Source: Streptomyces sp. NBC_00289
GTDB lineage: Bacteria; Actinomycetota; Actinomycetes; Streptomycetales; Streptomycetaceae
Assembly: GCF_041435115.1 (NCBI RefSeq)
Contig: NZ_CP108046.1
Span: 7,130,001-7,194,000, forward strand
DNA: 64,000 nucleotides
Reading direction: 5' to 3'
In this document: positions 1-64,000 of the stretch, one piece after another
Position numbering within the stretch: position 1 is the stretch's first letter
How the letters are laid out: each line of letters opens with the position of its first letter
Position numbers and translations under genes: made by a program
Notes under the pieces: generated by a model
The model's input: the letters and a program-made list of their open reading frames with translations, nothing else
Told to the model about the DNA's origin: nothing
Database searches by the model: none

Positions 1-24
1 TGTGGACCGATTTCCTGTGTACGG

Positions 25-186
25 TCAGGCAGCCGCCTCGGCGTCCTCGTTCGGCTTGCGGTGACGGCCGTGTGTGGCCGACTCCCCGTCGTGGACCGAT
101 ACCGGTCCCCGGTGCCGGCCGTGGCCGGCGTCGTCCTGGGACTCGGCGGACAGCGGCTGCCTGTGCATGGTGCTTGTGTCGCTCAT
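25..186 (-). CDS. Small hydrophilic hypothetical protein (53 aa)
   Basis: A short ATG-initiated frame encodes 53 residues starting MSDTSTMHRQPLSAE and ending EDAEAAA. It has no membrane segment or signal peptide. It is rich in His, Arg, Gly and acidic residues and carries the motif HGRHRGP followed about 17 residues later by HGRHRKP, an internal duplication. An AT-rich stretch just upstream (about 190-245, containing a TTTTAT run) could hold its promoter. I recognise no family and propose no function. The frame is real in the sequence, but expression is unproven because it is so short. Confidence 0.45.
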   Translation of the reverse strand: MSDTSTMHRQPLSAESQDDAGHGRHRGPVSVHDGESATHGRHRKPNEDAEAAA

Positions 187-282
187 CGGAAGATTTCACC
201 CCGTCAACATGATCTTTCAAACAGCCGGGCGATTTTATCCAGGCGCCCACGGGGCGAATCCAGGCGGCCACGCCAACCGGCA

Positions 283-1545
283 CTACTTCGTTACAAGACG
301 TCCCAGCGGCGCCTGTTGCAAGGGCACGGGACGCGGTGCGACAGGCACCGGGGGGCCCGGCTCCGACGGCTCGCCGGGCCACGGGGGAGACGAGGTCCCC
401 GTCCCCGGTCCCGCCCCCGCGGCCGTACGGTCCCGGACCGGACCCCCCGGGCCCGCGTCCCCCGTCTCCCCGGCCTCCCCCGTGGCCCCTGCCTCCCCCG
501 CTTCCCCCGTGTCTCCCGGCGCCCCGAAGGGCCCGGACAGCCGCGCCACCGCGCACGGGGTCTCGGCCGTGGCGTAGGGCAGTTGGAGCACCCCGTCCGT
601 GGTCCACACCCCGGCCCCCGCCAACCACCCCTCGGGCGCCGCGAGTTGATGCATCCGGCGCTCGGCGGGCCGCCACACCCCCAGCCAGCTGCCGGCCGGG
701 CCGTCGACGCGCAGCGCCACCGCGCAGCCCTCCGGCGTCAGCACCTGCCCCGGCTGGATCGCGAACGGCGTCACCGCGCAACCGGCCACCTTCAGGCACT
801 CCGGGAAGCGCACCGGGAGCGTGCTGCCCAGGACACCCCAGCCCAGCCGGTCCTGGCCCGGCGAGGGCGCGTCCGAGCGGATCAGCAGCAGCCCGCTGTC
901 CGCGTCGGCGAGGAGCAGCCGGTCGTCGCTGTCGGCGGCGATCTGGAGCAGCGGGGACACCTCGCCGCCCCGGTACAGGTCCACCACGACCGCCTTGGTC
1001 CGGCCGTCCACCTCCCGGTCCAGGGCCAGCATCCGTCCCGTCCGGTCCAGCCACACCCCGCCCGAGCAGCGACCCGGGATCTCGGCGACGTGCTCCGGAC
1101 CGAAGGCGCCGCCCGCCACCAGCCACACGGCGCTGGAGCGCCGGCCCACGGCGAGGGCGTACGCCTTCTCCCCGCACGGCGCCGGCGGCAGCAGCCGCAG
1201 CCGGCTGCCCGGGTCAGGGCACTCGACCGCGCCCAACGGCAGCTCGCCGGTGTCGGGACCGGTCGGGTACAGCAGGGCGAAGAGGTGCCGTCCGTCGGCC
1301 AGGCGGCGGATGAGGACACGTCCGTCGCCCATCGGCTGCACCTCGGTGCCGGGCTCCTCCGGCTGGTTGCCGGGTAACGGCACGGCGTACGGCTCGGGCC
1401 CGTCCAGCGTCCAGCGCTCCGGGAACCAAGAGTCGCCGTCCAGCGCGAGGCGGGCCGCGAACGCGCCGTCCGCCGTGATGGTGCACCCCGCCCGCACGGC
1501 GTCCTGCCCGTGGTCCGCCGCAGATTCCCTCGCACAGGCCGTCAT
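283..1545 (-). CDS. Hypothetical protein with propeller-like body and collagen-like tail
   Basis: The frame extends to 1617. The ATG at 1545 is preferred because GGAGGTGA sits about 8 nt upstream, giving 420 aa (MTACARES...). Residues 1-330 are rich in short beta-strand-like repeats with recurring Asp/Gly turns (for example LLLADADSGLLLI), suggesting a WD/propeller-like fold; this is inference. From about residue 341 there are ten consecutive Gly-X-Y triplets (GAP GDT GEA GEA GAT GEA GET GDA GPG GPV, bases 436-525), then a Pro/Gly-rich end. No signal peptide or transmembrane segment is evident. It is divergent from the downstream Nif3 operon. Function unknown. Confidence 0.75.
   Translation of the reverse strand: MTACARESAADHGQDAVRAGCTITADGAFAARLALDGDSWFPERWTLDGPEPYAVPLPGNQPEEPGTEVQPMGDGRVLIRRLADGRHLFALLYPTGPDTGELPLGAVECPDPGSRLRLLPPAPCGEKAYALAVGRRSSAVWLVAGGAFGPEHVAEIPGRCSGGVWLDRTGRMLALDREVDGRTKAVVVDLYRGGEVSPLLQIAADSDDRLLLADADSGLLLIRSDAPSPGQDRLGWGVLGSTLPVRFPECLKVAGCAVTPFAIQPGQVLTPEGCAVALRVDGPAGSWLGVWRPAERRMHQLAAPEGWLAGAGVWTTDGVLQLPYATAETPCAVARLSGPFGAPGDTGEAGEAGATGEAGETGDAGPGGPVRDRTAAGAGPGTGTSSPPWPGEPSEPGPPVPVAPRPVPLQQAPLGRLVTK
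436..525 (-). repeat. Collagen-like Gly-X-Y repeat in a coding sequence
   Basis: Ten uninterrupted Gly-X-Y triplets lie inside the 283-1545 gene. At DNA level this is a 9-nt periodic, GGG-rich tract, which would be prone to slippage. Confidence 0.8.
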
Positions 1546-1743
1546 CGTCCGGTCACCTCCGGCGACGAAGGTAGTTTTCGCACGCACAGGCGGGGGACCG
1601 GCAGGCGGCCACTTCACACATAAGGATGGCCCAGGAACGATTCGCCTGAGGAAACCGGGGCGGCTGTGCTGGCCGGGGCCGACCGGCGGGAGACGGTGCA
1701 GCGGCGGTGCGGTCGCGGAGAACGGCCAGGTAGCCTTTCACCC

Positions 1744-2610
1744 GTGCCCCGTCTGTCTGAAGTCATCACCGCGCTGGAGAACCTGTGGCCCGCCGAGCGG
1801 GCCGAGTCCTGGGACGCGGTCGGCACCGTCGTGGGCGACCCCGGTCAGGAGGTCTCCCGGGTCCTGTTCGCCGTCGACCCGGTCCAGGAGATCGTCGACG
1901 AGGCGGTGAAACTGGGCGCCGACCTGCTCGTCACCCACCACCCGCTGTACCTGCGCGGTACGACCACGGTCGCGGCCTCCACCTTCAAGGGCCGCGTGGT
2001 CCACACCCTGATCAAGCACGACATCGCGCTGCACGTCGCCCACACCAACGCCGACTCGGCCGACCCGGGTGTCTCCGACGCGCTCGCCGGTGCCCTGGAC
2101 CTGCGCGTCGTACGGCCGCTGGTGCCGGACGCCACCGACCCCCAGGGCCGCCGGGGCCTCGGCCGGATCTGCGAACTCGATCACCCGCTGACCGTGCGGG
2201 AGTTCACCGCGCGCGTCGCCGAGCGGCTGCCCGCCACCGCGCAGGGCATCCGCGTCGCCGGCGACCCCGAGGCGGTCGTCCGCACGGTCGCCGTGAGCGG
2301 CGGCTCCGGCGACAGTCTCTTCGACCACGTACGGGCGGCCGGCGTCGACGCCTTCCTGACCGCCGACCTGCGCCACCACCCCGTGTCCGAGTTCACGGCG
2401 GCCGGCGGACGCACTCCTCTCGCGCTGCTCGACGCGGCGCACTGGGCCACCGAGTGGCCCTGGTGCGAGCTGGCCGCCGCCCAGCTCGACGAGATCTCCG
2501 ACCGGAGCGGATGGGGCCTTCGCGTCCACGTCTCCAAGACGGTCACCGACCCCTGGACCGCCCACGCGGCGTCCAATCCGATTCCTAGCGCAACGGGAGC
2601 CCCCAACTGA
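1744..2610 (+). CDS. Nif3-like dinuclear metal-centre protein
   Basis: A 288-aa protein starting at GTG 1744 (MPRLSEVITALENLWP); the longer frame from 1666 adds a non-conserved stretch. Family features are the N-terminal LWPAERAESWDAVG segment, the metal-binding THHPLY motif (about residues 65-70) and VAHTNADSA (about 101-109). The His near the C-terminus in DAAHWATEW is also typical. Nif3/YbgI proteins form toroidal hexamers with a two-metal site. They are often called GTP cyclohydrolase I type 2-like, but the true substrate is unsettled. The stop overlaps the start of the zinc-ribbon gene, the first link of a three-gene operon. Confidence 0.92.
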   Translation: MPRLSEVITALENLWPAERAESWDAVGTVVGDPGQEVSRVLFAVDPVQEIVDEAVKLGADLLVTHHPLYLRGTTTVAASTFKGRVVHTLIKHDIALHVAHTNADSADPGVSDALAGALDLRVVRPLVPDATDPQGRRGLGRICELDHPLTVREFTARVAERLPATAQGIRVAGDPEAVVRTVAVSGGSGDSLFDHVRAAGVDAFLTADLRHHPVSEFTAAGGRTPLALLDAAHWATEWPWCELAAAQLDEISDRSGWGLRVHVSKTVTDPWTAHAASNPIPSATGAPN

Positions 2611-3350
2611 ACGCCGAGCCCGCCGACCAGATCCGCCTCCTCGACGTCCAGGCACTCGACGTCCGCCTCCAGCAGCTCGCGCACAAGCGCAGGTCGCTGC
2701 CCGAGCACGCCGAGATCGACTCGCTGACCAAGGATCTGACCCAGCTGCGCGACCTCCTGGTGGCCGCCCAGACCGAGGAGAGCGACACCGCCCGCGAGCA
2801 GACCAAGGCCGAGCAGGACGTGGACCAGGTGCGCCAGCGCGCCGCCCGCGACCAGCAGCGCCTGGACTCCGGTGCCGTCTCCTCCCCGAAGGACCTGGAA
2901 AACCTCCAGCGCGAGATCGCCTCCCTCGCCAAGCGGCAGGGCGACCTCGAGGACGTCGTCCTGGAGGTCATGGAGCGCCGCGAGTCCGCGCAGGAGCGGG
3001 CCGCCGAGCTGACCGAGCGGGTCGGCTCCGTCCAGGGCAGGATCGACGACGCGACCGCCCGCCGGGACGCGGCCTTCGAGTCGCTGGACGGCGAGGCGGC
3101 CTCGGTGACGAAGGAGCGCGAGGTCATCGCCGCCGTCATCCCCGCGGACCTGCTGAAGCTGTACGAGAAGCTGCGCGCGCAGCAGGGTGGCGTCGGCGCG
3201 GCCAAGCTGTACCAGCGCAGCTGCCAGGGCTGCCGCCAGGAGCTGGCGATCACCGACTTCAACGAGATCCGCTCGGCCCCGCGTGACAAGGTCGTCCGCT
3301 GCGAGAACTGCGGCCGCATCCTGGTGCGCACCTCCGAGTCCGGCCTGTAA
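2607..3350 (+). CDS. Coiled-coil zinc-ribbon protein (C4-type)
   Basis: The best start is CTG at 2607, which overlaps the Nif3 TGA and has GGGAG about 5 nt upstream. It gives 247 aa beginning MNAEPADQIRLLDVQALD; the first ATG-type codon (2760) would remove conserved N-terminal sequence. Residues about 10-180 are long charged heptad helices, a predicted coiled-coil hairpin. The C-terminus has a zinc ribbon with paired cysteines in SCQGCRQE and CENCGRIL. The architecture matches actinobacterial zf-RING_7-type proteins encoded between Nif3 and RNase H/phosphatase genes. A nucleic-acid-linked scaffold role is only inference. Confidence 0.9.
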   Translation: MNAEPADQIRLLDVQALDVRLQQLAHKRRSLPEHAEIDSLTKDLTQLRDLLVAAQTEESDTAREQTKAEQDVDQVRQRAARDQQRLDSGAVSSPKDLENLQREIASLAKRQGDLEDVVLEVMERRESAQERAAELTERVGSVQGRIDDATARRDAAFESLDGEAASVTKEREVIAAVIPADLLKLYEKLRAQQGGVGAAKLYQRSCQGCRQELAITDFNEIRSAPRDKVVRCENCGRILVRTSESGL

Positions 3351-3362
3351 GGGACATACGCG

Positions 3363-4916
3363 GTGCGGGAGTTCATCGTCGAGGCCGACGGCGGGTCACG
3401 GGGCAACCCGGGGCCCGCGGGCTACGGTTCCGTGGTGCTCGACGCGGCGACGGGGGAGACCCTCGCGGAGGCCGCCGAGTACATCGGCGTCACCACGAAC
3501 AACGTGGCCGAGTACCGGGGCCTGCTGGCCGGCCTCCGCGCCGCCCACGACCTGGACCCCTCCGCCCAGGTCCACGTCCGGATGGACTCCAAGCTCGTCG
3601 TCGAGCAGATGTCGGGCCGCTGGAAGATCAAACACCCCGCCATGAAGCCCCTGGCGACCGAGGCGAGCCGGGTCTTCCCGCCGTCCCGGGTGACCTACGA
3701 GTGGATCCCCCGCGAGCGCAACAAGCACGCGGACCGCCTGGCCAACGAGGCGATGGACGCGGGCAGGCGCGGCGAACAGTGGTCGGCCTCGACATCGACG
3801 GCGGAACTGGACACGGCGGCGGGGAGGGCGGCGGTCACGGCGAAGCCGACGGCCGTCACCGAGCCCTCCGGCCCGCCCGGGGACGCGGCCGCGGGTGCGG
3901 CGCGGGCACGTGCGGCACTGGCGGAGGGGCGCTCGACGAGGCTCCCGGATACCACCGCCGGCCGCCTCGGCTCCCCGGGGACCTCGGCCGCGTCCAGTGC
4001 CCCGGAACCCTCGGCCGCGTCCACCCCTGCCGACGTTCCGGCGGAGCCCGACACTTCCCCGACCGCTTCCGCCGAGCGCGACGAACCGGCGCGGACCGCG
4101 GGCGACGCAGCCCTGCGGGCCGGGTCCGGGGCCGAAGCCGATGCTGATGCCGTATCCCCTGGTGAGCCACTCGTAGCGGCTCCCGGCGCGGAGGCCGCGT
4201 CGCGCTCCGAGGCGGATACCCAGTCACAGGCCGATGTACGTGCCGCACGCGCCGTCGCCGCGCCCAGTGCGGGCTGGGCTCCGGCCGACCTGGGCGCACC
4301 CGCGACCTTCGTCCTGCTCCGGCACGGTGAGACACCCCTGACACCCCAGAAGCGGTTCTCCGGCAGCGGCGGCTCCGATCCCTCCCTGTCGGCCGTCGGC
4401 CGGGAGCAGGCCGAGCGGGTCGCGGCGGCGCTGGCCCGGCGTGGCACGATCCAGGCCATCGTGTCGTCGCCCCTCGCCAGGACCCGGGAGACGGCGGCCG
4501 CGGTCGCCGACCGACTCGGTCTCGAGGTGGTCGTCGAGGACGGCCTGCGCGAAACCGACTTCGGGGCCTGGGAAGGGCTCACCTTCGGAGAGGTGCGCGA
4601 CCGCTACCCGGAGGACCTGAACGCCTGGCTGGCCGACCCGGAGGCCGAACCGACAGGCGGCGGCGAGAGCTTCGCCGCCACCGCCACCCGGATCGCCGCC
4701 ACGCGCGACAGGCTGGTGGCCGCGTACGCGGGCCGCACGGTCCTGCTCGTCACGCACGTGACGCCGATCAAGACGTTCGTACGGCTCGCCCTCGGCGCCC
4801 CGCCCGAGTCCCTGTTCCGCATGGAACTCTCGGCCGCCGCCCTGTCGGCCGTGGCCTACTACTCGGACGGCAACGCGAGCGTCCGCCTCCTCAACGACAC
4901 GTCACACCTGCGCTGA
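3363..4916 (+). CDS. Bifunctional RNase HI / histidine phosphatase
   Basis: A 517-aa fusion starting at GTG 3363. Residues 1-135 form an RNase HI domain with all four acidic catalytic residues visible: D9 (EADGG), E50 (NNVAEYRG), D75 (RMDSK) and D124 (HADRLAN). Residues about 140-310 are an Ala/Pro/Ser/Glu-rich disordered linker. Residues about 314-517 form a phosphoglycerate-mutase-like histidine phosphatase with the phospho-acceptor motif LLRHGET (H321) and LLVTHVTP near the C-terminus. The fusion is characteristic of actinobacteria: the RNase H half cuts RNA in RNA:DNA hybrids and the phosphatase half resembles CobC. It lies 12 bp after the zinc-ribbon gene, so probably the same operon. 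Confidence 0.95.
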   Translation: MREFIVEADGGSRGNPGPAGYGSVVLDAATGETLAEAAEYIGVTTNNVAEYRGLLAGLRAAHDLDPSAQVHVRMDSKLVVEQMSGRWKIKHPAMKPLATEASRVFPPSRVTYEWIPRERNKHADRLANEAMDAGRRGEQWSASTSTAELDTAAGRAAVTAKPTAVTEPSGPPGDAAAGAARARAALAEGRSTRLPDTTAGRLGSPGTSAASSAPEPSAASTPADVPAEPDTSPTASAERDEPARTAGDAALRAGSGAEADADAVSPGEPLVAAPGAEAASRSEADTQSQADVRAARAVAAPSAGWAPADLGAPATFVLLRHGETPLTPQKRFSGSGGSDPSLSAVGREQAERVAAALARRGTIQAIVSSPLARTRETAAAVADRLGLEVVVEDGLRETDFGAWEGLTFGEVRDRYPEDLNAWLADPEAEPTGGGESFAATATRIAATRDRLVAAYAGRTVLLVTHVTPIKTFVRLALGAPPESLFRMELSAAALSAVAYYSDGNASVRLLNDTSHLR

Positions 4917-4940
4917 CGGCGGTGCCCCTTGGGCCGCGCC

Positions 4941-5150
4941 CCGCGACTACGCGTCACGTCTCCCCGAGTGCCGCTGCCGCGCGGGCCGGCCGTTCGACGC
5001 GGAGTCGGGCCCGCGATTACGCGTCACGCCTCCCCGAGTGCCGCCGCCGCGCGGGCCGGCCGTTCGACGCGGAGCCGCGCCCGCACCTACGCGTCGGACC
5101 GCCCCAGTGCCGCCGCCGCGCGGGCCAGTCGTTCGACGCGGGCCCAGTCC
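4941..5150. repeat. Three 70-bp imperfect tandem copies derived from the eda 3' end
   Basis: Units start at 4941, 5011 and 5081 with an exact 70-bp period and very high identity (for example GCGGGCCGGCCGTTCGACGC at 4981 and again at 5051). The third unit is the functional 3' end of eda on the minus strand, including its TAG. The two outer copies would encode the same C-terminal peptide (RARAAAALG...) but end with TGA and lie beyond the stop. The duplicates also fill the gap to the convergent RNase H/phosphatase gene. Confidence 0.9.
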
Positions 5151-5749
5151 CCGGCCGCGATCGCGTCGTCGGGGAGCATCCAGGTGCCGCCGACGCATCC
5201 GACGTTGGGCAGTGCCAGGTAGTCCGGAGCGTTGGCGGGCCCGATGCCGCCGGTGGGGCAGAAGCGGGCCTGGGGGAGCGGTCCGGACAGGGACCTCAGA
5301 TACGCCGTCCCGCCCGCGGCCTCGGCCGGGAAGAACTTCATCTCCCGCACCCCGCGCTCAAGGAGCGCCACCACCTCGGAAGCGGTCGACACCCCCGGCA
5401 GGAACGGCACCCCCGACGCCCGCATCGCCGTCAGAAGTACGTCCGTCCAGCCCGGGCTGACCAGGAACCGCGCCCCGGCGGCCACCACCTCGGTGACCTG
5501 TGAGGGCGTGAGCAGGGTCCCCGCGCCGACCATCGCCTCCGGCACCTCACCGGCGATCGCCCGGATCGCGTCGAGCGCGGCGGGCGTCCGCAACGTCACC
5601 TCGATCGCGGGCAGCCCGCCGGCGACCAGGGCCCGGGCGAGCGGTACGGCGTCGGAGGCGTCCTCGACCACGACCACGGGCACGACGGGCGCGAGGTCCA
5701 GCACCGAGACGTTCCGGGCACGCGGAGCGGAGGGCAGGGGTGAGGTCAT
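5087..5749 (-). CDS. eda: KDPG / KHG aldolase
   Basis: A 220-aa class I aldolase, expected to cleave 2-keto-3-deoxy-6-phosphogluconate to pyruvate and glyceraldehyde-3-phosphate, and also 4-hydroxy-2-oxoglutarate, in the cytosol. Visible motifs are AIEVTLRT with the general-base E50, VGAGTLL for the phosphate/pyruvate site, LVSPGW, FLPGVSTASE, and KFFPAEAAGG with the Schiff-base K138. CPTGGIGPANAPDYLA forms the C-terminal phosphate loop. Length is normal. Its 3' end is tandemly copied downstream (4941-5150). It is monocistronic and convergent with the RNase H/phosphatase gene. Confidence 0.94.
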   Translation of the reverse strand: MTSPLPSAPRARNVSVLDLAPVVPVVVVEDASDAVPLARALVAGGLPAIEVTLRTPAALDAIRAIAGEVPEAMVGAGTLLTPSQVTEVVAAGARFLVSPGWTDVLLTAMRASGVPFLPGVSTASEVVALLERGVREMKFFPAEAAGGTAYLRSLSGPLPQARFCPTGGIGPANAPDYLALPNVGCVGGTWMLPDDAIAAGDWARVERLARAAAALGRSDA

Positions 5750-5823
5750 GACCTCATCGTGCCCGGGGTGTGCAGCACACGCAATGAGCGTTGCGCATGC
5801 TGCAACAGGCGGTCAGGGGCGCC

Positions 5824-6606
5824 TCAGTGGATCTCCGTCACCAGCACGTCGAGCGACCACGCCTGCCCCGACCGCGCGGGCGCCTGGGCCTCCACGACAT
5901 GTCCGAGACCGCGCAGCGCCTCCACCAGCTCGGCCGGGTTCTGGGGCACGGCCGGCGCCGACAGCAGGCTGCGCACGATCCTTCCCTTCGTCGCCTTGTT
6001 GAAGTGGCTGACGACCTTGCGGGTCGGCGCGTGCAGCACCCGAACGGTCGCCGTCCGCCCGGCCACCTCGCCCTTCGGCTTCCACGCTGCCGCGTACGCG
6101 GACGACCGCAGGTCCAGCACCAGCCCGCGCCCCGCCACCTCCGGCAGCGCCTCCGCCATCGGCGCCCGCCAGTGCGTACCCAGCGCCCCGAGACCGGGCA
6201 GCCGTACGCCCATCGAGCAGCGGTAGGAGGGGATCCGGTCGGTCACCCGGACCGCGCCCCACAACCCCGAGAACACGAGCAGCGACCGGGCCGCCCGCCG
6301 CTTCGCGGCCGTGTCCAGCGAGGCCAGGTCGAGGGCGTCGTACAGCACCCCCGTGTAGATCTCCCCGGCCGGCCGGGTGCCCGCCGTCCGCAGCGCGGTG
6401 TTCTTCGCGACCTCACCGCGCAGCCCCTCGCTCAGCCCGAGCACCTCGCACGCCTTGTCCTCGTCACCGGCGCACAGCTCGACCAGTTCCTCGACCACGG
6501 CCTCGCGGGCCTCGTGGAGCCCCGGCAGCGACAGCGACTCCAGCTTCAGCGGGGCGCCGCGGCCGGAGGATGCCTTGCCCTCGGAGGGCGGCAGCAGGAC
6601 AAGCAC
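5824..6606 (-). CDS. yaaA: YaaA-family peroxide-stress protein
   Basis: The start is GTG 6606 (MLVLLPPSEGKA), with GAAGGAG about 7 nt upstream on the minus strand; the longer frame to 6672 adds non-conserved sequence. It is 260 aa. Family signatures are the N-terminal LLPPSEGK, IYTGVLYDALD, FSGLWGAV, DRIPSYR, LDLRSSAYAAAW and VSHFNKATKGRI. E. coli YaaA limits free iron and DNA damage under peroxide stress and binds DNA through a helix-hairpin-helix-like cradle. That role is inferred from the family. Confidence 0.92.
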   Translation of the reverse strand: MLVLLPPSEGKASSGRGAPLKLESLSLPGLHEAREAVVEELVELCAGDEDKACEVLGLSEGLRGEVAKNTALRTAGTRPAGEIYTGVLYDALDLASLDTAAKRRAARSLLVFSGLWGAVRVTDRIPSYRCSMGVRLPGLGALGTHWRAPMAEALPEVAGRGLVLDLRSSAYAAAWKPKGEVAGRTATVRVLHAPTRKVVSHFNKATKGRIVRSLLSAPAVPQNPAELVEALRGLGHVVEAQAPARSGQAWSLDVLVTEIH

Positions 6607-6803
6607 GGAGGATCTCCTTCGGTTCGAACTCCGGAACAGCGTACGGCGCACCCGGACCGCCCCCGGAACCACGAGGTGCGCTTCGCTTCCGCGCGCGCTC
6701 TCGGCCGTGCCCGTGTGCCACGATCGAGGGAACGAATCCGATCTCTCGGACAGGTGATCTCCCGATGTCCCACTCTGGCGAGCGACCGAAGGAGGGGCGT
6801 GAC

Positions 6804-7295
6804 ATGACTGCCATGGCCCACGAGCCGCTCACCCAGGCGGAAGTCCTGCTGGAGGGCTTCCTCGCGCTCGACACCCCAGAGGGTTTCCGGGCCGAGCTGA
6901 TCGACGGAGAGATCGTTGTGACACCGCCGCCGGACGGGGACCACGAGGACTACATCAACCTGATCATGAAGCAGGTGATCAGGCACTCCCGGACCGACAT
7001 GGATTTCTCCGGAAACAAAGGGTTGAAGCTGCGGAGCGGGGGCGGCTGCCCGAAGAATCACCTGCTGGAGGTGACCTCCACGAAACCCCAGGCCGACCGC
7101 GAGGCCAAACGCCGCTGCTACGCCCGCGGCGGGATTCCGCTCTACCTCCTCGTGGACCGGGAGGCATCCCAGATCACGCTGTTCGGCACCCCGGAGGAGG
7201 ACGACTACCGCCAGCACTGCACCCTCCCCTTCGGCAAGGCCCTCCCCCTCCCCGAGCCGTTCGCGTTCGACCTGGACACGTCGGACTTTTGCTGA
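6804..7295 (+). CDS. Uma2-family protein, apparently internally deleted
   Basis: The start ATG 6804 is set by GAAGGAGG 8-10 nt upstream. It is 163 aa, shorter than the roughly 185-200 aa usual for Uma2 (DUF820) PD-(D/E)xK-like proteins. The N-terminal half (EIVVTPPPDGDHEDYI) and the C-terminal half (LEVTSTKPQADREAK, GIPLYLLVDRE) are well preserved. The segment normally found between GLKLRSGGG and LEVTS, which carries the Pro-Asp of the nuclease-like site, is missing: sequence runs from PKNH straight to LLEVTS. The comparison is from memory of Streptomyces homologues. If correct, this copy is probably catalytically dead. Confidence 0.8.
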   Translation: MTAMAHEPLTQAEVLLEGFLALDTPEGFRAELIDGEIVVTPPPDGDHEDYINLIMKQVIRHSRTDMDFSGNKGLKLRSGGGCPKNHLLEVTSTKPQADREAKRRCYARGGIPLYLLVDREASQITLFGTPEEDDYRQHCTLPFGKALPLPEPFAFDLDTSDFC

Positions 7296-7339
7296 GCTCG
7301 TCCGCGTTACCTCCCCAGGGACACACAAGGGGGAGTCAC

Positions 7340-8161
7340 GTGGGCGAACAGGCACTGTGGACGAGGGCGCGGCTCGGCCGCTGCGGGCCCCCGCTCGATC
7401 TCCTGACCGCCCGCTTCGACCGGCACGTCTACGCCCCGCACGCCCACGAGGAGTTCACGATCGGGGTCTGCGTCGGCGGCTCCGAGATCATCGACTACCG
7501 GGGCGGCCACATCCGCACCGGCCCGGGCTCCATCGTCGTACTGGCCCCCGGCGAGATGCACACCGGTGGCCCCGGCACCACCACCGACGGCTACGCCTAC
7601 CGCGCCGTGTACGCGGCCCCCGGCCTGCTCACCGAGGGCGTCCTCGACGGCCTCCCGCACTTCCGCGAGCCGCTCCTCGACGACCCCGAACTCGCCGCCG
7701 CCCTGCGCCGCACGCACGCCGAACTCAGCGCCTGCCCGGACCCGTTGGAGACCGAGTCCCGCCTCCCGTGGCTGCTCACGGCCCTCGCCCGCCGCCACTC
7801 CACGGCCCGCGCGACTCCCGACACGATCCCGGGCGCGGACCGGCTGGCCCACGCCGTCCGCGACCGCCTCGCCGACGAACTCCTCGCCCCGCCCTCCCTC
7901 TCCGACCTGGCCGCGGACCTGGGCCTGTCCCGCTACCAACTCCTGCGCGCCTTCCGTACGACGATGGGTGTCCCGCCGTACGCCTGGCTCGCCCAGTACC
8001 GCGTCAACCGGGCCCGCGGTCTGCTCGAGGCCGGCCTGCGCCCCGCCGAGGTCGCCTCCCTCGTGGGCTTCGCCGACCAGGCACACCTCACCCGCTGGTT
8101 CCGCCGCGTCCTGGGCGTGACCCCGGCGGCGTACCGCAACAGCGTTCAAGACGCCGGCTGA
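7340..8161 (+). CDS. AraC-family transcriptional regulator
   Basis: GTG 7340 is preferred over the upstream codon at 7289 because AAGGGGGAG lies about 5 nt before it; 273 aa. Residues about 15-150 form a cupin-like AraC sensor domain (HAHEEFTIGVCVGG, GSIVVLAPGEMHTGG). Residues about 175-270 form the double helix-turn-helix: LSDLAADLGLSRYQLLRAF, then RPAEVASLVGFADQAHLTRWF and the conserved GVTPAAYR end. The EamA exporter follows after 22 bp on the same strand and is the likely target. Confidence 0.93.
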   Translation: MGEQALWTRARLGRCGPPLDLLTARFDRHVYAPHAHEEFTIGVCVGGSEIIDYRGGHIRTGPGSIVVLAPGEMHTGGPGTTTDGYAYRAVYAAPGLLTEGVLDGLPHFREPLLDDPELAAALRRTHAELSACPDPLETESRLPWLLTALARRHSTARATPDTIPGADRLAHAVRDRLADELLAPPSLSDLAADLGLSRYQLLRAFRTTMGVPPYAWLAQYRVNRARGLLEAGLRPAEVASLVGFADQAHLTRWFRRVLGVTPAAYRNSVQDAG

Positions 8162-8183
8162 CACGGCGGCCGACACTGCTCAC

Positions 8184-9179
8184 ATGACTGCACGCGGCTG
8201 GTTCCTGTTCTCCCTGATGGGAGTGGTCTGGGGCATCCCCTACCTGCTGATCAAGGTGGCGGTGGACGCCCCGCTGTCCCCCTCCGTGGTGGTGTTCACG
8301 CGCTGTGCGCTGGGTGCCGCGCTATTGCTCCCCTTCGCCCTCCGACAGGGCGGCCTGATCCGGACCGTACGGGCGCACTGGGCGCCCATGCTGGCCTTCG
8401 CGTGCATCGAGATCATCGGCCCCTGGTTCACGCTCACGGACGCCGAACGCCACCTGTCCAGCTCGACGGCCGGCCTGCTGATCGCGGGCGTGCCGATCGT
8501 CGGCGTGGCCCTGGCCCGCTTCTTCGGCGACACCGAACGCCTGGGCGTACGGCGGCTGACGGGCCTCGCCCTCGGCCTGGCGGGCGTCGGCGTCCTCACG
8601 GTCCCGCACCTGACGGGCGGCGACGCCCGCTCGATGGCGGAGGTGCTGCTGACGGTCGTGGGCTACGCCACGGCCCCGCTGATCGCGGCCCGCCACCTGA
8701 AGGACGTCCCGACCCTCCAGCTCACGGCCCCCTGCCTCCTGCTGGCGGCCCTGGTCTACGCCCCCGCGGCAGCCGTGACCCGACCCTCCGAGCTGCCGTC
8801 GACCGAGGTCCTGGCGGCCCTCGCCGCGCTGGGCGTCATCTGCACGGCGGTCGCCTTCGTGGCCTTCCTGGAGCTGATCAAGGAAGCGGGCCCGACCCGG
8901 GCGACAGTGATCACGTACGTCAATCCGGCGGTCGCGGTGGCAGCAGGCGCGGTGTTCCTGGACGAACCGTTCACCACCGGCATCACGGTCGCCTTCACTC
9001 TGATCCTGGCGGGCTCGGTCCTGGCGACGGCGGGCCGGGCGGACCGTGCAGACTCCCCCGGTGGGATGCCGACACCGCCGCATGGCCCGGGGCGCTCCGA
9101 GCCACGCGGCGTACGAGTCCGGCTCCGCCGCGGCGGCCCGGACCCCCGGCCGGAACGAGGCGAGGTCCACGCCGGGTAA
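8184..9179 (+). CDS. EamA/DMT-family exporter
   Basis: A 331-aa integral membrane protein starting at ATG 8184. About ten hydrophobic helices fall in two EamA halves (FLFSLMGVVWGIPYLLIK at the N-terminus, ATVITYVNPAVAVAAGAVFLDEP in the second half). Such transporters export amino acids, metabolites or drugs; the substrate is not predictable. The last 50 residues are an Arg/Pro/Gly-rich tail that runs into the rnpB promoter region and stops 12 bp before the RNA. Probably co-transcribed with the upstream AraC gene. Confidence 0.9.
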   Translation: MTARGWFLFSLMGVVWGIPYLLIKVAVDAPLSPSVVVFTRCALGAALLLPFALRQGGLIRTVRAHWAPMLAFACIEIIGPWFTLTDAERHLSSSTAGLLIAGVPIVGVALARFFGDTERLGVRRLTGLALGLAGVGVLTVPHLTGGDARSMAEVLLTVVGYATAPLIAARHLKDVPTLQLTAPCLLLAALVYAPAAAVTRPSELPSTEVLAALAALGVICTAVAFVAFLELIKEAGPTRATVITYVNPAVAVAAGAVFLDEPFTTGITVAFTLILAGSVLATAGRADRADSPGGMPTPPHGPGRSEPRGVRVRLRRGGPDPRPERGEVHAG

Positions 9180-9191
9180 CATGGCCGACAC

Positions 9192-9601
9192 GGCAGACGA
9201 GCCGGGCGGACGGCCGCGTGGAGCCCCCAGGGGCTTCCCGAGGAACGTCCGGGCTCCACAGGGCAGGGTGGTGGCTAACGGCCACCCGGGGTGACCCGCG
9301 GGACAGTGCCACAGAAAACAGACCGCCGGAGACCTCGGTCCTCGGTAAGGGTGAAACGGTGGTGTAAGAGACCACCAGTGCCCAGGGTGACCTGGGCAGC
9401 TAGGTAAACCCCACCCGGAGCAAGGTCAAAAGGAGCGCTGCAAAAGGTGCTCTGCGCGGACGTTCGAGGGCTGCCCGCCCGAGTCCGCGGGTAGACCGCA
9501 CGAGGCCGGCGGCAACGCCGGCCCTAGATGGATGGCCGTCTCCCCGGCCGCCGCGAGGCGACCGGGCGACAGAACCCGGCGTACAGCCCGACTCGTCTGC
9601 C
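9192..9601 (+). ncRNA. rnpB: RNase P RNA (bacterial type A)
   Basis: The catalytic RNA of RNase P, which removes tRNA 5' leaders. The ends pair perfectly as helix P1: GGCAGACGAG at 9192-9201 with CTCGTCTGCC at 9592-9601. Conserved internal blocks are visible: GAGGAACGTCCGGGCTCCAC, CAGGGTG..GTGGCTAACGGCCACCC, GTGCCACAGAAA, GGGTGAAACGG.GG.GTAAGAGACCACC, TAAACCCCACC.GGAGCAAGG and the 3' block ACAGAACCCGGCGTACAGCC. Length (about 410 nt) fits actinobacteria. Its last 27 bases double as the island attachment site, and integration has kept the gene intact. The exact transcript ends are inferred from P1. Confidence 0.97.
9575..9601 (+). other. attL: island attachment site in the rnpB 3' end
   Basis: 27 bp identical to 43401-43427. 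It begins CCCGGCGTACAGCC and ends CTCGTCTGCC, and contains the 3' strand of the P1 helix. The bases on either side differ at the two sites (AA/G here, TC/C at attR), which defines the core. Confidence 0.9.
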
Positions 9602-9691
9602 GCTGCCTGCGGCTTCGCCTTGGAAAGAGTCTCTGACCTACGTCGAAGGGCCTTTCCGATCTTTTGGGGGCTTGCTGCGTTACGCGGAGGA

Positions 9692-9731
9692 AAGTCCCTT
9701 GGAAGTCCCTCAGACAGGGCTGAAAGTCCCT
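9692..9731 (+). repeat. Three AAGTCCCT direct repeats on helical spacing
   Basis: AAGTCCCT at 9692, 9703 and 9724, that is 11 and 21 bp apart (one and two DNA turns), just inside attL. Such spacing fits arm-type protein binding sites. Function is not shown. Confidence 0.4.
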
Positions 9732-9960
9732 GGCGCAGAGACGCGGGGGACACCTCTGACCTGGGCCAGATCATAGTTCCGTCGATCTTGGTGTGGGTCT
9801 CTGCGATGGTGGCGTGAGGTGGGAAGCGGCGTCCGTTGCATTATGGGCCCCCGAAGGCGGCGGTTAGGGACGGCGGACAGTGGATCGTTTTCTCAGAGGT
9901 GTTGCGAGCTTTCTGTCATGCGCATAGCGAAACATCCCTTCGATACGGCGTATTGATCTT

Positions 9961-9986
9961 GGTGGATAACTCGGGTTGTGGATAAC
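9961..9986 (-). promoter_or_regulatory. Two DnaA-box-like sites
   Basis: TGTGGATAA at 9977-9985 is the exact complement of the classical DnaA box TTATCCACA. A one-mismatch copy (GGTGGATAA) starts at 9961, 16 bp away. The surroundings are AT-rich for this genome. This could be a replication-related site of the island or chance. Confidence 0.35.
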
Positions 9987-10014
9987 CCGTGCTGAACACC
10001 TTCCGCTTGCCGCG

Positions 10015-10167
10015 TGGGGCCAGGCCCACGGCACGCCGCAGTTACTGCTCAGCGGACCGCGTGCGGAGGCGGTGTTGGACGCGGAACTGGCCCCGACCAT
10101 GGAGGCATTGGGAATCGCCCTGCACGAGGAGGCGGCACTCGACCTGCTCTTGGAGGATCTCGGCTGA
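10015..10167 (+). pseudogene. 3' remnant of a second jetD-like gene
   Basis: Translated from about 10021, the last 48 residues (QAHGTPQLLLSGPR ... ALDLLLEDLG) match the C-terminus of the intact JetD-like protein at 42047-43348 at 41 of 48 positions, counted by eye. Both end at a stop in the same place. The DNA differs at many third positions, so this is not a recent copy of the neighbour but part of a different Wadjet operon. Nothing upstream resembles the rest of the gene. It sits 414 bp inside attL, just as the intact gene sits 52 bp inside attR. Confidence 0.8.
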
Positions 10168-10474
10168 GGTAGGGGCGGTTGTGGCTCAGTGCGGGGATGC
10201 ACACGGACATGACGTTGCATCCCTAGCACGGCGGCCTGTATGAACTCGCCCGTGCTCAACGCGGTGTCGTGGCGCGCGAACTGCTCACGACGATGAGGGT
10301 TCTGCTGATGGCTGCGGCTTTGTCTTACGGCCCCCCTGGGCCCCATCGCCCCGGCACCGGCGCGGCGCCCTGAGTGCACACCACGATCAGGTGAATTCCC
10401 CGCTTGAGGAAACCGTGCGAGATCTGAGCGAGTCACACACCTCGCATCACACGACCTTTGCCTCAAGGGGGACC

Positions 10475-10553
10475 ATGAATCAGCAGCAGTACCCGCCGTA
10501 GCAGCCCGGTTGGGGCGGCCACCAAACAGCCCAGAGGGCAGCCAGTGATCACG
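10475..10553 (+). pseudogene. Possible truncated proline-rich membrane-protein start
   Basis: GGGGGACC then ATG opens the frame MNQQQYPP, stopped by TAG at 10499, with QPGWGGHQ continuing in frame. Streptomyces membrane proteins often begin with a Q/Y/P-rich segment of this kind, so a CAG-to-TAG change and loss of the remainder is plausible. Apart from this, the jetD remnant and the short repeats, I see no gene between 9602 and 10595. Confidence 0.25.
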
Positions 10554-10595
10554 CCATCCCGGCGCCACCGGCTGAGCACCTTCGCGTCCACCGAA

Positions 10596-12500
10596 CTACA
10601 CGAGTTCCGGCACCTCGGCCCGGGATGCCGGATGAATAAGCGACCGCAGCTTCTCGCGGGTCTCCGCGTCCGTCGAGTAGAGGATTGTCCCCACCATTCC
10701 CCGGGTCAGGAGCACCTTGTACGTGTTGCGGATGAGGCGGTCGACGTCGTCGTCCGGAGTGGCCTTCGTGAAAGACGGGTCCTTCGACGCCGAGCGGTCC
10801 ACGACCCAGCGGTCCGTTCGCCAGACCAGATCGGGGCCGATGATCACGCCCGACCAGTCGTACTCGAAACCCTGCGCGGTGTAGACGCAGCCGACCTGGC
10901 CGAAGCCGGCCGGGTCGGTGGCCCAGAGGGGCGCAGGTGGTGCCCCGAGGGCGGATCGGTCGCCGTAGAGGTTCCAGGGGCGGGACCATTGGCCGACCAC
11001 GACGTCTTCGGGGAGTGTCGTCATGTCGGGCGTGATCTTCGTGGTCCATTTCCAGCAGTAGCCGGCCGACATGCGGGCGCCGTAGCCCTCCTCCCGGCGG
11101 GCGACGAGGAAGTCCTCAAGCTCCTGTGGGGTCTCGGCGGTCAGTAGTTGCAGTTTGCCGTCGGGCCCCCACAAGCTGGGCGTGCCGTCGTCCAGGCCGA
11201 GCAGGTCGATGACCCACTTCTCGTACGCGTCGCTGCCGCCGCACCGGAACTGGCCGTCCAGTTCCACCACCGTGCAGTCGAGGCCCTGCGCGGCGGCGGC
11301 CCGTTCGATCTCCTGCCTGGTTCCCATCTCGCCGGGGCGCACCACCTGGTGCTGGTCGAGCAGGAACACGGGGACCCGGGCCGCGTCGATCAGTTCCGCC
11401 ACCTGGGGTCGTCCAGTACGGAGCGCCGCCTTCGTGTAGCGGTTGGCGGAGGTCTTCCGCAGCCGGTGGGCCTCGTCGCAGATCAGCACGTCGAGGTCGT
11501 TGGGCTCGGCGTCCATGAAGCTGTTGAAGTACATGAACAGCTGCTGCACTTCACGCTTCTTGTGACCTGCGACCCTGCGCATCGTCTTGGTGAACGACGC
11601 GGATCCAGTCGCGTGTAGCGCGGGTACTCCGCGGCGGTACAGCTCACCCAGGACCGACAGAGCGATGACGCTCTTGCCGGATCCGGGACCGCCGGTCACC
11701 AGGATCACCTGCTTGTGGTTGCCGCGCTTGGCCTTGCGGACGGCGGACATCACCTTCTCGTACGCGACCCGCTGCTCGGCGATGAGCACGAACTGCTCTC
11801 GGTCGCGGATCTCGGCTGCCGCTACCGACATCAGCTGCTTCGACGGCCGTACCTTGGCGTCGAGCAGTACGTCGGCCACGTGTGCGCCGGGCTTCGCGGC
11901 AAGCCGCGAGCGCAGGAAGTCGAGGAAGGCGCCGCGCTGTTCCCCGGTGTACATCCGTCCGTACTGGTTCTCCTCGACGTTCCTCAGCCCCGCGATTTGG
12001 AACTCGGTCGCGTTGTGCAGGAACGCCACGCCAGCCAGGGAGTTGGGCATTCGCTCCAGCGCACCGTTGAACGACTGGAGATACTCGCAGTAGCCCCGTA
12101 CCTGCTCGATCGGGTTGAGGACGGGCTGCGCGTACGCGTCGATCCGGCACAGCAGCGGCTCGTCCTCCTCCGGGTAGGCCGCGCTCCACTGCTTGAGTTC
12201 GACTACGACGTACGACGGCTCGCCGGTGGTCGGGTGCACACCGGCGAGTACGGCGTCCGCGCGCTTGCTGGTCAGGGGCAGGCTGTACTCGACGAGGACC
12301 TCCACCTCGTCGAGCCCGGCCTCGATGAGCGCGTTGACGAGGGCGGGGAGGCTGCGCTCCCAGGACCGTATCTCCGCTTGTGCAGGCCTCCGGCCGTGCT
12401 GGTGACGGAAGTTCTGGGTCAGATGCAGCGCCAGCGCCCCTTCGAGGATGCGGGCGGCCACGGACGCCGCGGACACGGAACAGCAAGAAAAAGCCCCCAT
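10596..12500 (-). CDS. DUF2075 nuclease/helicase-like protein
   Basis: About 634 aa. Residues 40-200 look like a PD-(D/E)xK nuclease-type domain (RADAVLAG, then VVVELKQW giving D82 and E101-x-K103). Residues about 262 onward are a superfamily-1-like P-loop ATPase of the DUF2075 type: Walker A GGPGSGKS at 270-277, Walker B LDVLICDEAHR, QFRCGGSDAY, and YTAQGFEYDWSGVI near the C-terminus. It is expected to act on nucleic acid; such genes are frequent in defence-rich islands, but no activity is established. The start is uncertain: ATG 12500 lies inside a terminator-like hairpin, and GTG 12476 is an alternative that loses little conserved sequence. Confidence 0.85.
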   Translation of the reverse strand: MGAFSCCSVSAASVAARILEGALALHLTQNFRHQHGRRPAQAEIRSWERSLPALVNALIEAGLDEVEVLVEYSLPLTSKRADAVLAGVHPTTGEPSYVVVELKQWSAAYPEEDEPLLCRIDAYAQPVLNPIEQVRGYCEYLQSFNGALERMPNSLAGVAFLHNATEFQIAGLRNVEENQYGRMYTGEQRGAFLDFLRSRLAAKPGAHVADVLLDAKVRPSKQLMSVAAAEIRDREQFVLIAEQRVAYEKVMSAVRKAKRGNHKQVILVTGGPGSGKSVIALSVLGELYRRGVPALHATGSASFTKTMRRVAGHKKREVQQLFMYFNSFMDAEPNDLDVLICDEAHRLRKTSANRYTKAALRTGRPQVAELIDAARVPVFLLDQHQVVRPGEMGTRQEIERAAAAQGLDCTVVELDGQFRCGGSDAYEKWVIDLLGLDDGTPSLWGPDGKLQLLTAETPQELEDFLVARREEGYGARMSAGYCWKWTTKITPDMTTLPEDVVVGQWSRPWNLYGDRSALGAPPAPLWATDPAGFGQVGCVYTAQGFEYDWSGVIIGPDLVWRTDRWVVDRSASKDPSFTKATPDDDVDRLIRNTYKVLLTRGMVGTILYSTDAETREKLRSLIHPASRAEVPELV

Positions 12501-12532
12501 GCAGCACGAAGAAGACTCGTGCGGGTGGGGGC
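12488..12532 (-). terminator. Intrinsic terminator-like hairpin at the DUF2075 gene start
   Basis: On the minus strand a GCCCCC...GGGGGC stem encloses a second GCACGA/TCGTGC-type stem and is followed by five T residues (complement of 12488-12492). It overlaps the ATG at 12500. It is either a terminator of an upstream transcript or an attenuator for the DUF2075 gene. Confidence 0.65.
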
Positions 12533-12619
12533 ATGTCCTGTGCTGTCCGCCGCGTAGGCGGATCAGGAAGCCCGTCGGGCCGCTGAGATGTTGCTCGCCA
12601 TCCTAGGTGAGCGAGTCGA

Positions 12620-12910
12620 TCACGGGGAGGGGGCGGGGGAGGGGTCGGTCAGGTGGAGTTTCGCTCGCCGAGCGCCGCTCGTAGCCAGTCCAGTGACCCC
12701 GTGTCCAGGACGGTCGTCGTCCTCAGTGACCAACAGCGCGAGGTCGTCGGCGGTGAGGCGCTGGACCGAATCAGCGGATCCGGTCACCGTGAACCGGATG
12801 CCGTCGGCCGTCAGCCGGGAACGGACGTTACCGCCCTCGTCCTCAGATGTCCAGCGGAATCGCTCGGAGACCCTGCCCTCGGAGGCGAGCACCCGGTACG
12901 CGTTGGACAC
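12620..12910 (-). CDS. Small hypothetical protein (96 aa), possibly a gene fragment
   Basis: A GTG-initiated frame (MSNAYRVLASEGRVSERF...). The sequence is balanced and contains plausible strands (GIRFTVTGSADSVQRLTADDLALLVTEDD), so it may be a real or formerly real protein. The ribosome-binding site is weak. The GNAT debris immediately upstream runs towards it in another frame, so it may be part of a decayed fusion. No family recognised. Confidence 0.4.
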   Translation of the reverse strand: MSNAYRVLASEGRVSERFRWTSEDEGGNVRSRLTADGIRFTVTGSADSVQRLTADDLALLVTEDDDRPGHGVTGLATSGARRAKLHLTDPSPAPSP

Positions 12911-12924
12911 CCCCGGCGTTCCCG

Positions 12925-13289
12925 CCAGGTGTGCACATGAGGGAGCGCCGCGAGCACCTGGTGCGCCAGGGCATCCGGGCGCAGCGCGAGGCCCATGGTG
13001 GCTGCGCGTTGCTGGTGCGGTCTGTTGCGATCCTGCCGAACCCGATCAGTTCGTTCGCGTCTCGCGCGACTACGGCGAGCGCGTACTCGCCGCGCGGCTC
13101 CTCGGTTGCGGCACCGATGGACCGAGCCACGATGTGGCCAACCTGCTCGCGGGTCCGCGGCTCGAACAACAGGTGCTCCGTCGCTTCCTGATTGCCGTAG
13201 ATCGCGAAGACTCCGTCCACATCATCGACGGTGAGTTCGCGGAGGCCGAGACGCTGGCTGGAACGCTGGACCGGGTACATGCCAGGCAC
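12925..13289 (-). pseudogene. Frameshifted GNAT acetyltransferase remnant
   Basis: The frame from 13289 encodes a typical GNAT N-terminus (RLGLRELTVDDVDGVFAIYGNQE ... ALAVVARDANELIGFGRIATD). It then loses homology, and the expected continuation (MGLALRPDALAHQVLA) appears in a different frame at 12996-12925. The C-terminal half of the fold is missing. A frameshift plus truncation explains this best. Confidence 0.6.
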
Positions 13290-13604
13290 CCTACCGCTGT
13301 GTCCCGCCGGGGAGTGATGGTCGGCGGGGCGGGTAAACCGTCAGCTCTTCCCGCAGGTCACGGGCCGTGAGAGCGGTGCGCGCGCCGCTCGTCGTCAGGG
13401 CCTGGCGGACGCGCAGGGCAGAGACGACGATGCCGTTGTTCCTTAGTTGGCCGGGAGGTCCAACGCTTGCGCGCCGACCAGATCGCCATAACGCCCAGTT
13501 GGAGTTCGCCGAGTCGCAGGGATGCCAGCCTTGCCCGTCATGGAACGTTGGGCCACGCGGTGTCTCCAACCTGCGGTGGCGAGACACCGGGTGGCGGAAG
13601 ACGC
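13290..13604. other. Gene-free stretch
   Basis: No coding frame here shows recognisable motifs or a good ribosome-binding site. The minus-strand frame over 13291-13638 overlaps the neighbour's C-terminus and looks spurious. Probably decayed sequence between the GNAT remnant and the 2H gene. Confidence 0.5.
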
Positions 13605-14228
13605 TCAACCGAGGGTAACCGTCGCGAAGGGTTTCCACTCGTACATCTTGTTGTCCCGGTGGATCACGATGAGCTCCGCGGTGGAAATCCGCGCCCGCGC
13701 CGGCGTGAGGGCAAGGCCAGCGAGGACCTGCGCGATCGGCTCGGCTGGACCGTCCGCGGCGCTGTAGGCCACGGAGACGTGCGGGGTGAAACCCTCGGCG
13801 TTCTCCGGGACCTCGTCAAGAACGTCCCCGATGGCTTCCCGGATGGTGTTTCGGACGGTCCGAACAGGGCCATCCGGGTGGACATGCAGGAGCACCGCCT
13901 CGGGGTCCAGCACCTCTGGTCCGATCTGGACGTCGAAGGCGGGAATGGCTGCCAGTCGTGCATGGGCTGCATCCACGATGGCGTTTAGGTCCTGCTCCTT
14001 GGTCTCACCCACGAAGCCGATGCCCTGCATGGTTAGGTGCAGCCATCGGTCGGGGATTGGGGTGAGGGCATCTCCCAGAGGTGCGAGCGCGGAGCGGTAC
14101 TCGGCAGCAAGCCGGTGTACATCGTCCTGGCCGTCGAACGTCAGATGCCATGTATAAAAGCGGCGCCCCACATTCCAACCGGGCCGCCACCACCAATGGT
14201 TCCGCATGGTCTCGGTCTGAGTCGTCAT
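13605..14228 (-). CDS. 2'-5' RNA ligase-like 2H phosphoesterase
   Basis: Start ATG 14228 (MTTQTETMRNHWWWRPGW); 207 aa. Two histidine motifs define the 2H superfamily: HLTMQGIGF (H-x-T, about residue 64) and HVSVAY (H-x-S, about residue 150). Members act on 2',3'- or 2'-5'-linked RNA ends or cyclic nucleotides; the specific substrate is unknown. It starts 13 bp after the upstream XRE/TPR regulator ends on the same strand, so the two are almost certainly co-transcribed. Confidence 0.85.
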   Translation of the reverse strand: MTTQTETMRNHWWWRPGWNVGRRFYTWHLTFDGQDDVHRLAAEYRSALAPLGDALTPIPDRWLHLTMQGIGFVGETKEQDLNAIVDAAHARLAAIPAFDVQIGPEVLDPEAVLLHVHPDGPVRTVRNTIREAIGDVLDEVPENAEGFTPHVSVAYSAADGPAEPIAQVLAGLALTPARARISTAELIVIHRDNKMYEWKPFATVTLG

Positions 14229-14241
14229 AGTCCGGATCAAA

Positions 14242-15723
14242 TCAGGAGGAGCCGTTCCTTGGCGAGAGCGCAAGGTGTCGTGGCACGGAGTCTACGCAGA
14301 ACTCTTCGATGGCTTGCCGTAGCCCGATTGCCGCAGTGCCGCCAGCTTGAGATCGGGTGATGCCGGAGCACAATTCGCCGAGTCGGCGGGTGACGGGTGC
14401 CAGGCGCTGATCGGGTGGAAGCGCCAGGACGGGCGTGAGAGCTTCGAGGGCGCCCTCTGCTTCGCCAGCTGCGAGATGTGCTGAGGCCTGGCTGATATGG
14501 ATCTGAGCTTCCGTGCCGTATGCCCTGACCGGCTGCACAGTCAGAAGCGTGAGGGCGTTATCCGCAGATCGCAAGGCGTCGGCAGGGCGGCCGAGACGCA
14601 GCTGCACTGCCGCCGCGTAATTCTCCTGCCGAGCGGGCTGACAGGCGAAGATGCCCCCGACAGCGTCCTCGCCGCTCATCGCGGTGCGTGCGTCATTGGC
14701 CCGGGTCAGCGCCGCCAAGGCCTCGTTTGGAGCTCCCAGTTCGGACCATGCGTCGGCTTCCTGGCAGGCGAGTAGCACCGCGACCGTTCCCGTGGTGCGG
14801 TAGTTGGTGCCGCGTCGGGCGAAGTTGATCGCGTCGCGAAGGCGTCCGTCCCAGAAGGCCACCTTGGAACGAGTCGACAGCACCCAGGCGCGCAGGTCGT
14901 TGTGCCCGGCCAGTTCCGCGCACAGCCATGCTGTGCGGCCCTGGGTTTCCGCATCGGGCAGCTGCCCCAAGTCGGAGGACATCCACGCCAGGAGCCCGCA
15001 CAGGTAGCCGGCCGCGACGTACAGGTCTGCCGACTGACCGGGGTATTGATGGCCTTCCAGGAGAGCGAAGACGCGGTCGCGTAATGCCCGCGTGCGGACA
15101 AAGAGTGTGACTGGGTCTGAAGTGAGGTAGTCCGATGCGAGTGCCCGCGTCTCGGCCATTAGTTGCTCAAGGGCTATGTCACCGACGTTCGAAGCCTCAA
15201 CCCATTGCGCCCACGTCGCGGACTCGTCGGCGGCGACACGCACCAAATCGGTTCCAGTCGGCTCGGGCGTAGCGAACATGGGCGACGGCGTGGCGGGCGG
15301 GGACGGAGGCTCGCTGGTTGGCGGACGATGGATGAGCAGGCGAAGGTCTGCCTCGGGTAGCGCCCGCCTGTCCTCCAGATCCAGCAGGTCCTCCACGCGG
15401 CACGCGAAGGCTTCCGCCATGGCCATCAAGACCGGGAGGCTGGGACGGCGTGAGGAAGGACCAGGCCACTTCTCCCACTTGCCCACAAGGGACGCGTCCG
15501 CAGCGACAGACTCGCCCGGATGCCTGGTACTTGCCTGGGTGATCCGATCAGAGGCCTCTTGAAGCGTCCAGCCGTGTGCATGCCGCCACGCTTCCCTGGG
15601 CCGCATCCGGAAGCGGGTGCGCATCTCGATGGCGATGTTAGCCATGGTGCATTCAGCGGCGGTCATGTCTTGACGGAGGGCATCCCGGTCTGCCTTGGTG
15701 CCGGGCTTCGAAGGGGCGTTCAT
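14242..15723 (-). CDS. XRE-type helix-turn-helix regulator with TPR-like C-terminus
   Basis: ATG 15723 with GGGAG about 8 nt upstream; 493 aa. Residues about 30-110 hold an HTH of Streptomyces type (FRMRPREAWRHAHGWTLQEASDRI ... LVGKWEKWP ... LMAMAEAFACRVEDLLDL). The rest is Ala/Leu-rich helical repeats typical of TPR-containing regulators (ADAWSELGAPNEALAALTRA; ASAHLAAGEAEGALEALTPV). It is divergent from the HATPase gene across a 237-bp region with two inverted repeats, so it is the prime candidate regulator of the lanthipeptide run and of itself. Confidence 0.85.
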   Translation of the reverse strand: MNAPSKPGTKADRDALRQDMTAAECTMANIAIEMRTRFRMRPREAWRHAHGWTLQEASDRITQASTRHPGESVAADASLVGKWEKWPGPSSRRPSLPVLMAMAEAFACRVEDLLDLEDRRALPEADLRLLIHRPPTSEPPSPPATPSPMFATPEPTGTDLVRVAADESATWAQWVEASNVGDIALEQLMAETRALASDYLTSDPVTLFVRTRALRDRVFALLEGHQYPGQSADLYVAAGYLCGLLAWMSSDLGQLPDAETQGRTAWLCAELAGHNDLRAWVLSTRSKVAFWDGRLRDAINFARRGTNYRTTGTVAVLLACQEADAWSELGAPNEALAALTRANDARTAMSGEDAVGGIFACQPARQENYAAAVQLRLGRPADALRSADNALTLLTVQPVRAYGTEAQIHISQASAHLAAGEAEGALEALTPVLALPPDQRLAPVTRRLGELCSGITRSQAGGTAAIGLRQAIEEFCVDSVPRHLALSPRNGSS

Positions 15724-15866
15724 CGGCGTGCTCCCAGTCGGGTGTTGTGATCTCACGGTAGCCGCGGTCGTAGCTCGACCGGATGACTGCGACCTGGATG
15801 ACCGGGGATTCGCAGCCCAACGAACCGTCCATAAAAGCTGGTTCCTCCTGGTCAGCGCAGCGGCCG

Positions 15867-15918
15867 GTGTCCAGAAAAGTTGGACACGGGCGCCCGTGAC
15901 GCCAACTGCCCAGTTTGG
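15867..15918. promoter_or_regulatory. Two adjacent operator-like inverted repeats
   Basis: GTGTCCA (15867-15873), 7-nt spacer, TGGACAC (15881-15887) is a perfect dyad. A second dyad, CCAACTG-CC-CAGTTTGG, covers 15902-15918. Both lie between the divergent regulator (15723) and HATPase (15961) starts, where an autoregulator would bind. Confidence 0.55.
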
Positions 15919-15960
15919 AACGGTAGAGGGACACCGCAACCACCACCGTCGAGGACACAG

Positions 15961-16662
15961 ATGGCAGCAGGACAGAGTCAGGACTCCCGGTTAGGCGCCG
16001 CAATGTTGCATGGCCGGGACTCACGCGTGACGCACATGGTGAGCGCCGCTCTCGCTTTTCCCCCGGCGGGCGCACGCACAATAGAGGCTCCGTCCCTCGA
16101 CGCCGAGCCGACGAGTCTTCGAGCAGTTGGTTCCGACGCGCAGCCCCCTCCTGTCCGCCCGCAGACCTGGACGCGCAGCTGGTCCATGGAGGCTTGCGTC
16201 CCCCGGCTCGCTCGCCTGCACGCCCGTACCCGCCTGGGCATGATGGGCTGGTCGGGGACACAAGAGGCCGCCGTACGGGTCATCACGGAGATCGTCCGGA
16301 ACGCTGTCCAGCACGTCGGCAGAGGCATGGTCACCTTGACCATGCACGTTGACGAGGACGACGTGCTGCTCCTTGACGTGACAGACCCGTGCCCCGGGCG
16401 CGATGGCCTCGACGAAGCCCTTGCCGGAAGAGACAGGACGGGGTTGTGGCTCGTGCGACAACTGGGCGGCGAGGTCGCCTGGTTCCCCGCAGAGTCCGGC
16501 AGCGGCAAGACCATCCGGGTCCGAATGCGGCCTGGCAAGCACAGCCCGACGTTCCCGACCGTCGAGGCCCCTGAGCGGCCGCCGGGCCGCAGCCGCCTAC
16601 CTCCCCAAGGTCTGTGCCCGACTGTCGCCCGGCGGTCTTCCAACCCCCACACGAGGCGTTGA
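15961..16662 (+). CDS. ATP-binding protein, HATPase_c (RsbW-like)
   Basis: Starts at ATG 15961 (MAAGQSQDSRLG; ATG 16036 is an alternative); 233 aa. The core (residues about 75-195) has the GHKL ATPase signature: N-box EIVRNAVQHVGRG, G1-like VTDPCPGRDG, and the Gly-rich GRDRTGLWLVRQLGGEVAWF. It lacks a membrane sensor and a phospho-acceptor domain, like the many stand-alone RsbW/SpoIIAB-type proteins in Streptomyces. The C-terminal 35 residues are Pro/Arg-rich. First gene of the rightward lanthipeptide run. A regulatory (anti-sigma-like) role is inference. Confidence 0.82.
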   Translation: MAAGQSQDSRLGAAMLHGRDSRVTHMVSAALAFPPAGARTIEAPSLDAEPTSLRAVGSDAQPPPVRPQTWTRSWSMEACVPRLARLHARTRLGMMGWSGTQEAAVRVITEIVRNAVQHVGRGMVTLTMHVDEDDVLLLDVTDPCPGRDGLDEALAGRDRTGLWLVRQLGGEVAWFPAESGSGKTIRVRMRPGKHSPTFPTVEAPERPPGRSRLPPQGLCPTVARRSSNPHTRR

Positions 16663-16737
16663 TGTCCCTCTTACGTGCTCAAGGCACGCCAGCTCTTCAC
16701 CCTGCTCACCACCAGCTCCACAACGCGGGGTGCTCCG

Positions 16738-17724
16738 ATGGTGAGCAGTGACATGCCCCTGACCCCTCATCCTGCGGGATACGACGAAGGCTTGCGCCTG
16801 GCTCTGGAAGACCTCCTGCTCGACCGGTGGCTCTCAACCAAGGCTCTGCTCGCCAACACCCGCAGTTGGGCGCTGCGCACGTCCCGCAGTCAGGTCCTGG
16901 CGGCCGGCGCCGCCAAAGGTGACGCCATCGCGGCCTGGTGCGCAGAGGAACCCGGAGACGCGAACGCCCTGATGATGCGGGCCCGCGTCATGACCCACCG
17001 GGTTGTGGGCGCTCACCGCAGCACGGCAGACCGTCACACCCTGCTCCCCAGGGTCAGCGCCGCGCGGGCTGCATGCGGGGACGCCGCACGCCGCTGGCCG
17101 GCTGACCCCGTTCCGTGGGTGTGCCTGCTGGCGCTCGCCCAGTTGGACATCGACCACAGGCACTGGCACTCCGTTGACCACTGGGCGAATCCCACAGAGG
17201 CCATGCTGCCGCGGGGGCCGTGGCCGCTGCTGTGGCAGGTAGACCGGCGGGACTGGTCCAACAGGGAGGCGTATCACCGGATGCTCCAGTGCTTCCAGGC
17301 CCGCGGCAATGGAGCCGTGGACTTCACACGCTGGGTGGCCTCCCAGGCGAAGCCGGGAGCCGTACTGCTGAATCTGCCCTTGTACGCCTACGTCGAGGAC
17401 TACCGGCTACGAACGGCAGGTGGACAGGTCGCCAGCACGCTCGGGTACTGGACCAACGACCAGGTCCGGTACTACGTCGAGCTGGCGAGAGACGGATGGT
17501 TCGCCTACGTCACCGACATGAGCACCTGCTCCCTGCTGGATCTTAACTATCTGGCCTACACGCTGACTGCCTGTGGCCTGCCCGGCGCGGCAGAAGTGTT
17601 CGAAACGATCGGCCCGTTCGCCACCCCCGCGCCATGGCAGCACGTCAGCGAAAGCCGATGGTGGCAGGACGACTTCCTGCAGGCGCGCAACTACGCGATG
17701 AAGCGCGAGCGGTACCGCAGATGA
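16738..17724 (+). CDS. Hypothetical helical protein (328 aa)
   Basis: ATG 16738 (MVSSDMPLTPHPAGYDE). Soluble, Trp-rich and helical (LEDLLLDRWLSTKALLANTRSW; WPADPVPWVCLLALAQLDIDHRHW; SESRWWQDDFLQARNYAMKR). The repeats resemble a TPR-like solenoid. I recognise no named family. It lies 75 bp after the HATPase and 77 bp before the permease, so it probably belongs to the same transcript. Confidence 0.75.
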   Translation: MVSSDMPLTPHPAGYDEGLRLALEDLLLDRWLSTKALLANTRSWALRTSRSQVLAAGAAKGDAIAAWCAEEPGDANALMMRARVMTHRVVGAHRSTADRHTLLPRVSAARAACGDAARRWPADPVPWVCLLALAQLDIDHRHWHSVDHWANPTEAMLPRGPWPLLWQVDRRDWSNREAYHRMLQCFQARGNGAVDFTRWVASQAKPGAVLLNLPLYAYVEDYRLRTAGGQVASTLGYWTNDQVRYYVELARDGWFAYVTDMSTCSLLDLNYLAYTLTACGLPGAAEVFETIGPFATPAPWQHVSESRWWQDDFLQARNYAMKRERYRR

Positions 17725-17801
17725 GTCGAGCACCCCAACCGCGAGGCGGTTCCCAGCGCCACCCCGTCCCTGTTTCCCTTTCGACCCAGAGGATTCTTTC
17801 G

Positions 17802-19313
17802 GTGTCTCCGAGAAGTGCCGCCCACCGGCTGGTGGACGACGATGCCGTCCTGACCGGGCTCGGCTACCAGACCGTACTGGCGCGCCGTATGGGCCCGTTC
17901 GGCAACTTCGCGATCTCGTTTTCCGTCATCAGCATCCTGTCCGGATGCATGACTCTCTACAGCTTCGGCCTGAACACTGGCGGACCGGCCGTGATCATGT
18001 GGGGCTGGGTCGGCGTCGGTCTGATGGTCTTGCTGCTCGGTATGTCGTTAGCCGAGGTGACCTCCGCCTACCCCACCTCGGGCGGCCTGTACTACATGGC
18101 GCACCGGCTCGGCGGGCCCCGCTGGGCCTGGGTAACCGGCTGGCTGAACCTGCTCGGGCTGCTTGGTGCCATCGCCGGCATCGACTACGGCGCTGCCACG
18201 TTCGTCGGCGCGTTCTCCAACCTCCAGTGGGGCTTCACGCCGACACCCGAGAAGACCATGATGATCTTCGCCGGGATCTTGCTGCTGCACGCCCTGCTGA
18301 ACGTGGCCGGCGTCCGCCTGGTCAGCCTCCTGAACTCGGTCTCGGTGTGGTGGCACCTCGTCGGCGTCGCAGTCATCGTCGGCGTCCTGATCCTCGCTTC
18401 GGCCGATCACCAGAGCGCCAACTTCGTGTTCACCACGTTCAACAACGACACCGGCTTCAGCAACGGCCTGTACGTGACCGCAATCGGGCTGCTGCTGGCG
18501 CAGTACACCTTCTGCGGCTACGACGCCTCCTCCCACCTGTCCGAGGAGACCACGCAGGCCCAGATATCGGCGCCGAGGGGGATCGTCCGCTCGATCTGGG
18601 TCTCATGGATCGCCGGGTTCATCCTGCTGGCTGGGCTCACGTTCTCCATCCAGGACTACGCGGGCACGCGGAGCAGCGCCACCGGCGTGCCGCCCGCCCA
18701 GATCTTCCTTGACGTCGTCGGCCATTCCGGCGCCAAGGCCCTGCTGCTGATCGTGATCGTGGCCCAGCTGTTCTGCGGCAACGCAGAGACCGCCGCTGCC
18801 TCCCGCATGGTGTTCGCGTTCTCCCGCGACGGGGCGGTTCCGTTCGCTGCCACCTGGCGCCACGTGAGCACCCGCACGAAGACGCCGGTTGCCGCCGTGT
18901 GGCTGTCGGTAGGAGTCGCGCTCCTCCTGGCGGCACCGTCGCTGTACTCGCCGACCGCGTACGCCGCAGTCACGGCCATCAACGTCATCGGCATCACCCC
19001 CGCCTACGCCATCCCCGTCTATCTGCGGCTGCGCGCGGGGGACCACTTCAAGCCCGGGCCGTGGAATCTTGGCCGGTGGAGCAAGCCCATCGGCTGGACG
19101 GCTGTGACTTGGGTCGGCGTCGTCACCGTCCTGTTCTGCCTGCCGCAGGTCTCCCCGATCACCGCCTCATCGTTCAACTACGCGGGCGTCGCCCTGATCG
19201 TCGTGCTTACGCTGGCCTGGATCTTGTGGATCACTCAGGGCCGCCGCAACTACCGCATCCCGGCCCTGGGCAACACCGCCACTCATGCCTCCCTGGCGGA
19301 GGACGTGGTCTGA
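17802..19313 (+). CDS. APC-superfamily amino-acid/amine permease
   Basis: GTG 17802 with AGAGGA about 10 nt upstream; 503 aa with about twelve hydrophobic helices. Family motifs: NFAISFSVISILSGCMTLYSFGL in TM1, AEVTSAYPTSGGLYYMAHRLGGPRWAW after TM2, YDASSHLSEETTQAQISAPRGI in the middle loop. The pattern matches the amino acid/choline/GABA transporter branch. It overlaps the glutamine-synthetase-like gene by TGATG, so the two are translationally coupled and the permease may import that enzyme's amine or amino-acid substrate. Confidence 0.9.
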   Translation: MSPRSAAHRLVDDDAVLTGLGYQTVLARRMGPFGNFAISFSVISILSGCMTLYSFGLNTGGPAVIMWGWVGVGLMVLLLGMSLAEVTSAYPTSGGLYYMAHRLGGPRWAWVTGWLNLLGLLGAIAGIDYGAATFVGAFSNLQWGFTPTPEKTMMIFAGILLLHALLNVAGVRLVSLLNSVSVWWHLVGVAVIVGVLILASADHQSANFVFTTFNNDTGFSNGLYVTAIGLLLAQYTFCGYDASSHLSEETTQAQISAPRGIVRSIWVSWIAGFILLAGLTFSIQDYAGTRSSATGVPPAQIFLDVVGHSGAKALLLIVIVAQLFCGNAETAAASRMVFAFSRDGAVPFAATWRHVSTRTKTPVAAVWLSVGVALLLAAPSLYSPTAYAAVTAINVIGITPAYAIPVYLRLRAGDHFKPGPWNLGRWSKPIGWTAVTWVGVVTVLFCLPQVSPITASSFNYAGVALIVVLTLAWILWITQGRRNYRIPALGNTATHASLAEDVV

Positions 19314-20683
19314 TGAGCAGCCAGCACACTGACCCGAACTACGAGATGTCCCGGCTCGCCGGTCTCATCACCGCCGAGGACTTCCGGACCGCGGTGGATC
19401 GTGAGGACATCACCACCGTCATGGTTTGTGTCCCCGACATGATGGGGCGCCTCAAAGGCAAGCGGCTCAGCGCACGGGTTTTCCTCGACCGGATCACCGA
19501 CGGGCTCAACGTGTCGGAAGCCTGCGCTTACATCCTGGCCACCAACGTGGGCATGGACCCCCTTGGCGGCTTCGACCTCACGGGCTGGGACAAAGGCTTT
19601 CAGGACCTCGGCATGATCGCCGACCTGAACACGCTGCGTGTCCTGCCCTACATGCCCGGCCTGGCGCTGGTTCACTGCGAGGCCGTCCAACCTGACGGGA
19701 CGCCCCTGGAGATCGCTCCGCGCCGCATGCTCCGCACTCAGCTCGATCGGCTGGGCAAGCTCGGCTTCGAGGCGCGCGTGGGTCTGGAGAGTGAGTTCGT
19801 TCTCTGCAACGGCCTTCAGCCCATGGTGCAGCACAACCTCGACTACGCCCTCGACCATCCGCCGGCACTGAGCGACTTCTTCCGGTACCTGGAAGACGCT
19901 CTGCCCGAGGCCGGCGTACCGATCGAGGCGACCAAGACAGAGGGCGCTCCCGGCCAGGTGGAGATCACGTTCCCCTACGGCCCGGCGCTTCAGGCCTGCG
20001 ACGCCTACACCGTCTACAAGCAGACCGTGCAGCACCTGGCCAGACGTCAGGCTCTGTCGGCCACGTTCATGAGCGCACCGTTCACCGGCGTGGGCAGCGG
20101 GCTGCACCTGCACCTGTCCCTCTGGAAAGACGGCGCCCCAGCCTTCGACGCGGTCCCCGGCGAGGAGCTGCCCGAGACGATGCGCCACAGCATCGCCGGC
20201 CTGCTCTCCGGAATGCCGCGCCTCGCCCCGCTGTACGCGCCCAACCCCAACTCCTACAAGCGGTACGCGACGGCGCACTCCTTCGCACCCCAGTACATGA
20301 ACTGGGGCCACGACAACCGCGGGTGCGCCGTCCGGGTCACCGGTCACGGCGAGGGCACCCACCTGGAGATCCGCCTACCTGGCGCCGACGCCAACCCGTA
20401 CCTCGCGCTGGCTGCCTCGATCGCTGCGATCGTGCACGGCCTGACCGAGAAGCTGACCCCGCCCGCACCCTGCCGGGGCGACGCCTACGCAGACCGGCAG
20501 GCGGTGCCTGTTCTGCGTGACCTCGCCGAGGCGCTGGCGTACTTCGACGGCAGCAACTTCGCGACGAGCGCGCTCGGAGCCGAGGTAGTGCGGCACTACG
20601 CCATCGCAGCCGAGGCCGAGATCGCCGAACACCGGAGACAAGTCACCGACGTCGAGCGGGAACGGTGGTTCGACCGTGCGTGA
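19313..20683 (+). CDS. Glutamine-synthetase-family ligase (gamma-glutamyl-amine type)
   Basis: ATG 19313 overlaps the permease stop; 456 aa. GS-fold motifs: VCVPDMMGRLKGKR at the N-terminus, GLESEFVL (metal Glu), KTEGAPGQVEITF, GSGLHLHLSLW (the ATP/metal HxH), NSYKRY, and R..G..THLEIRLPGADANPYLALAA. The N-terminal MGRLKGKR block and the pairing with an APC permease resemble PuuA/GlnA4-type enzymes, which join glutamate to polyamines or monoamines, more than the ammonia-assimilating GS. Whether it serves the lanthipeptide (for example amidating a side-chain carboxylate) or only nitrogen uptake is unknown. Confidence 0.88.
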   Translation: MSSQHTDPNYEMSRLAGLITAEDFRTAVDREDITTVMVCVPDMMGRLKGKRLSARVFLDRITDGLNVSEACAYILATNVGMDPLGGFDLTGWDKGFQDLGMIADLNTLRVLPYMPGLALVHCEAVQPDGTPLEIAPRRMLRTQLDRLGKLGFEARVGLESEFVLCNGLQPMVQHNLDYALDHPPALSDFFRYLEDALPEAGVPIEATKTEGAPGQVEITFPYGPALQACDAYTVYKQTVQHLARRQALSATFMSAPFTGVGSGLHLHLSLWKDGAPAFDAVPGEELPETMRHSIAGLLSGMPRLAPLYAPNPNSYKRYATAHSFAPQYMNWGHDNRGCAVRVTGHGEGTHLEIRLPGADANPYLALAASIAAIVHGLTEKLTPPAPCRGDAYADRQAVPVLRDLAEALAYFDGSNFATSALGAEVVRHYAIAAEAEIAEHRRQVTDVERERWFDRA

Positions 20684-20796
20684 GTGACCGGCGCGTAACC
20701 GCCCCCAGCGACGGCGTCCTGGTTAGCGTCCTCGCTGACCACCAAGCCCATCTGTGCCTTCGCAAGCCCCACCCCTCAACAGAAATAGGTAACCGG

Positions 20797-22002
20797 ATGC
20801 CTGTTATCGATGACTCGACCGATCGCGATCCCGGCGCGTGGCGTGCGGAGATGGTCCGCGCGCTCCGTGACCAGGACGCGATCACGTCCGACTCGGTTGC
20901 TGCGGCCTTCGCCGCCGTGCCCCGGCACCGGTTCGCGCCGGAGGCGTCCCTGGAGGTCGTTTACGATCTCCACCGGATTGTGCCGGTCAAGAAAGACGAG
21001 AGCGACCTGAACGTCAGCGTCATGTCCGCCGCCCACCTTCAGGGTGTGATGCTGGAGCAGGCCGACATCGCGCCCGGGATGAAGGTCCTGGAGATCGGCT
21101 CGGGCGGCGTCAATGCCGCCTACCTCCAGGAACTCGTGGGCAGCGACGGTGAGGTCACCACGGTCGACATCGACCGCGACATCGTCGACCGTGCCCGCCT
21201 GTGCCTGGACGAGGCCGGATACCGGCAGGTGAAGACGGTCCTCGCCGATGGCGAGAGGGGCGTCCCCGACGGAGCGCCCTACGACCGGATCATCGTCACC
21301 GCGGCGGCGTGGGACATCCCCCCGTCGTGGATCTACGGGCTCACGGAGAAGGGCAGGCTCGTCGTTCCGCTCACGGTGTGCGGCACAACCCGCTCGATCG
21401 CCTTCGACCGTGACGGTGCGGGCCTGCTCAGCCGCTCCTACCGTCTTGCGCACTTCGTGCCGATGCAGGGCGAGGGCGCCGCCGAGGAACGCAAGGTGCT
21501 GCTGCGGGAGGGCGTCGTCGTGCAGACCGATGACGTGCGGGTGCCCCTCAACGCGCAGGCGCTGAACCATGCCCTGGACACCCCCCAGCTGGTGCGCTGG
21601 TCGGGTGCGGCATGGGACCTGCCAGACGAGCTGGACCTGTACCTCACCCTCAACCTGCCGCGTGCGGTGCGGCTGCACGCGGCCAAGGATGTGGTCGAGC
21701 GGGGGCTGGTGGCACCGGCGGTCCAGTTCGGGGTGCCCGCCCTGGTCAGCGAGGACAGCATCGCCTACCGCACCCGCCGCGACAACGAGGCCACCGGCGG
21801 CTTCGAGAGCGGCGTCATTGCCCACGGTCCGCAGGCCGAAGCCCTCGCCGACCAGTACGCGGAGCTGCTGCGCCGCTGGGCCGAACACCACCGTCGCCGG
21901 GGAGCTGCGACGTTCCGGTACCTGCCGGGCCCCGCTCCGTCGCCTCTGCCGCAGGACGCCGTACTGCGGCGGCACGGGATCGTCACCGCGTCCTGGACCT
22001 GA
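20797..22002 (+). CDS. FxLD-system protein-(iso)aspartate O-methyltransferase
   Basis: The start taken is ATG 20797 (401 aa); the frame is open upstream to GTG 20677, which would nearly abut the previous gene. The N-terminal half is a PCMT-like methyltransferase: FAAVPRHRFAPEA, then the SAM-binding VLEIGSGGVNAAYL and EVTTVDIDRDIVDRA. The extended C-terminal region (ALDTPQLVRWSGA ... YRTRRDNEATGGFESGVIAHG) matches what I recall of TIGR04364, 'methyltransferase, FxLD system'. Related RiPP enzymes methylate a core Asp, leading to aspartimide or isoaspartate. The precursor core has Asp-Asp-Gly, the right context. Confidence 0.9.
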   Translation: MPVIDDSTDRDPGAWRAEMVRALRDQDAITSDSVAAAFAAVPRHRFAPEASLEVVYDLHRIVPVKKDESDLNVSVMSAAHLQGVMLEQADIAPGMKVLEIGSGGVNAAYLQELVGSDGEVTTVDIDRDIVDRARLCLDEAGYRQVKTVLADGERGVPDGAPYDRIIVTAAAWDIPPSWIYGLTEKGRLVVPLTVCGTTRSIAFDRDGAGLLSRSYRLAHFVPMQGEGAAEERKVLLREGVVVQTDDVRVPLNAQALNHALDTPQLVRWSGAAWDLPDELDLYLTLNLPRAVRLHAAKDVVERGLVAPAVQFGVPALVSEDSIAYRTRRDNEATGGFESGVIAHGPQAEALADQYAELLRRWAEHHRRRGAATFRYLPGPAPSPLPQDAVLRRHGIVTASWT

Positions 22003-22067
22003 GACTCCGGGGCCCAGCGAGGGCTCCGGGACCTTGCACCATCCCCCATTACCTCAAGGAGGCACAC

Positions 22068-22250
22068 ATGACCGTGCAACTGGAGCGACCGGCCATATCC
22101 ACGCAACCGGCCGCCGAAGCGAAGGAGTTCGCTGACTTCGCCCTGGACATCTCCATCGTCGAGGGCGGTCCCTCCGCGGACCAGCTCATCAGGATGACGG
22201 ACGACGGCTGCAACTCCACGTGCGCGACCGCGTGCACGAGCTGCCCGTAG
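22068..22250 (+). CDS. FxLD-family lanthipeptide precursor (60 aa)
   Basis: AAGGAGG lies about 5 nt before ATG 22068. The leader carries FALDISIVEGG, the F-x-L-D motif that names the family (residues 24-27). The C-terminal core (from about residue 44) is TDDGCNSTCATACTSCP. Its four Cys (48, 52, 56, 59) and Ser/Thr at 50, 51, 54, 57 and 58, plus T44, can supply thioether rings. Asp46-Asp47-Gly is a natural site for PCMT chemistry. It sits between the methyltransferase and LanB. Cleavage site and ring pattern cannot be read from sequence. Confidence 0.95.
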   Translation: MTVQLERPAISTQPAAEAKEFADFALDISIVEGGPSADQLIRMTDDGCNSTCATACTSCP

Positions 22251-22328
22251 CAACACCGACCGCGTCCACCGCGGTGCCCGGCCGCACCACGAGCGCGGCC
22301 GGGCACCGCCCAGTCCCAGGAGGGGCGT

Positions 22329-25232
22329 ATGTATCGCCACGTTGATGCGGCACTGGTCCGGGCATCTGCATGGCATCCCGACCGCCCGACAGTATGGCCG
22401 GACCTTACCGGCGCGTTCGCGGACCCGACGTCCTGGCAGGCATGGCTCCAACAGTCCTGGACCGACACCGACTTCGCGGGCGCCGTCAGGGCAGCCAGCC
22501 CCGACCTTGCGACCCGGGTAGAGCAGATCTGCGCCGGCCAGCCGATCCCGGCCCCTGCCGTGCGGCGCACGGTTGTCGCCGTGCTGCGCTATCTGCTGCG
22601 TGCTCGCACTCGGGCAACTCCGTTCCGCCTGTTCGCCGGCATTGCGGCCGTACGAATAGGTACGCTGCCCGCGCTCCGCGTCGGCACCGATCACCGCGCC
22701 ACCGCCATAGCAGACGCGGCACACAGTACGGCCCTCATCGACTACTTCGAGCAGCACCCGGCGCTGCGGCCCCGCCTGATGCTGCTCGCCTCCAGCCTCC
22801 TCGTCGAACGCGACGGGTACATGGTGATCGAGCACCGCCCGAGCGGAACCCTCGATCGACGCCCCGACCACGTGCAGGTCCGCTTGACCGCACCGGTCCG
22901 CGAGGCCCTGGGCGGGGCACAGACTCCCGTCTTGTGGAACGACCTCGCTGAGAGGTTGTCGACCAGCTTCCCGAGCGCGCCGCCCTCCGTGATCGACCGC
23001 CTTATCGCAGACCTGGTCAGTCAACGGGTCCTGCTCACGAGCCTCCGGCCGCCGATGACGGTCACCGACCCGCTCACCGCCCTCGTCGAACAGGCAGCCC
23101 ACCTCCCGCCCACGGAGGCAGCAGAGATCCGGTCCACCCCCAGGTCCGCGCGCGACCTGCGGGTGGACTGGGACCTGACCCTACCTACGGCCGTCGTGCA
23201 GGAGGCGGCAGCGGCAGCGAAGGCGCTCATCCGCCTCGCACCACAAGCGTCCTTGACCGGCTGGGCCGAGTGGCATCGCCGCTTCCTGGACCGGTACGGG
23301 CCGCGGGCGGCCGTCCCCGTCCTGGGCGCGATCGACGTACTCGGCTATCCGCCCGGCTACCTCGGTGCCACCACCGCGCCGACGGCTTCCCCGCTGCCCG
23401 ACCGTGTCGGCCGCCTCATCAAACTCGCACACACCGCCGGCATGCAGCGCCGCCTTGAAATCCAGCTCGACGATGCGGCTATCGAGGACCTGTCCACCGT
23501 CGATCCGGGCCGTCCCGTCCAGCCGAGCACGGAGCTGACCGTCCGTATTGACGCCGAGAGCGTCGCCGCCCTCCACCAGGAGGAGTTCACACTGCACGTG
23601 GTCGGGGTGGCGCGCTCGGCCGGAGCGACCACCGGACGCTTTCTGCATCTGCTCGACGACGAAGACCGCCGCCGCATGACCGAGACCTACGGCGCTTTAC
23701 CCCCAGTGCATCAAGGCGCGCTCAGCGCGCAGATCAGCTCCCCCCCTCTGTCGGCGCCAACCGAGAACGTCGCCCGCGCCCCGCAGGCGACCGAGTGGGT
23801 GATCTCGCTCGGCGACTACCACAGCCCGGACACCCGCCTCGTTCCCGTCACAGACCTCGCAGTCACCGCCGACGCCGAACAGCTGCACCTCGTCTCGCTG
23901 TCCCACCGCCGTCCCGTCCACACGCTGCTGCTCAACGCCGTGGACCTGGGCCACCACTCCCACCCGCTGTGCCGGTTCCTGACGGAGGCGCCCGCTGCAT
24001 TGGCCGTCCCCTGCACCGGATTCAGGTGGGGGACGGCCGCGTCCAGCCTGCCGTTCCTGCCCGCGTTGCGCTACGGCCGGACGATCCTGTCCCCGGCCCG
24101 CTGGCTCCTGACGCGAGAAGACCTGCCTCCCGCATCCGCACCATGGCCGCAGTGGGACGAGACCCTGACCCGATGGCGCCGCGAGGTCCACCTGCCTGAG
24201 CGGGTGTACCTGAGCGAGGACGACCAGCGCATGGCCCTGGACCTGGCGGAGCCGTCCCACCGGGCCCTGCTGCGCGTCCACCTGGACCGCGACGGCACTG
24301 TGACGCTGTGCCCGGCACCACGTGCGAAGGGCCTGGGCTGGACCGGAGGCCGTGCCCACGAAGTCGTCATCCCCCTGAGCACCGAGCAGAACATCATCCC
24401 CGTCCGCGTGGCGGGCCGCGCGGTCAATCGTGAGCACGGTCACCTGCCCGGATGCGAGAACCGCATCTCCCTTCACCTCCACGGCCATCGCGACCGGCAG
24501 AACCCCATCCTGACCCGGCACCTGGCGGCCCTGCTGGACGAACTGGGCGATCCTCCATGGTGGTTCATCCGCTATCGCGACCCTGACGACCACCTTCGCC
24601 TCCGCCTGACCTACCAGCCCGGGACCCTCGGCGCCGTCTTCGAGTCGATCGGCGAGTGGACGCGCCGCCTGCGGCAAGGCGGTCTGATCACGCACGCCGG
24701 TGTGGAGACCTACCACCCGGAGACCGCCCGATTCGGCGGCCCCACCGCCCTCGACGCGGCCGAACGGTACTTCGCCGCCGACTCCGCCGCCGCCGTAGCC
24801 CAGCTCGCTGCCCAGACCGGAACGGAGGTCCCCGACCTTCGCGCGGTGACCGCCGCGAGCATGGTGGACATCGCCGTGGGCGTGCTCGGCGACAGCACCG
24901 CGGCGATGCATTGGCTGATCGAGCACACGCGCACCGAGCCGGACGCCCCGCCCCGCACCGTCTACCGCCAAGCCGTCGACTTGGTGAACATGCCCTCGGC
25001 CGGCCTGAGCGAGCACGTCACCGCTGCCTGGTCCGCGCGGCGTGGGGCACTTGCCGACTACCGCCGCGCGCTCACGGACACGGCCTTCCGTCCGGACGAA
25101 CTGCTGCCGGACCTGCTGCACCTCCACCACGTCCGGATGCGCGGGCCGGGAATGCCCGAGGAACGCACCCACCTTCACCTGGCCAGAGCCGCTGCCCTCA
25201 GCTGGACGGCCCGCGCAAGGAGTACACCGTGA
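22329..25232 (+). CDS. LanB-type dehydratase with fused SpaB_C domain
   Basis: ATG 22329 preceded by CAGGAGG; 967 aa. Residues about 1-650 are the glutamylation half of a class I dehydratase (RARTRATPFRLFAGIAAVRIG; LTGWAEWHRRFLDRYG; LGYPPGYLGATTAP). Residues about 700-960 form the glutamate-elimination domain (WWFIRYRDPDDHLRLRL ... GVETYHPETARFGG). Using Glu-tRNA, it would activate precursor Ser/Thr and eliminate to dehydroalanine/dehydrobutyrine. Its stop overlaps the LanC start (GTGA). Confidence 0.93.
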   Translation: MYRHVDAALVRASAWHPDRPTVWPDLTGAFADPTSWQAWLQQSWTDTDFAGAVRAASPDLATRVEQICAGQPIPAPAVRRTVVAVLRYLLRARTRATPFRLFAGIAAVRIGTLPALRVGTDHRATAIADAAHSTALIDYFEQHPALRPRLMLLASSLLVERDGYMVIEHRPSGTLDRRPDHVQVRLTAPVREALGGAQTPVLWNDLAERLSTSFPSAPPSVIDRLIADLVSQRVLLTSLRPPMTVTDPLTALVEQAAHLPPTEAAEIRSTPRSARDLRVDWDLTLPTAVVQEAAAAAKALIRLAPQASLTGWAEWHRRFLDRYGPRAAVPVLGAIDVLGYPPGYLGATTAPTASPLPDRVGRLIKLAHTAGMQRRLEIQLDDAAIEDLSTVDPGRPVQPSTELTVRIDAESVAALHQEEFTLHVVGVARSAGATTGRFLHLLDDEDRRRMTETYGALPPVHQGALSAQISSPPLSAPTENVARAPQATEWVISLGDYHSPDTRLVPVTDLAVTADAEQLHLVSLSHRRPVHTLLLNAVDLGHHSHPLCRFLTEAPAALAVPCTGFRWGTAASSLPFLPALRYGRTILSPARWLLTREDLPPASAPWPQWDETLTRWRREVHLPERVYLSEDDQRMALDLAEPSHRALLRVHLDRDGTVTLCPAPRAKGLGWTGGRAHEVVIPLSTEQNIIPVRVAGRAVNREHGHLPGCENRISLHLHGHRDRQNPILTRHLAALLDELGDPPWWFIRYRDPDDHLRLRLTYQPGTLGAVFESIGEWTRRLRQGGLITHAGVETYHPETARFGGPTALDAAERYFAADSAAAVAQLAAQTGTEVPDLRAVTAASMVDIAVGVLGDSTAAMHWLIEHTRTEPDAPPRTVYRQAVDLVNMPSAGLSEHVTAAWSARRGALADYRRALTDTAFRPDELLPDLLHLHHVRMRGPGMPEERTHLHLARAAALSWTARARSTP

Positions 25233-26473
25233 TCACCACCGCTCCCGCTCTCACTGCACTGGAAACCGTCGACCGTCTGGCCGCCGCGCTGGCCGACCCG
25301 AGCACCGCGTGGCCCGGCGGACGTCCCTACGGTGGCCGGTCCTGGCCCCAGTCGCTGGCCGGAGGAGCTTCGGGCATCGCCCTGCTGCACATCGAGCGCG
25401 CCCGGACCGGGCACGGAGACTGGTCCACCGCACACGCCTGGTTGAAGGCGGCCGTGCACGGTGAAGTCAGCGCCGCAGCCAACGCGAACCTGTACTTCGG
25501 CGCTCCCGCCCTCGCGTACGTGATGCATCGGGCGGCCAGCACATCGAGCGGCTACCTGCCAGTCCTTGCCTGTCTAGACACCGCCACCCTCACCCTTACC
25601 CGCAACCGGCTGGCCGCCGCCCACCAGCGCATCACCCGTGGAGAGCGCCCCTCCATGGAAGAGTTCGACCTGATCCGCGGCCTGTCCGGGCTGGGCGCCT
25701 ACCACCTCAGCCGCCACCCGCACCACGAGATCACCTCGGACGTCATCGCCTACCTGGTACGCCTGACCGAGCCCATCCCCGACCCGGCCGGTCTGCCGCC
25801 GTGGTGGACAGACGTCGCCCCCAGCGGCGTCCTTCACCCCGACTACCCAGAAGGGCACGGCAACATCGGGCTCGCCCACGGCATCGGCTCCACCCTCGCC
25901 GTCCTCTCACAGGCCCTGCTCGGCGGACTGACCGTGCCGGGCACGGCCGACGCGATCGCGAGGATCTGCTCCTGGACGGACCAGTGGCGGCAAGGCGACG
26001 AGACCGCGCCTTGGTGGCCCGGACACCTCTCGATCCAGCAGGTGACCGACAACCAGGTCCATTCCGCGCTTCGACCCCGGCCGTCCTGGTGCTACGGCGT
26101 CAGCGGCACCGCCCGTGCCCATCAACTGGCCGGACTCGCTCTCGGAGACCCGGCACGCGTCGCGATGGCCGAGACCGCCATCCTCTCCGCACTGCAAGAC
26201 CCTCTCCAACTGGACACGCTCCCCGAGACCGGGCTGTGCCACGGCATGGCGGGACTCCTGCACGCGGCATGGCGGATGGCCACCGAAACGGACAACCCCG
26301 AGATCACCGCCCAGCTGCCCCGGCTGACCGACCGCCTGATCACCGCAGTCGAGCAGAGCGATCTCAACCCGGAACTCCTCGATGGCCAAGCCGGAGCAGC
26401 ACTCGCTCTGCACACCGTGGGCACGGGCCGTGCGCCCGCCCCGCACTGGGACACCTTCCTCGCTCTGGCGTGA
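25229..26473 (+). CDS. LanC-type lanthionine cyclase
   Basis: GTG 25229 overlaps the LanB stop; AAGGAG lies about 8 nt upstream. It is 414 aa with the alpha-toroid repeats of LanC (GGASGIALLHIERA; GLSGLGAYHLSRH; GNIGLAHGIGSTLAVL). The zinc-site motifs are present: Cys in SWCYGVSGTARAH, then Cys-His in GLCHGMAGLLHA. It would catalyse Michael-type addition of Cys thiols to dehydrated residues to form (methyl)lanthionines. Confidence 0.93.
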   Translation: MITTAPALTALETVDRLAAALADPSTAWPGGRPYGGRSWPQSLAGGASGIALLHIERARTGHGDWSTAHAWLKAAVHGEVSAAANANLYFGAPALAYVMHRAASTSSGYLPVLACLDTATLTLTRNRLAAAHQRITRGERPSMEEFDLIRGLSGLGAYHLSRHPHHEITSDVIAYLVRLTEPIPDPAGLPPWWTDVAPSGVLHPDYPEGHGNIGLAHGIGSTLAVLSQALLGGLTVPGTADAIARICSWTDQWRQGDETAPWWPGHLSIQQVTDNQVHSALRPRPSWCYGVSGTARAHQLAGLALGDPARVAMAETAILSALQDPLQLDTLPETGLCHGMAGLLHAAWRMATETDNPEITAQLPRLTDRLITAVEQSDLNPELLDGQAGAALALHTVGTGRAPAPHWDTFLALA

Positions 26474-26510
26474 TACCGCGCCGATCCGTACCGATACCGA
26501 AAGGTCTGAA

Positions 26511-27413
26511 GTGACCGACCTCGTGACCGCTGCCGTGTGGAACATCGACGGTGACGGCGGCCGCAACGGCGAACACCAGCATCTCGCACTCGACGTCCTC
26601 ACCGAGTACGAGCCAGACATCTTCCTCCAACAGGAGGCCAAGTTCAGCCGCCAGCGGGGCAGCGAACTCCTGCACGCCACGGAGAAGCGGATGAGCCTGC
26701 GAGGCTTCCTCTCCGCGCCCACCCCATACGCGGACGCCGACATCGCGACCGCCGTCTACCTCCGCCCCACGATGTTCGACGTCGTCGAAGCACGCCCCCG
26801 CGCCAAGCCGTGGTGGCTGCACCCCTGCCACGTAGTCGCACGGCTCGGCACCTGTCCGGTGCCACTCAACCTCATCTCCCTCCACATGTGCTGCTTCGAC
26901 GCCAACCAGCGGTTAACGGAAGCGTGTTGGACGGCCATGCACGCGGGAGCAGTCACTCTCGCCGCCGGGGACACCAACAGCTACCCGCGCAATCCCGAAC
27001 GCCTCGCCCCGCCCGACTGGGCCACGGTGACCGATCGAGCACACATGGTCCACCGGACCTACCTCGACGCCGACGGACACCGCCGCAGCGACACCCGCCC
27101 CGACGCCGCCCTGACCGACGCCGGCTACCTCGACCTCGCCCGCTATGCCGCCGACCACCTCGGCCAGCCCGAGGCCCTCAACGCCACCGCCGGACAATGC
27201 AAGCCCGACCAAGGCGGTCCCCAGCGCATCGACCGCGCCTACGGGACAGGCGGCCTCGCCTCCGCTCTGCACAGCGTCGAAGTCGTCGACAACGACGACC
27301 CCCGAGAAGCCTCCGACCACTCCCTGCTGATCCTGCGCTTCTACCGGGTGCGCCTCGAACGCGTGCTGACACTGCCTCTGGCCGCTGCACACACCGCGGA
27401 GGCCCTCCGATGA
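26511..27413 (+). CDS. Endonuclease/exonuclease/phosphatase-fold protein
   Basis: GTG 26511 (MTDLVTAAVWNIDGDG); 300 aa. All the usual EEP active-site motifs are present: N in WNIDGDG, E in LQQEAKF, LISLHMCC, D-x-N in AAGDTNSYP, and C-terminal SDHSLLIL. It therefore looks catalytically competent as a Mg-dependent phosphodiesterase or phosphomonoesterase. It lies 37 bp after LanC, and its stop overlaps the start of the next gene, so it is an integral member of the operon. The role is unknown. Confidence 0.85.
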   Translation: MTDLVTAAVWNIDGDGGRNGEHQHLALDVLTEYEPDIFLQQEAKFSRQRGSELLHATEKRMSLRGFLSAPTPYADADIATAVYLRPTMFDVVEARPRAKPWWLHPCHVVARLGTCPVPLNLISLHMCCFDANQRLTEACWTAMHAGAVTLAAGDTNSYPRNPERLAPPDWATVTDRAHMVHRTYLDADGHRRSDTRPDAALTDAGYLDLARYAADHLGQPEALNATAGQCKPDQGGPQRIDRAYGTGGLASALHSVEVVDNDDPREASDHSLLILRFYRVRLERVLTLPLAAAHTAEALR

Positions 27414-28240
27414 CCCTGCCGGCCTGGCGCCAGGCCAATCTCGTGTTCCCGGAATGGGAGAACGCCGAGACCATCGCTGTGTCCCGACTCGCCCCCATAC
27501 TGCGCGTGGGCGAGGACGAAGGCGCCCTGGCCCGGTGGTTCATCATCCGCAAGCACCCGTGCTGGCGGATGCGCTACCTGCCCGCCGCCGGAGGAGCACA
27601 GCACATAGCCCAGGGCCTCGACACGCTGGTTGCCGAGGGGGCCATCACTGCGTGGACAGAGATCGTCTACGAACCCGAAGAGCATGCCTTCGGTGGCACC
27701 GAAGCCATGGCCAGCGCACACCGCCTTTTCCACCACGACAGCCGCAGTCTGCTCGAACACCTTCAGAGCAAGGGCGGCCTGCACCGGCGCGAGACGTCCC
27801 TGATGCTGTGCAGCATCCTGATGCGCTCCGCCGGGCTGGACTGGTACGAACAAGGCGACGTCTGGGCACGCGTCGGCGCCCACCGCGAGACGCCCCCAGG
27901 TGCCACACCGGAGAGCCGCGAGCAACTCCAAGCTGCCGTACACCGGTTGATCTCCGTGAACGGGGAGGAGTTGATGCGTACCGGCGGGCCGCTGGCCCAC
28001 CTTGCGGACTGGGGCCGCGCCTATCGCGACGCCGGGCGGGATCTGGCCCACCTCATGGAGCTGGGGTTGCTTCACCGCGGGCTGCGCGACGTGCTCGCCC
28101 ATCACGCGCTGTTCGCCTTCAACCGCATCGGCCTGCCCTACGCCACCCAGGCCGCCCTCGCCGCCGCCGCGAAAACCGTTGTCTTCGGCCCGGACCCCAC
28201 CACGGAAAGGAGCGTCGCGGACCGTGTGGATAATCCCTGA
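27410..28240 (+). CDS. Stand-alone SpaB_C (thiopeptide-type) protein
   Basis: ATG 27410 overlaps the previous stop; 276 aa. WFIIRKHPCWRMRYLPA ... ITAWTEIVYEPEEHAFGGTEAMASAHRLFHHDS matches the LanB C-terminal elimination domain (TIGR03891-type). Since LanB here already carries such a domain, this second copy may perform a different elimination, act as a partner protein or recognise the leader. The 3' end overlaps the following interrupted gene. Confidence 0.9.
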   Translation: MTLPAWRQANLVFPEWENAETIAVSRLAPILRVGEDEGALARWFIIRKHPCWRMRYLPAAGGAQHIAQGLDTLVAEGAITAWTEIVYEPEEHAFGGTEAMASAHRLFHHDSRSLLEHLQSKGGLHRRETSLMLCSILMRSAGLDWYEQGDVWARVGAHRETPPGATPESREQLQAAVHRLISVNGEELMRTGGPLAHLADWGRAYRDAGRDLAHLMELGLLHRGLRDVLAHHALFAFNRIGLPYATQAALAAAAKTVVFGPDPTTERSVADRVDNP

Positions 28241-28506
28241 CGCCCTGGCCCGGCGCTTCCCCCTCATCGCTCGCCCCCGCCCGGCCTGCCTCCCCCTGCC
28301 CCAGCGTGTTCGTGCGCTAGCCGAACTCGCCGATAGCGCGGCAAAGACGGGCGACCCGAGCATGGCCTCCACGGTCTACAACCAGGCCGCGCTGATCGCC
28401 TCCGACACCGGTGTGCCGGACATGGCCCACACGCTGTGCCACCAGCACGCAGCCGCCTACCTAGATGCCGCTCCCTTGCCCGGCACGGCCGCGATCCGAG
28501 CCCTAG

Positions 28507-29948
28507 TAGGGCTTGGTCAGGTCCGTATCGGTGTGGGTATGTCGCGGTGGCAGGTGGGGCAAGCACCGGTCCAGGCGGCGAGAAGTGTCTGGAGTTCTCG
28601 GACGACTTGGTAGAGGCTCAGACCTGCGCCGCGTCTTTTGGGTCTCGTGCCAGTCGTTGCAGGGTGCAGAAGGCGTGGGCGGCGGAGACGAGGGTGACGT
28701 GGTGGTGCCAGCCGCCCCAGGTGCGGCCTTCGAAGTGGGCCAGTCCCAGGGCCTGTTTCATCTCGCGGTAGTCGTGTTCGATGCGCCAGCGCAGCTTGGC
28801 CAGCCGCACCAGGGTCGCCAGTGGCATGCCGGAGGGCAGGCTGGAGAGCCAGAACTGCACGGGTTCGGGTTCGGTGGCGGGCCATTCGGCCAGCAGCCAG
28901 CGTTCGGGCAGTTCAGGGCCGTCGGTGGCCTGGCGGACGCCGCGTCCGGCCGGGCGGATGCGCAGAGCCACGAACCGCGAGTAGATGCGTTTGAAGCCGC
29001 TGATTCCTTTGCCCGGGCGGGAGCCTTCCCGCCAGGACACCGGCCTCGTGGCCGTCCTCCCGGCCGCGATGACCAGGTCTTTCACGGTCTGCGCAGGCTC
29101 GGGATACTGCATTCGCGGTGGCCGGCCGGTTCCCGCGTAGGTGGGCTGGACGGGCCGGGCGTCGGCCGGATGGGCGGTGTGGCGGGAGGAAATGCCCACC
29201 GCGTAGGGCAGGTTGCGTTCTTCCAGACCGTGGCGGAAGGCGGCGGCGTCCCCGTATCCGGCGTCCGCGACGACCAGGGGGATGTCGATGCCCCACGACC
29301 GGCTCTCGTCGATCATGTCCAGGGCCAGCTGCCACTTCTCGACATGCCCCACCCGGTCGGGGATGCCGCAGCGACTGCGGCGGGCGACCTTGTCCGGGTC
29401 CGCCTCCGGCGAGTCGGGATCCCAGGACGCGGGCAGGAACAGCCGCCAGTTCACCGCCGCCGAGGCCCTCTCGCGCGCCAGATGCAGCGAAACCCCCACC
29501 TGGCACTTGGTGACCTTGCCCGCGGTGCCGGTGTACTGCCGTGACACACACGCCGAGGCATCCCCGTCCTTCAAAAAGCCGGTGTCATCGACGATCAATG
29601 CCTCTGGACCGATCGCCTCGTGCATCCGCCAGGCCAGCCGGGCCCGCACATGCGCCGGATCCCACGGACTGGAGGTGATGAAATGCGCCAGCGCCTGACG
29701 ATTACCGTCCTCACCCAGTCGGGCCGCCATCGGCTCCACCGACTTACGCCGCCCGTCCAGCAACAATCCGCGCACGTACGCCTGCCCCCACCGCCGCTGA
29801 TCCGCACGGAAGAACCCGTCGAACAACTCCGCCGCGAACGCCTCCAGGTCCTCCCGGACCGAGGCCATCTCCTCAGGTGTCACACCACCTCAACGACCCT
29901 CACGGACCAGCGGACACGCCACCCACGAGTGAAGCTGACCAAGCTCTA
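28507..29948 (-). mobile_element. IS701-family insertion sequence (1,442 bp)
   Basis: Terminal inverted repeats TAGGGCTTGGTCAG (28507-28520) and CTGACCAAGCTCTA (29935-29948) match at 13 of 14 positions. They are flanked by the 4-bp target duplication CTAG (28503-28506 and 29949-29952), fitting the family's YTAR preference. It contains one transposase gene and is apparently complete. Insertion disrupts the 28224-30803 gene. Confidence 0.95.
28618..29883 (-). CDS. IS701-family DDE transposase
   Basis: 421 aa. DDE-type catalytic residues are apparent: Asp in ALIVDDTGFLKDG (residues 99-100), Asp in LVVADAGYGDAAAF (about 205) and Glu in RWRIEHDYREMKQALGL (about 368, the Y-REMK-type signature). 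N-terminal FDGFFRADQRRWGQAYVRGLL is typical of the family. The frame is intact, so the element may still move. Confidence 0.95.
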   Translation of the reverse strand: MTPEEMASVREDLEAFAAELFDGFFRADQRRWGQAYVRGLLLDGRRKSVEPMAARLGEDGNRQALAHFITSSPWDPAHVRARLAWRMHEAIGPEALIVDDTGFLKDGDASACVSRQYTGTAGKVTKCQVGVSLHLARERASAAVNWRLFLPASWDPDSPEADPDKVARRSRCGIPDRVGHVEKWQLALDMIDESRSWGIDIPLVVADAGYGDAAAFRHGLEERNLPYAVGISSRHTAHPADARPVQPTYAGTGRPPRMQYPEPAQTVKDLVIAAGRTATRPVSWREGSRPGKGISGFKRIYSRFVALRIRPAGRGVRQATDGPELPERWLLAEWPATEPEPVQFWLSSLPSGMPLATLVRLAKLRWRIEHDYREMKQALGLAHFEGRTWGGWHHHVTLVSAAHAFCTLQRLARDPKDAAQV

Positions 29949-30770
29949 CTAGAACCCATCATCAACCTCGCCCGCCTCGCCATCCGCGCCGGGCAATACG
30001 ACGACGGCCGCAGCACGCTCCTCCAGCTGTTCGATGCGGTCAGCACTAACACCCCTACCACCTTGTTCGAGGATGTGGCCGTGCCATCCGGCCTCACCTC
30101 AACAGCCAGAGACCGCCAAGAGGTCCGCGCCTGGCTATGGCGAGTTCTACTCGCTGACGGAACGCGCGCCCTGACCACTGCCGGCCGCTGGACTGAAGCA
30201 CTCGCCCACGTCGAAGCACACCACGGAGTCGGACAGCGCATGCTCGACGGCCGCCAGGTCGCCGTCCTCGCCGCTCTCACCGTCGGAGACACCGTCCGCG
30301 CCAACAGCCTGCTGGCCGACACGAAGCCTGGTGAACCTTGGGAGGTCGCCGTGACCGACTGCCTGAGCATCGTGTGCCACCGAACCGCAGGACTGCCTTG
30401 GCAACACACCCTGCAGAACCTGGTGACCAAGCACCTCGGGGCTCTAAACGGGGACGACCTGACCATGTTCAACACGCGGCTCGGGCTCGCCACGCTGGAC
30501 CTGTTCACCTTGCCCGAAAGGTCTGAAGCACGCCTCGCGGTCGAGGAGTTGCACCGAAGGGCGATCAAGACCTCCGACGGCTATGCCGCCCGAGAGATCC
30601 TGGCACACCCCCTGTGTGCCGCCCTCGCTACCGATCGAGAGGCACAGGAATGCCGAACTCTCCTCACATCCTGCGCACTCGGAGCAGGAACCATCCCCGA
30701 TGAGTTGCGTGACCAACTGGACCATGCGGTGCGTACCAGCGATCACACAATCCGGGAAAGCGTTACCCAA

Positions 30771-30808
30771 CGAGATCATTCTTGCCCAATTGGGCAAGAA
30801 TGATCTCG
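30771..30808. repeat. Perfect 38-bp palindrome at a gene end
   Basis: Two 19-bp arms with no loop, centred on CCCAATTGGG (30785-30794). It overlaps the last codons and the stop of the split gene. There is no T-tract, so it is not a standard intrinsic terminator. Operator, cruciform, or protein-bound transcription or RNA-processing site are all possible. The region 30809-31057 that follows has no supported gene. Confidence 0.85.
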
Positions 30809-31057
30809 ATTTGCCGAGTCCCTTGGTGCCATCGCGAGCCGATCACCGCCCGAAACCCCATGCGTCACAGGCATCGGCGATTCGGTCATATCTGCACCGG
30901 CCCCGGGCCGCCCCGGCACGGCGGTCACAGGTTCACCCCTTGCGGTACAAGGGCCCCTGCACGTCCGAAAGCGAGCGCGTTCGAATCCCGCCGCATGTCG
31001 TTATGCCGTGCACGCCGAGCCATCCAGGTGCGGCACCCCCCCCAAGAAGGGATACAG

Positions 31058-32947
31058 GTGACTGTGACTGACGCCTCGACTGCAAACGAGGAGACGCCGC
31101 CCCCTCCACCCCCGGCCAGCATCACCTTCGAGGGCAAGTACGGCAAGAACCCGCTGGCAGATGCCAGTTTCGGAGCGATGTGCCGACGCCTTCCCTCCGT
31201 GCTCGGGCACACCGCGCGGATGGCGTGGGCCGTCGACAGGACCGGCGTCGTGCTGCTCCTGGTCTGCCAGTTGTTCACCGGCATCGCGGCCGCCGTCGTC
31301 CTCGCCTTCACCGCCCAGGCGATGACCCACCTCCTCGCCACCGGGACCGTTTCCGGACGTCTGCACGCCGCACTGCCCGCTCTGGTAGTGGTGACGACAG
31401 CTGCGGGCATCGGCCGCATCAGCGGAGCCCTCTCCTCGTACGCCGACGGACGGATCACACCTCTGCTGATGACCGAGGCGGACGTTGCCCTCGTCGCCGC
31501 CGTATGCCGCGTGGAGGCAGCCGCGTACGGCGAGGACGGATTCGCCGACCGGCAGGAGGCCGCCGAAGTCGGCGTCACCCGGACCCGGATGATGGTCCAG
31601 GATGCCCAGCGGTTCATGTCCGCCCTGATCCGCATGATCGCCGCGAGCGGGGTCATCACCGCGCTGCACCCGCTGATGCTGCCTCTGCTCCTGCTGGCCG
31701 TGCTCCCGGCCGGCGCCGGCGCAGTGCTGTCCGCGCGCGTTGACTACGAGACCCACTACCTCAACGTCGGCGACCGCAACGTGCGCTCCATGATGCGCTG
31801 GTGGGCCACCTACTCCCGCTACGGCGACGAGGTCCGCGCCAACGGCATGACCGACTACCTCATCTACTGGTACCGCGCCCTGTCCGACCGGATCGACCAG
31901 CGCACCGTGACCGCAGCCCCGCGGATGCTCCGCATCGTCCTGGCCACCAGCGCCCTGGGCGGGATCTTCCAGCTGGGTACCTGGGCCACCCTCGCCTGGC
32001 TGGCCACCACCGGCCGGGTCGCCCTGCCCATCGCTGCCACCGCCCTGGTCGCCGTCCAGACCACACTGGCCTCGCTCTCCCAGTTCGTCATCCACGGCGC
32101 CGCGATGTTCCACACCTCGCTCTACCTGGCCGACATGAGGTCCTTCCTCGACATGGCCACCGAACGCGCCCCCAAGCGCGGGGAATTGATTATCCCGCAA
32201 CGCGTGGACGAGATCCGCCTCGACGAGGTCGTGTACCAGTACCCCGGCAAAGAGGAGCCGGCCGTCGCGGGGGTCTCACTCACGCTCCGCCGCGGCGAGA
32301 TCCTGGCCATCGTCGGCGAGAACGGCTCGGGCAAGTCAACCCTGGCCAAGCTCCTCACCGGCATCCTCCTCGCCGACAAGGGGCGCGTCCTGTGGGACAG
32401 CATCAACCTTGCCCAGGCCACCCCCGACTCCGTGTGGAAACGCACCGCGCTCGTCCCCCAGGGGTTCGCATGCTGGCCCCTACGCGCCCGCGAGAACATC
32501 ACCCTCGGTCAGCCCAAAACGTACGACGACGGGCCGGTGTGGGACGTCGTCGACGCCGTCGGTATGCGGGAAGCGATCGAAAAGCTGCGCCACCAGCTCG
32601 ACACCCTCCTAGCCAAGGAGCTGTTTGGCGGCGCCGAGCTGTCCGGAGGGCAGTGGCAGCGACTCGTGTGCGGCCGCGCGCTTTACAGGCAAACGCCACT
32701 GCTGATCTTGGATGAGCCGACCTCACAGATGGACGCCCGCGGTGAGCACGCCATCTTCCTGGAGATCAAACGGATCGCCGCCGAGCGCATGACGATCGTC
32801 GTCACCCACCAACTCGAGAACACACGGCTCGCCGACCGCATCCTCGTCATGGACAAGGGCCGAGTTATCGAACATGGGACGTACGAGGACCTTGTAAACG
32901 CCGGAGGACTGTTCGCAGAACTCGTCGCCCTGGCCAAGGACCGTTGA
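31058..32947 (+). CDS. ABC exporter (TMD-NBD half transporter)
   Basis: GTG 31058 with AAGAAGGGA about 6 nt upstream; 629 aa. Residues about 55-340 form a six-helix exporter membrane domain. Residues about 370-620 are the ATPase: Walker A VGENGSGKSTLAKLL, Q-loop LVPQGF, signature LSGGQWQRL, Walker B LLILDEPTSQMDA, and H-loop VVTHQLENTR. No peptidase C39 domain is present, so leader removal must come from elsewhere. Its place at the end of the run implies export of the modified peptide. Confidence 0.92.
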   Translation: MTVTDASTANEETPPPPPPASITFEGKYGKNPLADASFGAMCRRLPSVLGHTARMAWAVDRTGVVLLLVCQLFTGIAAAVVLAFTAQAMTHLLATGTVSGRLHAALPALVVVTTAAGIGRISGALSSYADGRITPLLMTEADVALVAAVCRVEAAAYGEDGFADRQEAAEVGVTRTRMMVQDAQRFMSALIRMIAASGVITALHPLMLPLLLLAVLPAGAGAVLSARVDYETHYLNVGDRNVRSMMRWWATYSRYGDEVRANGMTDYLIYWYRALSDRIDQRTVTAAPRMLRIVLATSALGGIFQLGTWATLAWLATTGRVALPIAATALVAVQTTLASLSQFVIHGAAMFHTSLYLADMRSFLDMATERAPKRGELIIPQRVDEIRLDEVVYQYPGKEEPAVAGVSLTLRRGEILAIVGENGSGKSTLAKLLTGILLADKGRVLWDSINLAQATPDSVWKRTALVPQGFACWPLRARENITLGQPKTYDDGPVWDVVDAVGMREAIEKLRHQLDTLLAKELFGGAELSGGQWQRLVCGRALYRQTPLLILDEPTSQMDARGEHAIFLEIKRIAAERMTIVVTHQLENTRLADRILVMDKGRVIEHGTYEDLVNAGGLFAELVALAKDR

Positions 32948-33181
32948 AGCCTCACGTCCGCGCACCATTCCGGCAGCCCAACCTGTCCACGACGCTCGCC
33001 TCCCGACTCGTCCGCCACTGAGCCCCTTCCGCGTCGTCGACCTGGACGAGCTTCTGGAGCAGCGGGGCGAGATAACTGCATAGCCCAGTGGATGAGGCTG
33101 TCGGCACGAACTGTTCCTTCCAGACGGACGTCTCGTGCGCAACAATGCGGATCGCCCGTCGCGCAGGGCGGAGCGCGCATC

Positions 33182-33222
33182 GCTGTGTATGCGCAATCGC
33201 GGGAGGCTTGCGCATACACAGC
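33182..33222. repeat. 41-bp inverted repeat with 15-bp perfect arms
   Basis: GCTGTGTATGCGCAA (33182-33196), 11-nt spacer, TTGCGCATACACAGC (33208-33222). Each arm contains TGCGCA, the unit of the neighbouring array. Confidence 0.9.
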
Positions 33223-33580
33223 CGCCCTGCGGCTCAGCAGGCGCCGATGGGCCACGGGTCGGCAACCGGGTCCATCCGTATGCGCAGCCGCAGCCTGATC
33301 CCTGCGTAGTTCGCTGCGCAGCCTTGGTCGGGCTCGTGGTCGGGGGTTGCGCAGCCTTGGTCAGGCTCCTGGTTGGGGATGCGCAAACGCGGTCGGCCTC
33401 ATGGTTGGGCTTGCGCAGCTATGGTCGGCCGCCTGTGGTCGGACTTGCGCAGCCACCCCACAGCGCACTGCGCAGCGGCTGCGCAGCCCGTCTAGCCAGG
33501 CCGCTACTGACTCCACGCGACCATCCTGTCGGGGTCTTGTACGGGGTGCCACACGCGCTCGGTAGGGCCCTTGCTGCGCA
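33190..33580. repeat. Iteron-like array of eleven TGCGCA elements
   Basis: TGCGCA begins at 33190, 33209, 33281, 33315, 33348, 33380, 33412, 33446, 33469, 33480 and 33575. The central copies are 32-34 bp apart (about three helical turns) with a longer shared unit, roughly TTGCGCAGCC.TGGTCGG. The array fills the gene-free part of 32948-33503 and runs into the 3' end of the replication-relaxation gene. Plausible roles: replication origin iterons, partition or transfer site, or operator array. Confidence 0.85.
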
Positions 33581-34400
33581 GGTCCGTCAGCGCAGCTGCC
33601 AGGACGGGCACCTCGCGCAGGAAACCGGCCAGCGTCGGAGTAGTCGTAGCAGCCGCGTTCAGGGCTTCGATGCGGGTGGTGACGCCGGCGGGACCGGTGC
33701 CGTCCAGGACAAACAACAGCCGTGGGAAGAGCGGATAGTGCCGCCGCCATTCTTCCTGCACCGGTTGCTGCTGGGTGGTCGCATAGCGGCGCCGGCGCCC
33801 CACAGGCATCGGCACGTAAGCGTGCAGGCGACCGTAGGAGGTGAGCTTCGCGGCCAGACGCTCCGGCCCCATCGTGGCCCGGTCGACCTCGACGAACGCC
33901 CGCAGCATCGCCCCAACCTCGCCCTCACGACCTCTCTTGTAGTACATCAGGGCGTCGGGGATGACGCCCTCGCCGCCCCCGACGGGGTGATATACCTCCG
34001 GGATCCAGTCCAGGGGGCGGCACAGCTCGCCGCGGCGGCGGGCCTCCTCGAGGAAGACGAGCGCGGTCTCTGTCACCGCCAGCGTGTGTCCCGCCCGCAG
34101 CCGCGCCGCAGTCGGATCGGCGATTGAATTCGGCGGCCGTCGCCCGCGCAACTCCGGCCACTCGCAAGCGATCCGCACACCATAGGAGGTGGGAAACCAC
34201 ACCCGTAGCCGCCCGGCCTGGGGCAGGGTGATGCGATCCACCAGCCCCTCCGCGCGCAGCTTGGCCATACGGCGCCGAGTCTGCTCGATGCGTGCCTCGG
34301 GAGCGATCACCCGGTGCATCTGGTCGGTGGTGGCCATTCGATACTGCACCAGTACTGCCAGCGCAAGCCGGTCGCCACGGCCGCCATCCAAGTCCGTCAT
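33504..34400 (-). CDS. Replication-relaxation family protein
   Basis: ATG 34400 with GGGAAGGGGG upstream; 298 aa. N-terminal winged-helix-like segment (LALAVLVQYRMATTDQMHRVIAP ... RRRMAKLRAEGLVDRI), then RVWFPTSYGVRIACEWPE and the central FVEVDRATMGPERLAAKLTSY, which fit the replication-relaxation family (PF13814) found on actinobacterial plasmids and conjugative elements. Presumed DNA-binding mobilisation or replication accessory. It is divergent from the Wadjet operon, and its 3' end abuts the TGCGCA array. Confidence 0.88.
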   Translation of the reverse strand: MTDLDGGRGDRLALAVLVQYRMATTDQMHRVIAPEARIEQTRRRMAKLRAEGLVDRITLPQAGRLRVWFPTSYGVRIACEWPELRGRRPPNSIADPTAARLRAGHTLAVTETALVFLEEARRRGELCRPLDWIPEVYHPVGGGEGVIPDALMYYKRGREGEVGAMLRAFVEVDRATMGPERLAAKLTSYGRLHAYVPMPVGRRRRYATTQQQPVQEEWRRHYPLFPRLLFVLDGTGPAGVTTRIEALNAAATTTPTLAGFLREVPVLAAALTDLRSKGPTERVWHPVQDPDRMVAWSQ

Positions 34401-34906
34401 CGCCGGACCCCCTTCCCGGGAACAGGTGGCGTCGTCTGCCCGGCGCCACGCGTACCGGCCACACCAACAGCCGACTGCGACCACACCCGCGACCACGACG
34501 CCCCGACCACGGTCACGATGCGACAACACTGCTCTCAACCGGGCTGATATCCCGCCTGATATCCCCGCCGACAACTGCCCGACCCCTCCCGGGCCGCAAC
34601 TGGCATATACGCAGGTCACCACGCCCGCGTCGGCATGGTCGGCAGCCCGACATCCCCCTCTGCACACCCCCACGCTCGCCCCGAACAGAAAAGAAGTGAA
34701 GGGGACGGCGGGCGAACGGGTGGGCGCGTGCCGCCGGGGGATCGGGCCGGGTGCTTCTCATGTTGCGCGTCGGCGGTCGCCTCCGCGCTCGTCCGCGCCG
34801 CAAGAAGCTGCGCGGACGAGGAACGGGACGGCAGGTAACAGCCGAAACGAGGCTGATTTTGCCGACATTCGCCGGAGTGTCAGTGGCGGTCCGTACGCTC
34901 GATGGC
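34401..34906. other. Divergent regulatory region, no gene
   Basis: Separates the replication-relaxation gene from the Wadjet-like operon. It holds a direct repeat CTGATATCCC (34544 and 34556, 12 bp apart) in a locally AT-richer patch, which could be a repressor site. No supported coding frame. Confidence 0.5.
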
Positions 34907-36523
34907 ATGGAGGGGGACGAACTACACGGGTCGCCGAGCGATGAAGAAACAGGTCGGGACAGTCGAGAAAGTGGCAGCGAAGCCTGGCAGCGGCTGAGTG
35001 CGTATGCCTATCTGAGCGCACCCGAGCGGCTGGAGTACGTCGCCGTGATGCGGCTGTTCTGCGGCACGTTGCTCGCAGATCTCGCCGCACCGGATGTGTT
35101 GGCGAAGCTGGCGCAGACCGGCGGGCCGGGGGCGGTGCTGGAAGCGGAGACACTGACTGCCAGGCTGGAGCAGCTCGTGCGGTGGGGCAATCTGCTGCGC
35201 AGTACGCACACCGTCACGGCCACCAGCATTGCCGAGTACCAGCGCTCCCGGTCGCGCTATCAGCTCTCCAAGCTGGGCGAGCGGGTGCAACGTGACGCGG
35301 ACGAGGTGCTCGCCGATGCGGATGCCGCGCGCGAGGTCAGCAGTGAACTGCTCACGCTCGTCGACCGGGGGCTGGGCGACATCGCCGTCATGGTCGCCGC
35401 ACCAGGCGGTGCAGACCCGCGGCAGGCACTGGAGAAGATCAGCACACTCTTCGTGCAGTTCGCCGAGTTCGCCGAGTCCGTGAGGGATTTCTACGCGTAT
35501 CTGGGTCAGGTGCTCGCCCGCTACGACCTCGACGGAGCCGAGTACCAGGGATTCAAGGAACTGCTGCTCGACTACGTGCAGGCGATCACCGAGGACGTGT
35601 CCTTCCGCGCGCCCCGTATCGCCGCGCATCTGCAGAAGATCTGGCCCCACTTGCCTGCCCTGCTGAGCAGTATCGACGCACACGCGGCGGGTCTCGGAGC
35701 CCTCTCCGAGGCGCTGCCAGAGACGCGGGTACAGCGCAGCCGGGGGCGGCAACTCGCCGACTGGGAGGGGCTGCGTGACTGGTTCGCCGACACCGACGGG
35801 CACGGCAGCCAGGTAGACCAGCTGCGGGACGCCACCCTGCGCGCCCTGCAGTCACTGCTCGCCAACGCCAAGCGGATGCTGCGTTCGGCGTCCGGGGAGA
35901 TGTCCCGGCGCAAGGACCTGCTCAGGCTCGCCGCCTGGTTCGACGCGGCGCAGCCCGACGAGGCCCACGACATCGCGGTCGCAGCCTTCGGGCTGTACGG
36001 AGCACGGCATCTGGGGGTGGCGCCCGATCCCGACGCGTCCGTGCCGGCATACGTGAGCTGGTGGACCGGGCCGGTCGTGGACGTGCCCGTGGCACTGCGG
36101 GAGCGCGGGAGCCGCGCCCCGCGCGGACGGGCCGCGATGGTCGAGGACCACAGCGAGCAGAAACGCCGTCTCATGGAGCAAGCGCGCGAACAGGCCGCCG
36201 CCCGACAGGCGGCGGCCGCAGAACTGCGCAGCGCGTCAGGCAGATTCGACCAGGTGAGGTTGGGCTCCGCGGCGCTGAGACTGCTGCTGGAACTCCTCGC
36301 TGCCGCTCTCGGCAACAGCCAACTACGCAAGGAGGAGGGTGATTTCCGGCTCGACGGCGCGCAAGCGGGCGATGCGGATCTGGGCATCAGGCTGGTGGCG
36401 TGGCGTACCCCGGGTCGGCACACACTCCTGCGATCCGTCGACGGCGAGCTGCTGGTGGACGATCTCACCCTGGCGGTCGAGAGCGCCTCCACACCAACCG
36501 CCGCCGAGGAGGCGAGCGCCTGA
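34907..36523 (+). CDS. jetA: Wadjet-like JetA (kleisin-type, TIGR02677/DUF2397)
   Basis: ATG 34907 (MEGDELHGSPSDEE); 538 aa. The conserved region starts at LSAYAYLSAPERLEYVAVMRLF, a winged-helix segment, followed by long helices (SRYQLSKLGERVQRDADEVL; MLRSASGEMSRRKDLLRLAAWFDAA). A DHSEQKRRLMEQAREQAAARQ helix lies near the C-terminus. By analogy with characterised JetABCD it would be the MukF-like kleisin bridging the SMC heads. No start-site Shine-Dalgarno is obvious. TGATG overlap with the next gene shows coupling. Confidence 0.87.
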   Translation: MEGDELHGSPSDEETGRDSRESGSEAWQRLSAYAYLSAPERLEYVAVMRLFCGTLLADLAAPDVLAKLAQTGGPGAVLEAETLTARLEQLVRWGNLLRSTHTVTATSIAEYQRSRSRYQLSKLGERVQRDADEVLADADAAREVSSELLTLVDRGLGDIAVMVAAPGGADPRQALEKISTLFVQFAEFAESVRDFYAYLGQVLARYDLDGAEYQGFKELLLDYVQAITEDVSFRAPRIAAHLQKIWPHLPALLSSIDAHAAGLGALSEALPETRVQRSRGRQLADWEGLRDWFADTDGHGSQVDQLRDATLRALQSLLANAKRMLRSASGEMSRRKDLLRLAAWFDAAQPDEAHDIAVAAFGLYGARHLGVAPDPDASVPAYVSWWTGPVVDVPVALRERGSRAPRGRAAMVEDHSEQKRRLMEQAREQAAARQAAAAELRSASGRFDQVRLGSAALRLLLELLAAALGNSQLRKEEGDFRLDGAQAGDADLGIRLVAWRTPGRHTLLRSVDGELLVDDLTLAVESASTPTAAEEASA

Positions 36524-37866
36524 TGCCTTTGCCCTCCGCCCACGACGTGGCACTGGCCGCCGAACGCCGTGCCGCCGCCCGTCTGTTGCTGGCCCACCCG
36601 CTGGTCACGAGCAACGGGCCACACAGCGACACCTTCCCACTGATCCGACGCCATGCCGACTGGCTCGCCCAGCGTTTCCAGCAGGTGTTCGGCTACCGGC
36701 TCCTCGTCGAGGCGTCGTACGCCCGTCTGTTCAAGGCGGGCCTGGGACCCGGCTCCGGCCACCGTCTGGAGCGGCCGTCCACCGGAACGCCGTTCACGCC
36801 ACGGACGTACGCCTACCTGACCCTCACCCTCTCGGTCCTAGTCACCGCACCGGAGCAGCTGCTGCTCTCCCAGCTCGTCGCCGACCTCAGGGCTGCCGCC
36901 GTGGACGCCGGGATCGAGGTCGGCGACATCGGTCGGCAGGCGGAGCGGCGTACGCTCGCCGCCGCGCTGCGCCAACTCGTCGACTGGGGCGTGCTGGTGG
37001 AGACCGAGGGCCAGGTCGCGGCCCTCGCCGAGGAGCGGGGTGGCGAGGCCCTGCTGACCGTGGACCGTGAGATCGCCCGCGCGATCGTCGCCGGACCGCT
37101 AACACAGAGCCGCGACGGAGCGGATCTCGTACGCCGGGCCGCCGACCCCGGCTTCGGGGGTCCGCGTACGTACGTCCGCAGACGTCTCGTCGAGACACCT
37201 GCCGTCCACCTCGACGACCTCACCAGCGCAGAGCGCGAATGGCTGCGGACCCGACAGCGACGTGAGTCCCAGGCTTTCTCCGAACTGCTGGGCCTGGAAG
37301 CCGAGATCCGCGCCGAGGGCATCGCCCTCGTCGACCCGGACGGTGATCTGACCGACCTGCATCTCCCTGGCACCGGCACTGTCGCTCAAGCGGCGCTGCT
37401 GCTCGTGGGACGGCTCGTCGATCGGCTACGCCCCGAGGGCCCCGGCCACCCGGCGGTGGGCGGGCGGCTGGTCATCGGCGTACCCGTCCCGGACAGACTG
37501 CTGCCCCAACTGCTCGATGAACTCGTCGAGGAGTACGGCGGGCGCAGCAACTGGCAGCGTGGCCTGGTGGAGGACCGGGACGCGTTGCTCGCCGCCGTTC
37601 TCGACCTGCTGGTCCGCATGCGCCTGATGGCGCCCGCCGGACCGGTGCGTGCCGACGGCCACAATCTGCCCGAGGGATATGAGGACGCGGCGCTGGACGG
37701 CCGGTCCGTCACGGACGTCTCGGGTGCGCGTAGCCGGCACGGTCCGGGTGGCTGGGTGCTGCTCGCCGCGGCCGCCCGCTTCGCCACCACCGTGGCCGTC
37801 GCCTCCCGTACCCAACCGTCCTCTGTGAACGACACCTCCCAGCAGCCCCAGGAGCCGACCCGGTGA
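36523..37866 (+). CDS. jetB: Wadjet-like JetB (MukE-type, TIGR02678/DUF2398)
   Basis: ATG 36523 overlaps the previous stop; 447 aa. The N-terminal ERRAAARLLLAHPLVTSNGPHSDTFPLIRRHADWLAQRF and the middle FTPRTYAYLTLTLSVLVTAPEQLLLSQL match DUF2398-type proteins. A winged-helix stretch (LRQLVDWGVLVETEGQVA) follows. Its stop overlaps the JetC start (GTGA). It is expected to dock on the kleisin and modulate the SMC ATPase. Confidence 0.87.
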   Translation: MPLPSAHDVALAAERRAAARLLLAHPLVTSNGPHSDTFPLIRRHADWLAQRFQQVFGYRLLVEASYARLFKAGLGPGSGHRLERPSTGTPFTPRTYAYLTLTLSVLVTAPEQLLLSQLVADLRAAAVDAGIEVGDIGRQAERRTLAAALRQLVDWGVLVETEGQVAALAEERGGEALLTVDREIARAIVAGPLTQSRDGADLVRRAADPGFGGPRTYVRRRLVETPAVHLDDLTSAEREWLRTRQRRESQAFSELLGLEAEIRAEGIALVDPDGDLTDLHLPGTGTVAQAALLLVGRLVDRLRPEGPGHPAVGGRLVIGVPVPDRLLPQLLDELVEEYGGRSNWQRGLVEDRDALLAAVLDLLVRMRLMAPAGPVRADGHNLPEGYEDAALDGRSVTDVSGARSRHGPGGWVLLAAAARFATTVAVASRTQPSSVNDTSQQPQEPTR

Positions 37867-40800
37867 ACCGCTCCCCTTCGCCGCACCGTTACCGCCTGCA
37901 CCGCGCCGGCATCCGCAACGTCTGGCAGTACGACGAGCAGGAGTTCTCCTTCGGCGACGGTCGCCTGCTGCTGCGCGGCAAGAACGGCGCGGGCAAGTCC
38001 AAGGCGCTGGAAATGCTGCTGCCCTACCTCCTCGACGGGGACGCCCGAGCTCTGGACGCCACCGGCACCGGCCGGACCACGCTCTTGTGGCTGATGCTCG
38101 ACGGCTTCGAGCAGACCAACCGGCTGGGCTATCTGTGGGTGGAGTTCGCGCGCACCGACGAGGAAGGCAGCGAGCAGCACCTCACCCTCGGCGTGGCCAT
38201 CCGTGCCTCCCAGTCGACCCGGACGGCCAAGCCGTTCTTCTTCGTCACCCCGCTACGGGTGGGACACGACCTGGACCTGGCCCCCGCCGGCCAGCCCCTG
38301 CCCGTCGACCGGCTCAAGTCGCTCGTCGGCCCAGAAAACGTCACCGAACGTGCCGTGGAGCACCGGGCCAGGGCCGCCCGCCGTTTGTTCGGCCTCGGCG
38401 ACCCGGCCCGCTACCGCAACCTGCTCCACCTGCTGCACCGGCTGCGCCGCCCCACCATCGGCGACCGCATCGACTCCGGTGGCCTGGTGTCCGTCCTCGC
38501 GGAGACGTTGCCCGCGCTCGACGACGAGGTCGTGGAGAAGGTGGCCCGGGGCCTCGACGACCTGGACGCCGTACGGACCGACCTCGGACGCCTGGAGCGG
38601 ACCGACGAGGCGCTGCGGACCTTCCTGACCGGTTACCGCGGCTACCTGCACGGCGCTTTGCGCCGCCGGGCCCAAGAGGTGCATGACGAACTGGAACAGC
38701 TGGCGGAGCACCGGCGTTCGGCCGGCGAGGCGGTGAAGAGTGCGGCGCGGCTTCGCGCCCACGAGGAGGAACTCGCAGCCCGCCTCGACGCCCTCAAGGC
38801 GGAGGAGGAGGCAGCTGAGACGGACCTGGCCGCCCTGTATGCCAGCGCCGCCTATCGCAGCCTGCGGGAACTCGGCGACAAACGAGCCACGGTGACCGCT
38901 CTGCACAGTGCCGCGGCGACCGCCTTCAAAGCCCTGCGCCAGGCCCACGGCAGTCAGGAGGAGACAGGACGGCGGCTGACCGAGGAAGCCGACAGGCTCG
39001 GCGCGGACCTGGTCGACCTCAGTACGGCACACGGCGAGATGCTGCGCGAGGCCGAGCGCGCCGGGCTCGACCCCGCCCACCTGGGCGAGCCCGCGCAGGC
39101 CACCGCCATCCCGGTCACGGAGGCGGCGGCAGCCCAACTGACCTCCCCAGAAGGCGACTTGCACCTCGTGCGGCACAGCGAAGTACTCTCCCTCGACACG
39201 CGGGCCTGCGCCGAGGCACTACACACCTGGGAGGCCCAACTAGGCGCCGCCGGGCCAGTGATCAGGAACCGCACCCGGACCGTGACCGAACTGACCGCCC
39301 TTATCCACACGACGCACCGGGCCCAACGAGAGGCGCAGCAGGCCGATGCCGCCCGGGAACGACTGGAGGAACAGGCGGACGACGCGCATGAGCGGGCCGG
39401 GCGCCGACGGGCGGAGACGGCACGCGCAGGGGTGGCGTACGCGGACGCTGTACGGACCTGGACCGAGCGGCTTCACAGTCTCACCGGCGTGGCCCTCGAC
39501 GCCATAGACGCCCTGACCGCCCACGACCCGGCGGAGGGCCCGTTGCCCGCCCATGCCCCCGACGAGGTGGCCGACACCGCCCGGTCGGTCGTCGAGTCAT
39601 GGCTGGCGGAACTGGCCGAGCAGCGTGACGCGCGGGCCGTGGCAATCCGCGAACTGACCGCCGAACGCGACCGCCTGCGGAACCAGCGCGACGATTGGGA
39701 GGTCCGCACCGACCCCGAGCCCACGCCTCCGCCCCACCGCTCGGCACCTCGCGCACCCGACACCGGAGCACCCCTGTACCGGCTCGTGGACTTCGCCGAC
39801 GGTCTGGAGCCGCCGGACCAGGCGAACCTGGAGGCGGCCCTCGAAGCGAGCGGGCTGCTCGACGCCTGGGTGTGCGCCGACGGCACCGTCCTGGAGGGGG
39901 CCACCAGGGACATCCTCCTCGCCCCTGGCGCTCCACCCGCCGGACCCACGCTCGCTGAAGTGCTACATCCGGTGGTGGCGCCGGACAGCGGGGTGACGGC
40001 AGGACAGGTCGAGCGCGTGCTCCGCGCGGTGGCGCTGGTCACGGACGCGGCCGCGGCTGGGACTGCGGAATCCGCGCTCGGCATGGACGGCTTCTGGAAA
40101 CTCGGCGTCGCCCGGGGCCGTCACATCAAGCAGACCGCCGAGTACGTCGGCGCGGAGGTGCGCGCCGAGACCCGCCGCCGGGCACTGGCCGAACTTGACC
40201 TCCAACTCGCCGGTAAACAGCAGGAGCTGGACGATCAGCAACGGCAGCTGCACATCCTCACGGCACACCGCACGCAGGCGGCCGACACCCTGAGCCACCC
40301 TCCCACGGGACGCACGCTGACCGACGCATGGGCACGCACCACCGAGGCCGAGCGCGCTGCACAGGTCCTGGCCGGCAAGGCGTCCACGGCCGCCCGCGAG
40401 GCCGAGCAGGCACGTGCCCGCGCGGTCGCCGCCCGGCGGGAGGCCGAGGCGACCGCGGGCGCGCACGACCTCCCCGTCGACCCGACGGCCCTCGACTCTG
40501 TACGCCTGTGCCTGGACCGTCTTGACACAGGCACCGAGCGGCTGCGCGGGCGACTGCGCGCGGTGGTCTCCTCTGCCGACGCTCACCGCCAGAATCGCGA
40601 AGGCTATGAGCGCGCCCTGACGTCCACCCGGGAAGCGGAGTCCGACTATGCCGGACCGCTCGCCCGCCTGGAGGCCGCCCGTCGCACGGTCCGGGGCCTG
40701 GAGGAGGCACTGGACGCGCCGGAACAAGAGATCCTCGCCCGCGAGGACGCGGCGAAGCGGCGGCTGGACGCGGTGGGGCGTCAACTTCCCCGAGCAGAGC

Positions 40801-42050
40801 GGGACGTGAATGCCGTACACGACGAACGCGTGCGCGCGGAGGAGGACGAGCGGGTACGGCGGGAGGCGCTGGCCCAGCAGGAGAGCGCGGCGGTCGAAAG
40901 CGGCGGGCGACTGCGTGCGGCACTGTCACTGCCAGGCGTGACCAGAGGCGCGGGCCTCGACATGCCGGTGACCGAAACAGCCGAGACTACCTCCACGGTT
41001 GCCTCCGACGAGGAAATCGAGGTACACGACCGCGCCAAGGCCCTGCGCCGACTCGTGACGGCCGTACGAGAACGCCTGGACGCCGAGCGGCGCGACCTCT
41101 CCGACACCGCCCTTCTCAACCGCCACACCGACCTGCGCGACCAGCTCTCCGGAGGGTACGACGCCACGCTGGAGGAGCACGACGGCATCAAGGTCTGCCG
41201 TCTCGTCGACGACCACGGACCGCAGGACATCGCCACGGTCGGCGAGCGCATCGCCGCCCAGGCGGCCGAGGCGCGTGAACGGCTGACGGAACGCGAGCGG
41301 GAGGTCTTCCAGCGGTTCCTGACGGGCGAACTCGGCGACCACCTCTCCTCCCAGGTGCTGGCCGCGGGCGCCCTGGTTGCCGCCCTGAACGGCACCCTGT
41401 CCACGGTCCGCACGTCACACGGCCTGGGCGTCACACTCGATTGGAAGCTGGCCGACGGCGTGGAAGCCGATGTCAAAGCGGCGGTCGACCTCCTCCGCAG
41501 CCCGTCCGGCCTGCGCACCCGCGACCAGTCCGAGCAGCTGCGCGATGTGCTCCAGCGCCGTATCGAGGACGCCCGCCGCGCCGATCCGGGCGCGGGCTAC
41601 GCGGCCCATCTGCGCACCGCCCTCGACTACCGCGACTGGTTCACCTTCACGCCCTGGGTGGTCAATGACGCCGCCCCGACCAGCCGCCGCAAGCTGTCCG
41701 GCCGCACCGGCCTGAGCCAGGGCGAGCAGCGCGTGCTGTCCTACCTGGTCCTGTTCGCCGCCGCGGCCGCCCACTTCACCAGTCTCGCCGACACGACCCC
41801 GCACGCACCCAGGCTGATCCTGCTCGACGATGCCTTCGCCAAGGTCGACGAACCCACCCACGCCCGCCTCGGCCGCATCCTGGTCGACTTGGACCTGGAC
41901 TTCGTCCTCACCAGCGAACGCCTGATCGGTAACTGGCCCGACGTGCCGTCGCTGCACATTTACGAGTGCCTGCGCGACCCGCACGTCAGGGGAGTGGCGA
42001 CCCTCCACTACACCTGGAACGGGCGACAGCGTCGGCTGGTGTCGGTATGA
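37863..42050 (+). CDS. jetC: Wadjet-like JetC (SMC/MukB-type ATPase, TIGR02680)
   Basis: GTG 37863; 1,395 aa. The N-terminal ATPase lobe has Walker A LRGKNGAGKSKALEML (about residues 38-53). Two long coiled-coil arms follow (about 270-620 and 770-1,150) around a hinge-like globular region (LYRLVDFADGLEPPDQANLEAALEASGLLDAW). The C-terminal lobe has signature GLSQGEQRVLSYL and Walker B PRLILLDDAFAKVDEPT. In the family this motor extrudes DNA loops and hands small circular DNA to the nuclease subunit. Confidence 0.93.
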   Translation: MNRSPSPHRYRLHRAGIRNVWQYDEQEFSFGDGRLLLRGKNGAGKSKALEMLLPYLLDGDARALDATGTGRTTLLWLMLDGFEQTNRLGYLWVEFARTDEEGSEQHLTLGVAIRASQSTRTAKPFFFVTPLRVGHDLDLAPAGQPLPVDRLKSLVGPENVTERAVEHRARAARRLFGLGDPARYRNLLHLLHRLRRPTIGDRIDSGGLVSVLAETLPALDDEVVEKVARGLDDLDAVRTDLGRLERTDEALRTFLTGYRGYLHGALRRRAQEVHDELEQLAEHRRSAGEAVKSAARLRAHEEELAARLDALKAEEEAAETDLAALYASAAYRSLRELGDKRATVTALHSAAATAFKALRQAHGSQEETGRRLTEEADRLGADLVDLSTAHGEMLREAERAGLDPAHLGEPAQATAIPVTEAAAAQLTSPEGDLHLVRHSEVLSLDTRACAEALHTWEAQLGAAGPVIRNRTRTVTELTALIHTTHRAQREAQQADAARERLEEQADDAHERAGRRRAETARAGVAYADAVRTWTERLHSLTGVALDAIDALTAHDPAEGPLPAHAPDEVADTARSVVESWLAELAEQRDARAVAIRELTAERDRLRNQRDDWEVRTDPEPTPPPHRSAPRAPDTGAPLYRLVDFADGLEPPDQANLEAALEASGLLDAWVCADGTVLEGATRDILLAPGAPPAGPTLAEVLHPVVAPDSGVTAGQVERVLRAVALVTDAAAAGTAESALGMDGFWKLGVARGRHIKQTAEYVGAEVRAETRRRALAELDLQLAGKQQELDDQQRQLHILTAHRTQAADTLSHPPTGRTLTDAWARTTEAERAAQVLAGKASTAAREAEQARARAVAARREAEATAGAHDLPVDPTALDSVRLCLDRLDTGTERLRGRLRAVVSSADAHRQNREGYERALTSTREAESDYAGPLARLEAARRTVRGLEEALDAPEQEILAREDAAKRRLDAVGRQLPRAERDVNAVHDERVRAEEDERVRREALAQQESAAVESGGRLRAALSLPGVTRGAGLDMPVTETAETTSTVASDEEIEVHDRAKALRRLVTAVRERLDAERRDLSDTALLNRHTDLRDQLSGGYDATLEEHDGIKVCRLVDDHGPQDIATVGERIAAQAAEARERLTEREREVFQRFLTGELGDHLSSQVLAAGALVAALNGTLSTVRTSHGLGVTLDWKLADGVEADVKAAVDLLRSPSGLRTRDQSEQLRDVLQRRIEDARRADPGAGYAAHLRTALDYRDWFTFTPWVVNDAAPTSRRKLSGRTGLSQGEQRVLSYLVLFAAAAAHFTSLADTTPHAPRLILLDDAFAKVDEPTHARLGRILVDLDLDFVLTSERLIGNWPDVPSLHIYECLRDPHVRGVATLHYTWNGRQRRLVSV

Positions 42051-43348
42051 GCGACCCTCGTGCGCGGGAAGCGGCGACTCCTCTGGACGCCGAGACGCTT
42101 GCCTTTCTGACCCGGCCCGGCCTCGCCCGCCTCCGGACGGCCGCCCGAACCCGTCTCGAACGCAACGGTCTGCAGCCGAACGGCACGATCAGGCTTCAGC
42201 GTCTAACCGCACAGGAACGCGAGGACCTCTCCCTGCTCCTTGCGAAACCAATCACCACCTCCACCGCCACGATCCATCTGCTGGACCTGGACACCCGCCT
42301 GCGCACCAGCGCGGTCGGCCGCGGTCTGGCCGAGACCTTGACAGCACTGGGCCCGGCCCTGACCGACCGCCGGGCGGCCCGGGACGCAGCGGCGGCGCAA
42401 CGCGCCGGCCTGTGGTCCGCGGCCGAAGCGGCCCTCGCCGCCACCCCACTGGCCCCCCACCCGTGGACGGCCCGGTGGCTGGAGGAGATACGACGCGCAG
42501 GGACGCTCGCCCGCCAAGACCAGCACACCGCGACCACCATCCTCCACCAGGCGATCCGAACCCTGGCCACGCTCTTCCCCGGCCCGCACGCGGAACCCAC
42601 CCCGGCCGTCTGGGGCCGCGGCGAACTCGCCACCCGCACCACCGGCTCGGCCCACGGCCTGGACGACGGCACCCTGCTCTCCCGCCTGGTCCTGCGCGGC
42701 ATCGCCCTGGCATCCGACACCCACGTCCCCGCCGACGCACCGGGCCGCCGGACCCTGTGGCGCCAGGCCTCGGTCACCCCGGACGAGGTGTCCAGCACAG
42801 TCCTCAGCTACGGCCTGCGACCAACAGGCGCGAGCTGGGGCGAGAAAACCCTGCAAGAACGCGCGGACCACAACCTGGAGACCCACCTCACCCTGCGCGA
42901 ACTGCGCACCCTGCACCTCGAGATGCCACCCCGCACCCAGATCCACGTATGCGAGAACCCACGCGTGGTCGAAGCCGCTGCCGACGCTGGCTGCACCGCA
43001 ACCCTGATCTGCACTTCCGGCAGCGCGACGACGGTCGTCCGCACCCTGCTCGACGCGCTGGCCGCCGCCGGATGCGCCTTCACATACCACGGTGACTTCG
43101 ACTGGCCGGGGATCACACTGGCCAACCGCGTCGTGGAGCGGTACAGCGCGCAGGCATGGCACATGAGCGCAAAGGACTACGAGTACCTCGCGACCCGCAC
43201 CCAGGTACACGGCACCCCGCAGCTTCTCCTCACCGGTCCGCGCGTGGAAGCCGTATGGGATAAGGAACTGGCACCGACCATGGACGCCCTGGGCATCGCC
43301 CTGCACGAAGAGGCGGCGCTCGACCTGCTTCTGGAGGACCTCACCTGA
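42047..43348 (+). CDS. jetD: Wadjet-like JetD (Toprim nuclease, TIGR02679/DUF2399)
   Basis: ATG 42047 overlaps the JetC stop; 433 aa. The C-terminal Toprim-like domain shows the acidic set expected for a topoisomerase VI-like nuclease: E303 in HVCENPRV and D350/D352 in YHGDFDWPG. The N-terminal half is helical and specific to the TIGR02679 group. It is expected to cut plasmid DNA when the JetABC motor stalls on a small circle. It ends 52 bp before attR. A homologous 3' remnant lies at the opposite border (10015-10167). Confidence 0.9.
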   Translation: MSDPRAREAATPLDAETLAFLTRPGLARLRTAARTRLERNGLQPNGTIRLQRLTAQEREDLSLLLAKPITTSTATIHLLDLDTRLRTSAVGRGLAETLTALGPALTDRRAARDAAAAQRAGLWSAAEAALAATPLAPHPWTARWLEEIRRAGTLARQDQHTATTILHQAIRTLATLFPGPHAEPTPAVWGRGELATRTTGSAHGLDDGTLLSRLVLRGIALASDTHVPADAPGRRTLWRQASVTPDEVSSTVLSYGLRPTGASWGEKTLQERADHNLETHLTLRELRTLHLEMPPRTQIHVCENPRVVEAAADAGCTATLICTSGSATTVVRTLLDALAAAGCAFTYHGDFDWPGITLANRVVERYSAQAWHMSAKDYEYLATRTQVHGTPQLLLTGPRVEAVWDKELAPTMDALGIALHEEAALDLLLEDLT

Positions 43349-43400
43349 ACCTCTGAAGGACACCGGCAGACCAGACGACGCGATATGAGTTGAGTCTGTC

Positions 43401-43427
43401 CCCGGCGTACAGCCCGACTCGTCTGCC
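43401..43427 (+). other. attR: 27-bp copy of the rnpB 3' end
   Basis: Identical to 9575-9601 and not part of any RNase P RNA here (no upstream rnpB sequence). This marks the right end of the island. The next bases (GCGGCTCTGCC) loosely resemble those after attL (GCGGCTTCGCC). Confidence 0.9.
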
Positions 43428-43505
43428 CCCACCCGCGGCTCTGCCCTCCCCTACGACCTGGTCGGCCGTTGGCCCGCCGTCTCCTCTGCCTTGGGCGCGG
43501 ACGCC

Positions 43506-43539
43506 GACTGCGCAACAGCCGAGACTGCGCAACAGCCGA
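43506..43539. repeat. 17-bp perfect tandem duplication containing TGCGCA
   Basis: GACTGCGCAACAGCCGA occurs twice in tandem (43506, 43523), followed by GTGCGCAC. It lies 79 bp outside attR and shares the TGCGCA core with the island array. The region 43428-43621 has no gene. Confidence 0.8.
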
Positions 43540-43621
43540 GTGCGCACACGCCCGCCAGGACCGGCGATACCGCGGCCCTGGCGCGCATGTAGGTGCGAAC
43601 AGCATTCCTATCGGCAGAGCT

Positions 43622-44311
43622 TCACTGGCAGACCCGAGGGCGTGGCGGCCTGGTTCCGATGGTGAGCGCGACCGGGGAGCCGTGCACAAGCGGCGTTCCC
43701 GCGCTCGGGGACTGGCGGCTCACCCGGCCTACGTTGTCGCAGTCGACCACGGTGTTCACCTGGCCGACCACGTACCCGGCGGCCGAGAGTGCCTGGGACG
43801 CCTGGGTCTGCGAGTCGCCCAGCACGTTCGGTACGACGGTGACGCCGGTGACCGGGATCGTCACGGAGGCCAGGTTCCTGCTGAAGCCGGTGTCCGACGA
43901 CAGGTCAATCACCGTCAGGTTCCAGGTGACCGTGCCGGTGGACGTGATGAACACCGGCCGGGAACCGCCGCCGACCGGGAAGAGGTCGGTCGCCGGGTCG
44001 AAGCCGGGCCCGGTGATCCGCAGCGCGTCGTCCGGGCCGCAGCCCACGCCGTCGGCGCCCCAGTTCACCTGGGCGTTCTGGCCGTAGACCACCGGTGACG
44101 GCGAGACCGACAGGGAACCGGTGGCGGTGAGCGCGCAGTTCAGTCCCGGATCGTCCGCGTAGGCGGGTGTCACGGCGAAGGCCGTCGCCAGCAGCGCGGC
44201 GGTCACCAACACCACCGCTCTGGGCGATCGCGTCATCCGGCCCGCCCACTTCCACGGCCCGCACCCGCGGGCGGGCCCGCCGGGAGCGCGGCCTATCCGA
44301 TTCGATGACAC
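43622..44311 (-). CDS. Secreted PASTA-domain protein
   Basis: GTG 44311 is preferred: AAGGAGG lies about 10 nt upstream, TTG 44317 is a close alternative, and ATG 44236 would start directly at the signal peptide. About 229 aa. The signal peptide core is AVVLVTAALLATAFAVTPAYA. The mature part has a beta-rich domain (SPSPVVYGQNAQVNWGADG ... VTWNLTVIDLSSDTG) and a C-terminal PASTA module (VVPNVLGDSQTQASQALSAAGYVVG ... SRQSPSAGTPLVHGSPVALTIG). PASTA modules bind peptidoglycan or muropeptides; without a kinase domain it is probably a cell-envelope protein. Confidence 0.8.
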   Translation of the reverse strand: MSSNRIGRAPGGPARGCGPWKWAGRMTRSPRAVVLVTAALLATAFAVTPAYADDPGLNCALTATGSLSVSPSPVVYGQNAQVNWGADGVGCGPDDALRITGPGFDPATDLFPVGGGSRPVFITSTGTVTWNLTVIDLSSDTGFSRNLASVTIPVTGVTVVPNVLGDSQTQASQALSAAGYVVGQVNTVVDCDNVGRVSRQSPSAGTPLVHGSPVALTIGTRPPRPRVCQ

Positions 44312-44481
44312 ATTCAATGTTCCTCCTTGTTCGACTTATGGACTTGCTCGACTTGTTCGCCGTCGCCGGGAGCCGCCGTCGCCGGTGGTCGGACTTCCGC
44401 CCGTATCGCCTCACGCCTGTCACCGGGAGGTGCCGTGGGTCGGGGTGGGCGGGCCGCCGGTTGTCGACGACTCCGCGAGGG

Positions 44482-44754
44482 TCAGTGGTAGAAGTACGGG
44501 TCCAGGACACTGACCTCGGTGATCCGGTCGACGGGCAGGCCCGTGGTCTGTGCGGCCTGGCGCACGGCTTCCGGAGACGGCCCGTCGTACACGCAGTAGG
44601 TCACGCTCTTGTCCCGGCTCACGTACGACTGCACCCAGGTGACGGCCGACGCGGCGTTGCCCTCGACGACGTTCCTGCAGGCCTTGGCGCCCTCGTCGTC
44701 CATCGGGATGTGCAGACCCTCGGTGAAGGTCCGTTGCACGAGATATCGCGGCAT
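44482..44754 (-). CDS. DUF4242 small protein
   Basis: ATG 44754 with GAAAGGAG about 8 nt upstream; 90 aa. Ferredoxin-like alpha/beta sequence (MPRYLVQRTFTEGL; VTWVQSYVSRDKSVTYCVYD; QTTGLPVDRITEVSVLDP) of the DUF4242 family, as in the nickel-binding SCO4226-type proteins. The C-terminal YFYH and internal Cys could contribute to metal binding, but this is unproven. It lies 67 bp downstream of the LuxR regulator on the same strand. Confidence 0.85.
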   Translation of the reverse strand: MPRYLVQRTFTEGLHIPMDDEGAKACRNVVEGNAASAVTWVQSYVSRDKSVTYCVYDGPSPEAVRQAAQTTGLPVDRITEVSVLDPYFYH

Positions 44755-44821
44755 GGTGCACGCTCCTTTCCGAGAGCCACTGTCGGCCTGGCGGCGGCCT
44801 CGGGGCATCGGGAGCGGTTCC

Positions 44822-47317
44822 CTATGTTCGCTCCGCGATCTCCCCATGTCTGGCGGCCTCCTGGCGTGTACGCACGCCGAGTTTGGCCAGGATGGAGGAG
44901 ACGTGATGCCCGGCCGTCTTCTCCGCGATGCGGAGCCGGTCGGCGATCTCGGAGTTCCGCAGTCCGTCCCTGAGCAGGTCGAGGACGTCGGCTTCGCGTG
45001 CGGTGAGCCCGTCGGGATGAGCCAGCGTGGAACGCCGTGGTGTCCGGATGCCCAGGTCGCGCATCCACCTTGCCACCTGGTCCGCGGCGGGTCGCGCGCC
45101 AAGACCTTCGAACGCGCGCAAGGCCTCGCTCAGGTGATCCGGGCTCTGGGCGAGCGCCATGGCCGACTCGTACGGGCAACCGAGCTCGTCCCAGGCGCGC
45201 GCGGCGTCGACGGGATTCATCCGGTACGGCGGGGCGGCGGCCGGGTGGACGTCATCTGGCCGCGGTTCCAGCCACTGTCCGAGTTCACCGATCGCCCATC
45301 CGATGCCGAGCCGTACCGCCAGTTCGTACGTTTCGGACAGGCTGCTGTCGGCCTGCTGTCCGCTCAGACTCGCGAGTTCGGCGCGTCCCGCGGCGACCGG
45401 CCACAGGCGCTGCAGGTCTCCGGTCTGTCGGGCCAGCGACCACGCCTCGTCGAGTACGTCCGCCGCGCCCGGCTCTCCCCGCCGGGTCCGCAGCCGCCCC
45501 AGCACGGTGAGCGCGACGATCCGGCTCGGTGTGCACTCGGTGGCTCCCACCTGGTCCGCCGTCGCTTCCGCCGCCGACCACTGCCCGCGCTCCGACAGGC
45601 ACCGGGCCAGCCATGCCGTGGCGTAACTCCGTACGTCGTCCAGGTCGCGGTCGGAGCACCACTTCATGGCCTCGCGCAGCCAGTGTTCCGCGAGGTCATA
45701 GCGACGGACCTCGCCTGCCGCGGATCCGAGGTTGACCATCGCACTTCCCACGGCCGCGTCGTCACCGGCCGCGTGGGCCGCCCGCAGACTACGGAGCATG
45801 GTCCGCACGGCCAGGTCGGGCTCGATGGACCACTGTGCGGAGCCGACCGCGTTGAGCGCCCGGGCCAGCAGGGTCTGTTCCCCGAACCGCTCGGCGAGCA
45901 GGGCGGCGCGACTGCCGGTCCGCACCGCCCCGGGAATGTCCCGGGCAAGCATCAGCAGGTACGCCGACCAGGTGTACGCGGCGACCAGCCCGGGGCCCTC
46001 CGGCAGCCGCTCGGCGAGGGCGAGCGCCTGCCGCACCATGGCATGTGCCTCGGCGTTCCGGCCCTGGTTCCACAAGTAGTAGGAGCAGCACGCCATCAGA
46101 GCGGCCTCGCGCTCCTGGTCGCCTTCCTCCCGCCAGCACTCGATCGCCCGACGGGAGGAGATAACGGCCGCGGCAGCCCGTCCGGCGTGCGCACACGCCT
46201 CGCCATGCCGCTCGAACAGTTCGGCGTGCCGGCCCGGGCCGATCCCGTCGGCGAACCGCAGCGCCTGGGCGTAGTGGTCGGCCGCCTGCCGGTGAGCACC
46301 GACGGCGGACGCCCGCCTCGCCGCCGCACCGGCGTGCACGAGTACGGCCGCCGCGTCGCCCGCCTCCTCCGCGTGATAGGCGAGCCGGGCCGGATCGCTG
46401 CCCCACCGGGTCAGGTCCGCCAGTGCGCGCTGGTGCAGCTCGGTCCTGCGTGCCGACGCGATTCCCTCTTCGATGGCCAGTCTGGCCAGCTCGTGGCGGA
46501 ACAGGATCCGCGTGCCGTCGCGCAGCAGCATTCCCGCGTCCACGCAGCCGTCGACGGCCTTTCCGGGCGCCTGGACCAAGGGCGCGGGAGCATGACCGGG
46601 GAAGACGGCCACCGAGTTCAGCGCCTCGCGCTCCGCGGGGCCGAGCCCGGCCGCCCGGGCCAGCACCGCGTCGCGCACGGTCTCGGGAACCCGGTGGTCG
46701 GGATCGGCCAGGACCTCGGTCACGAAGAAGGGGTTGCCGCCGGCCCGGGCGTGCAGTTCCGCGGGATCCGGGCCGTCCGGTCCGGCCAGCGTCGCGACGG
46801 CCGCGGCCGAGAGCGGTGACAGCCGTACGCGCAGCACACTCCTGTCGGTGGCGAGCGCTCCCAGCACCGCGCGCAACGGGTGATCCGATCCGACCTCGTC
46901 GTCCCGGTAGGTGATGACGAGCAGGCCACGCGTGGAGGAGATCCGGCGGGCGGCGAACACGAGCAGGTCGATGGTCGCTTCGTCGGCCCAGTGCGCGTCC
47001 TCCACCACGGCGAGGGCTTCCCGCGCCGTCAACTGGTCCAGGAACGCGTGGAACATCGCCTGACGCGAGCTCTCCGCGGCCATCGCCGCGGCCAGTTCAC
47101 CTGTCGCCTGCCGTGCGATGTCGTGGAGCGGGCCGAGTGGCTGCGGCGTCCGCAGCGCGTCGCACGAACCCCATAGCACCGGCCGGGTCAGCCCGGCGCA
47201 GAACGCCCTGACGAGAGAGGTCTTGCCGATACCCGCCTCACCGGACACCAGGACCACCCGCCCTGCCGGGCAGCGTCGCAGCGCGTCAAGCCAGTCCCCC
47301 CGCTCAAGTAACGCCAT
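44822..47317 (-). CDS. LuxR-family regulator with AAA/STAND ATPase (LAL type)
   Basis: ATG 47317; 831 aa. N-terminal P-loop (VVLVSGEAGIGKTSLVRAF), Walker B-like ALAVVEDAHWADEATIDLL, then TPR-like helices over residues about 300-740. The C-terminal LuxR helix-turn-helix is LTAREADVLDLLRDGLRNSEIADRLRIAEKTAGHHVSSILAKLGV. Size and order are those of LAL/MalT-type STAND regulators. It is expected to activate transcription, probably of the DUF4242 gene directly downstream and other targets; the inducer is unknown. Confidence 0.92.
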   Translation of the reverse strand: MALLERGDWLDALRRCPAGRVVLVSGEAGIGKTSLVRAFCAGLTRPVLWGSCDALRTPQPLGPLHDIARQATGELAAAMAAESSRQAMFHAFLDQLTAREALAVVEDAHWADEATIDLLVFAARRISSTRGLLVITYRDDEVGSDHPLRAVLGALATDRSVLRVRLSPLSAAAVATLAGPDGPDPAELHARAGGNPFFVTEVLADPDHRVPETVRDAVLARAAGLGPAEREALNSVAVFPGHAPAPLVQAPGKAVDGCVDAGMLLRDGTRILFRHELARLAIEEGIASARRTELHQRALADLTRWGSDPARLAYHAEEAGDAAAVLVHAGAAARRASAVGAHRQAADHYAQALRFADGIGPGRHAELFERHGEACAHAGRAAAAVISSRRAIECWREEGDQEREAALMACCSYYLWNQGRNAEAHAMVRQALALAERLPEGPGLVAAYTWSAYLLMLARDIPGAVRTGSRAALLAERFGEQTLLARALNAVGSAQWSIEPDLAVRTMLRSLRAAHAAGDDAAVGSAMVNLGSAAGEVRRYDLAEHWLREAMKWCSDRDLDDVRSYATAWLARCLSERGQWSAAEATADQVGATECTPSRIVALTVLGRLRTRRGEPGAADVLDEAWSLARQTGDLQRLWPVAAGRAELASLSGQQADSSLSETYELAVRLGIGWAIGELGQWLEPRPDDVHPAAAPPYRMNPVDAARAWDELGCPYESAMALAQSPDHLSEALRAFEGLGARPAADQVARWMRDLGIRTPRRSTLAHPDGLTAREADVLDLLRDGLRNSEIADRLRIAEKTAGHHVSSILAKLGVRTRQEAARHGEIAERT

Positions 47318-47458
47318 ATGGCGGATGGTAGCCCCAGGCCCTCACCGTTCCGCATCGAGAAACCGGACGCCTCCGGGGCCGGCGAAGCCGCGGCAGGGGT
47401 CCGCCCGTGAGCGGCCCCGACCGTAGAGGCGCAGGAGCGGTCGTGACGTGGCTGCCGC

Positions 47459-50400
47459 TCAGGCTCCGACCAGGACATCCCCCGTGTCGTCGGCGGGCAG
47501 AAAAGTTTCCAGCCGCAGGGCGAGGTCTCGCAGGCCCTCCTCGGTCGCCGTGGTGGCGCAGCGCTCCAGCAGGGCGTGGGAGTGGGCGAGTCGGCGTCGG
47601 GCCCAGCGCCGTGAGCCTGTCGAGGCTGATGACGGCTTCGGCTTGCCGTCCGACGGCCGGCCGGACAGGTGCTCCACGAGGAACACCGCCCTGACCAGAG
47701 CGAACGCCTGGTAGGCGGGCAGCACGTCAGGGCCGGACATCGTGTCGGTGTGCCCCAGGGCCGCCAGTTCGTCCAGGTACACCCGGCACAGGGCCTCGCG
47801 GTCCGGCCAGTCGCTGTCCTTGAGGGGGAGCGCCGCGTGGTCCTCGATCAACTGGACCACTTCGTAGAGCAGCGGGAAGTGACCGTGCGGTTCGAGGTCC
47901 AGGGCCACCACGTCACCGGAGTCCGTGACCAGCCAGTTCTCCGCGTGGGCGTCTCTGCCGGGCAGAAACGGCAAGGACGGCACGGCCACCGCCTCCCATT
48001 GCTCCACGAGATCACGGGCGCCGGGGATCTGCAGCCGACCGGCTCGTTTCTCGAGTTCGGCGGCCACCCTGGCGTGCGCCCGGTGCGTCGACCCGGTGTG
48101 GGCGATGCCCGTGACCCCGCTCGACCACACGTGGATCCGGGCGAGGTAGCGCAGGGCGCAGACCAGCATCTCGTACGGCAGCCGTCGGCGGCCGTCGTAG
48201 GCGTCGGCGATGGCACCCGCGAGGCTGCGGCCCACGGCGCGACGGGAGGCGAGGGCCGTGTCCGGGGGTGGGCGGCGGGTGCTGGCCCAGTCGTGCGGCA
48301 GGTCCACCAGGGCCAGTACCTCGGGCAGTCGCATCCAGCGTGGGGCGGCGGTGTCGCGAAGGTACTGCCGCAGGGATTCCAGGTGTGCCCGTTCGGCCTC
48401 GGCCTCGGCGAGGTAGGTCGGCTTGAGTACCAGAGTCGTGGACAGGAGCCGGTGCGGGTCGTCGAGGACGAAGGTCTCCGACCGCCCACCGAGTACGGCC
48501 TGTCGGAAGGTCCGGGAGTGGACGGCCGTCCGTGCCGCCTGTTCGTGCAGCCGGGTCTGGTCGCCGTTCCGTACGGCTTCGAGGAGCCGCTGTGACTCCG
48601 CGTGGGCGGCTCCGTACGTCTCGGCTTCCTCCGCTTCCCACGACAGCTGGGGTGTGGCCCTGACGGCGGCCGGTGCGCCCGCCAGGTCGGCGAGTTGCAG
48701 CAGTGGCCACGGCCAGTCCGCGGCGAGTCCGCGGGCTCGCAGTGCCAGGCCGACCGCCGTCGCGAACTCCTCGGGGTCCTGGGTCAGCCGCCACAGCCGG
48801 TGGTGGCCGGCGGCCGACACGCTGAAGTTCTCGCGCGACCGGTCGCCGCCCGCGCGGGCCTTCGCCTTGAGGGCGAGCGCTGTGCGAAGGTCGTCCTTGC
48901 TGCCGGTGCGTGCCAGGCGCAGATACGCGTCGCCCAGCATGCCCTGCACGTTTCCCATGGTCTCGTTCGCGGCGATGGTCTGCTCGAACCACTCGACCGC
49001 TCCCCGAAGATGGGCTTCGTCGCGGGTCAGCGCATGCAGGCGCAGGCAGGTCTCGCCGAGGTAGCTGGTCACGCGCTCACGTACGAGAGGCCGCTCGACG
49101 GGCTTTCCGGATACGGCCGGTGGGCCGTCGGTCGGCTCGTCAAGGCAGGCTGTCAGGACGTCCCGCGCCTCGTGAAGCAGCTGGACGGCGGTCTCCGACT
49201 CGCCCTCCTCGGCGAGCAGCGCCTTGGCATGGTGCAGCGTGGCCCTGCCGAGACCGAACTCGAGCTGTCGGCGGCGCTCGGTCGTCTCGGCCACGGCGTC
49301 GCCGAAGTAGGCGTAGGCACGGGCGAGCAGGTTCTCCCGCGCGGGAGCTTCGAGCGCGAGGCCGTCGGTGTTTCGGGTCGGGCCCGTGGTGTCGTCGGTG
49401 GCCGGGCCACTCGTGATGCGACAGAGGCGGTCCAACTGGCCGCACAACATGCCCAGTCGGGCGGACAGCCAGGAGCGTGTGTCCGTGGTCGCCCGCTCGC
49501 GCAGCGTGTGCAGGGTGGCCAGTGTCGCCCGGATGCGAGGGAGGTCCACCAGAGGCTCGGCCCGCTCGATGAGCAGCCATGCGGACAGGACGAGGGGCAC
49601 GGCCGACATGAGCTCGTCGGGCTGTACGGCGAGGAGCGCATCGAGTCTCGTACGCACGTCGGCGGGAAGCGGAGCGGACACGGGGTCGGGCTCCGGGAGT
49701 TCGTCGGGCGCCGTCTCCGTCCAGGGCCACAGCCCGCGGAGAGCGGCCGCACGCCACAGCTCCACCAGGAACTTCTGCCGCGCCGGGTTGGCGAGGAGGT
49801 CGGGCGTGGCCTCGCAGAGGAAGTACGCCTCCTCTGCCACCGCGTGCGCGCCGGCGAAGTCCCGGGAACGGTACAGGTGCAGGGCGCAGTCGATCAGTGC
49901 CGAGGGGTAGGCGGAGCCGCGGACCGGGGTGTCGTGACGGGCGCTCCAGCGAAAGTCGTCGAGTGCGGCCGAGTAGAGGTCGCGGACTTCGTCCATCTCC
50001 CTGAGCGCCTGCAGCGTGCGGGCGATACCCGCCCGGGCGACGCCGTGGTTGTGCCGCAGCATGACCAGACGGAAGCCGTGCTCGCTGCCGTTGACCCGCT
50101 CCTGCGCCGACCGGAAGAGGCGCAGTGCCTCGCGATACGCGTCGAGGGCGGCTTTGCGGCGTGCTACGACCGCTTCGTCGCCGGGGAGTTCGGGCCTCGG
50201 GCCCGGCCCGAGGTCGACGGTGGCGTCGGTGTCGTCGGCGGCCTTCTCGTCTTCTCCGTGCACGACCGACTGGGCCTTGCGCAGGTGGGCCTCGCCGAGC
50301 ACGGACAGCCACGAGAACGAGTCGGAGACGTACGGCCGCGCGCGTTCGACGAGCTGGTCCACCTCGTCCCATATGGTGCGGGGTTCCTCGGGATGCTGGC

Positions 50401-51022
50401 TCAGCCGGTAGTGGACCTCCAGAAGGAACGCGAAGTGTTCCTCGCTGGTGTCCCCGCGCTCCTCGGCGAGTCGCAGATCGACTCGGGCGCCCCGAAGCAG
50501 AGCCAGGGGCTCGGGGTCCTGACGGGCGAGAACGAGACGGGTCACCCCGCGCATCCCGCGCCAGATGCGGCCGGGCGTGCGATCGGCCAGGTGGCCGTCG
50601 TTCGGCTCGACGACGTCCCAGCAGCGCAGCGCCTCCGTGAGCATCGGGCGGACGAGGTCACCCGCCCCGTGCGCCATCAACTCCTTGGCCTGCTGGTACA
50701 GCGACCCGGCGAGGTAGAGATGGACATGGCACCACGTCGCCCTCCACCGCAGGTTCCCGAGATGAGGCTGGAGCCGGGAGGCTCCGGGTGCCAGGACGCG
50801 GCGCACCGCGAGGCAGACGATGACGGCGCTGTCAAAGTCGAGCTTGTTGTACGCCGCGTTCCAGATGTCGGCGACGGCGGTGGCCGCTTCCCGCGGATCG
50901 AGGAGTCTAGCGAAGAGACCCGCGCCGAAGGCGTCCACCACCTGCCCGAGCAGGTCTGGTGTCAGGTCGATGCCGAGACCGGCGGCGTCGGCGTGCAGAA
51001 GGGCCAACGGATCTGCTTTCAC
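47459..51022 (-). CDS. Giant TPR-like protein with kinase-like (APH) C-terminus
   Basis: GTG 51022 (MKADPLALLHADAAG); 1,187 aa. The first roughly 850 residues are helical repeats (HVHLYLAGSLYQQAKELMAHG; LDAYREALRLFRSAQERVNG; NVQGMLGDAYLRLARTGSKDDL). The last roughly 250 resemble an aminoglycoside-phosphotransferase/kinase fold: catalytic-loop-like GRDAHAENWL (D1024, N1029) followed by VVALDLE (D1042) where the DFG-like Asp is expected. The usual first His of the APH loop is not there (GRD instead of HGD). It follows the NUDIX gene by 50 bp. I know of no named family with this combination. Confidence 0.75.
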   Translation of the reverse strand: MKADPLALLHADAAGLGIDLTPDLLGQVVDAFGAGLFARLLDPREAATAVADIWNAAYNKLDFDSAVIVCLAVRRVLAPGASRLQPHLGNLRWRATWCHVHLYLAGSLYQQAKELMAHGAGDLVRPMLTEALRCWDVVEPNDGHLADRTPGRIWRGMRGVTRLVLARQDPEPLALLRGARVDLRLAEERGDTSEEHFAFLLEVHYRLSQHPEEPRTIWDEVDQLVERARPYVSDSFSWLSVLGEAHLRKAQSVVHGEDEKAADDTDATVDLGPGPRPELPGDEAVVARRKAALDAYREALRLFRSAQERVNGSEHGFRLVMLRHNHGVARAGIARTLQALREMDEVRDLYSAALDDFRWSARHDTPVRGSAYPSALIDCALHLYRSRDFAGAHAVAEEAYFLCEATPDLLANPARQKFLVELWRAAALRGLWPWTETAPDELPEPDPVSAPLPADVRTRLDALLAVQPDELMSAVPLVLSAWLLIERAEPLVDLPRIRATLATLHTLRERATTDTRSWLSARLGMLCGQLDRLCRITSGPATDDTTGPTRNTDGLALEAPARENLLARAYAYFGDAVAETTERRRQLEFGLGRATLHHAKALLAEEGESETAVQLLHEARDVLTACLDEPTDGPPAVSGKPVERPLVRERVTSYLGETCLRLHALTRDEAHLRGAVEWFEQTIAANETMGNVQGMLGDAYLRLARTGSKDDLRTALALKAKARAGGDRSRENFSVSAAGHHRLWRLTQDPEEFATAVGLALRARGLAADWPWPLLQLADLAGAPAAVRATPQLSWEAEEAETYGAAHAESQRLLEAVRNGDQTRLHEQAARTAVHSRTFRQAVLGGRSETFVLDDPHRLLSTTLVLKPTYLAEAEAERAHLESLRQYLRDTAAPRWMRLPEVLALVDLPHDWASTRRPPPDTALASRRAVGRSLAGAIADAYDGRRRLPYEMLVCALRYLARIHVWSSGVTGIAHTGSTHRAHARVAAELEKRAGRLQIPGARDLVEQWEAVAVPSLPFLPGRDAHAENWLVTDSGDVVALDLEPHGHFPLLYEVVQLIEDHAALPLKDSDWPDREALCRVYLDELAALGHTDTMSGPDVLPAYQAFALVRAVFLVEHLSGRPSDGKPKPSSASTGSRRWARRRLAHSHALLERCATTATEEGLRDLALRLETFLPADDTGDVLVGA

Positions 51023-51072
51023 GGGGTTTCGCCTTCGTCACGGTGTTCGTGGGGCCGGTCGCACGCACGCCC

Positions 51073-51834
51073 TCAGCGCACCGGCTGGATGTCTTCCCGC
51101 TCGCGCCGGTCGCCGATGAGGAAGGCGGACTGCGGCAGCACGACATGAGGACCGGAGCGTCCACGGACGATGTCCTGGCGCGTAGCGCCGATCACGTGGG
51201 GGGAGTCCGGGGTCCGTGCCAGAGCGAGGAGTGCCGCGCGCAGCTCCGCTGCCTCGGGCCGGTCGGGCAGCAGGTCGTACACCTCGATGAAGCGGATCTG
51301 CCGGTAGGCCTCACCCGGAACCTTCATGGGGCCGTCGACGACCGTGCGGAGTGGGGAGAAGCTGACCGCCTGGGCGAGGGGCGCCAGTTCGGGATGGCCG
51401 ACCTCACCGAGTTCCTCGATCATTTCCCGGCGCAGACACTCCGTCGCGGGCTCCCGGCCCGTGGCGCGGTGCAGCCAGCGCGCGAAGCCGGGGATCCTCG
51501 CGGCAGGCAGGAAGCCCCGCAGGTCGTGCTTCATCACGTCGTTGGTGCGGCCCTCGGGGTCGAAGCCCAGCTTTTCGAGGGTGCCCCGCGGGGTCTGGTG
51601 GTACTTCACGACCCCACCGGGCGGGCCGTAACCTCCCGGCCGGGTGGGGGAGTCGAAGAGAACGTAGTGGTCCTCGTCGTGGAGTCTCAGGAGTACCGCC
51701 ACCGATACGCGTATCTTCCGGCGTGGCACGAACAGCAACTTCAGCAGAAGTAAGTGGTGCCGGTTCTGCCACACTGTCCGGCCCGTCCAGGTGAGCAGCG
51801 CAACGCAGACGCCACCCACGATCTTCTCGATCAC
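51073..51834 (-). CDS. Membrane-anchored NUDIX protein (SMODS-associated-type)
   Basis: GTG 51834; 253 aa. A hydrophobic N-terminal helix or hairpin (residues 4-36, IVGGVCVALLTWTG ... LLLLKLLFV) precedes IRVSVAVLLRLHDEDHYVLF. The divergent NUDIX core has GYGPPGGVVKYH (69-79) and RREMIEEL (135-142), separated by a family-specific insert with HDLRGFLPAARIPGFARWL. This layout matches the Sa_NUDIX domain (PF18167) as I remember it, proposed as a membrane-linked effector in nucleotide-signalling conflict systems. No CD-NTase (SMODS) gene is present nearby. Confidence 0.78.
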   Translation of the reverse strand: MIEKIVGGVCVALLTWTGRTVWQNRHHLLLLKLLFVPRRKIRVSVAVLLRLHDEDHYVLFDSPTRPGGYGPPGGVVKYHQTPRGTLEKLGFDPEGRTNDVMKHDLRGFLPAARIPGFARWLHRATGREPATECLRREMIEELGEVGHPELAPLAQAVSFSPLRTVVDGPMKVPGEAYRQIRFIEVYDLLPDRPEAAELRAALLALARTPDSPHVIGATRQDIVRGRSGPHVVLPQSAFLIGDRREREDIQPVR

Positions 51835-51869
51835 CCATGCCCCCCGTGGCCCCTCGGTGATCCAGGAGA

Positions 51870-52289
51870 TTAGGGCACAGGTTCGGCAGGCGCGGCGGAA
51901 TCGCTCGTTCCTCGCTCGATCGGGTGGTTATGTGGCCGAGTCGCTGCCATCGAGCGCTCGGTCACTCCCGCCAGGTGCCGCGCGAACACCTCCCGCGCCT
52001 CCGGCGTCAGCGTCCGCAGTGCCACCAGTGCCGTGATGACGACGTCGCACAGTTCCGACTGGACGTCGTCCCAGGTGTGGGTGAGGCCCTTGCGGGGGTT
52101 CTGGCCGGTCGCGCCGATCACCGCCTGGGCGACCTCGCCGACCTCCTCCGAGAGTTTCAGGATGCGGAGGAGGAGGCCTTCCGAGCCGTCGACCGGGCGG
52201 TTGGTGTCCAGCCAGGTGTGCAGGTCGTCGACGGAGGTCCAGAGGTCGGTGTCCGCGGTGGTGCTGGGAGGGGTGGCCCGGTCGGTCAT
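51870..52289 (-). CDS. MazG-like nucleotide pyrophosphohydrolase
   Basis: ATG 52289; 139 aa. LLLRILKLSEEVGEVAQAVIGATGQNPRKG ... DDVQSELCDVVITALVAL gives the ExxE...ExxD metal-binding pattern of the all-alpha NTP pyrophosphatases. It probably hydrolyses non-canonical or excess (d)NTPs to NMP and PPi. It is 35 bp upstream of the NUDIX gene on the same strand, so co-transcription is possible, although such MazG proteins are also common on their own. Confidence 0.88.
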   Translation of the reverse strand: MTDRATPPSTTADTDLWTSVDDLHTWLDTNRPVDGSEGLLLRILKLSEEVGEVAQAVIGATGQNPRKGLTHTWDDVQSELCDVVITALVALRTLTPEAREVFARHLAGVTERSMAATRPHNHPIERGTSDSAAPAEPVP

Positions 52290-52368
52290 CCGGGCAGCTT
52301 TTCATGACGCCGCGCGCGCGGACCACCGTGCCGGGCGTCGCGACGGGGCGAACGTCGCCGTCGCGGGC

Positions 52369-52935
52369 CTAGTCCCGGTACAGCGCAGCCTCCTCGTCGA
52401 ACAGGGCCTCCTGCTCGCCCTCCTCCGCCTTGCGCAGGCGCTTGTTGCGGGCGCCCACCACCAGGGCCGTCGCCAGGCCGGTCACCGCGAAGGCCGCCGG
52501 GACCATCCAGCTGCGGTTGACCGCGTGGCCGAGGGCGTGGTCCAGGGAGAGGCGGCCGGGGCCGGTGATCGCGAGGCCGGCCGCCGTCAGGCCGAGGGCC
52601 GCCGCGTACTCGTAGCCGCCGCTCTGGTTGAAGAAGCCGTTCGGGGCGTGCACCGCCGCCGCTCCCGTCATCGCGCCGGCCGCCGCCGCGCCGGCCGCCG
52701 GGGTCGCCAGGCCCAGCGCCAGCAGGGTGCCGCCGCCGGCCTCGGCCAGGCCCGCCGCCGTCGCGCTCGCCTTGCCGGGCGCGTAGCCGACGGACTCGAA
52801 GAACTGGCCCGTCCCCTCCAGACCGTGTCCGCCGAACCAGCCGAAGAGTTTCTGCGCGCCGTGTGCCGCGAGGACTCCGCCGGTGCCCAGCCGGAGCAGC
52901 AGCAGGCCCAGATCACGTCGGTCGAATGTGGTCAC
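52369..52935 (-). CDS. DoxX-family membrane protein
   Basis: GTG 52935 with GGGAG about 6 nt upstream; 188 aa. Four hydrophobic helices with the family opening LLLLRLGTGGVLAAHGAQKLFGWFGGHG and GLAEAGGGTLLALGLATPAAGAAAAGAM. The charged C-terminal tail (RNKRLRKAEEGEQEALFDEEA) is cytoplasmic. DoxX/DoxD-type proteins are linked to thiol redox homeostasis; no specific reaction can be assigned. Confidence 0.9.
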   Translation of the reverse strand: MTTFDRRDLGLLLLRLGTGGVLAAHGAQKLFGWFGGHGLEGTGQFFESVGYAPGKASATAAGLAEAGGGTLLALGLATPAAGAAAAGAMTGAAAVHAPNGFFNQSGGYEYAAALGLTAAGLAITGPGRLSLDHALGHAVNRSWMVPAAFAVTGLATALVVGARNKRLRKAEEGEQEALFDEEAALYRD

Positions 52936-53073
52936 GATGACTCCCGGTGCAGACAGCAGGAACTGTGGACATTCCCCTCCCGCGTTTCCACCGTCGCACT
53001 TCTGACACCCGGTGGCCGGTCCGGGCCGCCGTTCGGGTGGCGGAGTCCGTCGGGCGGTGCGAGTCTGACCGGC

Positions 53074-53400
53074 ATGACGATTCAGACCGCCAGACTCAGC
53101 GACCCGGCCGTCCGCGCCTTCGTCAGCGCCGTCAACGCCCATGACCGGGACCGTTTCCTGGCGTTGCTCGCCCCTGACGCGACGATGGCGGACGACGGTT
53201 CCGACCGTGAGCTCACCGACTGGATTGACCGGGAGATCTTCTCCTCGCACGGTCATCTGGAGGTCGACAGGGAGTCCCAGGGCGGCCGTGCCCTCCTCGC
53301 CCGCTACAGCAACGACACCTGGGGCGAGATGCGGACCCGCTGGAGCTTCACCGTCGGGGACGACGGCAGGATCTCGCGGTTCGAGACCGGTCAGGCGTGA
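53074..53400 (+). CDS. NTF2-like (SnoaL-type) protein
   Basis: ATG 53074 (MTIQTARLSDPAVRAFVSAVN); 108 aa. Cone-shaped NTF2 fold pattern: N-terminal helices with VNAHDRDRFLALLAPDATMADDG, then alternating strands (DTWGEMRTRWSFTVGDDGRISRFETG). It could be an isomerase, hydrolase or simple binding protein; nothing distinguishes these. Divergent from DoxX, 78 bp before the aldo/keto reductase. Confidence 0.85.
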   Translation: MTIQTARLSDPAVRAFVSAVNAHDRDRFLALLAPDATMADDGSDRELTDWIDREIFSSHGHLEVDRESQGGRALLARYSNDTWGEMRTRWSFTVGDDGRISRFETGQA

Positions 53401-53478
53401 ACAGAGCGTCGTGACCGTCGTACGGCTCCCGCACACCCCTTGCGCTGGAGTGCGCTTCACCACCTAGCGTCGGTCGTC

Positions 53479-54465
53479 ATGGAGACCACCAGGACACTGG
53501 GACGCGGCCGTATCGACGTCAGCCCCCTCGGATTCGGCTGCTGGGCCATCGGGGGCGAGTGGCAGGACGCCGGCGGACAGCCGCTGGGCTGGGGAAAGGT
53601 CGACGACGACGAGTCCGTACGGGCGATCCACCGCGCCCTCGACCTCGGTGTCACCTTCTTCGACACCGCCGACGTCTACGGCACCGGGCACAGCGAGCGC
53701 GTGCTCGGCCGGGCCCTCGGCAAGCGGCGGGCCGATGTCGTCGTCGCCACCAAGTGGGGCAACCTCTTCGACGAGGGGACCCGGACCCTCACCGGGCAGG
53801 ACGCCTCCCCGGGGCACGCGCGCGCCGCTCTCACCGCCTCGCTCGGCCGGCTCGGCACCGACCACGTCGATCTCTACCAGCTGCACCTCTCCGACGCCCA
53901 CCCGGAGCAGGCGGCCCGACTGCGGGAGGCCTGCGAGGAGTTCGTGCGCGAGGGGCTGATACGGGCGTACGCGTGGAGCACCGACGATCCCGACCGCGCG
54001 GCCGTGTTCGCCGAGGGGGCGCACTGCGCCGCCGTACAGCACGCGCTGAACGTGCTGCGGGACGCGCCCGCGATGATCGCGCTGTGCGAGGAGTCGGGGC
54101 TCGCGAGCATCAACCGCAGTCCGCTGGCGATGGGGCTGCTGGCCGGGAAGCGCCGAGCGCGGCAGGCGCTGGAGCCGGGGGACATCCGCAGCCGGCCGCC
54201 GGCCTGGCTGGAGGGGTTCGAGGACGGCACCGGGGCCGATCCGGAATGGCTGGGCCGGATCGACGCCCTCAGGGAGATCCTCACCAGCGGCGGCCGCACC
54301 CTCGCCCAGGGCGCTCTCGCCTGGATCTGGGCACGCAGTCCGCGCACCGTGCCGATTCCCGGGTTCCGTTCCGTCGCGCAGGCCGAGGAGAACGCGGGCG
54401 CGATCGCGAAGGGGCCGCTCACCGCTGAGCAGTCGGCCGAGATCGACCGGATACTCGGGCGGTGA
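53479..54465 (+). CDS. Aldo/keto reductase
   Basis: ATG 53479; 328 aa TIM-barrel NADPH-dependent oxidoreductase. Catalytic tetrad context: D and Y in FDTADVYGTGHSERVLGRAL, K in VVVATKWG, H in YQLHLSDAH. The C-terminal cofactor-binding segment is TVPIPGFRSVAQAEENAGAI. It looks like the general-stress/sugar-oxidoreductase branch; the substrate is unpredictable. Convergent with the ABC ATPase gene, 21 bp apart. Confidence 0.92.
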   Translation: METTRTLGRGRIDVSPLGFGCWAIGGEWQDAGGQPLGWGKVDDDESVRAIHRALDLGVTFFDTADVYGTGHSERVLGRALGKRRADVVVATKWGNLFDEGTRTLTGQDASPGHARAALTASLGRLGTDHVDLYQLHLSDAHPEQAARLREACEEFVREGLIRAYAWSTDDPDRAAVFAEGAHCAAVQHALNVLRDAPAMIALCEESGLASINRSPLAMGLLAGKRRARQALEPGDIRSRPPAWLEGFEDGTGADPEWLGRIDALREILTSGGRTLAQGALAWIWARSPRTVPIPGFRSVAQAEENAGAIAKGPLTAEQSAEIDRILGR

Positions 54466-54486
54466 ACGGCCCCACGGGCTGACCGG

Positions 54487-55173
54487 TCAGGACCGTACGG
54501 CCTGCTCGGTCAGCGTGATCTGGCCTGCCCTGATGGTGGCCAGTCGTGGCGCGCGGCGGGCGATCGACGAGTCGTGGGTGACGATGACGAAGGTCAGCCC
54601 GTACTCCCGCCACAGCCCTTCGAGCAGGGACATGATGTCGTCGCGGGTGCCCTCGTCGAGGTTGCCCGTGGGCTCGTCGGCGAGCAGCACCTTCGGCTTC
54701 TTGACCAGCGCGCGGGCGATGGCGACGCGCTGCTGCTGCCCGCCGGACAGTTCGGTCGGGACGTGCGTGAGACGCTCGCCGAGGCCCACCGAGCGCAGCG
54801 CCTCCGCCGCGCGCTCGCGGCGCTCGGCCGGCTTCACGCCGAGCGGGACCAGGGCCGTCTCGACGTTCTCCTGCGCGGTCAGCGTCGGGATGAGGTTGAA
54901 CGCCTGGAAGATGATGCCGATCTTCTCGGCGCGCAGCCGGGTCAGCTTGGCCTCGCTGATGGAGGCGAGGTCCACGCCGTCCAGCTCGACGCTGCCCTCG
55001 GACGGGCGGTCGAGGCCGCCGATCATCTGCAGCAGCGTCGACTTGCCGCCGCCGGTGGGGCCCTGGATGACGAGCTGGTCGCCGTCCTCGATGGTGAGGT
55101 CGACGCCGCGCAGCGCCTCCACCGTGTCCTTGCCGCGGGTGTACCGCTTGGCGACGCCGGTCAGTCTGTACAT
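54487..55173 (-). CDS. ABC ATPase of MacB/LolD type
   Basis: ATG 55173; 228 aa. Walker A QGPTGGGKSTLLQMI, Q-loop IIFQAFNLIPTLT, signature LSGGQQQRVAIARAL, Walker B VLLADEPTGNLDEGT, H-loop VIVTHD. The PTLTAQENVE stretch and size place it in the MacB/LolD/FtsE branch, which drives mechanotransmission rather than classical transport. It is downstream of its permease (47-bp gap), forming a two-gene operon. Confidence 0.94.
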   Translation of the reverse strand: MYRLTGVAKRYTRGKDTVEALRGVDLTIEDGDQLVIQGPTGGGKSTLLQMIGGLDRPSEGSVELDGVDLASISEAKLTRLRAEKIGIIFQAFNLIPTLTAQENVETALVPLGVKPAERRERAAEALRSVGLGERLTHVPTELSGGQQQRVAIARALVKKPKVLLADEPTGNLDEGTRDDIMSLLEGLWREYGLTFVIVTHDSSIARRAPRLATIRAGQITLTEQAVRS

Positions 55174-55220
55174 GGGTTCTCCGTGGTTGAGCGTGAGTGA
55201 GGGGGAGTCGGCGCCAGGGC

Positions 55221-56684
55221 CTAGGAGACGCTGCGCAGGGCGTCGGCCGGACGCATCCGGGAGGCGCGCCAGCCGCCCATGGCGCCGGCGATCAGACCGC
55301 CGGTGACCGCCAGGCCCCCCGCGAGGGCGATCGTGGTCACCGAGACCGGCGCGGAGAGCGCGATCTCCATGGTGTTCTGCGTCGACTGCCCGCCGGGACC
55401 GCCGCCGCCGGGACCGCCGCCCGCCCCGCCACCGGTGGTGCCGAGCTGGGCGGTGAGCTTCGGGCTGATCATGGTCACCGCGTAGGCGGCCGCCAGGCCC
55501 AGACCGATGCCGAGGGCGCCGCCGAGCAGACCGTTGACCATGGACTCGCCGACGACCTGCCGGGTGACCCTGCGGCTGGGCCAGCCGAGCGCCTTGAGGG
55601 TGCCGAACTCACGCACCCGGCGGGAGACCGCCGAGGAGGTCAGCAGCGCGGCCACCAGGAAGGCGGCGGCCAGGACCGCGATCGACAGCCACTTGCCGAC
55701 GCTGGTCGCCAGGTTCGAGGCGGTGGACAGCGAGCCGGAGACGGTGTCGGCGAGGTCGGCGGAGGTGGTGACCGTCGTACCGGAGATGTTCTTCTGGATG
55801 GTCGACTTGACGGTCTCGATCTGCTTGGAGTCGGTGGCCTTCACATAGATCGTGGTGACCTGGTTCTTCGCGTCGGCCAGGGTCTGCGCCTGCTTCAGCG
55901 GCAGGTAGACGTCGGTCGTGGACTCGCTGCTCTCGGGCGTGGCGATGCCGACGACCTTGTACTTGGTGCCGGAGATCTTGAAGGTCGAGCCGACCTTGTA
56001 CGTGTTCTCCTTCGCGTACGACTTGCTGAGCACCGCGAGTTTCGCGTTGGTCTGCGTGGCCGTGAACGTCGTGCCCGAGCTGATCGTCGAGCCGGCCAGC
56101 GGGCCGAGCGTCTGGTCGGTGACGTCGACGCCGGCGACGGAGTAGGAGTTGACGTCGAAGGAGGCGCCGCCGCCCTGCACCTGCGGCTGGGCGGTGCTGC
56201 CGCTGCTGGTGCCACCGCCGGGGCCGCCCTGGTTCTGGGTCTGGCCGCCGGTCGTGCTCTGCGCCTTGCCCTGGGTGAAGGAGCCGTCGACCTTGGTGAC
56301 GTTCAGGGTGATCGCGCCGACCGCGTTCGCCACGCCCTTCTGCGCGGAGACCTTGGCGACCAGCGAGGACTTCAGGGCCTGGCCGCCCTGGGTCATCACA
56401 CGGTCCGAACTCTGCTCCGACGAGTCGTCGTCGGACTGGGCGTCGAACTCGAAGTTGGGTCTGCCCGAACTGTTTCCGGTGGGCGCCGACCTGGCCTTGG
56501 TGACGGTCATGTCGGTGCCGAGTCCGTACAGCGACTGCAGGACCTTGTCCTGTGCCTGAGCCATGCCGGCCGACACCGAGTTCACGGTGATGACCAGGGC
56601 GATTCCGAGCGCCAGACCCAGTGCGATGACCAGAGCCGCCTTCTTGCGCCGGCTCAGTTCGCGCTTGAGATAGATGCCAAACAT
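55221..56684 (-). CDS. MacB-like FtsX-domain ABC permease
   Basis: ATG 56684; 487 aa. One N-terminal transmembrane helix (AALVIALGLALGIALVITVNSVSAGMAQ), then a large extracytoplasmic MacB_PCD-type domain, then three C-terminal helices in the FtsX pattern (VAALLTSSAVSRRVREFGTLKALGWPSRRVTRQVVGES; final GLIAGAMGGWRASRM.PADALR). Two Gly-rich loops (QNQGGPGGGTSSGS and GGGAGGGPGGGG) are notable. With the ATPase it would export or extract an envelope substrate. Confidence 0.92.
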   Translation of the reverse strand: MFGIYLKRELSRRKKAALVIALGLALGIALVITVNSVSAGMAQAQDKVLQSLYGLGTDMTVTKARSAPTGNSSGRPNFEFDAQSDDDSSEQSSDRVMTQGGQALKSSLVAKVSAQKGVANAVGAITLNVTKVDGSFTQGKAQSTTGGQTQNQGGPGGGTSSGSTAQPQVQGGGASFDVNSYSVAGVDVTDQTLGPLAGSTISSGTTFTATQTNAKLAVLSKSYAKENTYKVGSTFKISGTKYKVVGIATPESSESTTDVYLPLKQAQTLADAKNQVTTIYVKATDSKQIETVKSTIQKNISGTTVTTSADLADTVSGSLSTASNLATSVGKWLSIAVLAAAFLVAALLTSSAVSRRVREFGTLKALGWPSRRVTRQVVGESMVNGLLGGALGIGLGLAAAYAVTMISPKLTAQLGTTGGGAGGGPGGGGPGGQSTQNTMEIALSAPVSVTTIALAGGLAVTGGLIAGAMGGWRASRMRPADALRSVS

Positions 56685-56897
56685 CCCGTTCCTCGAAGGT
56701 TCTTGGCGCCCGCTGTGGGCGCTGCCACAAGCTAGGGAGAAACCTTTGAGTCGTCCTGAGTAATACGTGTGGAGGACCTGAGAATGAAACGTCCGGATTC
56801 AGAATTCGGTAAGACAGGTGTTTCCTAAGCTGAGCAGGGCGTACTGCCAGGAAACCCCTGTGGGGTGGGGTGTCACATTGTGAGGAGCGGTCTTTCT

Positions 56898-58076
56898 TTG
56901 AATTCCCTGTCCAGGCGTTCCCTGCTCGCTCTCGCCGCGACGGCCCCGTTGGCCTCCGTGGCGCCCTCTGCCTCCGCGGCGCCCGCTTCCGCTCCGTCGG
57001 TCGTCGGCGGAGCGCGGCTGGCCCGCGACGGCGTCCAGGTGCGGGGCGCCACCGGTCTGCCCCGGAAGCTCACCGCCCGCGCCTGGCTGGTCGCCGATCA
57101 CGACAGCGGCGAGGTGCTGGCCGCCAGTGACGCGCACCGGCGCCTCGCGCCCGCGTCGACGCTGAAGATGCTGTTCGCCGACACCGTGCTCCCGAGGTTC
57201 GCGCGGACCGAGCGGTACACGGTGACGGACGCCGACCTGGCCGGCATCCCGGCGGGCTCCAGCCTGGTCGGGATCAAGGCGGGGATCACCTACACCGTCG
57301 AGCAGTTGTGGCACGGCGTGTTCCTGCGCTCGGGCAACGACGCGGTGCACGTGCTCGCCCGGATGAACGGCGGGGTGTCGCGCACGGTCGCCGAGATGCA
57401 GGCCAGGGCGGCGGACCTGCAGGCCCTGGACACGCGTGTGGTCAGCCCGGACGGCTTCGACCACCCGGGGCAGCGCTCGTCGGCGTACGACCTCACGCTC
57501 TTCGCCCGGCACGGGCTGAAGGACGCCGACTTCCGCGCGTACTGCGCGACGAGGACCGCCGACTTCCCGGCGGGCGACGGCAGAACCTTCCAGATCCAGA
57601 ACACCGACCGGCTGCTGACGGGCGCGTGGGGAGTGCGGACGTACCCGGGCCTGATCGGGGTGAAGAACGGCTACACCAGCAACGCCGGCAACACCTTCAC
57701 CGGCGCGGCCGTGCGCGGTGGACGGACCCTGCTGGTGACCGTGATGCACCCGGGCAGCGGGAGCGGTTCCGTGTACGAGGAGGCGGCCGCGCTGCTCGAC
57801 TGGGGCTTCGGGACGGGGAGTTCGGTGCGGCCGGTGGGCACGCTGGTCGAGCCGCTCAGCGAGGGCGGGGCGAGCGCGTCACCCACCCGGCAGGCCGGCG
57901 GTAAGGCCGCGCGGGCGGCCGCGGGAGCGCTCGCCGGGGCGTCTGGTGCGCAGCCGGCCGGCACGTCGGCCTGGCGGCTCCTCGAAGGCGCGGTGGGCAC
58001 GGTCGCCCTGCTGGCGGGCGGGGCGTACGCGGTACGCAGGCGCCGTCCGGCCGTCGGGCGGCGACACCGGCCCTGA
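56898..58076 (+). CDS. D-alanyl-D-alanine carboxypeptidase (S11), membrane-anchored
   Basis: TTG 56898 is favoured: GAGGAG lies 10 nt upstream, while GTG 56880 overlaps that site and ATG 56865 is upstream of it. About 392 aa. N-terminal signal peptide (SRRSLLALAATAPLASVAPSASAAPA). Penicillin-binding motifs: ASTLK (S-x-x-K), RSGND (S-x-N) and GVKNGYTS, where KNG replaces the usual K-T-G. A C-terminal helix VGTVALLAGGAYAV followed by RRRRP anchors it. It would trim the pentapeptide stem of peptidoglycan outside the membrane. Confidence 0.9.
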   Translation: MNSLSRRSLLALAATAPLASVAPSASAAPASAPSVVGGARLARDGVQVRGATGLPRKLTARAWLVADHDSGEVLAASDAHRRLAPASTLKMLFADTVLPRFARTERYTVTDADLAGIPAGSSLVGIKAGITYTVEQLWHGVFLRSGNDAVHVLARMNGGVSRTVAEMQARAADLQALDTRVVSPDGFDHPGQRSSAYDLTLFARHGLKDADFRAYCATRTADFPAGDGRTFQIQNTDRLLTGAWGVRTYPGLIGVKNGYTSNAGNTFTGAAVRGGRTLLVTVMHPGSGSGSVYEEAAALLDWGFGTGSSVRPVGTLVEPLSEGGASASPTRQAGGKAARAAAGALAGASGAQPAGTSAWRLLEGAVGTVALLAGGAYAVRRRRPAVGRRHRP

Positions 58077-58493
58077 GGCCGTCACGGACGGTGTTCCGAG
58101 CGGCTCACGGGCGGAGTCACGCGGCGGCGGTTCGACGGTCCGACGACGTCGTGCGGCAGCCGTTCCAGGTACCGGTGCGTACCCCACGATGTCTCGCGAG
58201 GGCCACCCCCACCCGGTGCGGTGGAACGGCTGCCGCCTCCCCCCTCGGCATGGTCTGCGGAAGCTCTGTGCTCCAAGTGTGAAGCTCCGGTGGAGGAGGT
58301 CAAGAGCATAAGCGCGCTACCGGCCGGTATGGGGCGGAACAATCAACTCCGCTTGTGCAGGTTGAGGGTTTGACCATCTCCGGACCACGACCGGACCACG
58401 ACCGGACCCACGGTCGGACCACGGCCGGACCGCGTCCCGGACCGCGTCCCGGACCCGTGTTCCGGCCACACGCGGACCGCGTCCGGATCGCGG
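58077..58493. other. Intergenic stretch with short tandem repeats
   Basis: No gene supported. From about 58379 to 58480 there are repeated CGGACCACGAC / CGGACCGCGTC units on an 11-12 bp period, followed by the SDR stop. These may be a transcription-slowing GC-rich tract between convergent genes. Confidence 0.6.
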
Positions 58494-59294
58494 TCAGCCG
58501 CGCCCCACGTACGGCATCGTCGTCGCCAGCACCGTCGCGAACTGCACGTTCGCCTCCAGCGGCAGCGCGGCCATGTGCCGGACCGTGCGCGCCACGTCGG
58601 CGACGTCCATCACGGGCTCCGGCGCGATCTCGCCGTTGGCCTGGAGGGCGCCGGTCCCCATCCGCTCCGTCATGTCCGTCGCCGCGTTGCCGATGTCGAT
58701 CTGCCCGACCGCGATCCGGTACGGCCGCCCGTCCAGCGACAGGGCCTTGGTCAGGCCGGTCAGCGCGTGCTTGGTGGCCGTGTAGGCGGCCGAGTGCGGC
58801 CGGGGCGTGTGGGCGGAGATCGAGCCGTTGTTGATGATCCGGCCGCCCTGCGGGTCCTGCTCCTTCATCTGCCGGTAGGCGGCCTGCGCGCACAGGAACG
58901 CGCCGTTCAGGTTGGTGTCGACGACGTGCCGCCAGGCCTCGTAGGGCAGTTCCTCGACCGGCACCCCGCCGGGGCCGAACGTCCCCGCGTTGTTGAACAA
59001 CAGGTCGACCCGTCCGAAGCGCTCCACGGTCGCGGTGAACAGCGCCGCCACGTCCTCGGGCCGGGACACGTCCGTGCGTACGGCGATCGAGGCGGCCTCG
59101 GGGGCCAGCGCCGCCGTCTCCTCCAGGGGCTGTGGACGACGGCCGGCCAGCGCCACCGACCAGCCCGCGCGGAGCAGTTCCACGGCGACCGCGCGGCCGA
59201 TGCCGGAGCCGGCCCCGGTCACCACGGCGACCCGCGGCCGCCCCCCGCCGTCCCGCTCGCCGCCGTCCCGCCCGTCCATCCGATTGGCATTCAT
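58494..59294 (-). CDS. SDR-family oxidoreductase
   Basis: ATG 59294; 266 aa. Rossmann motif [21 protein letters not shown] ([12 protein letters not shown]), catalytic Ser in [10 protein letters not shown] and Y-x-x-x-K in [10 protein letters not shown]. An NAD(P)H-dependent alcohol/ketone oxidoreductase of classical length; no substrate can be assigned. It is divergent from the PhoD gene (170 bp between starts). Confidence 0.92.
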
Positions 59295-59463
59295 GAGGCC
59301 GCAGCGTAGGGGAGGAGCGGCCCTCGGGCACGGCGGCCGGGTCCCGTCGTCGGTCCGCCATTCGGGACGCCCGCGTCCGCCGTCCGGGTGCTGTGCGCGC
59401 GACACCGCGTGTCGTCCCGGGCCGCCCTCCGGCCTCCTCCCTCAACTGTCGGGGGAGGACAGA

Positions 59464-61119
59464 ATGACAATCACAGCATTTACGTCAGGGCGGGTCCACG
59501 CGGGACACGCTCCCGAAGTACGGGCCGCCGCCCGCCACATCGGCCGCCGCCGCTTCCTGAGCGCCACCGGCGCGGCCGTCGCGCTCGCCTTCGCCGTCGA
59601 CCTGCCCGCCACCGGGGTGGCGGGCGCCGCCGAACTCGACACGGCGCGGATCGGCACCCACCCCTTCACCCTCGGCGTGGCCTCGGGCGACCCGCGGCCC
59701 GACTCGGTGGTCCTGTGGACCCGGCTGGCACCCCTGCCGTACCAGCCCGACGGCGGACTGCCCGCCGAACGGATCGCCGTCGACTGGGAGGTGGCCCGGG
59801 ACGAGACGTTCGCCACCGTCGTCGCCCGGGGCACCGCCACCGCGCACCCCGAGTTCCACCACACCGTGCACGTGGAGGTCGAGGCCCTCGACCCCGGCCG
59901 CGTCTACTACTACCGCTTCCGCACCGGCACCTGGCTCAGCGAGACCGGCCGCACCCGCACCGCGCCCGCCGCGGACAGCGCCGTCTCACAGCTCACCTTC
60001 GCCACCGTCGCCTGCCAGGCCTACCACGACGGGTACTTCACCGCGCACCGCCATCTCGCCCAGGACGACGTCGACCTGGTCTTCCACCTCGGCGACTACC
60101 TGTACGAGTACGCGGTCGACTCGGCCGGCGGCGCCCGCGGCTACACCGACCGGGTGCTCCCGTCCCTGTTCGACCACGAAGCCGCGACGCTGGAGGACTA
60201 CCGGCTGCGCTACGCCCTCTACAAGACGGACCCCGACCTGCGGGCCGCGCACGCCGCGCACCCCTTCGTGGTCACCTGGGACGACCACGAGACCGAGAAC
60301 AACTACGCCGGCGACCATCCCGAGAACGCCGTCTCCACACCGGAGTTCCTGCTGCGCCGCGCCGCCGCCTACCGCGCGTACTGGGAGAACCAGCCGCTGC
60401 GCCTGCCGCAGCTTCCAGCCGGCCCCGACATGCGGCTCTACCGGCGGCTGAACTGGGGCGCGCTCGCCCAGTTCGACGTCCTCGACACCCGCCAGTACCG
60501 CTCCGACCAGGCCTACGGCGACGTCCCGCACGTCCCCGGCCCCGAGACGGCGGACCCGTCGCGCACCCTGACCGGGACCACGCAGGAACGCTGGCTGCTC
60601 GACGGCTGGCGCGACTCCCGCGCCCTGTGGAACGTCATGCCGCAGCAGGTCTGCTTCTCCCAGCGCAAGATGGATCTCAACCCGGCCGCGAAGGTCTCCA
60701 TGGACGCCTGGGACGGCTACCCGGCCGCCCGCCGCCGCATCCTCGACGGCGCCAAGGCGGCCGGCGTCGAGAATTTGATGGTGCTCACCGGGGACGTGCA
60801 CGTCGGGTACGCCTTCGACGTCAAGGACGACTTCGACGACCCGGCGTCCCGCACCCTGGGCACGGAGATCGTGGCCACCTCCGTCGCCAGCGGCAAGGAC
60901 GGCTCCGACCGGCCCGCGAACTGGGCCACCTACATGACCGCCAACCCGCACCTGAAGTTCTACAACGGCCGTCGCGGCTACGCGCGCGTCACCCTCGGAC
61001 AGACCCAGGCCCGCGCCGACTTCCGGACGGTGCCGTACGTGACCACGCCGGGGGCGACGGTCACGACGGCCGCGTCCTTCGTGACGGAGGTGGGCGACCA
61101 GGGGCTCAAGCCGGCGTGA
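59464..61119 (+). CDS. PhoD-family alkaline phosphatase, Tat-exported
   Basis: ATG 59464 with GGGGGAGGA upstream; 551 aa. Twin-arginine signal HIGRRRFLSATGAAVALAFAV. PhoD_N-type Ig domain (HPFTLGVASGDPRPDSVVLWTRLAP). Metallophosphatase motifs FHLGDYLYEY, VVTWDDHETENNYAG and LTGDVHVGY. It is expected outside the cell to hydrolyse phosphodiesters such as teichoic acids under phosphate limitation. No clear PHO box was identified. The 3' end overlaps the convergent oxidoreductase by 14 bp. Confidence 0.94.
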   Translation: MTITAFTSGRVHAGHAPEVRAAARHIGRRRFLSATGAAVALAFAVDLPATGVAGAAELDTARIGTHPFTLGVASGDPRPDSVVLWTRLAPLPYQPDGGLPAERIAVDWEVARDETFATVVARGTATAHPEFHHTVHVEVEALDPGRVYYYRFRTGTWLSETGRTRTAPAADSAVSQLTFATVACQAYHDGYFTAHRHLAQDDVDLVFHLGDYLYEYAVDSAGGARGYTDRVLPSLFDHEAATLEDYRLRYALYKTDPDLRAAHAAHPFVVTWDDHETENNYAGDHPENAVSTPEFLLRRAAAYRAYWENQPLRLPQLPAGPDMRLYRRLNWGALAQFDVLDTRQYRSDQAYGDVPHVPGPETADPSRTLTGTTQERWLLDGWRDSRALWNVMPQQVCFSQRKMDLNPAAKVSMDAWDGYPAARRRILDGAKAAGVENLMVLTGDVHVGYAFDVKDDFDDPASRTLGTEIVATSVASGKDGSDRPANWATYMTANPHLKFYNGRRGYARVTLGQTQARADFRTVPYVTTPGATVTTAASFVTEVGDQGLKPA

Positions 61120-62128
61120 GACCCGGCTCGTTCGCCTCCGAGGGGTAGCGGACGCCGATGCGGTCCCGGATCGCGTCGAGCGTCCGCATCACGGCGAGCG
61201 TGCCCTCCAGCGGGACCAGCGGCGACTCCGTCTCGCCCGCGCGCAGGGCCCGCATCACCTCACGCGCCTCGTGCTTGAGGCTGCTGCGCGGGCCGTCCGC
61301 CGCGTCGGCCGCGAACTCCTCGGGCTCGCGGCCGTCCCGGTGCAGCACGAAACGGTCCGGGTGGAAGAAGCCGTACGGGATGTCGATACGGCCCCGCGAG
61401 CCGGTGACGGAGGCGGTGGTGGCGGTGCCGCCGACGACGGAGCAGTGCACCGAGGCGAGCGCCCCGCCCGCCCAGGACAGCAGGGCCCCGGTCTGCAGGT
61501 CGACGCCCTCCTCGGAGAGCACCGCCCTGGCCATCACGTCCGTGGGCTCACCCAGCAGCAACTGCGCGAACGACACCGGGTACACGCCGAGGTCCAGCAG
61601 GGCGCCCCCGCCCTGTGCCGGGTCACGCAGCCGGTGCGAGGGCGGGAAGGGGCCCGCGAGCCCGAAGTCGGCGTGCACGGTGCGTACGTCGCCGATCGCG
61701 CCGTCGTCGACCAGCGCCTTCAGTCGCCTGATCAGCGGGCTGCAGTACATCCACATGGCCTCCATCAGGAAGCTGCCGCGCCCACGGGCCAGCGCGACCA
61801 GTTCCCCGGCCTCGCGCGCGTTCAGCGTGAACGCCTTCTCGCACAGCACGTTGCGGCCGGCCTCCAGGCACAGCCCGGCGGCCTGCCGGTGCGCCGAGTG
61901 CGGGGTGGCGACGTACACGACATCGATGTCCTCGTCCCGCGCGAGCGCGTCCCAGCCGCCGTAGGCCCGGGGTATCCCGAACCGCTCCGCGAACGCCTCC
62001 GCGGAGTCCTTCGCCCGCGAGGCCACCGCCACCACTTCCGCGTCCGGCAGATCCACCAGGTCCGCCGTGAACGCGGCCGCGATCCCACCGGTCGCCAGGA
62101 CCCCCCAGCGCACCCTCTGCTCCGTCAT
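61106..62128 (-). CDS. Gfo/Idh/MocA-family oxidoreductase
   Basis: ATG 62128; 340 aa. N-terminal Rossmann domain (RWGVLATGGIAAAFTADLV; VVAVASRAKDSAEAFAERFG; DVVYVATPHSAHRQAA), the family EKAFTLNAREA with the catalytic-type Lys of CEK, then the C-terminal beta domain (GGGALLDLGVYPVSFAQLLLG). It probably oxidises or reduces a sugar or inositol derivative with NAD(P). Its last 14 bp overlap the end of the PhoD gene. Confidence 0.92.
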   Translation of the reverse strand: MTEQRVRWGVLATGGIAAAFTADLVDLPDAEVVAVASRAKDSAEAFAERFGIPRAYGGWDALARDEDIDVVYVATPHSAHRQAAGLCLEAGRNVLCEKAFTLNAREAGELVALARGRGSFLMEAMWMYCSPLIRRLKALVDDGAIGDVRTVHADFGLAGPFPPSHRLRDPAQGGGALLDLGVYPVSFAQLLLGEPTDVMARAVLSEEGVDLQTGALLSWAGGALASVHCSVVGGTATTASVTGSRGRIDIPYGFFHPDRFVLHRDGREPEEFAADAADGPRSSLKHEAREVMRALRAGETESPLVPLEGTLAVMRTLDAIRDRIGVRYPSEANEPGLTPA

Positions 62129-62214
62129 CCCGGCTCACCCTCGCTCACCTGACCATCGCCACTGCGTACGAGCTGAGAGCATAGGTGGCGGACCACTCGG
62201 AGAGGGAGGGGCAC

Positions 62215-63618
62215 ATGCCCGAGCCTGGGGCGCCGACACCGGACACCCGGCAGGCGGCGGACGCGGCGGACGCGGCGGCGCGGGGACCGGCCGCCGTGCC
62301 GGACCCGCGGCGACCGGAGGCGGCGGAGCAACGGCCGTCGGTCGAGTTCGACCAGCGGCCTTCCGTCGTGTCCGACCAGCGGCCGGACGCCCGTACGGCC
62401 GGGCGTACCGGTCTGCTCGTGATGCTGATCCTGGGCGGCCTCACCGCCACGCCTCCGCTCGCGATGGACATGTACCTGCCCTCGCTGCCGGAGGTGACCG
62501 ACGCCCTGCACGCCCCCGCCGCGACGGTCCAGCTCACGCTCACCGCGTGCCTGGCCGGTATGGCGCTGGGGCAGCTCGTGGTCGGCCCGATGAGCGACCG
62601 GTGGGGCCGCAGGCGCCCGCTGCTCGCCGGCCTCGCCGTGTACGTCGTCGCCACCGTGCTGTGCGCCTTCGCGCCCACCGTCGAGTTCCTGGTCGCCTTC
62701 CGGCTCGCGCAGGGCCTCGCGGGCGCCGCCGGCATCGTGATAGCGCGAGCCGTCGTCCGTGACCTGTACGACGGCGTGGCCATGGCCCGGTTCTTCTCCA
62801 GCCTCATGCTGATCTCCGGAGTCGCCCCGATCGTCGCACCGCTCATCGGCGGCCAGATCCTGCGCGTCACGGACTGGCGGGGGGTGTTCGTCGTGCTCAC
62901 GGTCGTCGGCGTGCTGCTCGCCGGGGTCGTCTGGGCGAAGCTTCCCGAGACACTCGAACCCGCCGAACGCCACGCCGGCGGTGTCGGCGAGGCCCTGGGT
63001 TCCATGCGCCGCCTGCTCTCCGACCTCCCCTTCACCGGCTACATGCTCGCCGGCGGCTTCGCCTTCGCCGCCCTCTTCGCCTACATCGCGGCCTCGCCGT
63101 TCGTGATCCAGGAGATCTACGGCGCGTCCCCGCAGACGTTCAGCCTGCTGTTCGGTCTCAACTCGGTGGGCCTGGTCGTCGTCGGCCAGATCAACGGCAA
63201 GGTCCTGGTCGGACGGGTCAGCCTGGACCGGGTGCTGGGCGCGGGCCTCCTGGTGGTCATCGCCGCCGCGACCGTCCTGCTGCTGATGTCGGCCGGCGCC
63301 TTCGGCGAGGTCGGCCTCGCCCCCGTCGCCGCGGCCCTGTTCGTGCTGATGTCCGCGATGGGCGTCACCCTCCCCAACAGCCAGACGCTCGCCCTGATGC
63401 GCACCAGGCACTCGGCCGGCTCCGCGTCCGCCCTCCTCGGAACGACCTCCTTCCTCATCGGCGCCATCGCCTCCCCGCTGGTCGGGATCGCCGGGGACCA
63501 CACCGCCGTCCCGATGGCCGTCGTCCAACTTGCCGCCGCACTGGTGGCACTGATCTGTTTCGTGGGAATGTGCCGTCCCTGGAACAAGCGTGCGAGTGTG
63601 GAGGGAGTCGAGAGCTGA
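62215..63618 (+). CDS. Bcr/CflA-type MFS drug efflux transporter
   Basis: ATG 62215 with GAGGGAGG about 6 nt upstream (GTG 62185 is a weaker alternative); 467 aa. An Ala/Pro-rich N-terminal tail of about 60 residues precedes twelve helices. Family motifs: PPLAMDMYLPSLP in TM1 and GPMSDRWGRRRPLLAG in loop 2-3, which are diagnostic of the DHA1 Bcr/CflA group. A proton-driven exporter of small antibiotics is likely. The stop overlaps the start of the next gene (CTGA). Confidence 0.93.
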   Translation: MPEPGAPTPDTRQAADAADAAARGPAAVPDPRRPEAAEQRPSVEFDQRPSVVSDQRPDARTAGRTGLLVMLILGGLTATPPLAMDMYLPSLPEVTDALHAPAATVQLTLTACLAGMALGQLVVGPMSDRWGRRRPLLAGLAVYVVATVLCAFAPTVEFLVAFRLAQGLAGAAGIVIARAVVRDLYDGVAMARFFSSLMLISGVAPIVAPLIGGQILRVTDWRGVFVVLTVVGVLLAGVVWAKLPETLEPAERHAGGVGEALGSMRRLLSDLPFTGYMLAGGFAFAALFAYIAASPFVIQEIYGASPQTFSLLFGLNSVGLVVVGQINGKVLVGRVSLDRVLGAGLLVVIAAATVLLLMSAGAFGEVGLAPVAAALFVLMSAMGVTLPNSQTLALMRTRHSAGSASALLGTTSFLIGAIASPLVGIAGDHTAVPMAVVQLAAALVALICFVGMCRPWNKRASVEGVES

Positions 63619-64000
63619 GCGCACCGCGACTGCGCAACGACACACCGGAGCGGGCCGGACTCGACTCCGGGGAACTCGCCCGTCTCGTCACCGGCGTCCG
63701 CGCCCTCACCGCCGGCCAGCGGCCCTGGGCGTCCGGCGCCGTCGTCGTCGCCGGGCGCGGTCCCGTGATCGCCGTCGAGGAGGCGGTGGGCTGGGCCGTG
63801 CGCTACACCGCCTACGACCCGCGGACGGACGCGGGCGTGCAACTGCCGCCCGCCGCACGGGTCCGTACGACCGTCACCACGCCCTTCGACCTGGCCTCCC
63901 TCACCAAGCTGTTCACGGCCGTCGCCGCGGTCCAGCAGATCGAGCGGGGCACACTCGGCATCGACGCGCGGGTGGGCGCCTACCTGCCGGAGTTCCGCGC
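63615..64000 (+). CDS. Serine hydrolase (class C beta-lactamase fold), 5' part
   Basis: The frame opens at CTG 63615, overlapping the transporter stop, with GGAGGGAG about 7 nt upstream, and runs off the window after 128 codons (MSAPRLRNDTPERAGLDSGEL). S-x-x-K is present in TTPFDLASLTKLFTAVAAVQQ, and the following GTLGIDARVGAYLPEF is typical of beta-lactamase/esterase EstB-like proteins. Substrate unknown. It is coupled to the efflux gene. Confidence 0.88.
   Translation, partial: MSAPRLRNDTPERAGLDSGELARLVTGVRALTAGQRPWASGAVVVAGRGPVIAVEEAVGWAVRYTAYDPRTDAGVQLPPAARVRTTVTTPFDLASLTKLFTAVAAVQQIERGTLGIDARVGAYLPEFR

What the first reader, a model, noticed from the sequence alone, without database searches (positions are those of the whole stretch)
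9575..43427. Genomic island using the 3' end of rnpB as its attachment site, with no integrase inside
The last 27 bp of a fully recognisable RNase P RNA gene recur exactly 33.8 kb downstream, enclosing accessory genes. tRNA and tmRNA genes are the usual targets; rnpB is unusual to my knowledge. The core includes the 3' strand of P1, so integration restores an intact rnpB. No tyrosine or serine recombinase is recognisable between the repeats, so the element is either stranded or moved in trans, or its recombinase is in an unrecognised gene such as 16738-17724.
Basis: partly seen in the sequence, partly recalled or inferred. Interest (0 to 1): 0.8.

Follow-up and report, generated by a model that had tools for sequence, protein, structure and literature searches.

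The report
Integrase-less island at rnpB attachment site
A 34-kb block of defence and peptide-antibiotic genes in this Streptomyces sits between two copies of the 3' end of the RNase P RNA gene, which turns out to be a recurrent landing site in the genus for conjugative elements, probable phages and small islands that mostly carry no integrase of their own.

Summary
The 27-bp repeat (9575-9601, 43401-43427) is exact, overlaps the 3' end of rnpB and has no other copy within 3 mismatches in the 11-Mb genome. It is an attachment site: 43 of 392 same-genus genomes (own included) have same-strand copies 1.4-128 kb apart, reversed-pattern control 0; in 35 the first copy is at rnpB, in 8 it is not. 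A sister element has a matching empty site. Recombinases found elsewhere: IntA (~420 aa), a core 89-112 bp past its end in 20 of 22 relatives; IntB, 0.4-0.8 kb from rnpB in 3 of 5 loci; probable phages. IntA elements span 75-116 kb; the one examined has type IV secretion genes. The window's left end carries the ~130-bp IntA-type arm, but no recombinase was found and no recognisable right arm. Best reading: an integrase-less, probably stranded island in an accretion hot spot at rnpB. Cargo: complete Wadjet II, a lanthipeptide cluster, a Schlafen-like helicase. New variant of a known kind.

The parts
9198..9599 (+). rnpB, class A RNase P RNA (target gene)
   Evidence: Rfam RF00010, 292.6 bits
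9575..9601 (+). attL core, 27 bp, includes 3' strand of P1
   Evidence: exact repeat
9602..9732 (+). type A attachment arm (putative integrase arm / replacement terminator, partly decayed); weaker similarity reaches about 9799
   Evidence: 85% to the arm of ICE G163 over 9600-9732; 72-87% to other arms; score 172 against at most 118 in 1000 random window segments, which may overlap the arm itself
10596..12500 (-). Schlafen group 3 type helicase; weak PADLOC matches (PDC-S41, Nhi, AbiO, mad8)
   Evidence: PF09848 E 1.1e-87
13605..14273 (-). 2'-5' RNA ligase superfamily protein
   Evidence: PF13563 E 5e-21
14242..15939 (-). NsdA-family TPR-like regulator (longest-ORF start)
   Evidence: NF053720 133.6 bits, cut-off 75
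16675..17724 (+). DUF4034-like hypothetical protein, not a recombinase by homology (start may be 16738)
   Evidence: 120 listed of 472 homologues
17634..19313 (+). amino acid permease (longest-ORF start)
   Evidence: PF13520
18899..20683 (+). glutamine synthetase family protein (longest-ORF start)
   Evidence: PF00120; below equivalog cut-offs
20665..22002 (+). FxLD-system methyltransferase of a class I lanthipeptide cluster
   Evidence: TIGR04364 526.8 bits, cut-off 320
22329..25232 (+). lantibiotic dehydratase (LanB-like)
   Evidence: PF04738, PF14028
24656..26473 (+). lanthionine synthetase C-like (longest ORF; true start probably later)
   Evidence: PF05147
26810..28240 (+). second Lant_dehydr_C / thiopeptide-type protein
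   Evidence: PF14028, TIGR03891
28618..29883 (-). IS transposase (DDE_5)
   Evidence: PF13546 E 1.4e-100
30782..32947 (+). ABC exporter
   Evidence: PF00005
33504..34673 (-). Replic_Relax family protein (7 other matches in this genome)
   Evidence: PF13814
34751..36523 (+). JetA of type II Wadjet
   Evidence: PDLC00541 744 bits, PF09660
36400..37866 (+). JetB of type II Wadjet
   Evidence: PDLC00543 422 bits, PF09661
37863..42050 (+). JetC of type II Wadjet
   Evidence: PDLC00553 1370 bits
41966..43348 (+). JetD of type II Wadjet; its stop lies about 50 bp from the distal core
   Evidence: PDLC00557 442 bits, PF11796/PF09664
43401..43427 (+). attR core, 27 bp, no recognisable integrase arm on its left; weak arm-A-like similarity on its right
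   Evidence: left-arm score 32 against 150-204 in G081, G163 and G064/G175
43428..51950 (.). second variable segment between distal core and conserved chromosome; no third core found in it (ungapped search)

Best explanation
The island is a cargo segment at a recurrent site-specific integration hot spot, the 3' end of rnpB. Its left junction (rnpB core plus ~130-bp arm) is the attL of an IntA-type conjugative element. IntA-type recombination exchanges the 22-27-bp core at the end of rnpB, keeps the P1 strand and so the gene, and puts a terminator carried in the element arm in place of the native one (inferred). The island has since lost, or never had, the integrase and the right-hand arm, so it now lies stranded between two perfect cores. 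It could move again only if an rnpB-specific integrase enters the cell and accepts an arm-less right end, or through accretion beside a new element. Shown: repeat, arm, no integrase found, linked integrases elsewhere, an empty site for a sister element. Inferred: past integration, loss of mobility, terminator replacement.
For: 43 of 392 genomes have same-strand core pairs 1.4-128 kb apart, 35 of them starting at rnpB. Among 22 IntA relatives at 76% identity or more, 20 have a core at up to 4 mismatches (19 at up to 3) 89-112 bp past the end of the match, against 3 of 57 less related integrases with a core at up to 3 mismatches anywhere in the fetched locus. Arm A, whole or part, is in 96 of 392 genomes (58 at E<=1e-20, hand count) while IntA at 77% or more is listed in 10, two of them interrupted. 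The window's arm is 85% identical to that of ICE G163 over 133 bp and the strong match stops at 9732. Of 32 core-to-core segments under 40 kb, 1 (G208) holds a full-length tyrosine-recombinase-like protein; of 9 segments of 70 kb or more, 6 have an intact IntA or IntB at an end. Empty site: G003 joins rnpB directly to sequence that in G014 lies right of the distal core, 88.3% over 2237 bp from core base 1. The IntA element of G081 has a TraG/TrwB coupling protein, weak TrbL and PrgI matches, NlpC/P60, a HTH_17 protein and the integrase at its right end. Folds, without a shuffle control: sequence after rnpB in G003 -56.0, G163 arm -46.8, window arm -27.1 kcal/mol.
Against: The empty site for this very island is not shown. 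The right end lacks the IntA-type arm (left-arm score 19, within shuffles), so its two ends may come from different elements. Distal cores without a recognisable left arm also occur in other islands with arm A at rnpB (G152, G355, G161, G113), which simple deletion does not readily explain. The sequence right of the distal core weakly resembles arm A (score 35, 0.3% of random window segments as good), which could mean native attB flank or relic of an older element. In 8 of 43 genomes the core pair is not at rnpB, among them G143 with an intact IntA and G064 with an interrupted one, so the site is not exclusive.
Confidence: 0.72

Rival explanations
1. Trans-mobilised satellite: the island (and other short ones) is a functional integrase-less element whose cores and arms are used in trans by IntA, IntB or phage integrases.
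For: Eight type B elements have both arms conserved but no integrase found: G130, G269, G175/G064 (counted once), G256, G088, G277, G105 first element, G126; the one type B element with an integrase is G313. Arrays mix arm types (G260, G105, G064).
Against: The window's own right end lacks a recognisable arm; no IntA-group or IntB integrase in its genome (best IntA-search match E 5.6e-72, no IntB match at 1e-80). Interrupted or partial integrases (G064/G175; G008 86-aa fragment; a G342 remnant seen by eye that the HMM did not report) show that decay also occurs.
Confidence: 0.2
2. Composite: attL from one element and the distal core from an older insertion, the stretch between built by several insertions and deletions.
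For: Different left and right arm types in other pairs (G169 A/B, G325 A/B, G189 A/C, G342 C/A); an IS inside; a second variable segment right of the distal core; weak arm-A similarity right of the distal core.
Against: No internal core remnant on the + strand at up to 7 mismatches, indels not excluded; both cores exact.
Confidence: 0.35
3. Chance repeat or short duplication of the rnpB end without site-specific recombination.
For: Only the absence of an integrase.
Against: Reversed-pattern control 0 in 392 genomes; arm homology; integrase linkage.
Confidence: 0.02

Closest known systems
Streptomyces AICEs/ICEs mostly in tRNA genes, with accretion and decayed elements (PMC9513070, passages read)
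   Same: one site hosts elements with different integrases, tandem accretion, decayed elements with direct repeats and cargo but no working integrase, empty sites in relatives
   Different: insertion sites there are 36 tRNA genes, 14 protein-coding genes, 1 intergenic; 'rnpB' and 'RNase P' do not occur in the main text
PAISt of S. turgidiscabies at the bacA 3' end (PMC4057263, abstract and outline read, term search)
   Same: large Streptomyces island with a tyrosine recombinase at one end, modular excision between repeats, related islands fixed by erosion of the integrase
   Different: 8-bp palindrome in a protein gene; 'rnpB' and 'RNase P' do not occur in the text
tRNA and tmRNA 3'-end attachment sites in general (recalled, no call)
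   Same: integrase core inside the 3' end of a structured RNA gene, gene restored by the core
   Different: target is the RNase P RNA gene, and the element arm also appears to bring a terminator

Membership tests
Site-specific integrated island (ICE/IME type) | direct repeats flanking the island, one inside the 3' end of the target gene, target restored | tested here: met
   P1 strand read
Site-specific integrated island (ICE/IME type) | own integrase | tested here: not met
Site-specific integrated island (ICE/IME type) | conjugation module | tested here: inconclusive
   24 island ORFs scanned with Pfam: only Replic_Relax is of that kind; other and smaller ORFs not scanned
Site-specific integrated island (ICE/IME type) | empty site in relatives | tested here: inconclusive
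   not found for this island; met for sister element G014/G003
IntA-type rnpB ICE remnant | type A attL arm | tested here: met
IntA-type rnpB ICE remnant | type A attR arm | tested here: not met
Integrase-less trans-mobilised satellite | both arms intact | tested here: not met
   right arm not recognisable in the window
Integrase-less trans-mobilised satellite | excision in trans | not testable with these tools
   needs a bench test
Type II Wadjet | JetA, JetB, JetC, JetD in order | tested here: met
FxLD class I lanthipeptide cluster | FxLD methyltransferase, dehydratase, cyclase | tested here: met
FxLD class I lanthipeptide cluster | precursor peptide | not tested
   small ORFs were not examined

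The most novel reading that the evidence does not exclude
rnpB is a shared docking hub. Several integrase lineages of ICEs and phages converge on the same P1-strand core, and a class of integrase-less satellites carrying only cores plus arms rides on these integrases in trans, with swappable defence and RiPP cargo. The att arm doubles as a replacement terminator, so RNase P RNA 3'-end formation is taken over by the element.
Probability: 0.3. Interest if true: 0.75.

Novelty: new variant of a known kind. Interest (0 to 1): 0.57.

Why it matters
It adds an essential ribozyme gene to the integration targets, names integrases linked to it, and gives a simple handle (a 22-bp motif) for finding small defence and biosynthetic islands that integrase-based searches would miss. 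The integrases could also serve as Streptomyces integration tools with a widely shared attB. Whether the integrase-less islands move in trans is directly testable with the type B mini-elements.

Tried and rejected
16675-17724 as hidden recombinase: rejected (the PDB hits at E about 0.01 to PBP3 are weak and not taken as evidence). Serine recombinase in the fetched elements: only a resolvase-like stretch in two frames in G319 (L011; HMM from two sequences, so of limited reach). A common gene in all elements: all-against-all comparison of 14 islands found no family shared by more than 4. The window's right flank next to rnpB: 82 of 121 genomes gave hits at E<=1e-3, short chance-like matches except G088, which has 2.9 kb at about 90% in the chromosome arm, not at rnpB. 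Replic_Relax as a shared mobilisation gene: in 17 of 36 genomes, but of the listed matches only the window's lies between paired cores. Phage and plasmid collections with a 34-bp query gave mostly weak matches. Ten literature searches in open-licence PMC papers found no description of rnpB as attB; six papers were opened at passages only (PMC8776855, PMC10763512, PMC2705793, PMC5462765, PMC4524478, PMC9513070) and PMC4057263 as abstract, outline and term search. Most subscription papers are not held, so absence from print is not claimed.

Limits of counts: the 43 genomes are a hand count from the listings, coordinates typed into; pairs on different contigs, the inverted pair of G165 and copies with more than 1 mismatch were left out, so it is a lower bound. 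Large elements were read at their ends or by genome search only, except G081. Lists are capped or thresholded; short high-identity integrase remnants may be missing. Arm consensus sequences were composed by eye, so scores against them are a guide. Early recombinase screens used regular expressions and missed L078; the HMM replaced them. It also corrected 17 to 16 of 19 IMG/VR stretches with the phage-type integrase.

Full report
Observation. RNase P RNA (class A) is at 9198-9599 (+). The 27-mer at 9575-9601 recurs exactly at 43401-43427, nowhere else in the window, and the 24-mer inside it has no other copy at up to 3 mismatches in the 11.0-Mb genome. The repeat contains the 3' strand of P1, complementary to the 5' end of rnpB, so recombination there restores the gene.

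Is it an attachment site? In 392 same-genus genomes (own included) the 22-bp core at up to 1 mismatch is found in 278, with 0 for the reversed pattern. With positions and, for 42 further multi-copy genomes, 43 genomes have at least two same-strand copies on one contig within 130 kb: 46 spacings, 1.4 to 128 kb, 32 under 40 kb. In 35 of the 43 the first core is the end of rnpB; in 8 (G319, G175, G064, G228, G143, G114, G033, G176) it is not (for G228 both cores read, L201 and L202). Three genomes have arrays of three (G260, G105, G064). An empty-site test works for a sister: right of the distal core in G014 lies sequence that in G003 directly follows rnpB, 2237 bp at 88.3% from core base 1. In G169 and G032 the same relation holds over 698 bp at 83%, starting 75 and 35 bp from the core. 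Single distant cores exist in further genomes; the five fetched (L198, L200, L201, L202, L205) are followed by arm A, but they were picked because one search had found arm A there. The window's own genome has a third, deletion-bearing copy with part of arm A at C1:3.02 Mb.

The recombinases. IMG/VR holds 19 stretches (18 contigs) with the core; each matches 33-90 bp of the rnpB 3' end. Sixteen of the 19 encode a relative of the 459-aa tyrosine recombinase of L024, some cut short; L027, L032 and L034 show none in the DNA held. In L024 the gene ends about 30 bp from the core. Stretches L026, L028 and L032 have PHROG matches such as processivity factor, RusA, tail protein and endolysin, so probable phages. 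In Streptomyces genomes large elements carry another recombinase, IntA (~420 aa), at their right end. A scan of named genomes gave 79 loci: of 22 IntA at 76% identity or more, 20 have a core at up to 4 mismatches (19 at up to 3) 89-112 bp past the end of the match, same strand; of 57 less related integrases 3 have a core at up to 3 mismatches in the fetched locus. In the 392 genomes IntA at 77% or more is listed in 10: G081, G107, G224, G143, G242, G163, G364, G135, and interrupted in G175 and G064. A further lineage, IntB, occurs in 5 genomes and lies 0.4-0.8 kb from rnpB in 3. The G081 element (75 kb; contig of S. humi by length and identity) carries a TraG/TrwB-type coupling protein, weak PrgI and TrbL matches, NlpC/P60, a HTH_17 protein, IntA and an AIPR protein: a conjugative element.

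Arms. Right of the rnpB core, elements carry one of at least four arm types, set up by eye. The window matches type A of ICE G163 over 133 bp at 85% and other type A arms at 72-87%; score 172 against at most 118 in 1000 random window segments. The strong match ends at 9732, weaker similarity reaches about 9764-9799, and beyond that the DNA is unrelated to the arms' neighbours, apart from 158 bp at 9866-10021 shared with G228. Arm A, whole or part, occurs in 96 of 392 genomes at E<=1e-6, 58 at E<=1e-20 by hand count. Left of the distal core, G081, G163 and G064/G175 have a conserved arm overlapping the end of int (scores 150-204); the window scores 32 there and does not differ from shuffles. 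Right of its distal core it weakly resembles arm A (score 35; 0.3% of random segments as good). The G163 arm folds to -46.8 kcal/mol, the sequence after rnpB in G003 to -56.0, a type B arm to -36.1, the window's arm to -27.1 (no shuffle control); I infer that integration swaps the rnpB terminator for one brought by the element.

Integrase-less islands. All 32 core-to-core segments under 40 kb were read end to end with an HMM from 53 related integrases. One, G208, holds a 435-aa tyrosine-recombinase-like protein about 6 kb from its rnpB core (E 2e-14); G008 has an 86-aa fragment; the other 30, the window among them, have none. Of the 9 spacings of 70 kb or more, 6 have an intact IntA or IntB at an end (G081, G163, G107, G143, G224, G313), G064 an interrupted one, G342 a remnant seen by eye in an ORF of L073, and G228 none found. 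Cargo differs almost completely between 14 islands compared. Eight type B elements (G130, G269, G175/G064 counted once, G256, G088, G277, G105 first, G126) have both arms conserved and no integrase found; G313 is the type B element with IntB. These eight are the best candidates for trans-mobilised satellites; the window's island is weaker evidence because its right arm is missing.

The window's island. Six-frame searches of its genome for PF00589 (20 hits) and PF00239 (14 hits) give none in the window. The suspected 16738-17724 gene belongs to a family of hypothetical proteins (472 homologues, 120 listed, some named DUF4034). Cargo: Schlafen-type helicase, LigT-like protein, NsdA-family regulator, permease, glutamine synthetase-like protein, an FxLD lanthipeptide cluster, an IS, an ABC exporter, a Replic_Relax protein and a complete type II Wadjet whose JetD stop is about 50 bp from the distal core. 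ICE G163 carries a distantly similar LanB/LanC set (37-45% identity) near its own left end. Conserved chromosome resumes near 51,950, so 43,428-51,950 is a second variable segment without a further core in an ungapped search.

Mechanism. Shown: core identity, arm, cargo, no integrase found, linked integrases elsewhere, one empty site. Inferred: the island's left end was made by IntA-type recombination; the right-hand arm and integrase were lost or never present; the island is now stranded, or composite.

Prior art. Accretion, different integrases at one site and decayed integrase-less elements are documented for Streptomyces tRNA sites (PMC9513070, passages), and erosion of an island integrase for PAISt-type islands at bacA (PMC4057263, abstract). 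Ten searches of open-licence papers found none on rnpB as attB, which is not proof that none exists. Hence: new variant of a known kind, interest moderate to good.

Noticed in passing
G000:C1:3020104-3020162 (locus L193): Third, degenerate att (core with a one-base deletion and a substitution) followed by 59 bp of arm A, 4.1 Mb from rnpB on the other strand.
   Followed up: partly
43428-51950: Variable segment right of the distal core with a PASTA protein (43622-44317), a LuxR-type regulator (44822-47317; similar DNA in the chromosome arm of G088), a 1187-aa protein without Pfam or PADLOC match (47459-51022) and a SMODS-associated NUDIX protein (51073-51834).
   Followed up: partly
L100:7232-8151, L103:3302-4218: Two type B mini-elements carry a Fic protein with a VbhA/Phd-type antitoxin near their right end (Pfam-tested in L100 only; L103 by sequence likeness).
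   Followed up: partly
L092:3949-6340, L095:5463-6760: Genes that by eye look like an ATP-grasp peptide maturase with a small precursor-like ORF; not tested by HMM.
   Followed up: no
L011:4139-4859: Resolvase-like sequence in two frames close to one core of the G319 element, possibly a broken serine recombinase.
   Followed up: no
L077:11114-12442: A second tyrosine-recombinase-like protein beside IntA in the G081 ICE.
   Followed up: no
L220:5488-6793 (G208:C26): 435-aa tyrosine-recombinase-like protein inside a 31.9-kb rnpB segment, not at an end.
   Followed up: no
L102 (G165:C29): Two rnpB copies in inverted orientation about 3 kb apart with identical flanks; may be an assembly artefact.
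   Followed up: no
G143, G064, G228, G319, G114, G176, G033, G175: Core pairs away from rnpB, in G143 with an intact IntA and in G033 with an integrase beside a core; secondary sites or arrays seeded elsewhere.
   Followed up: partly
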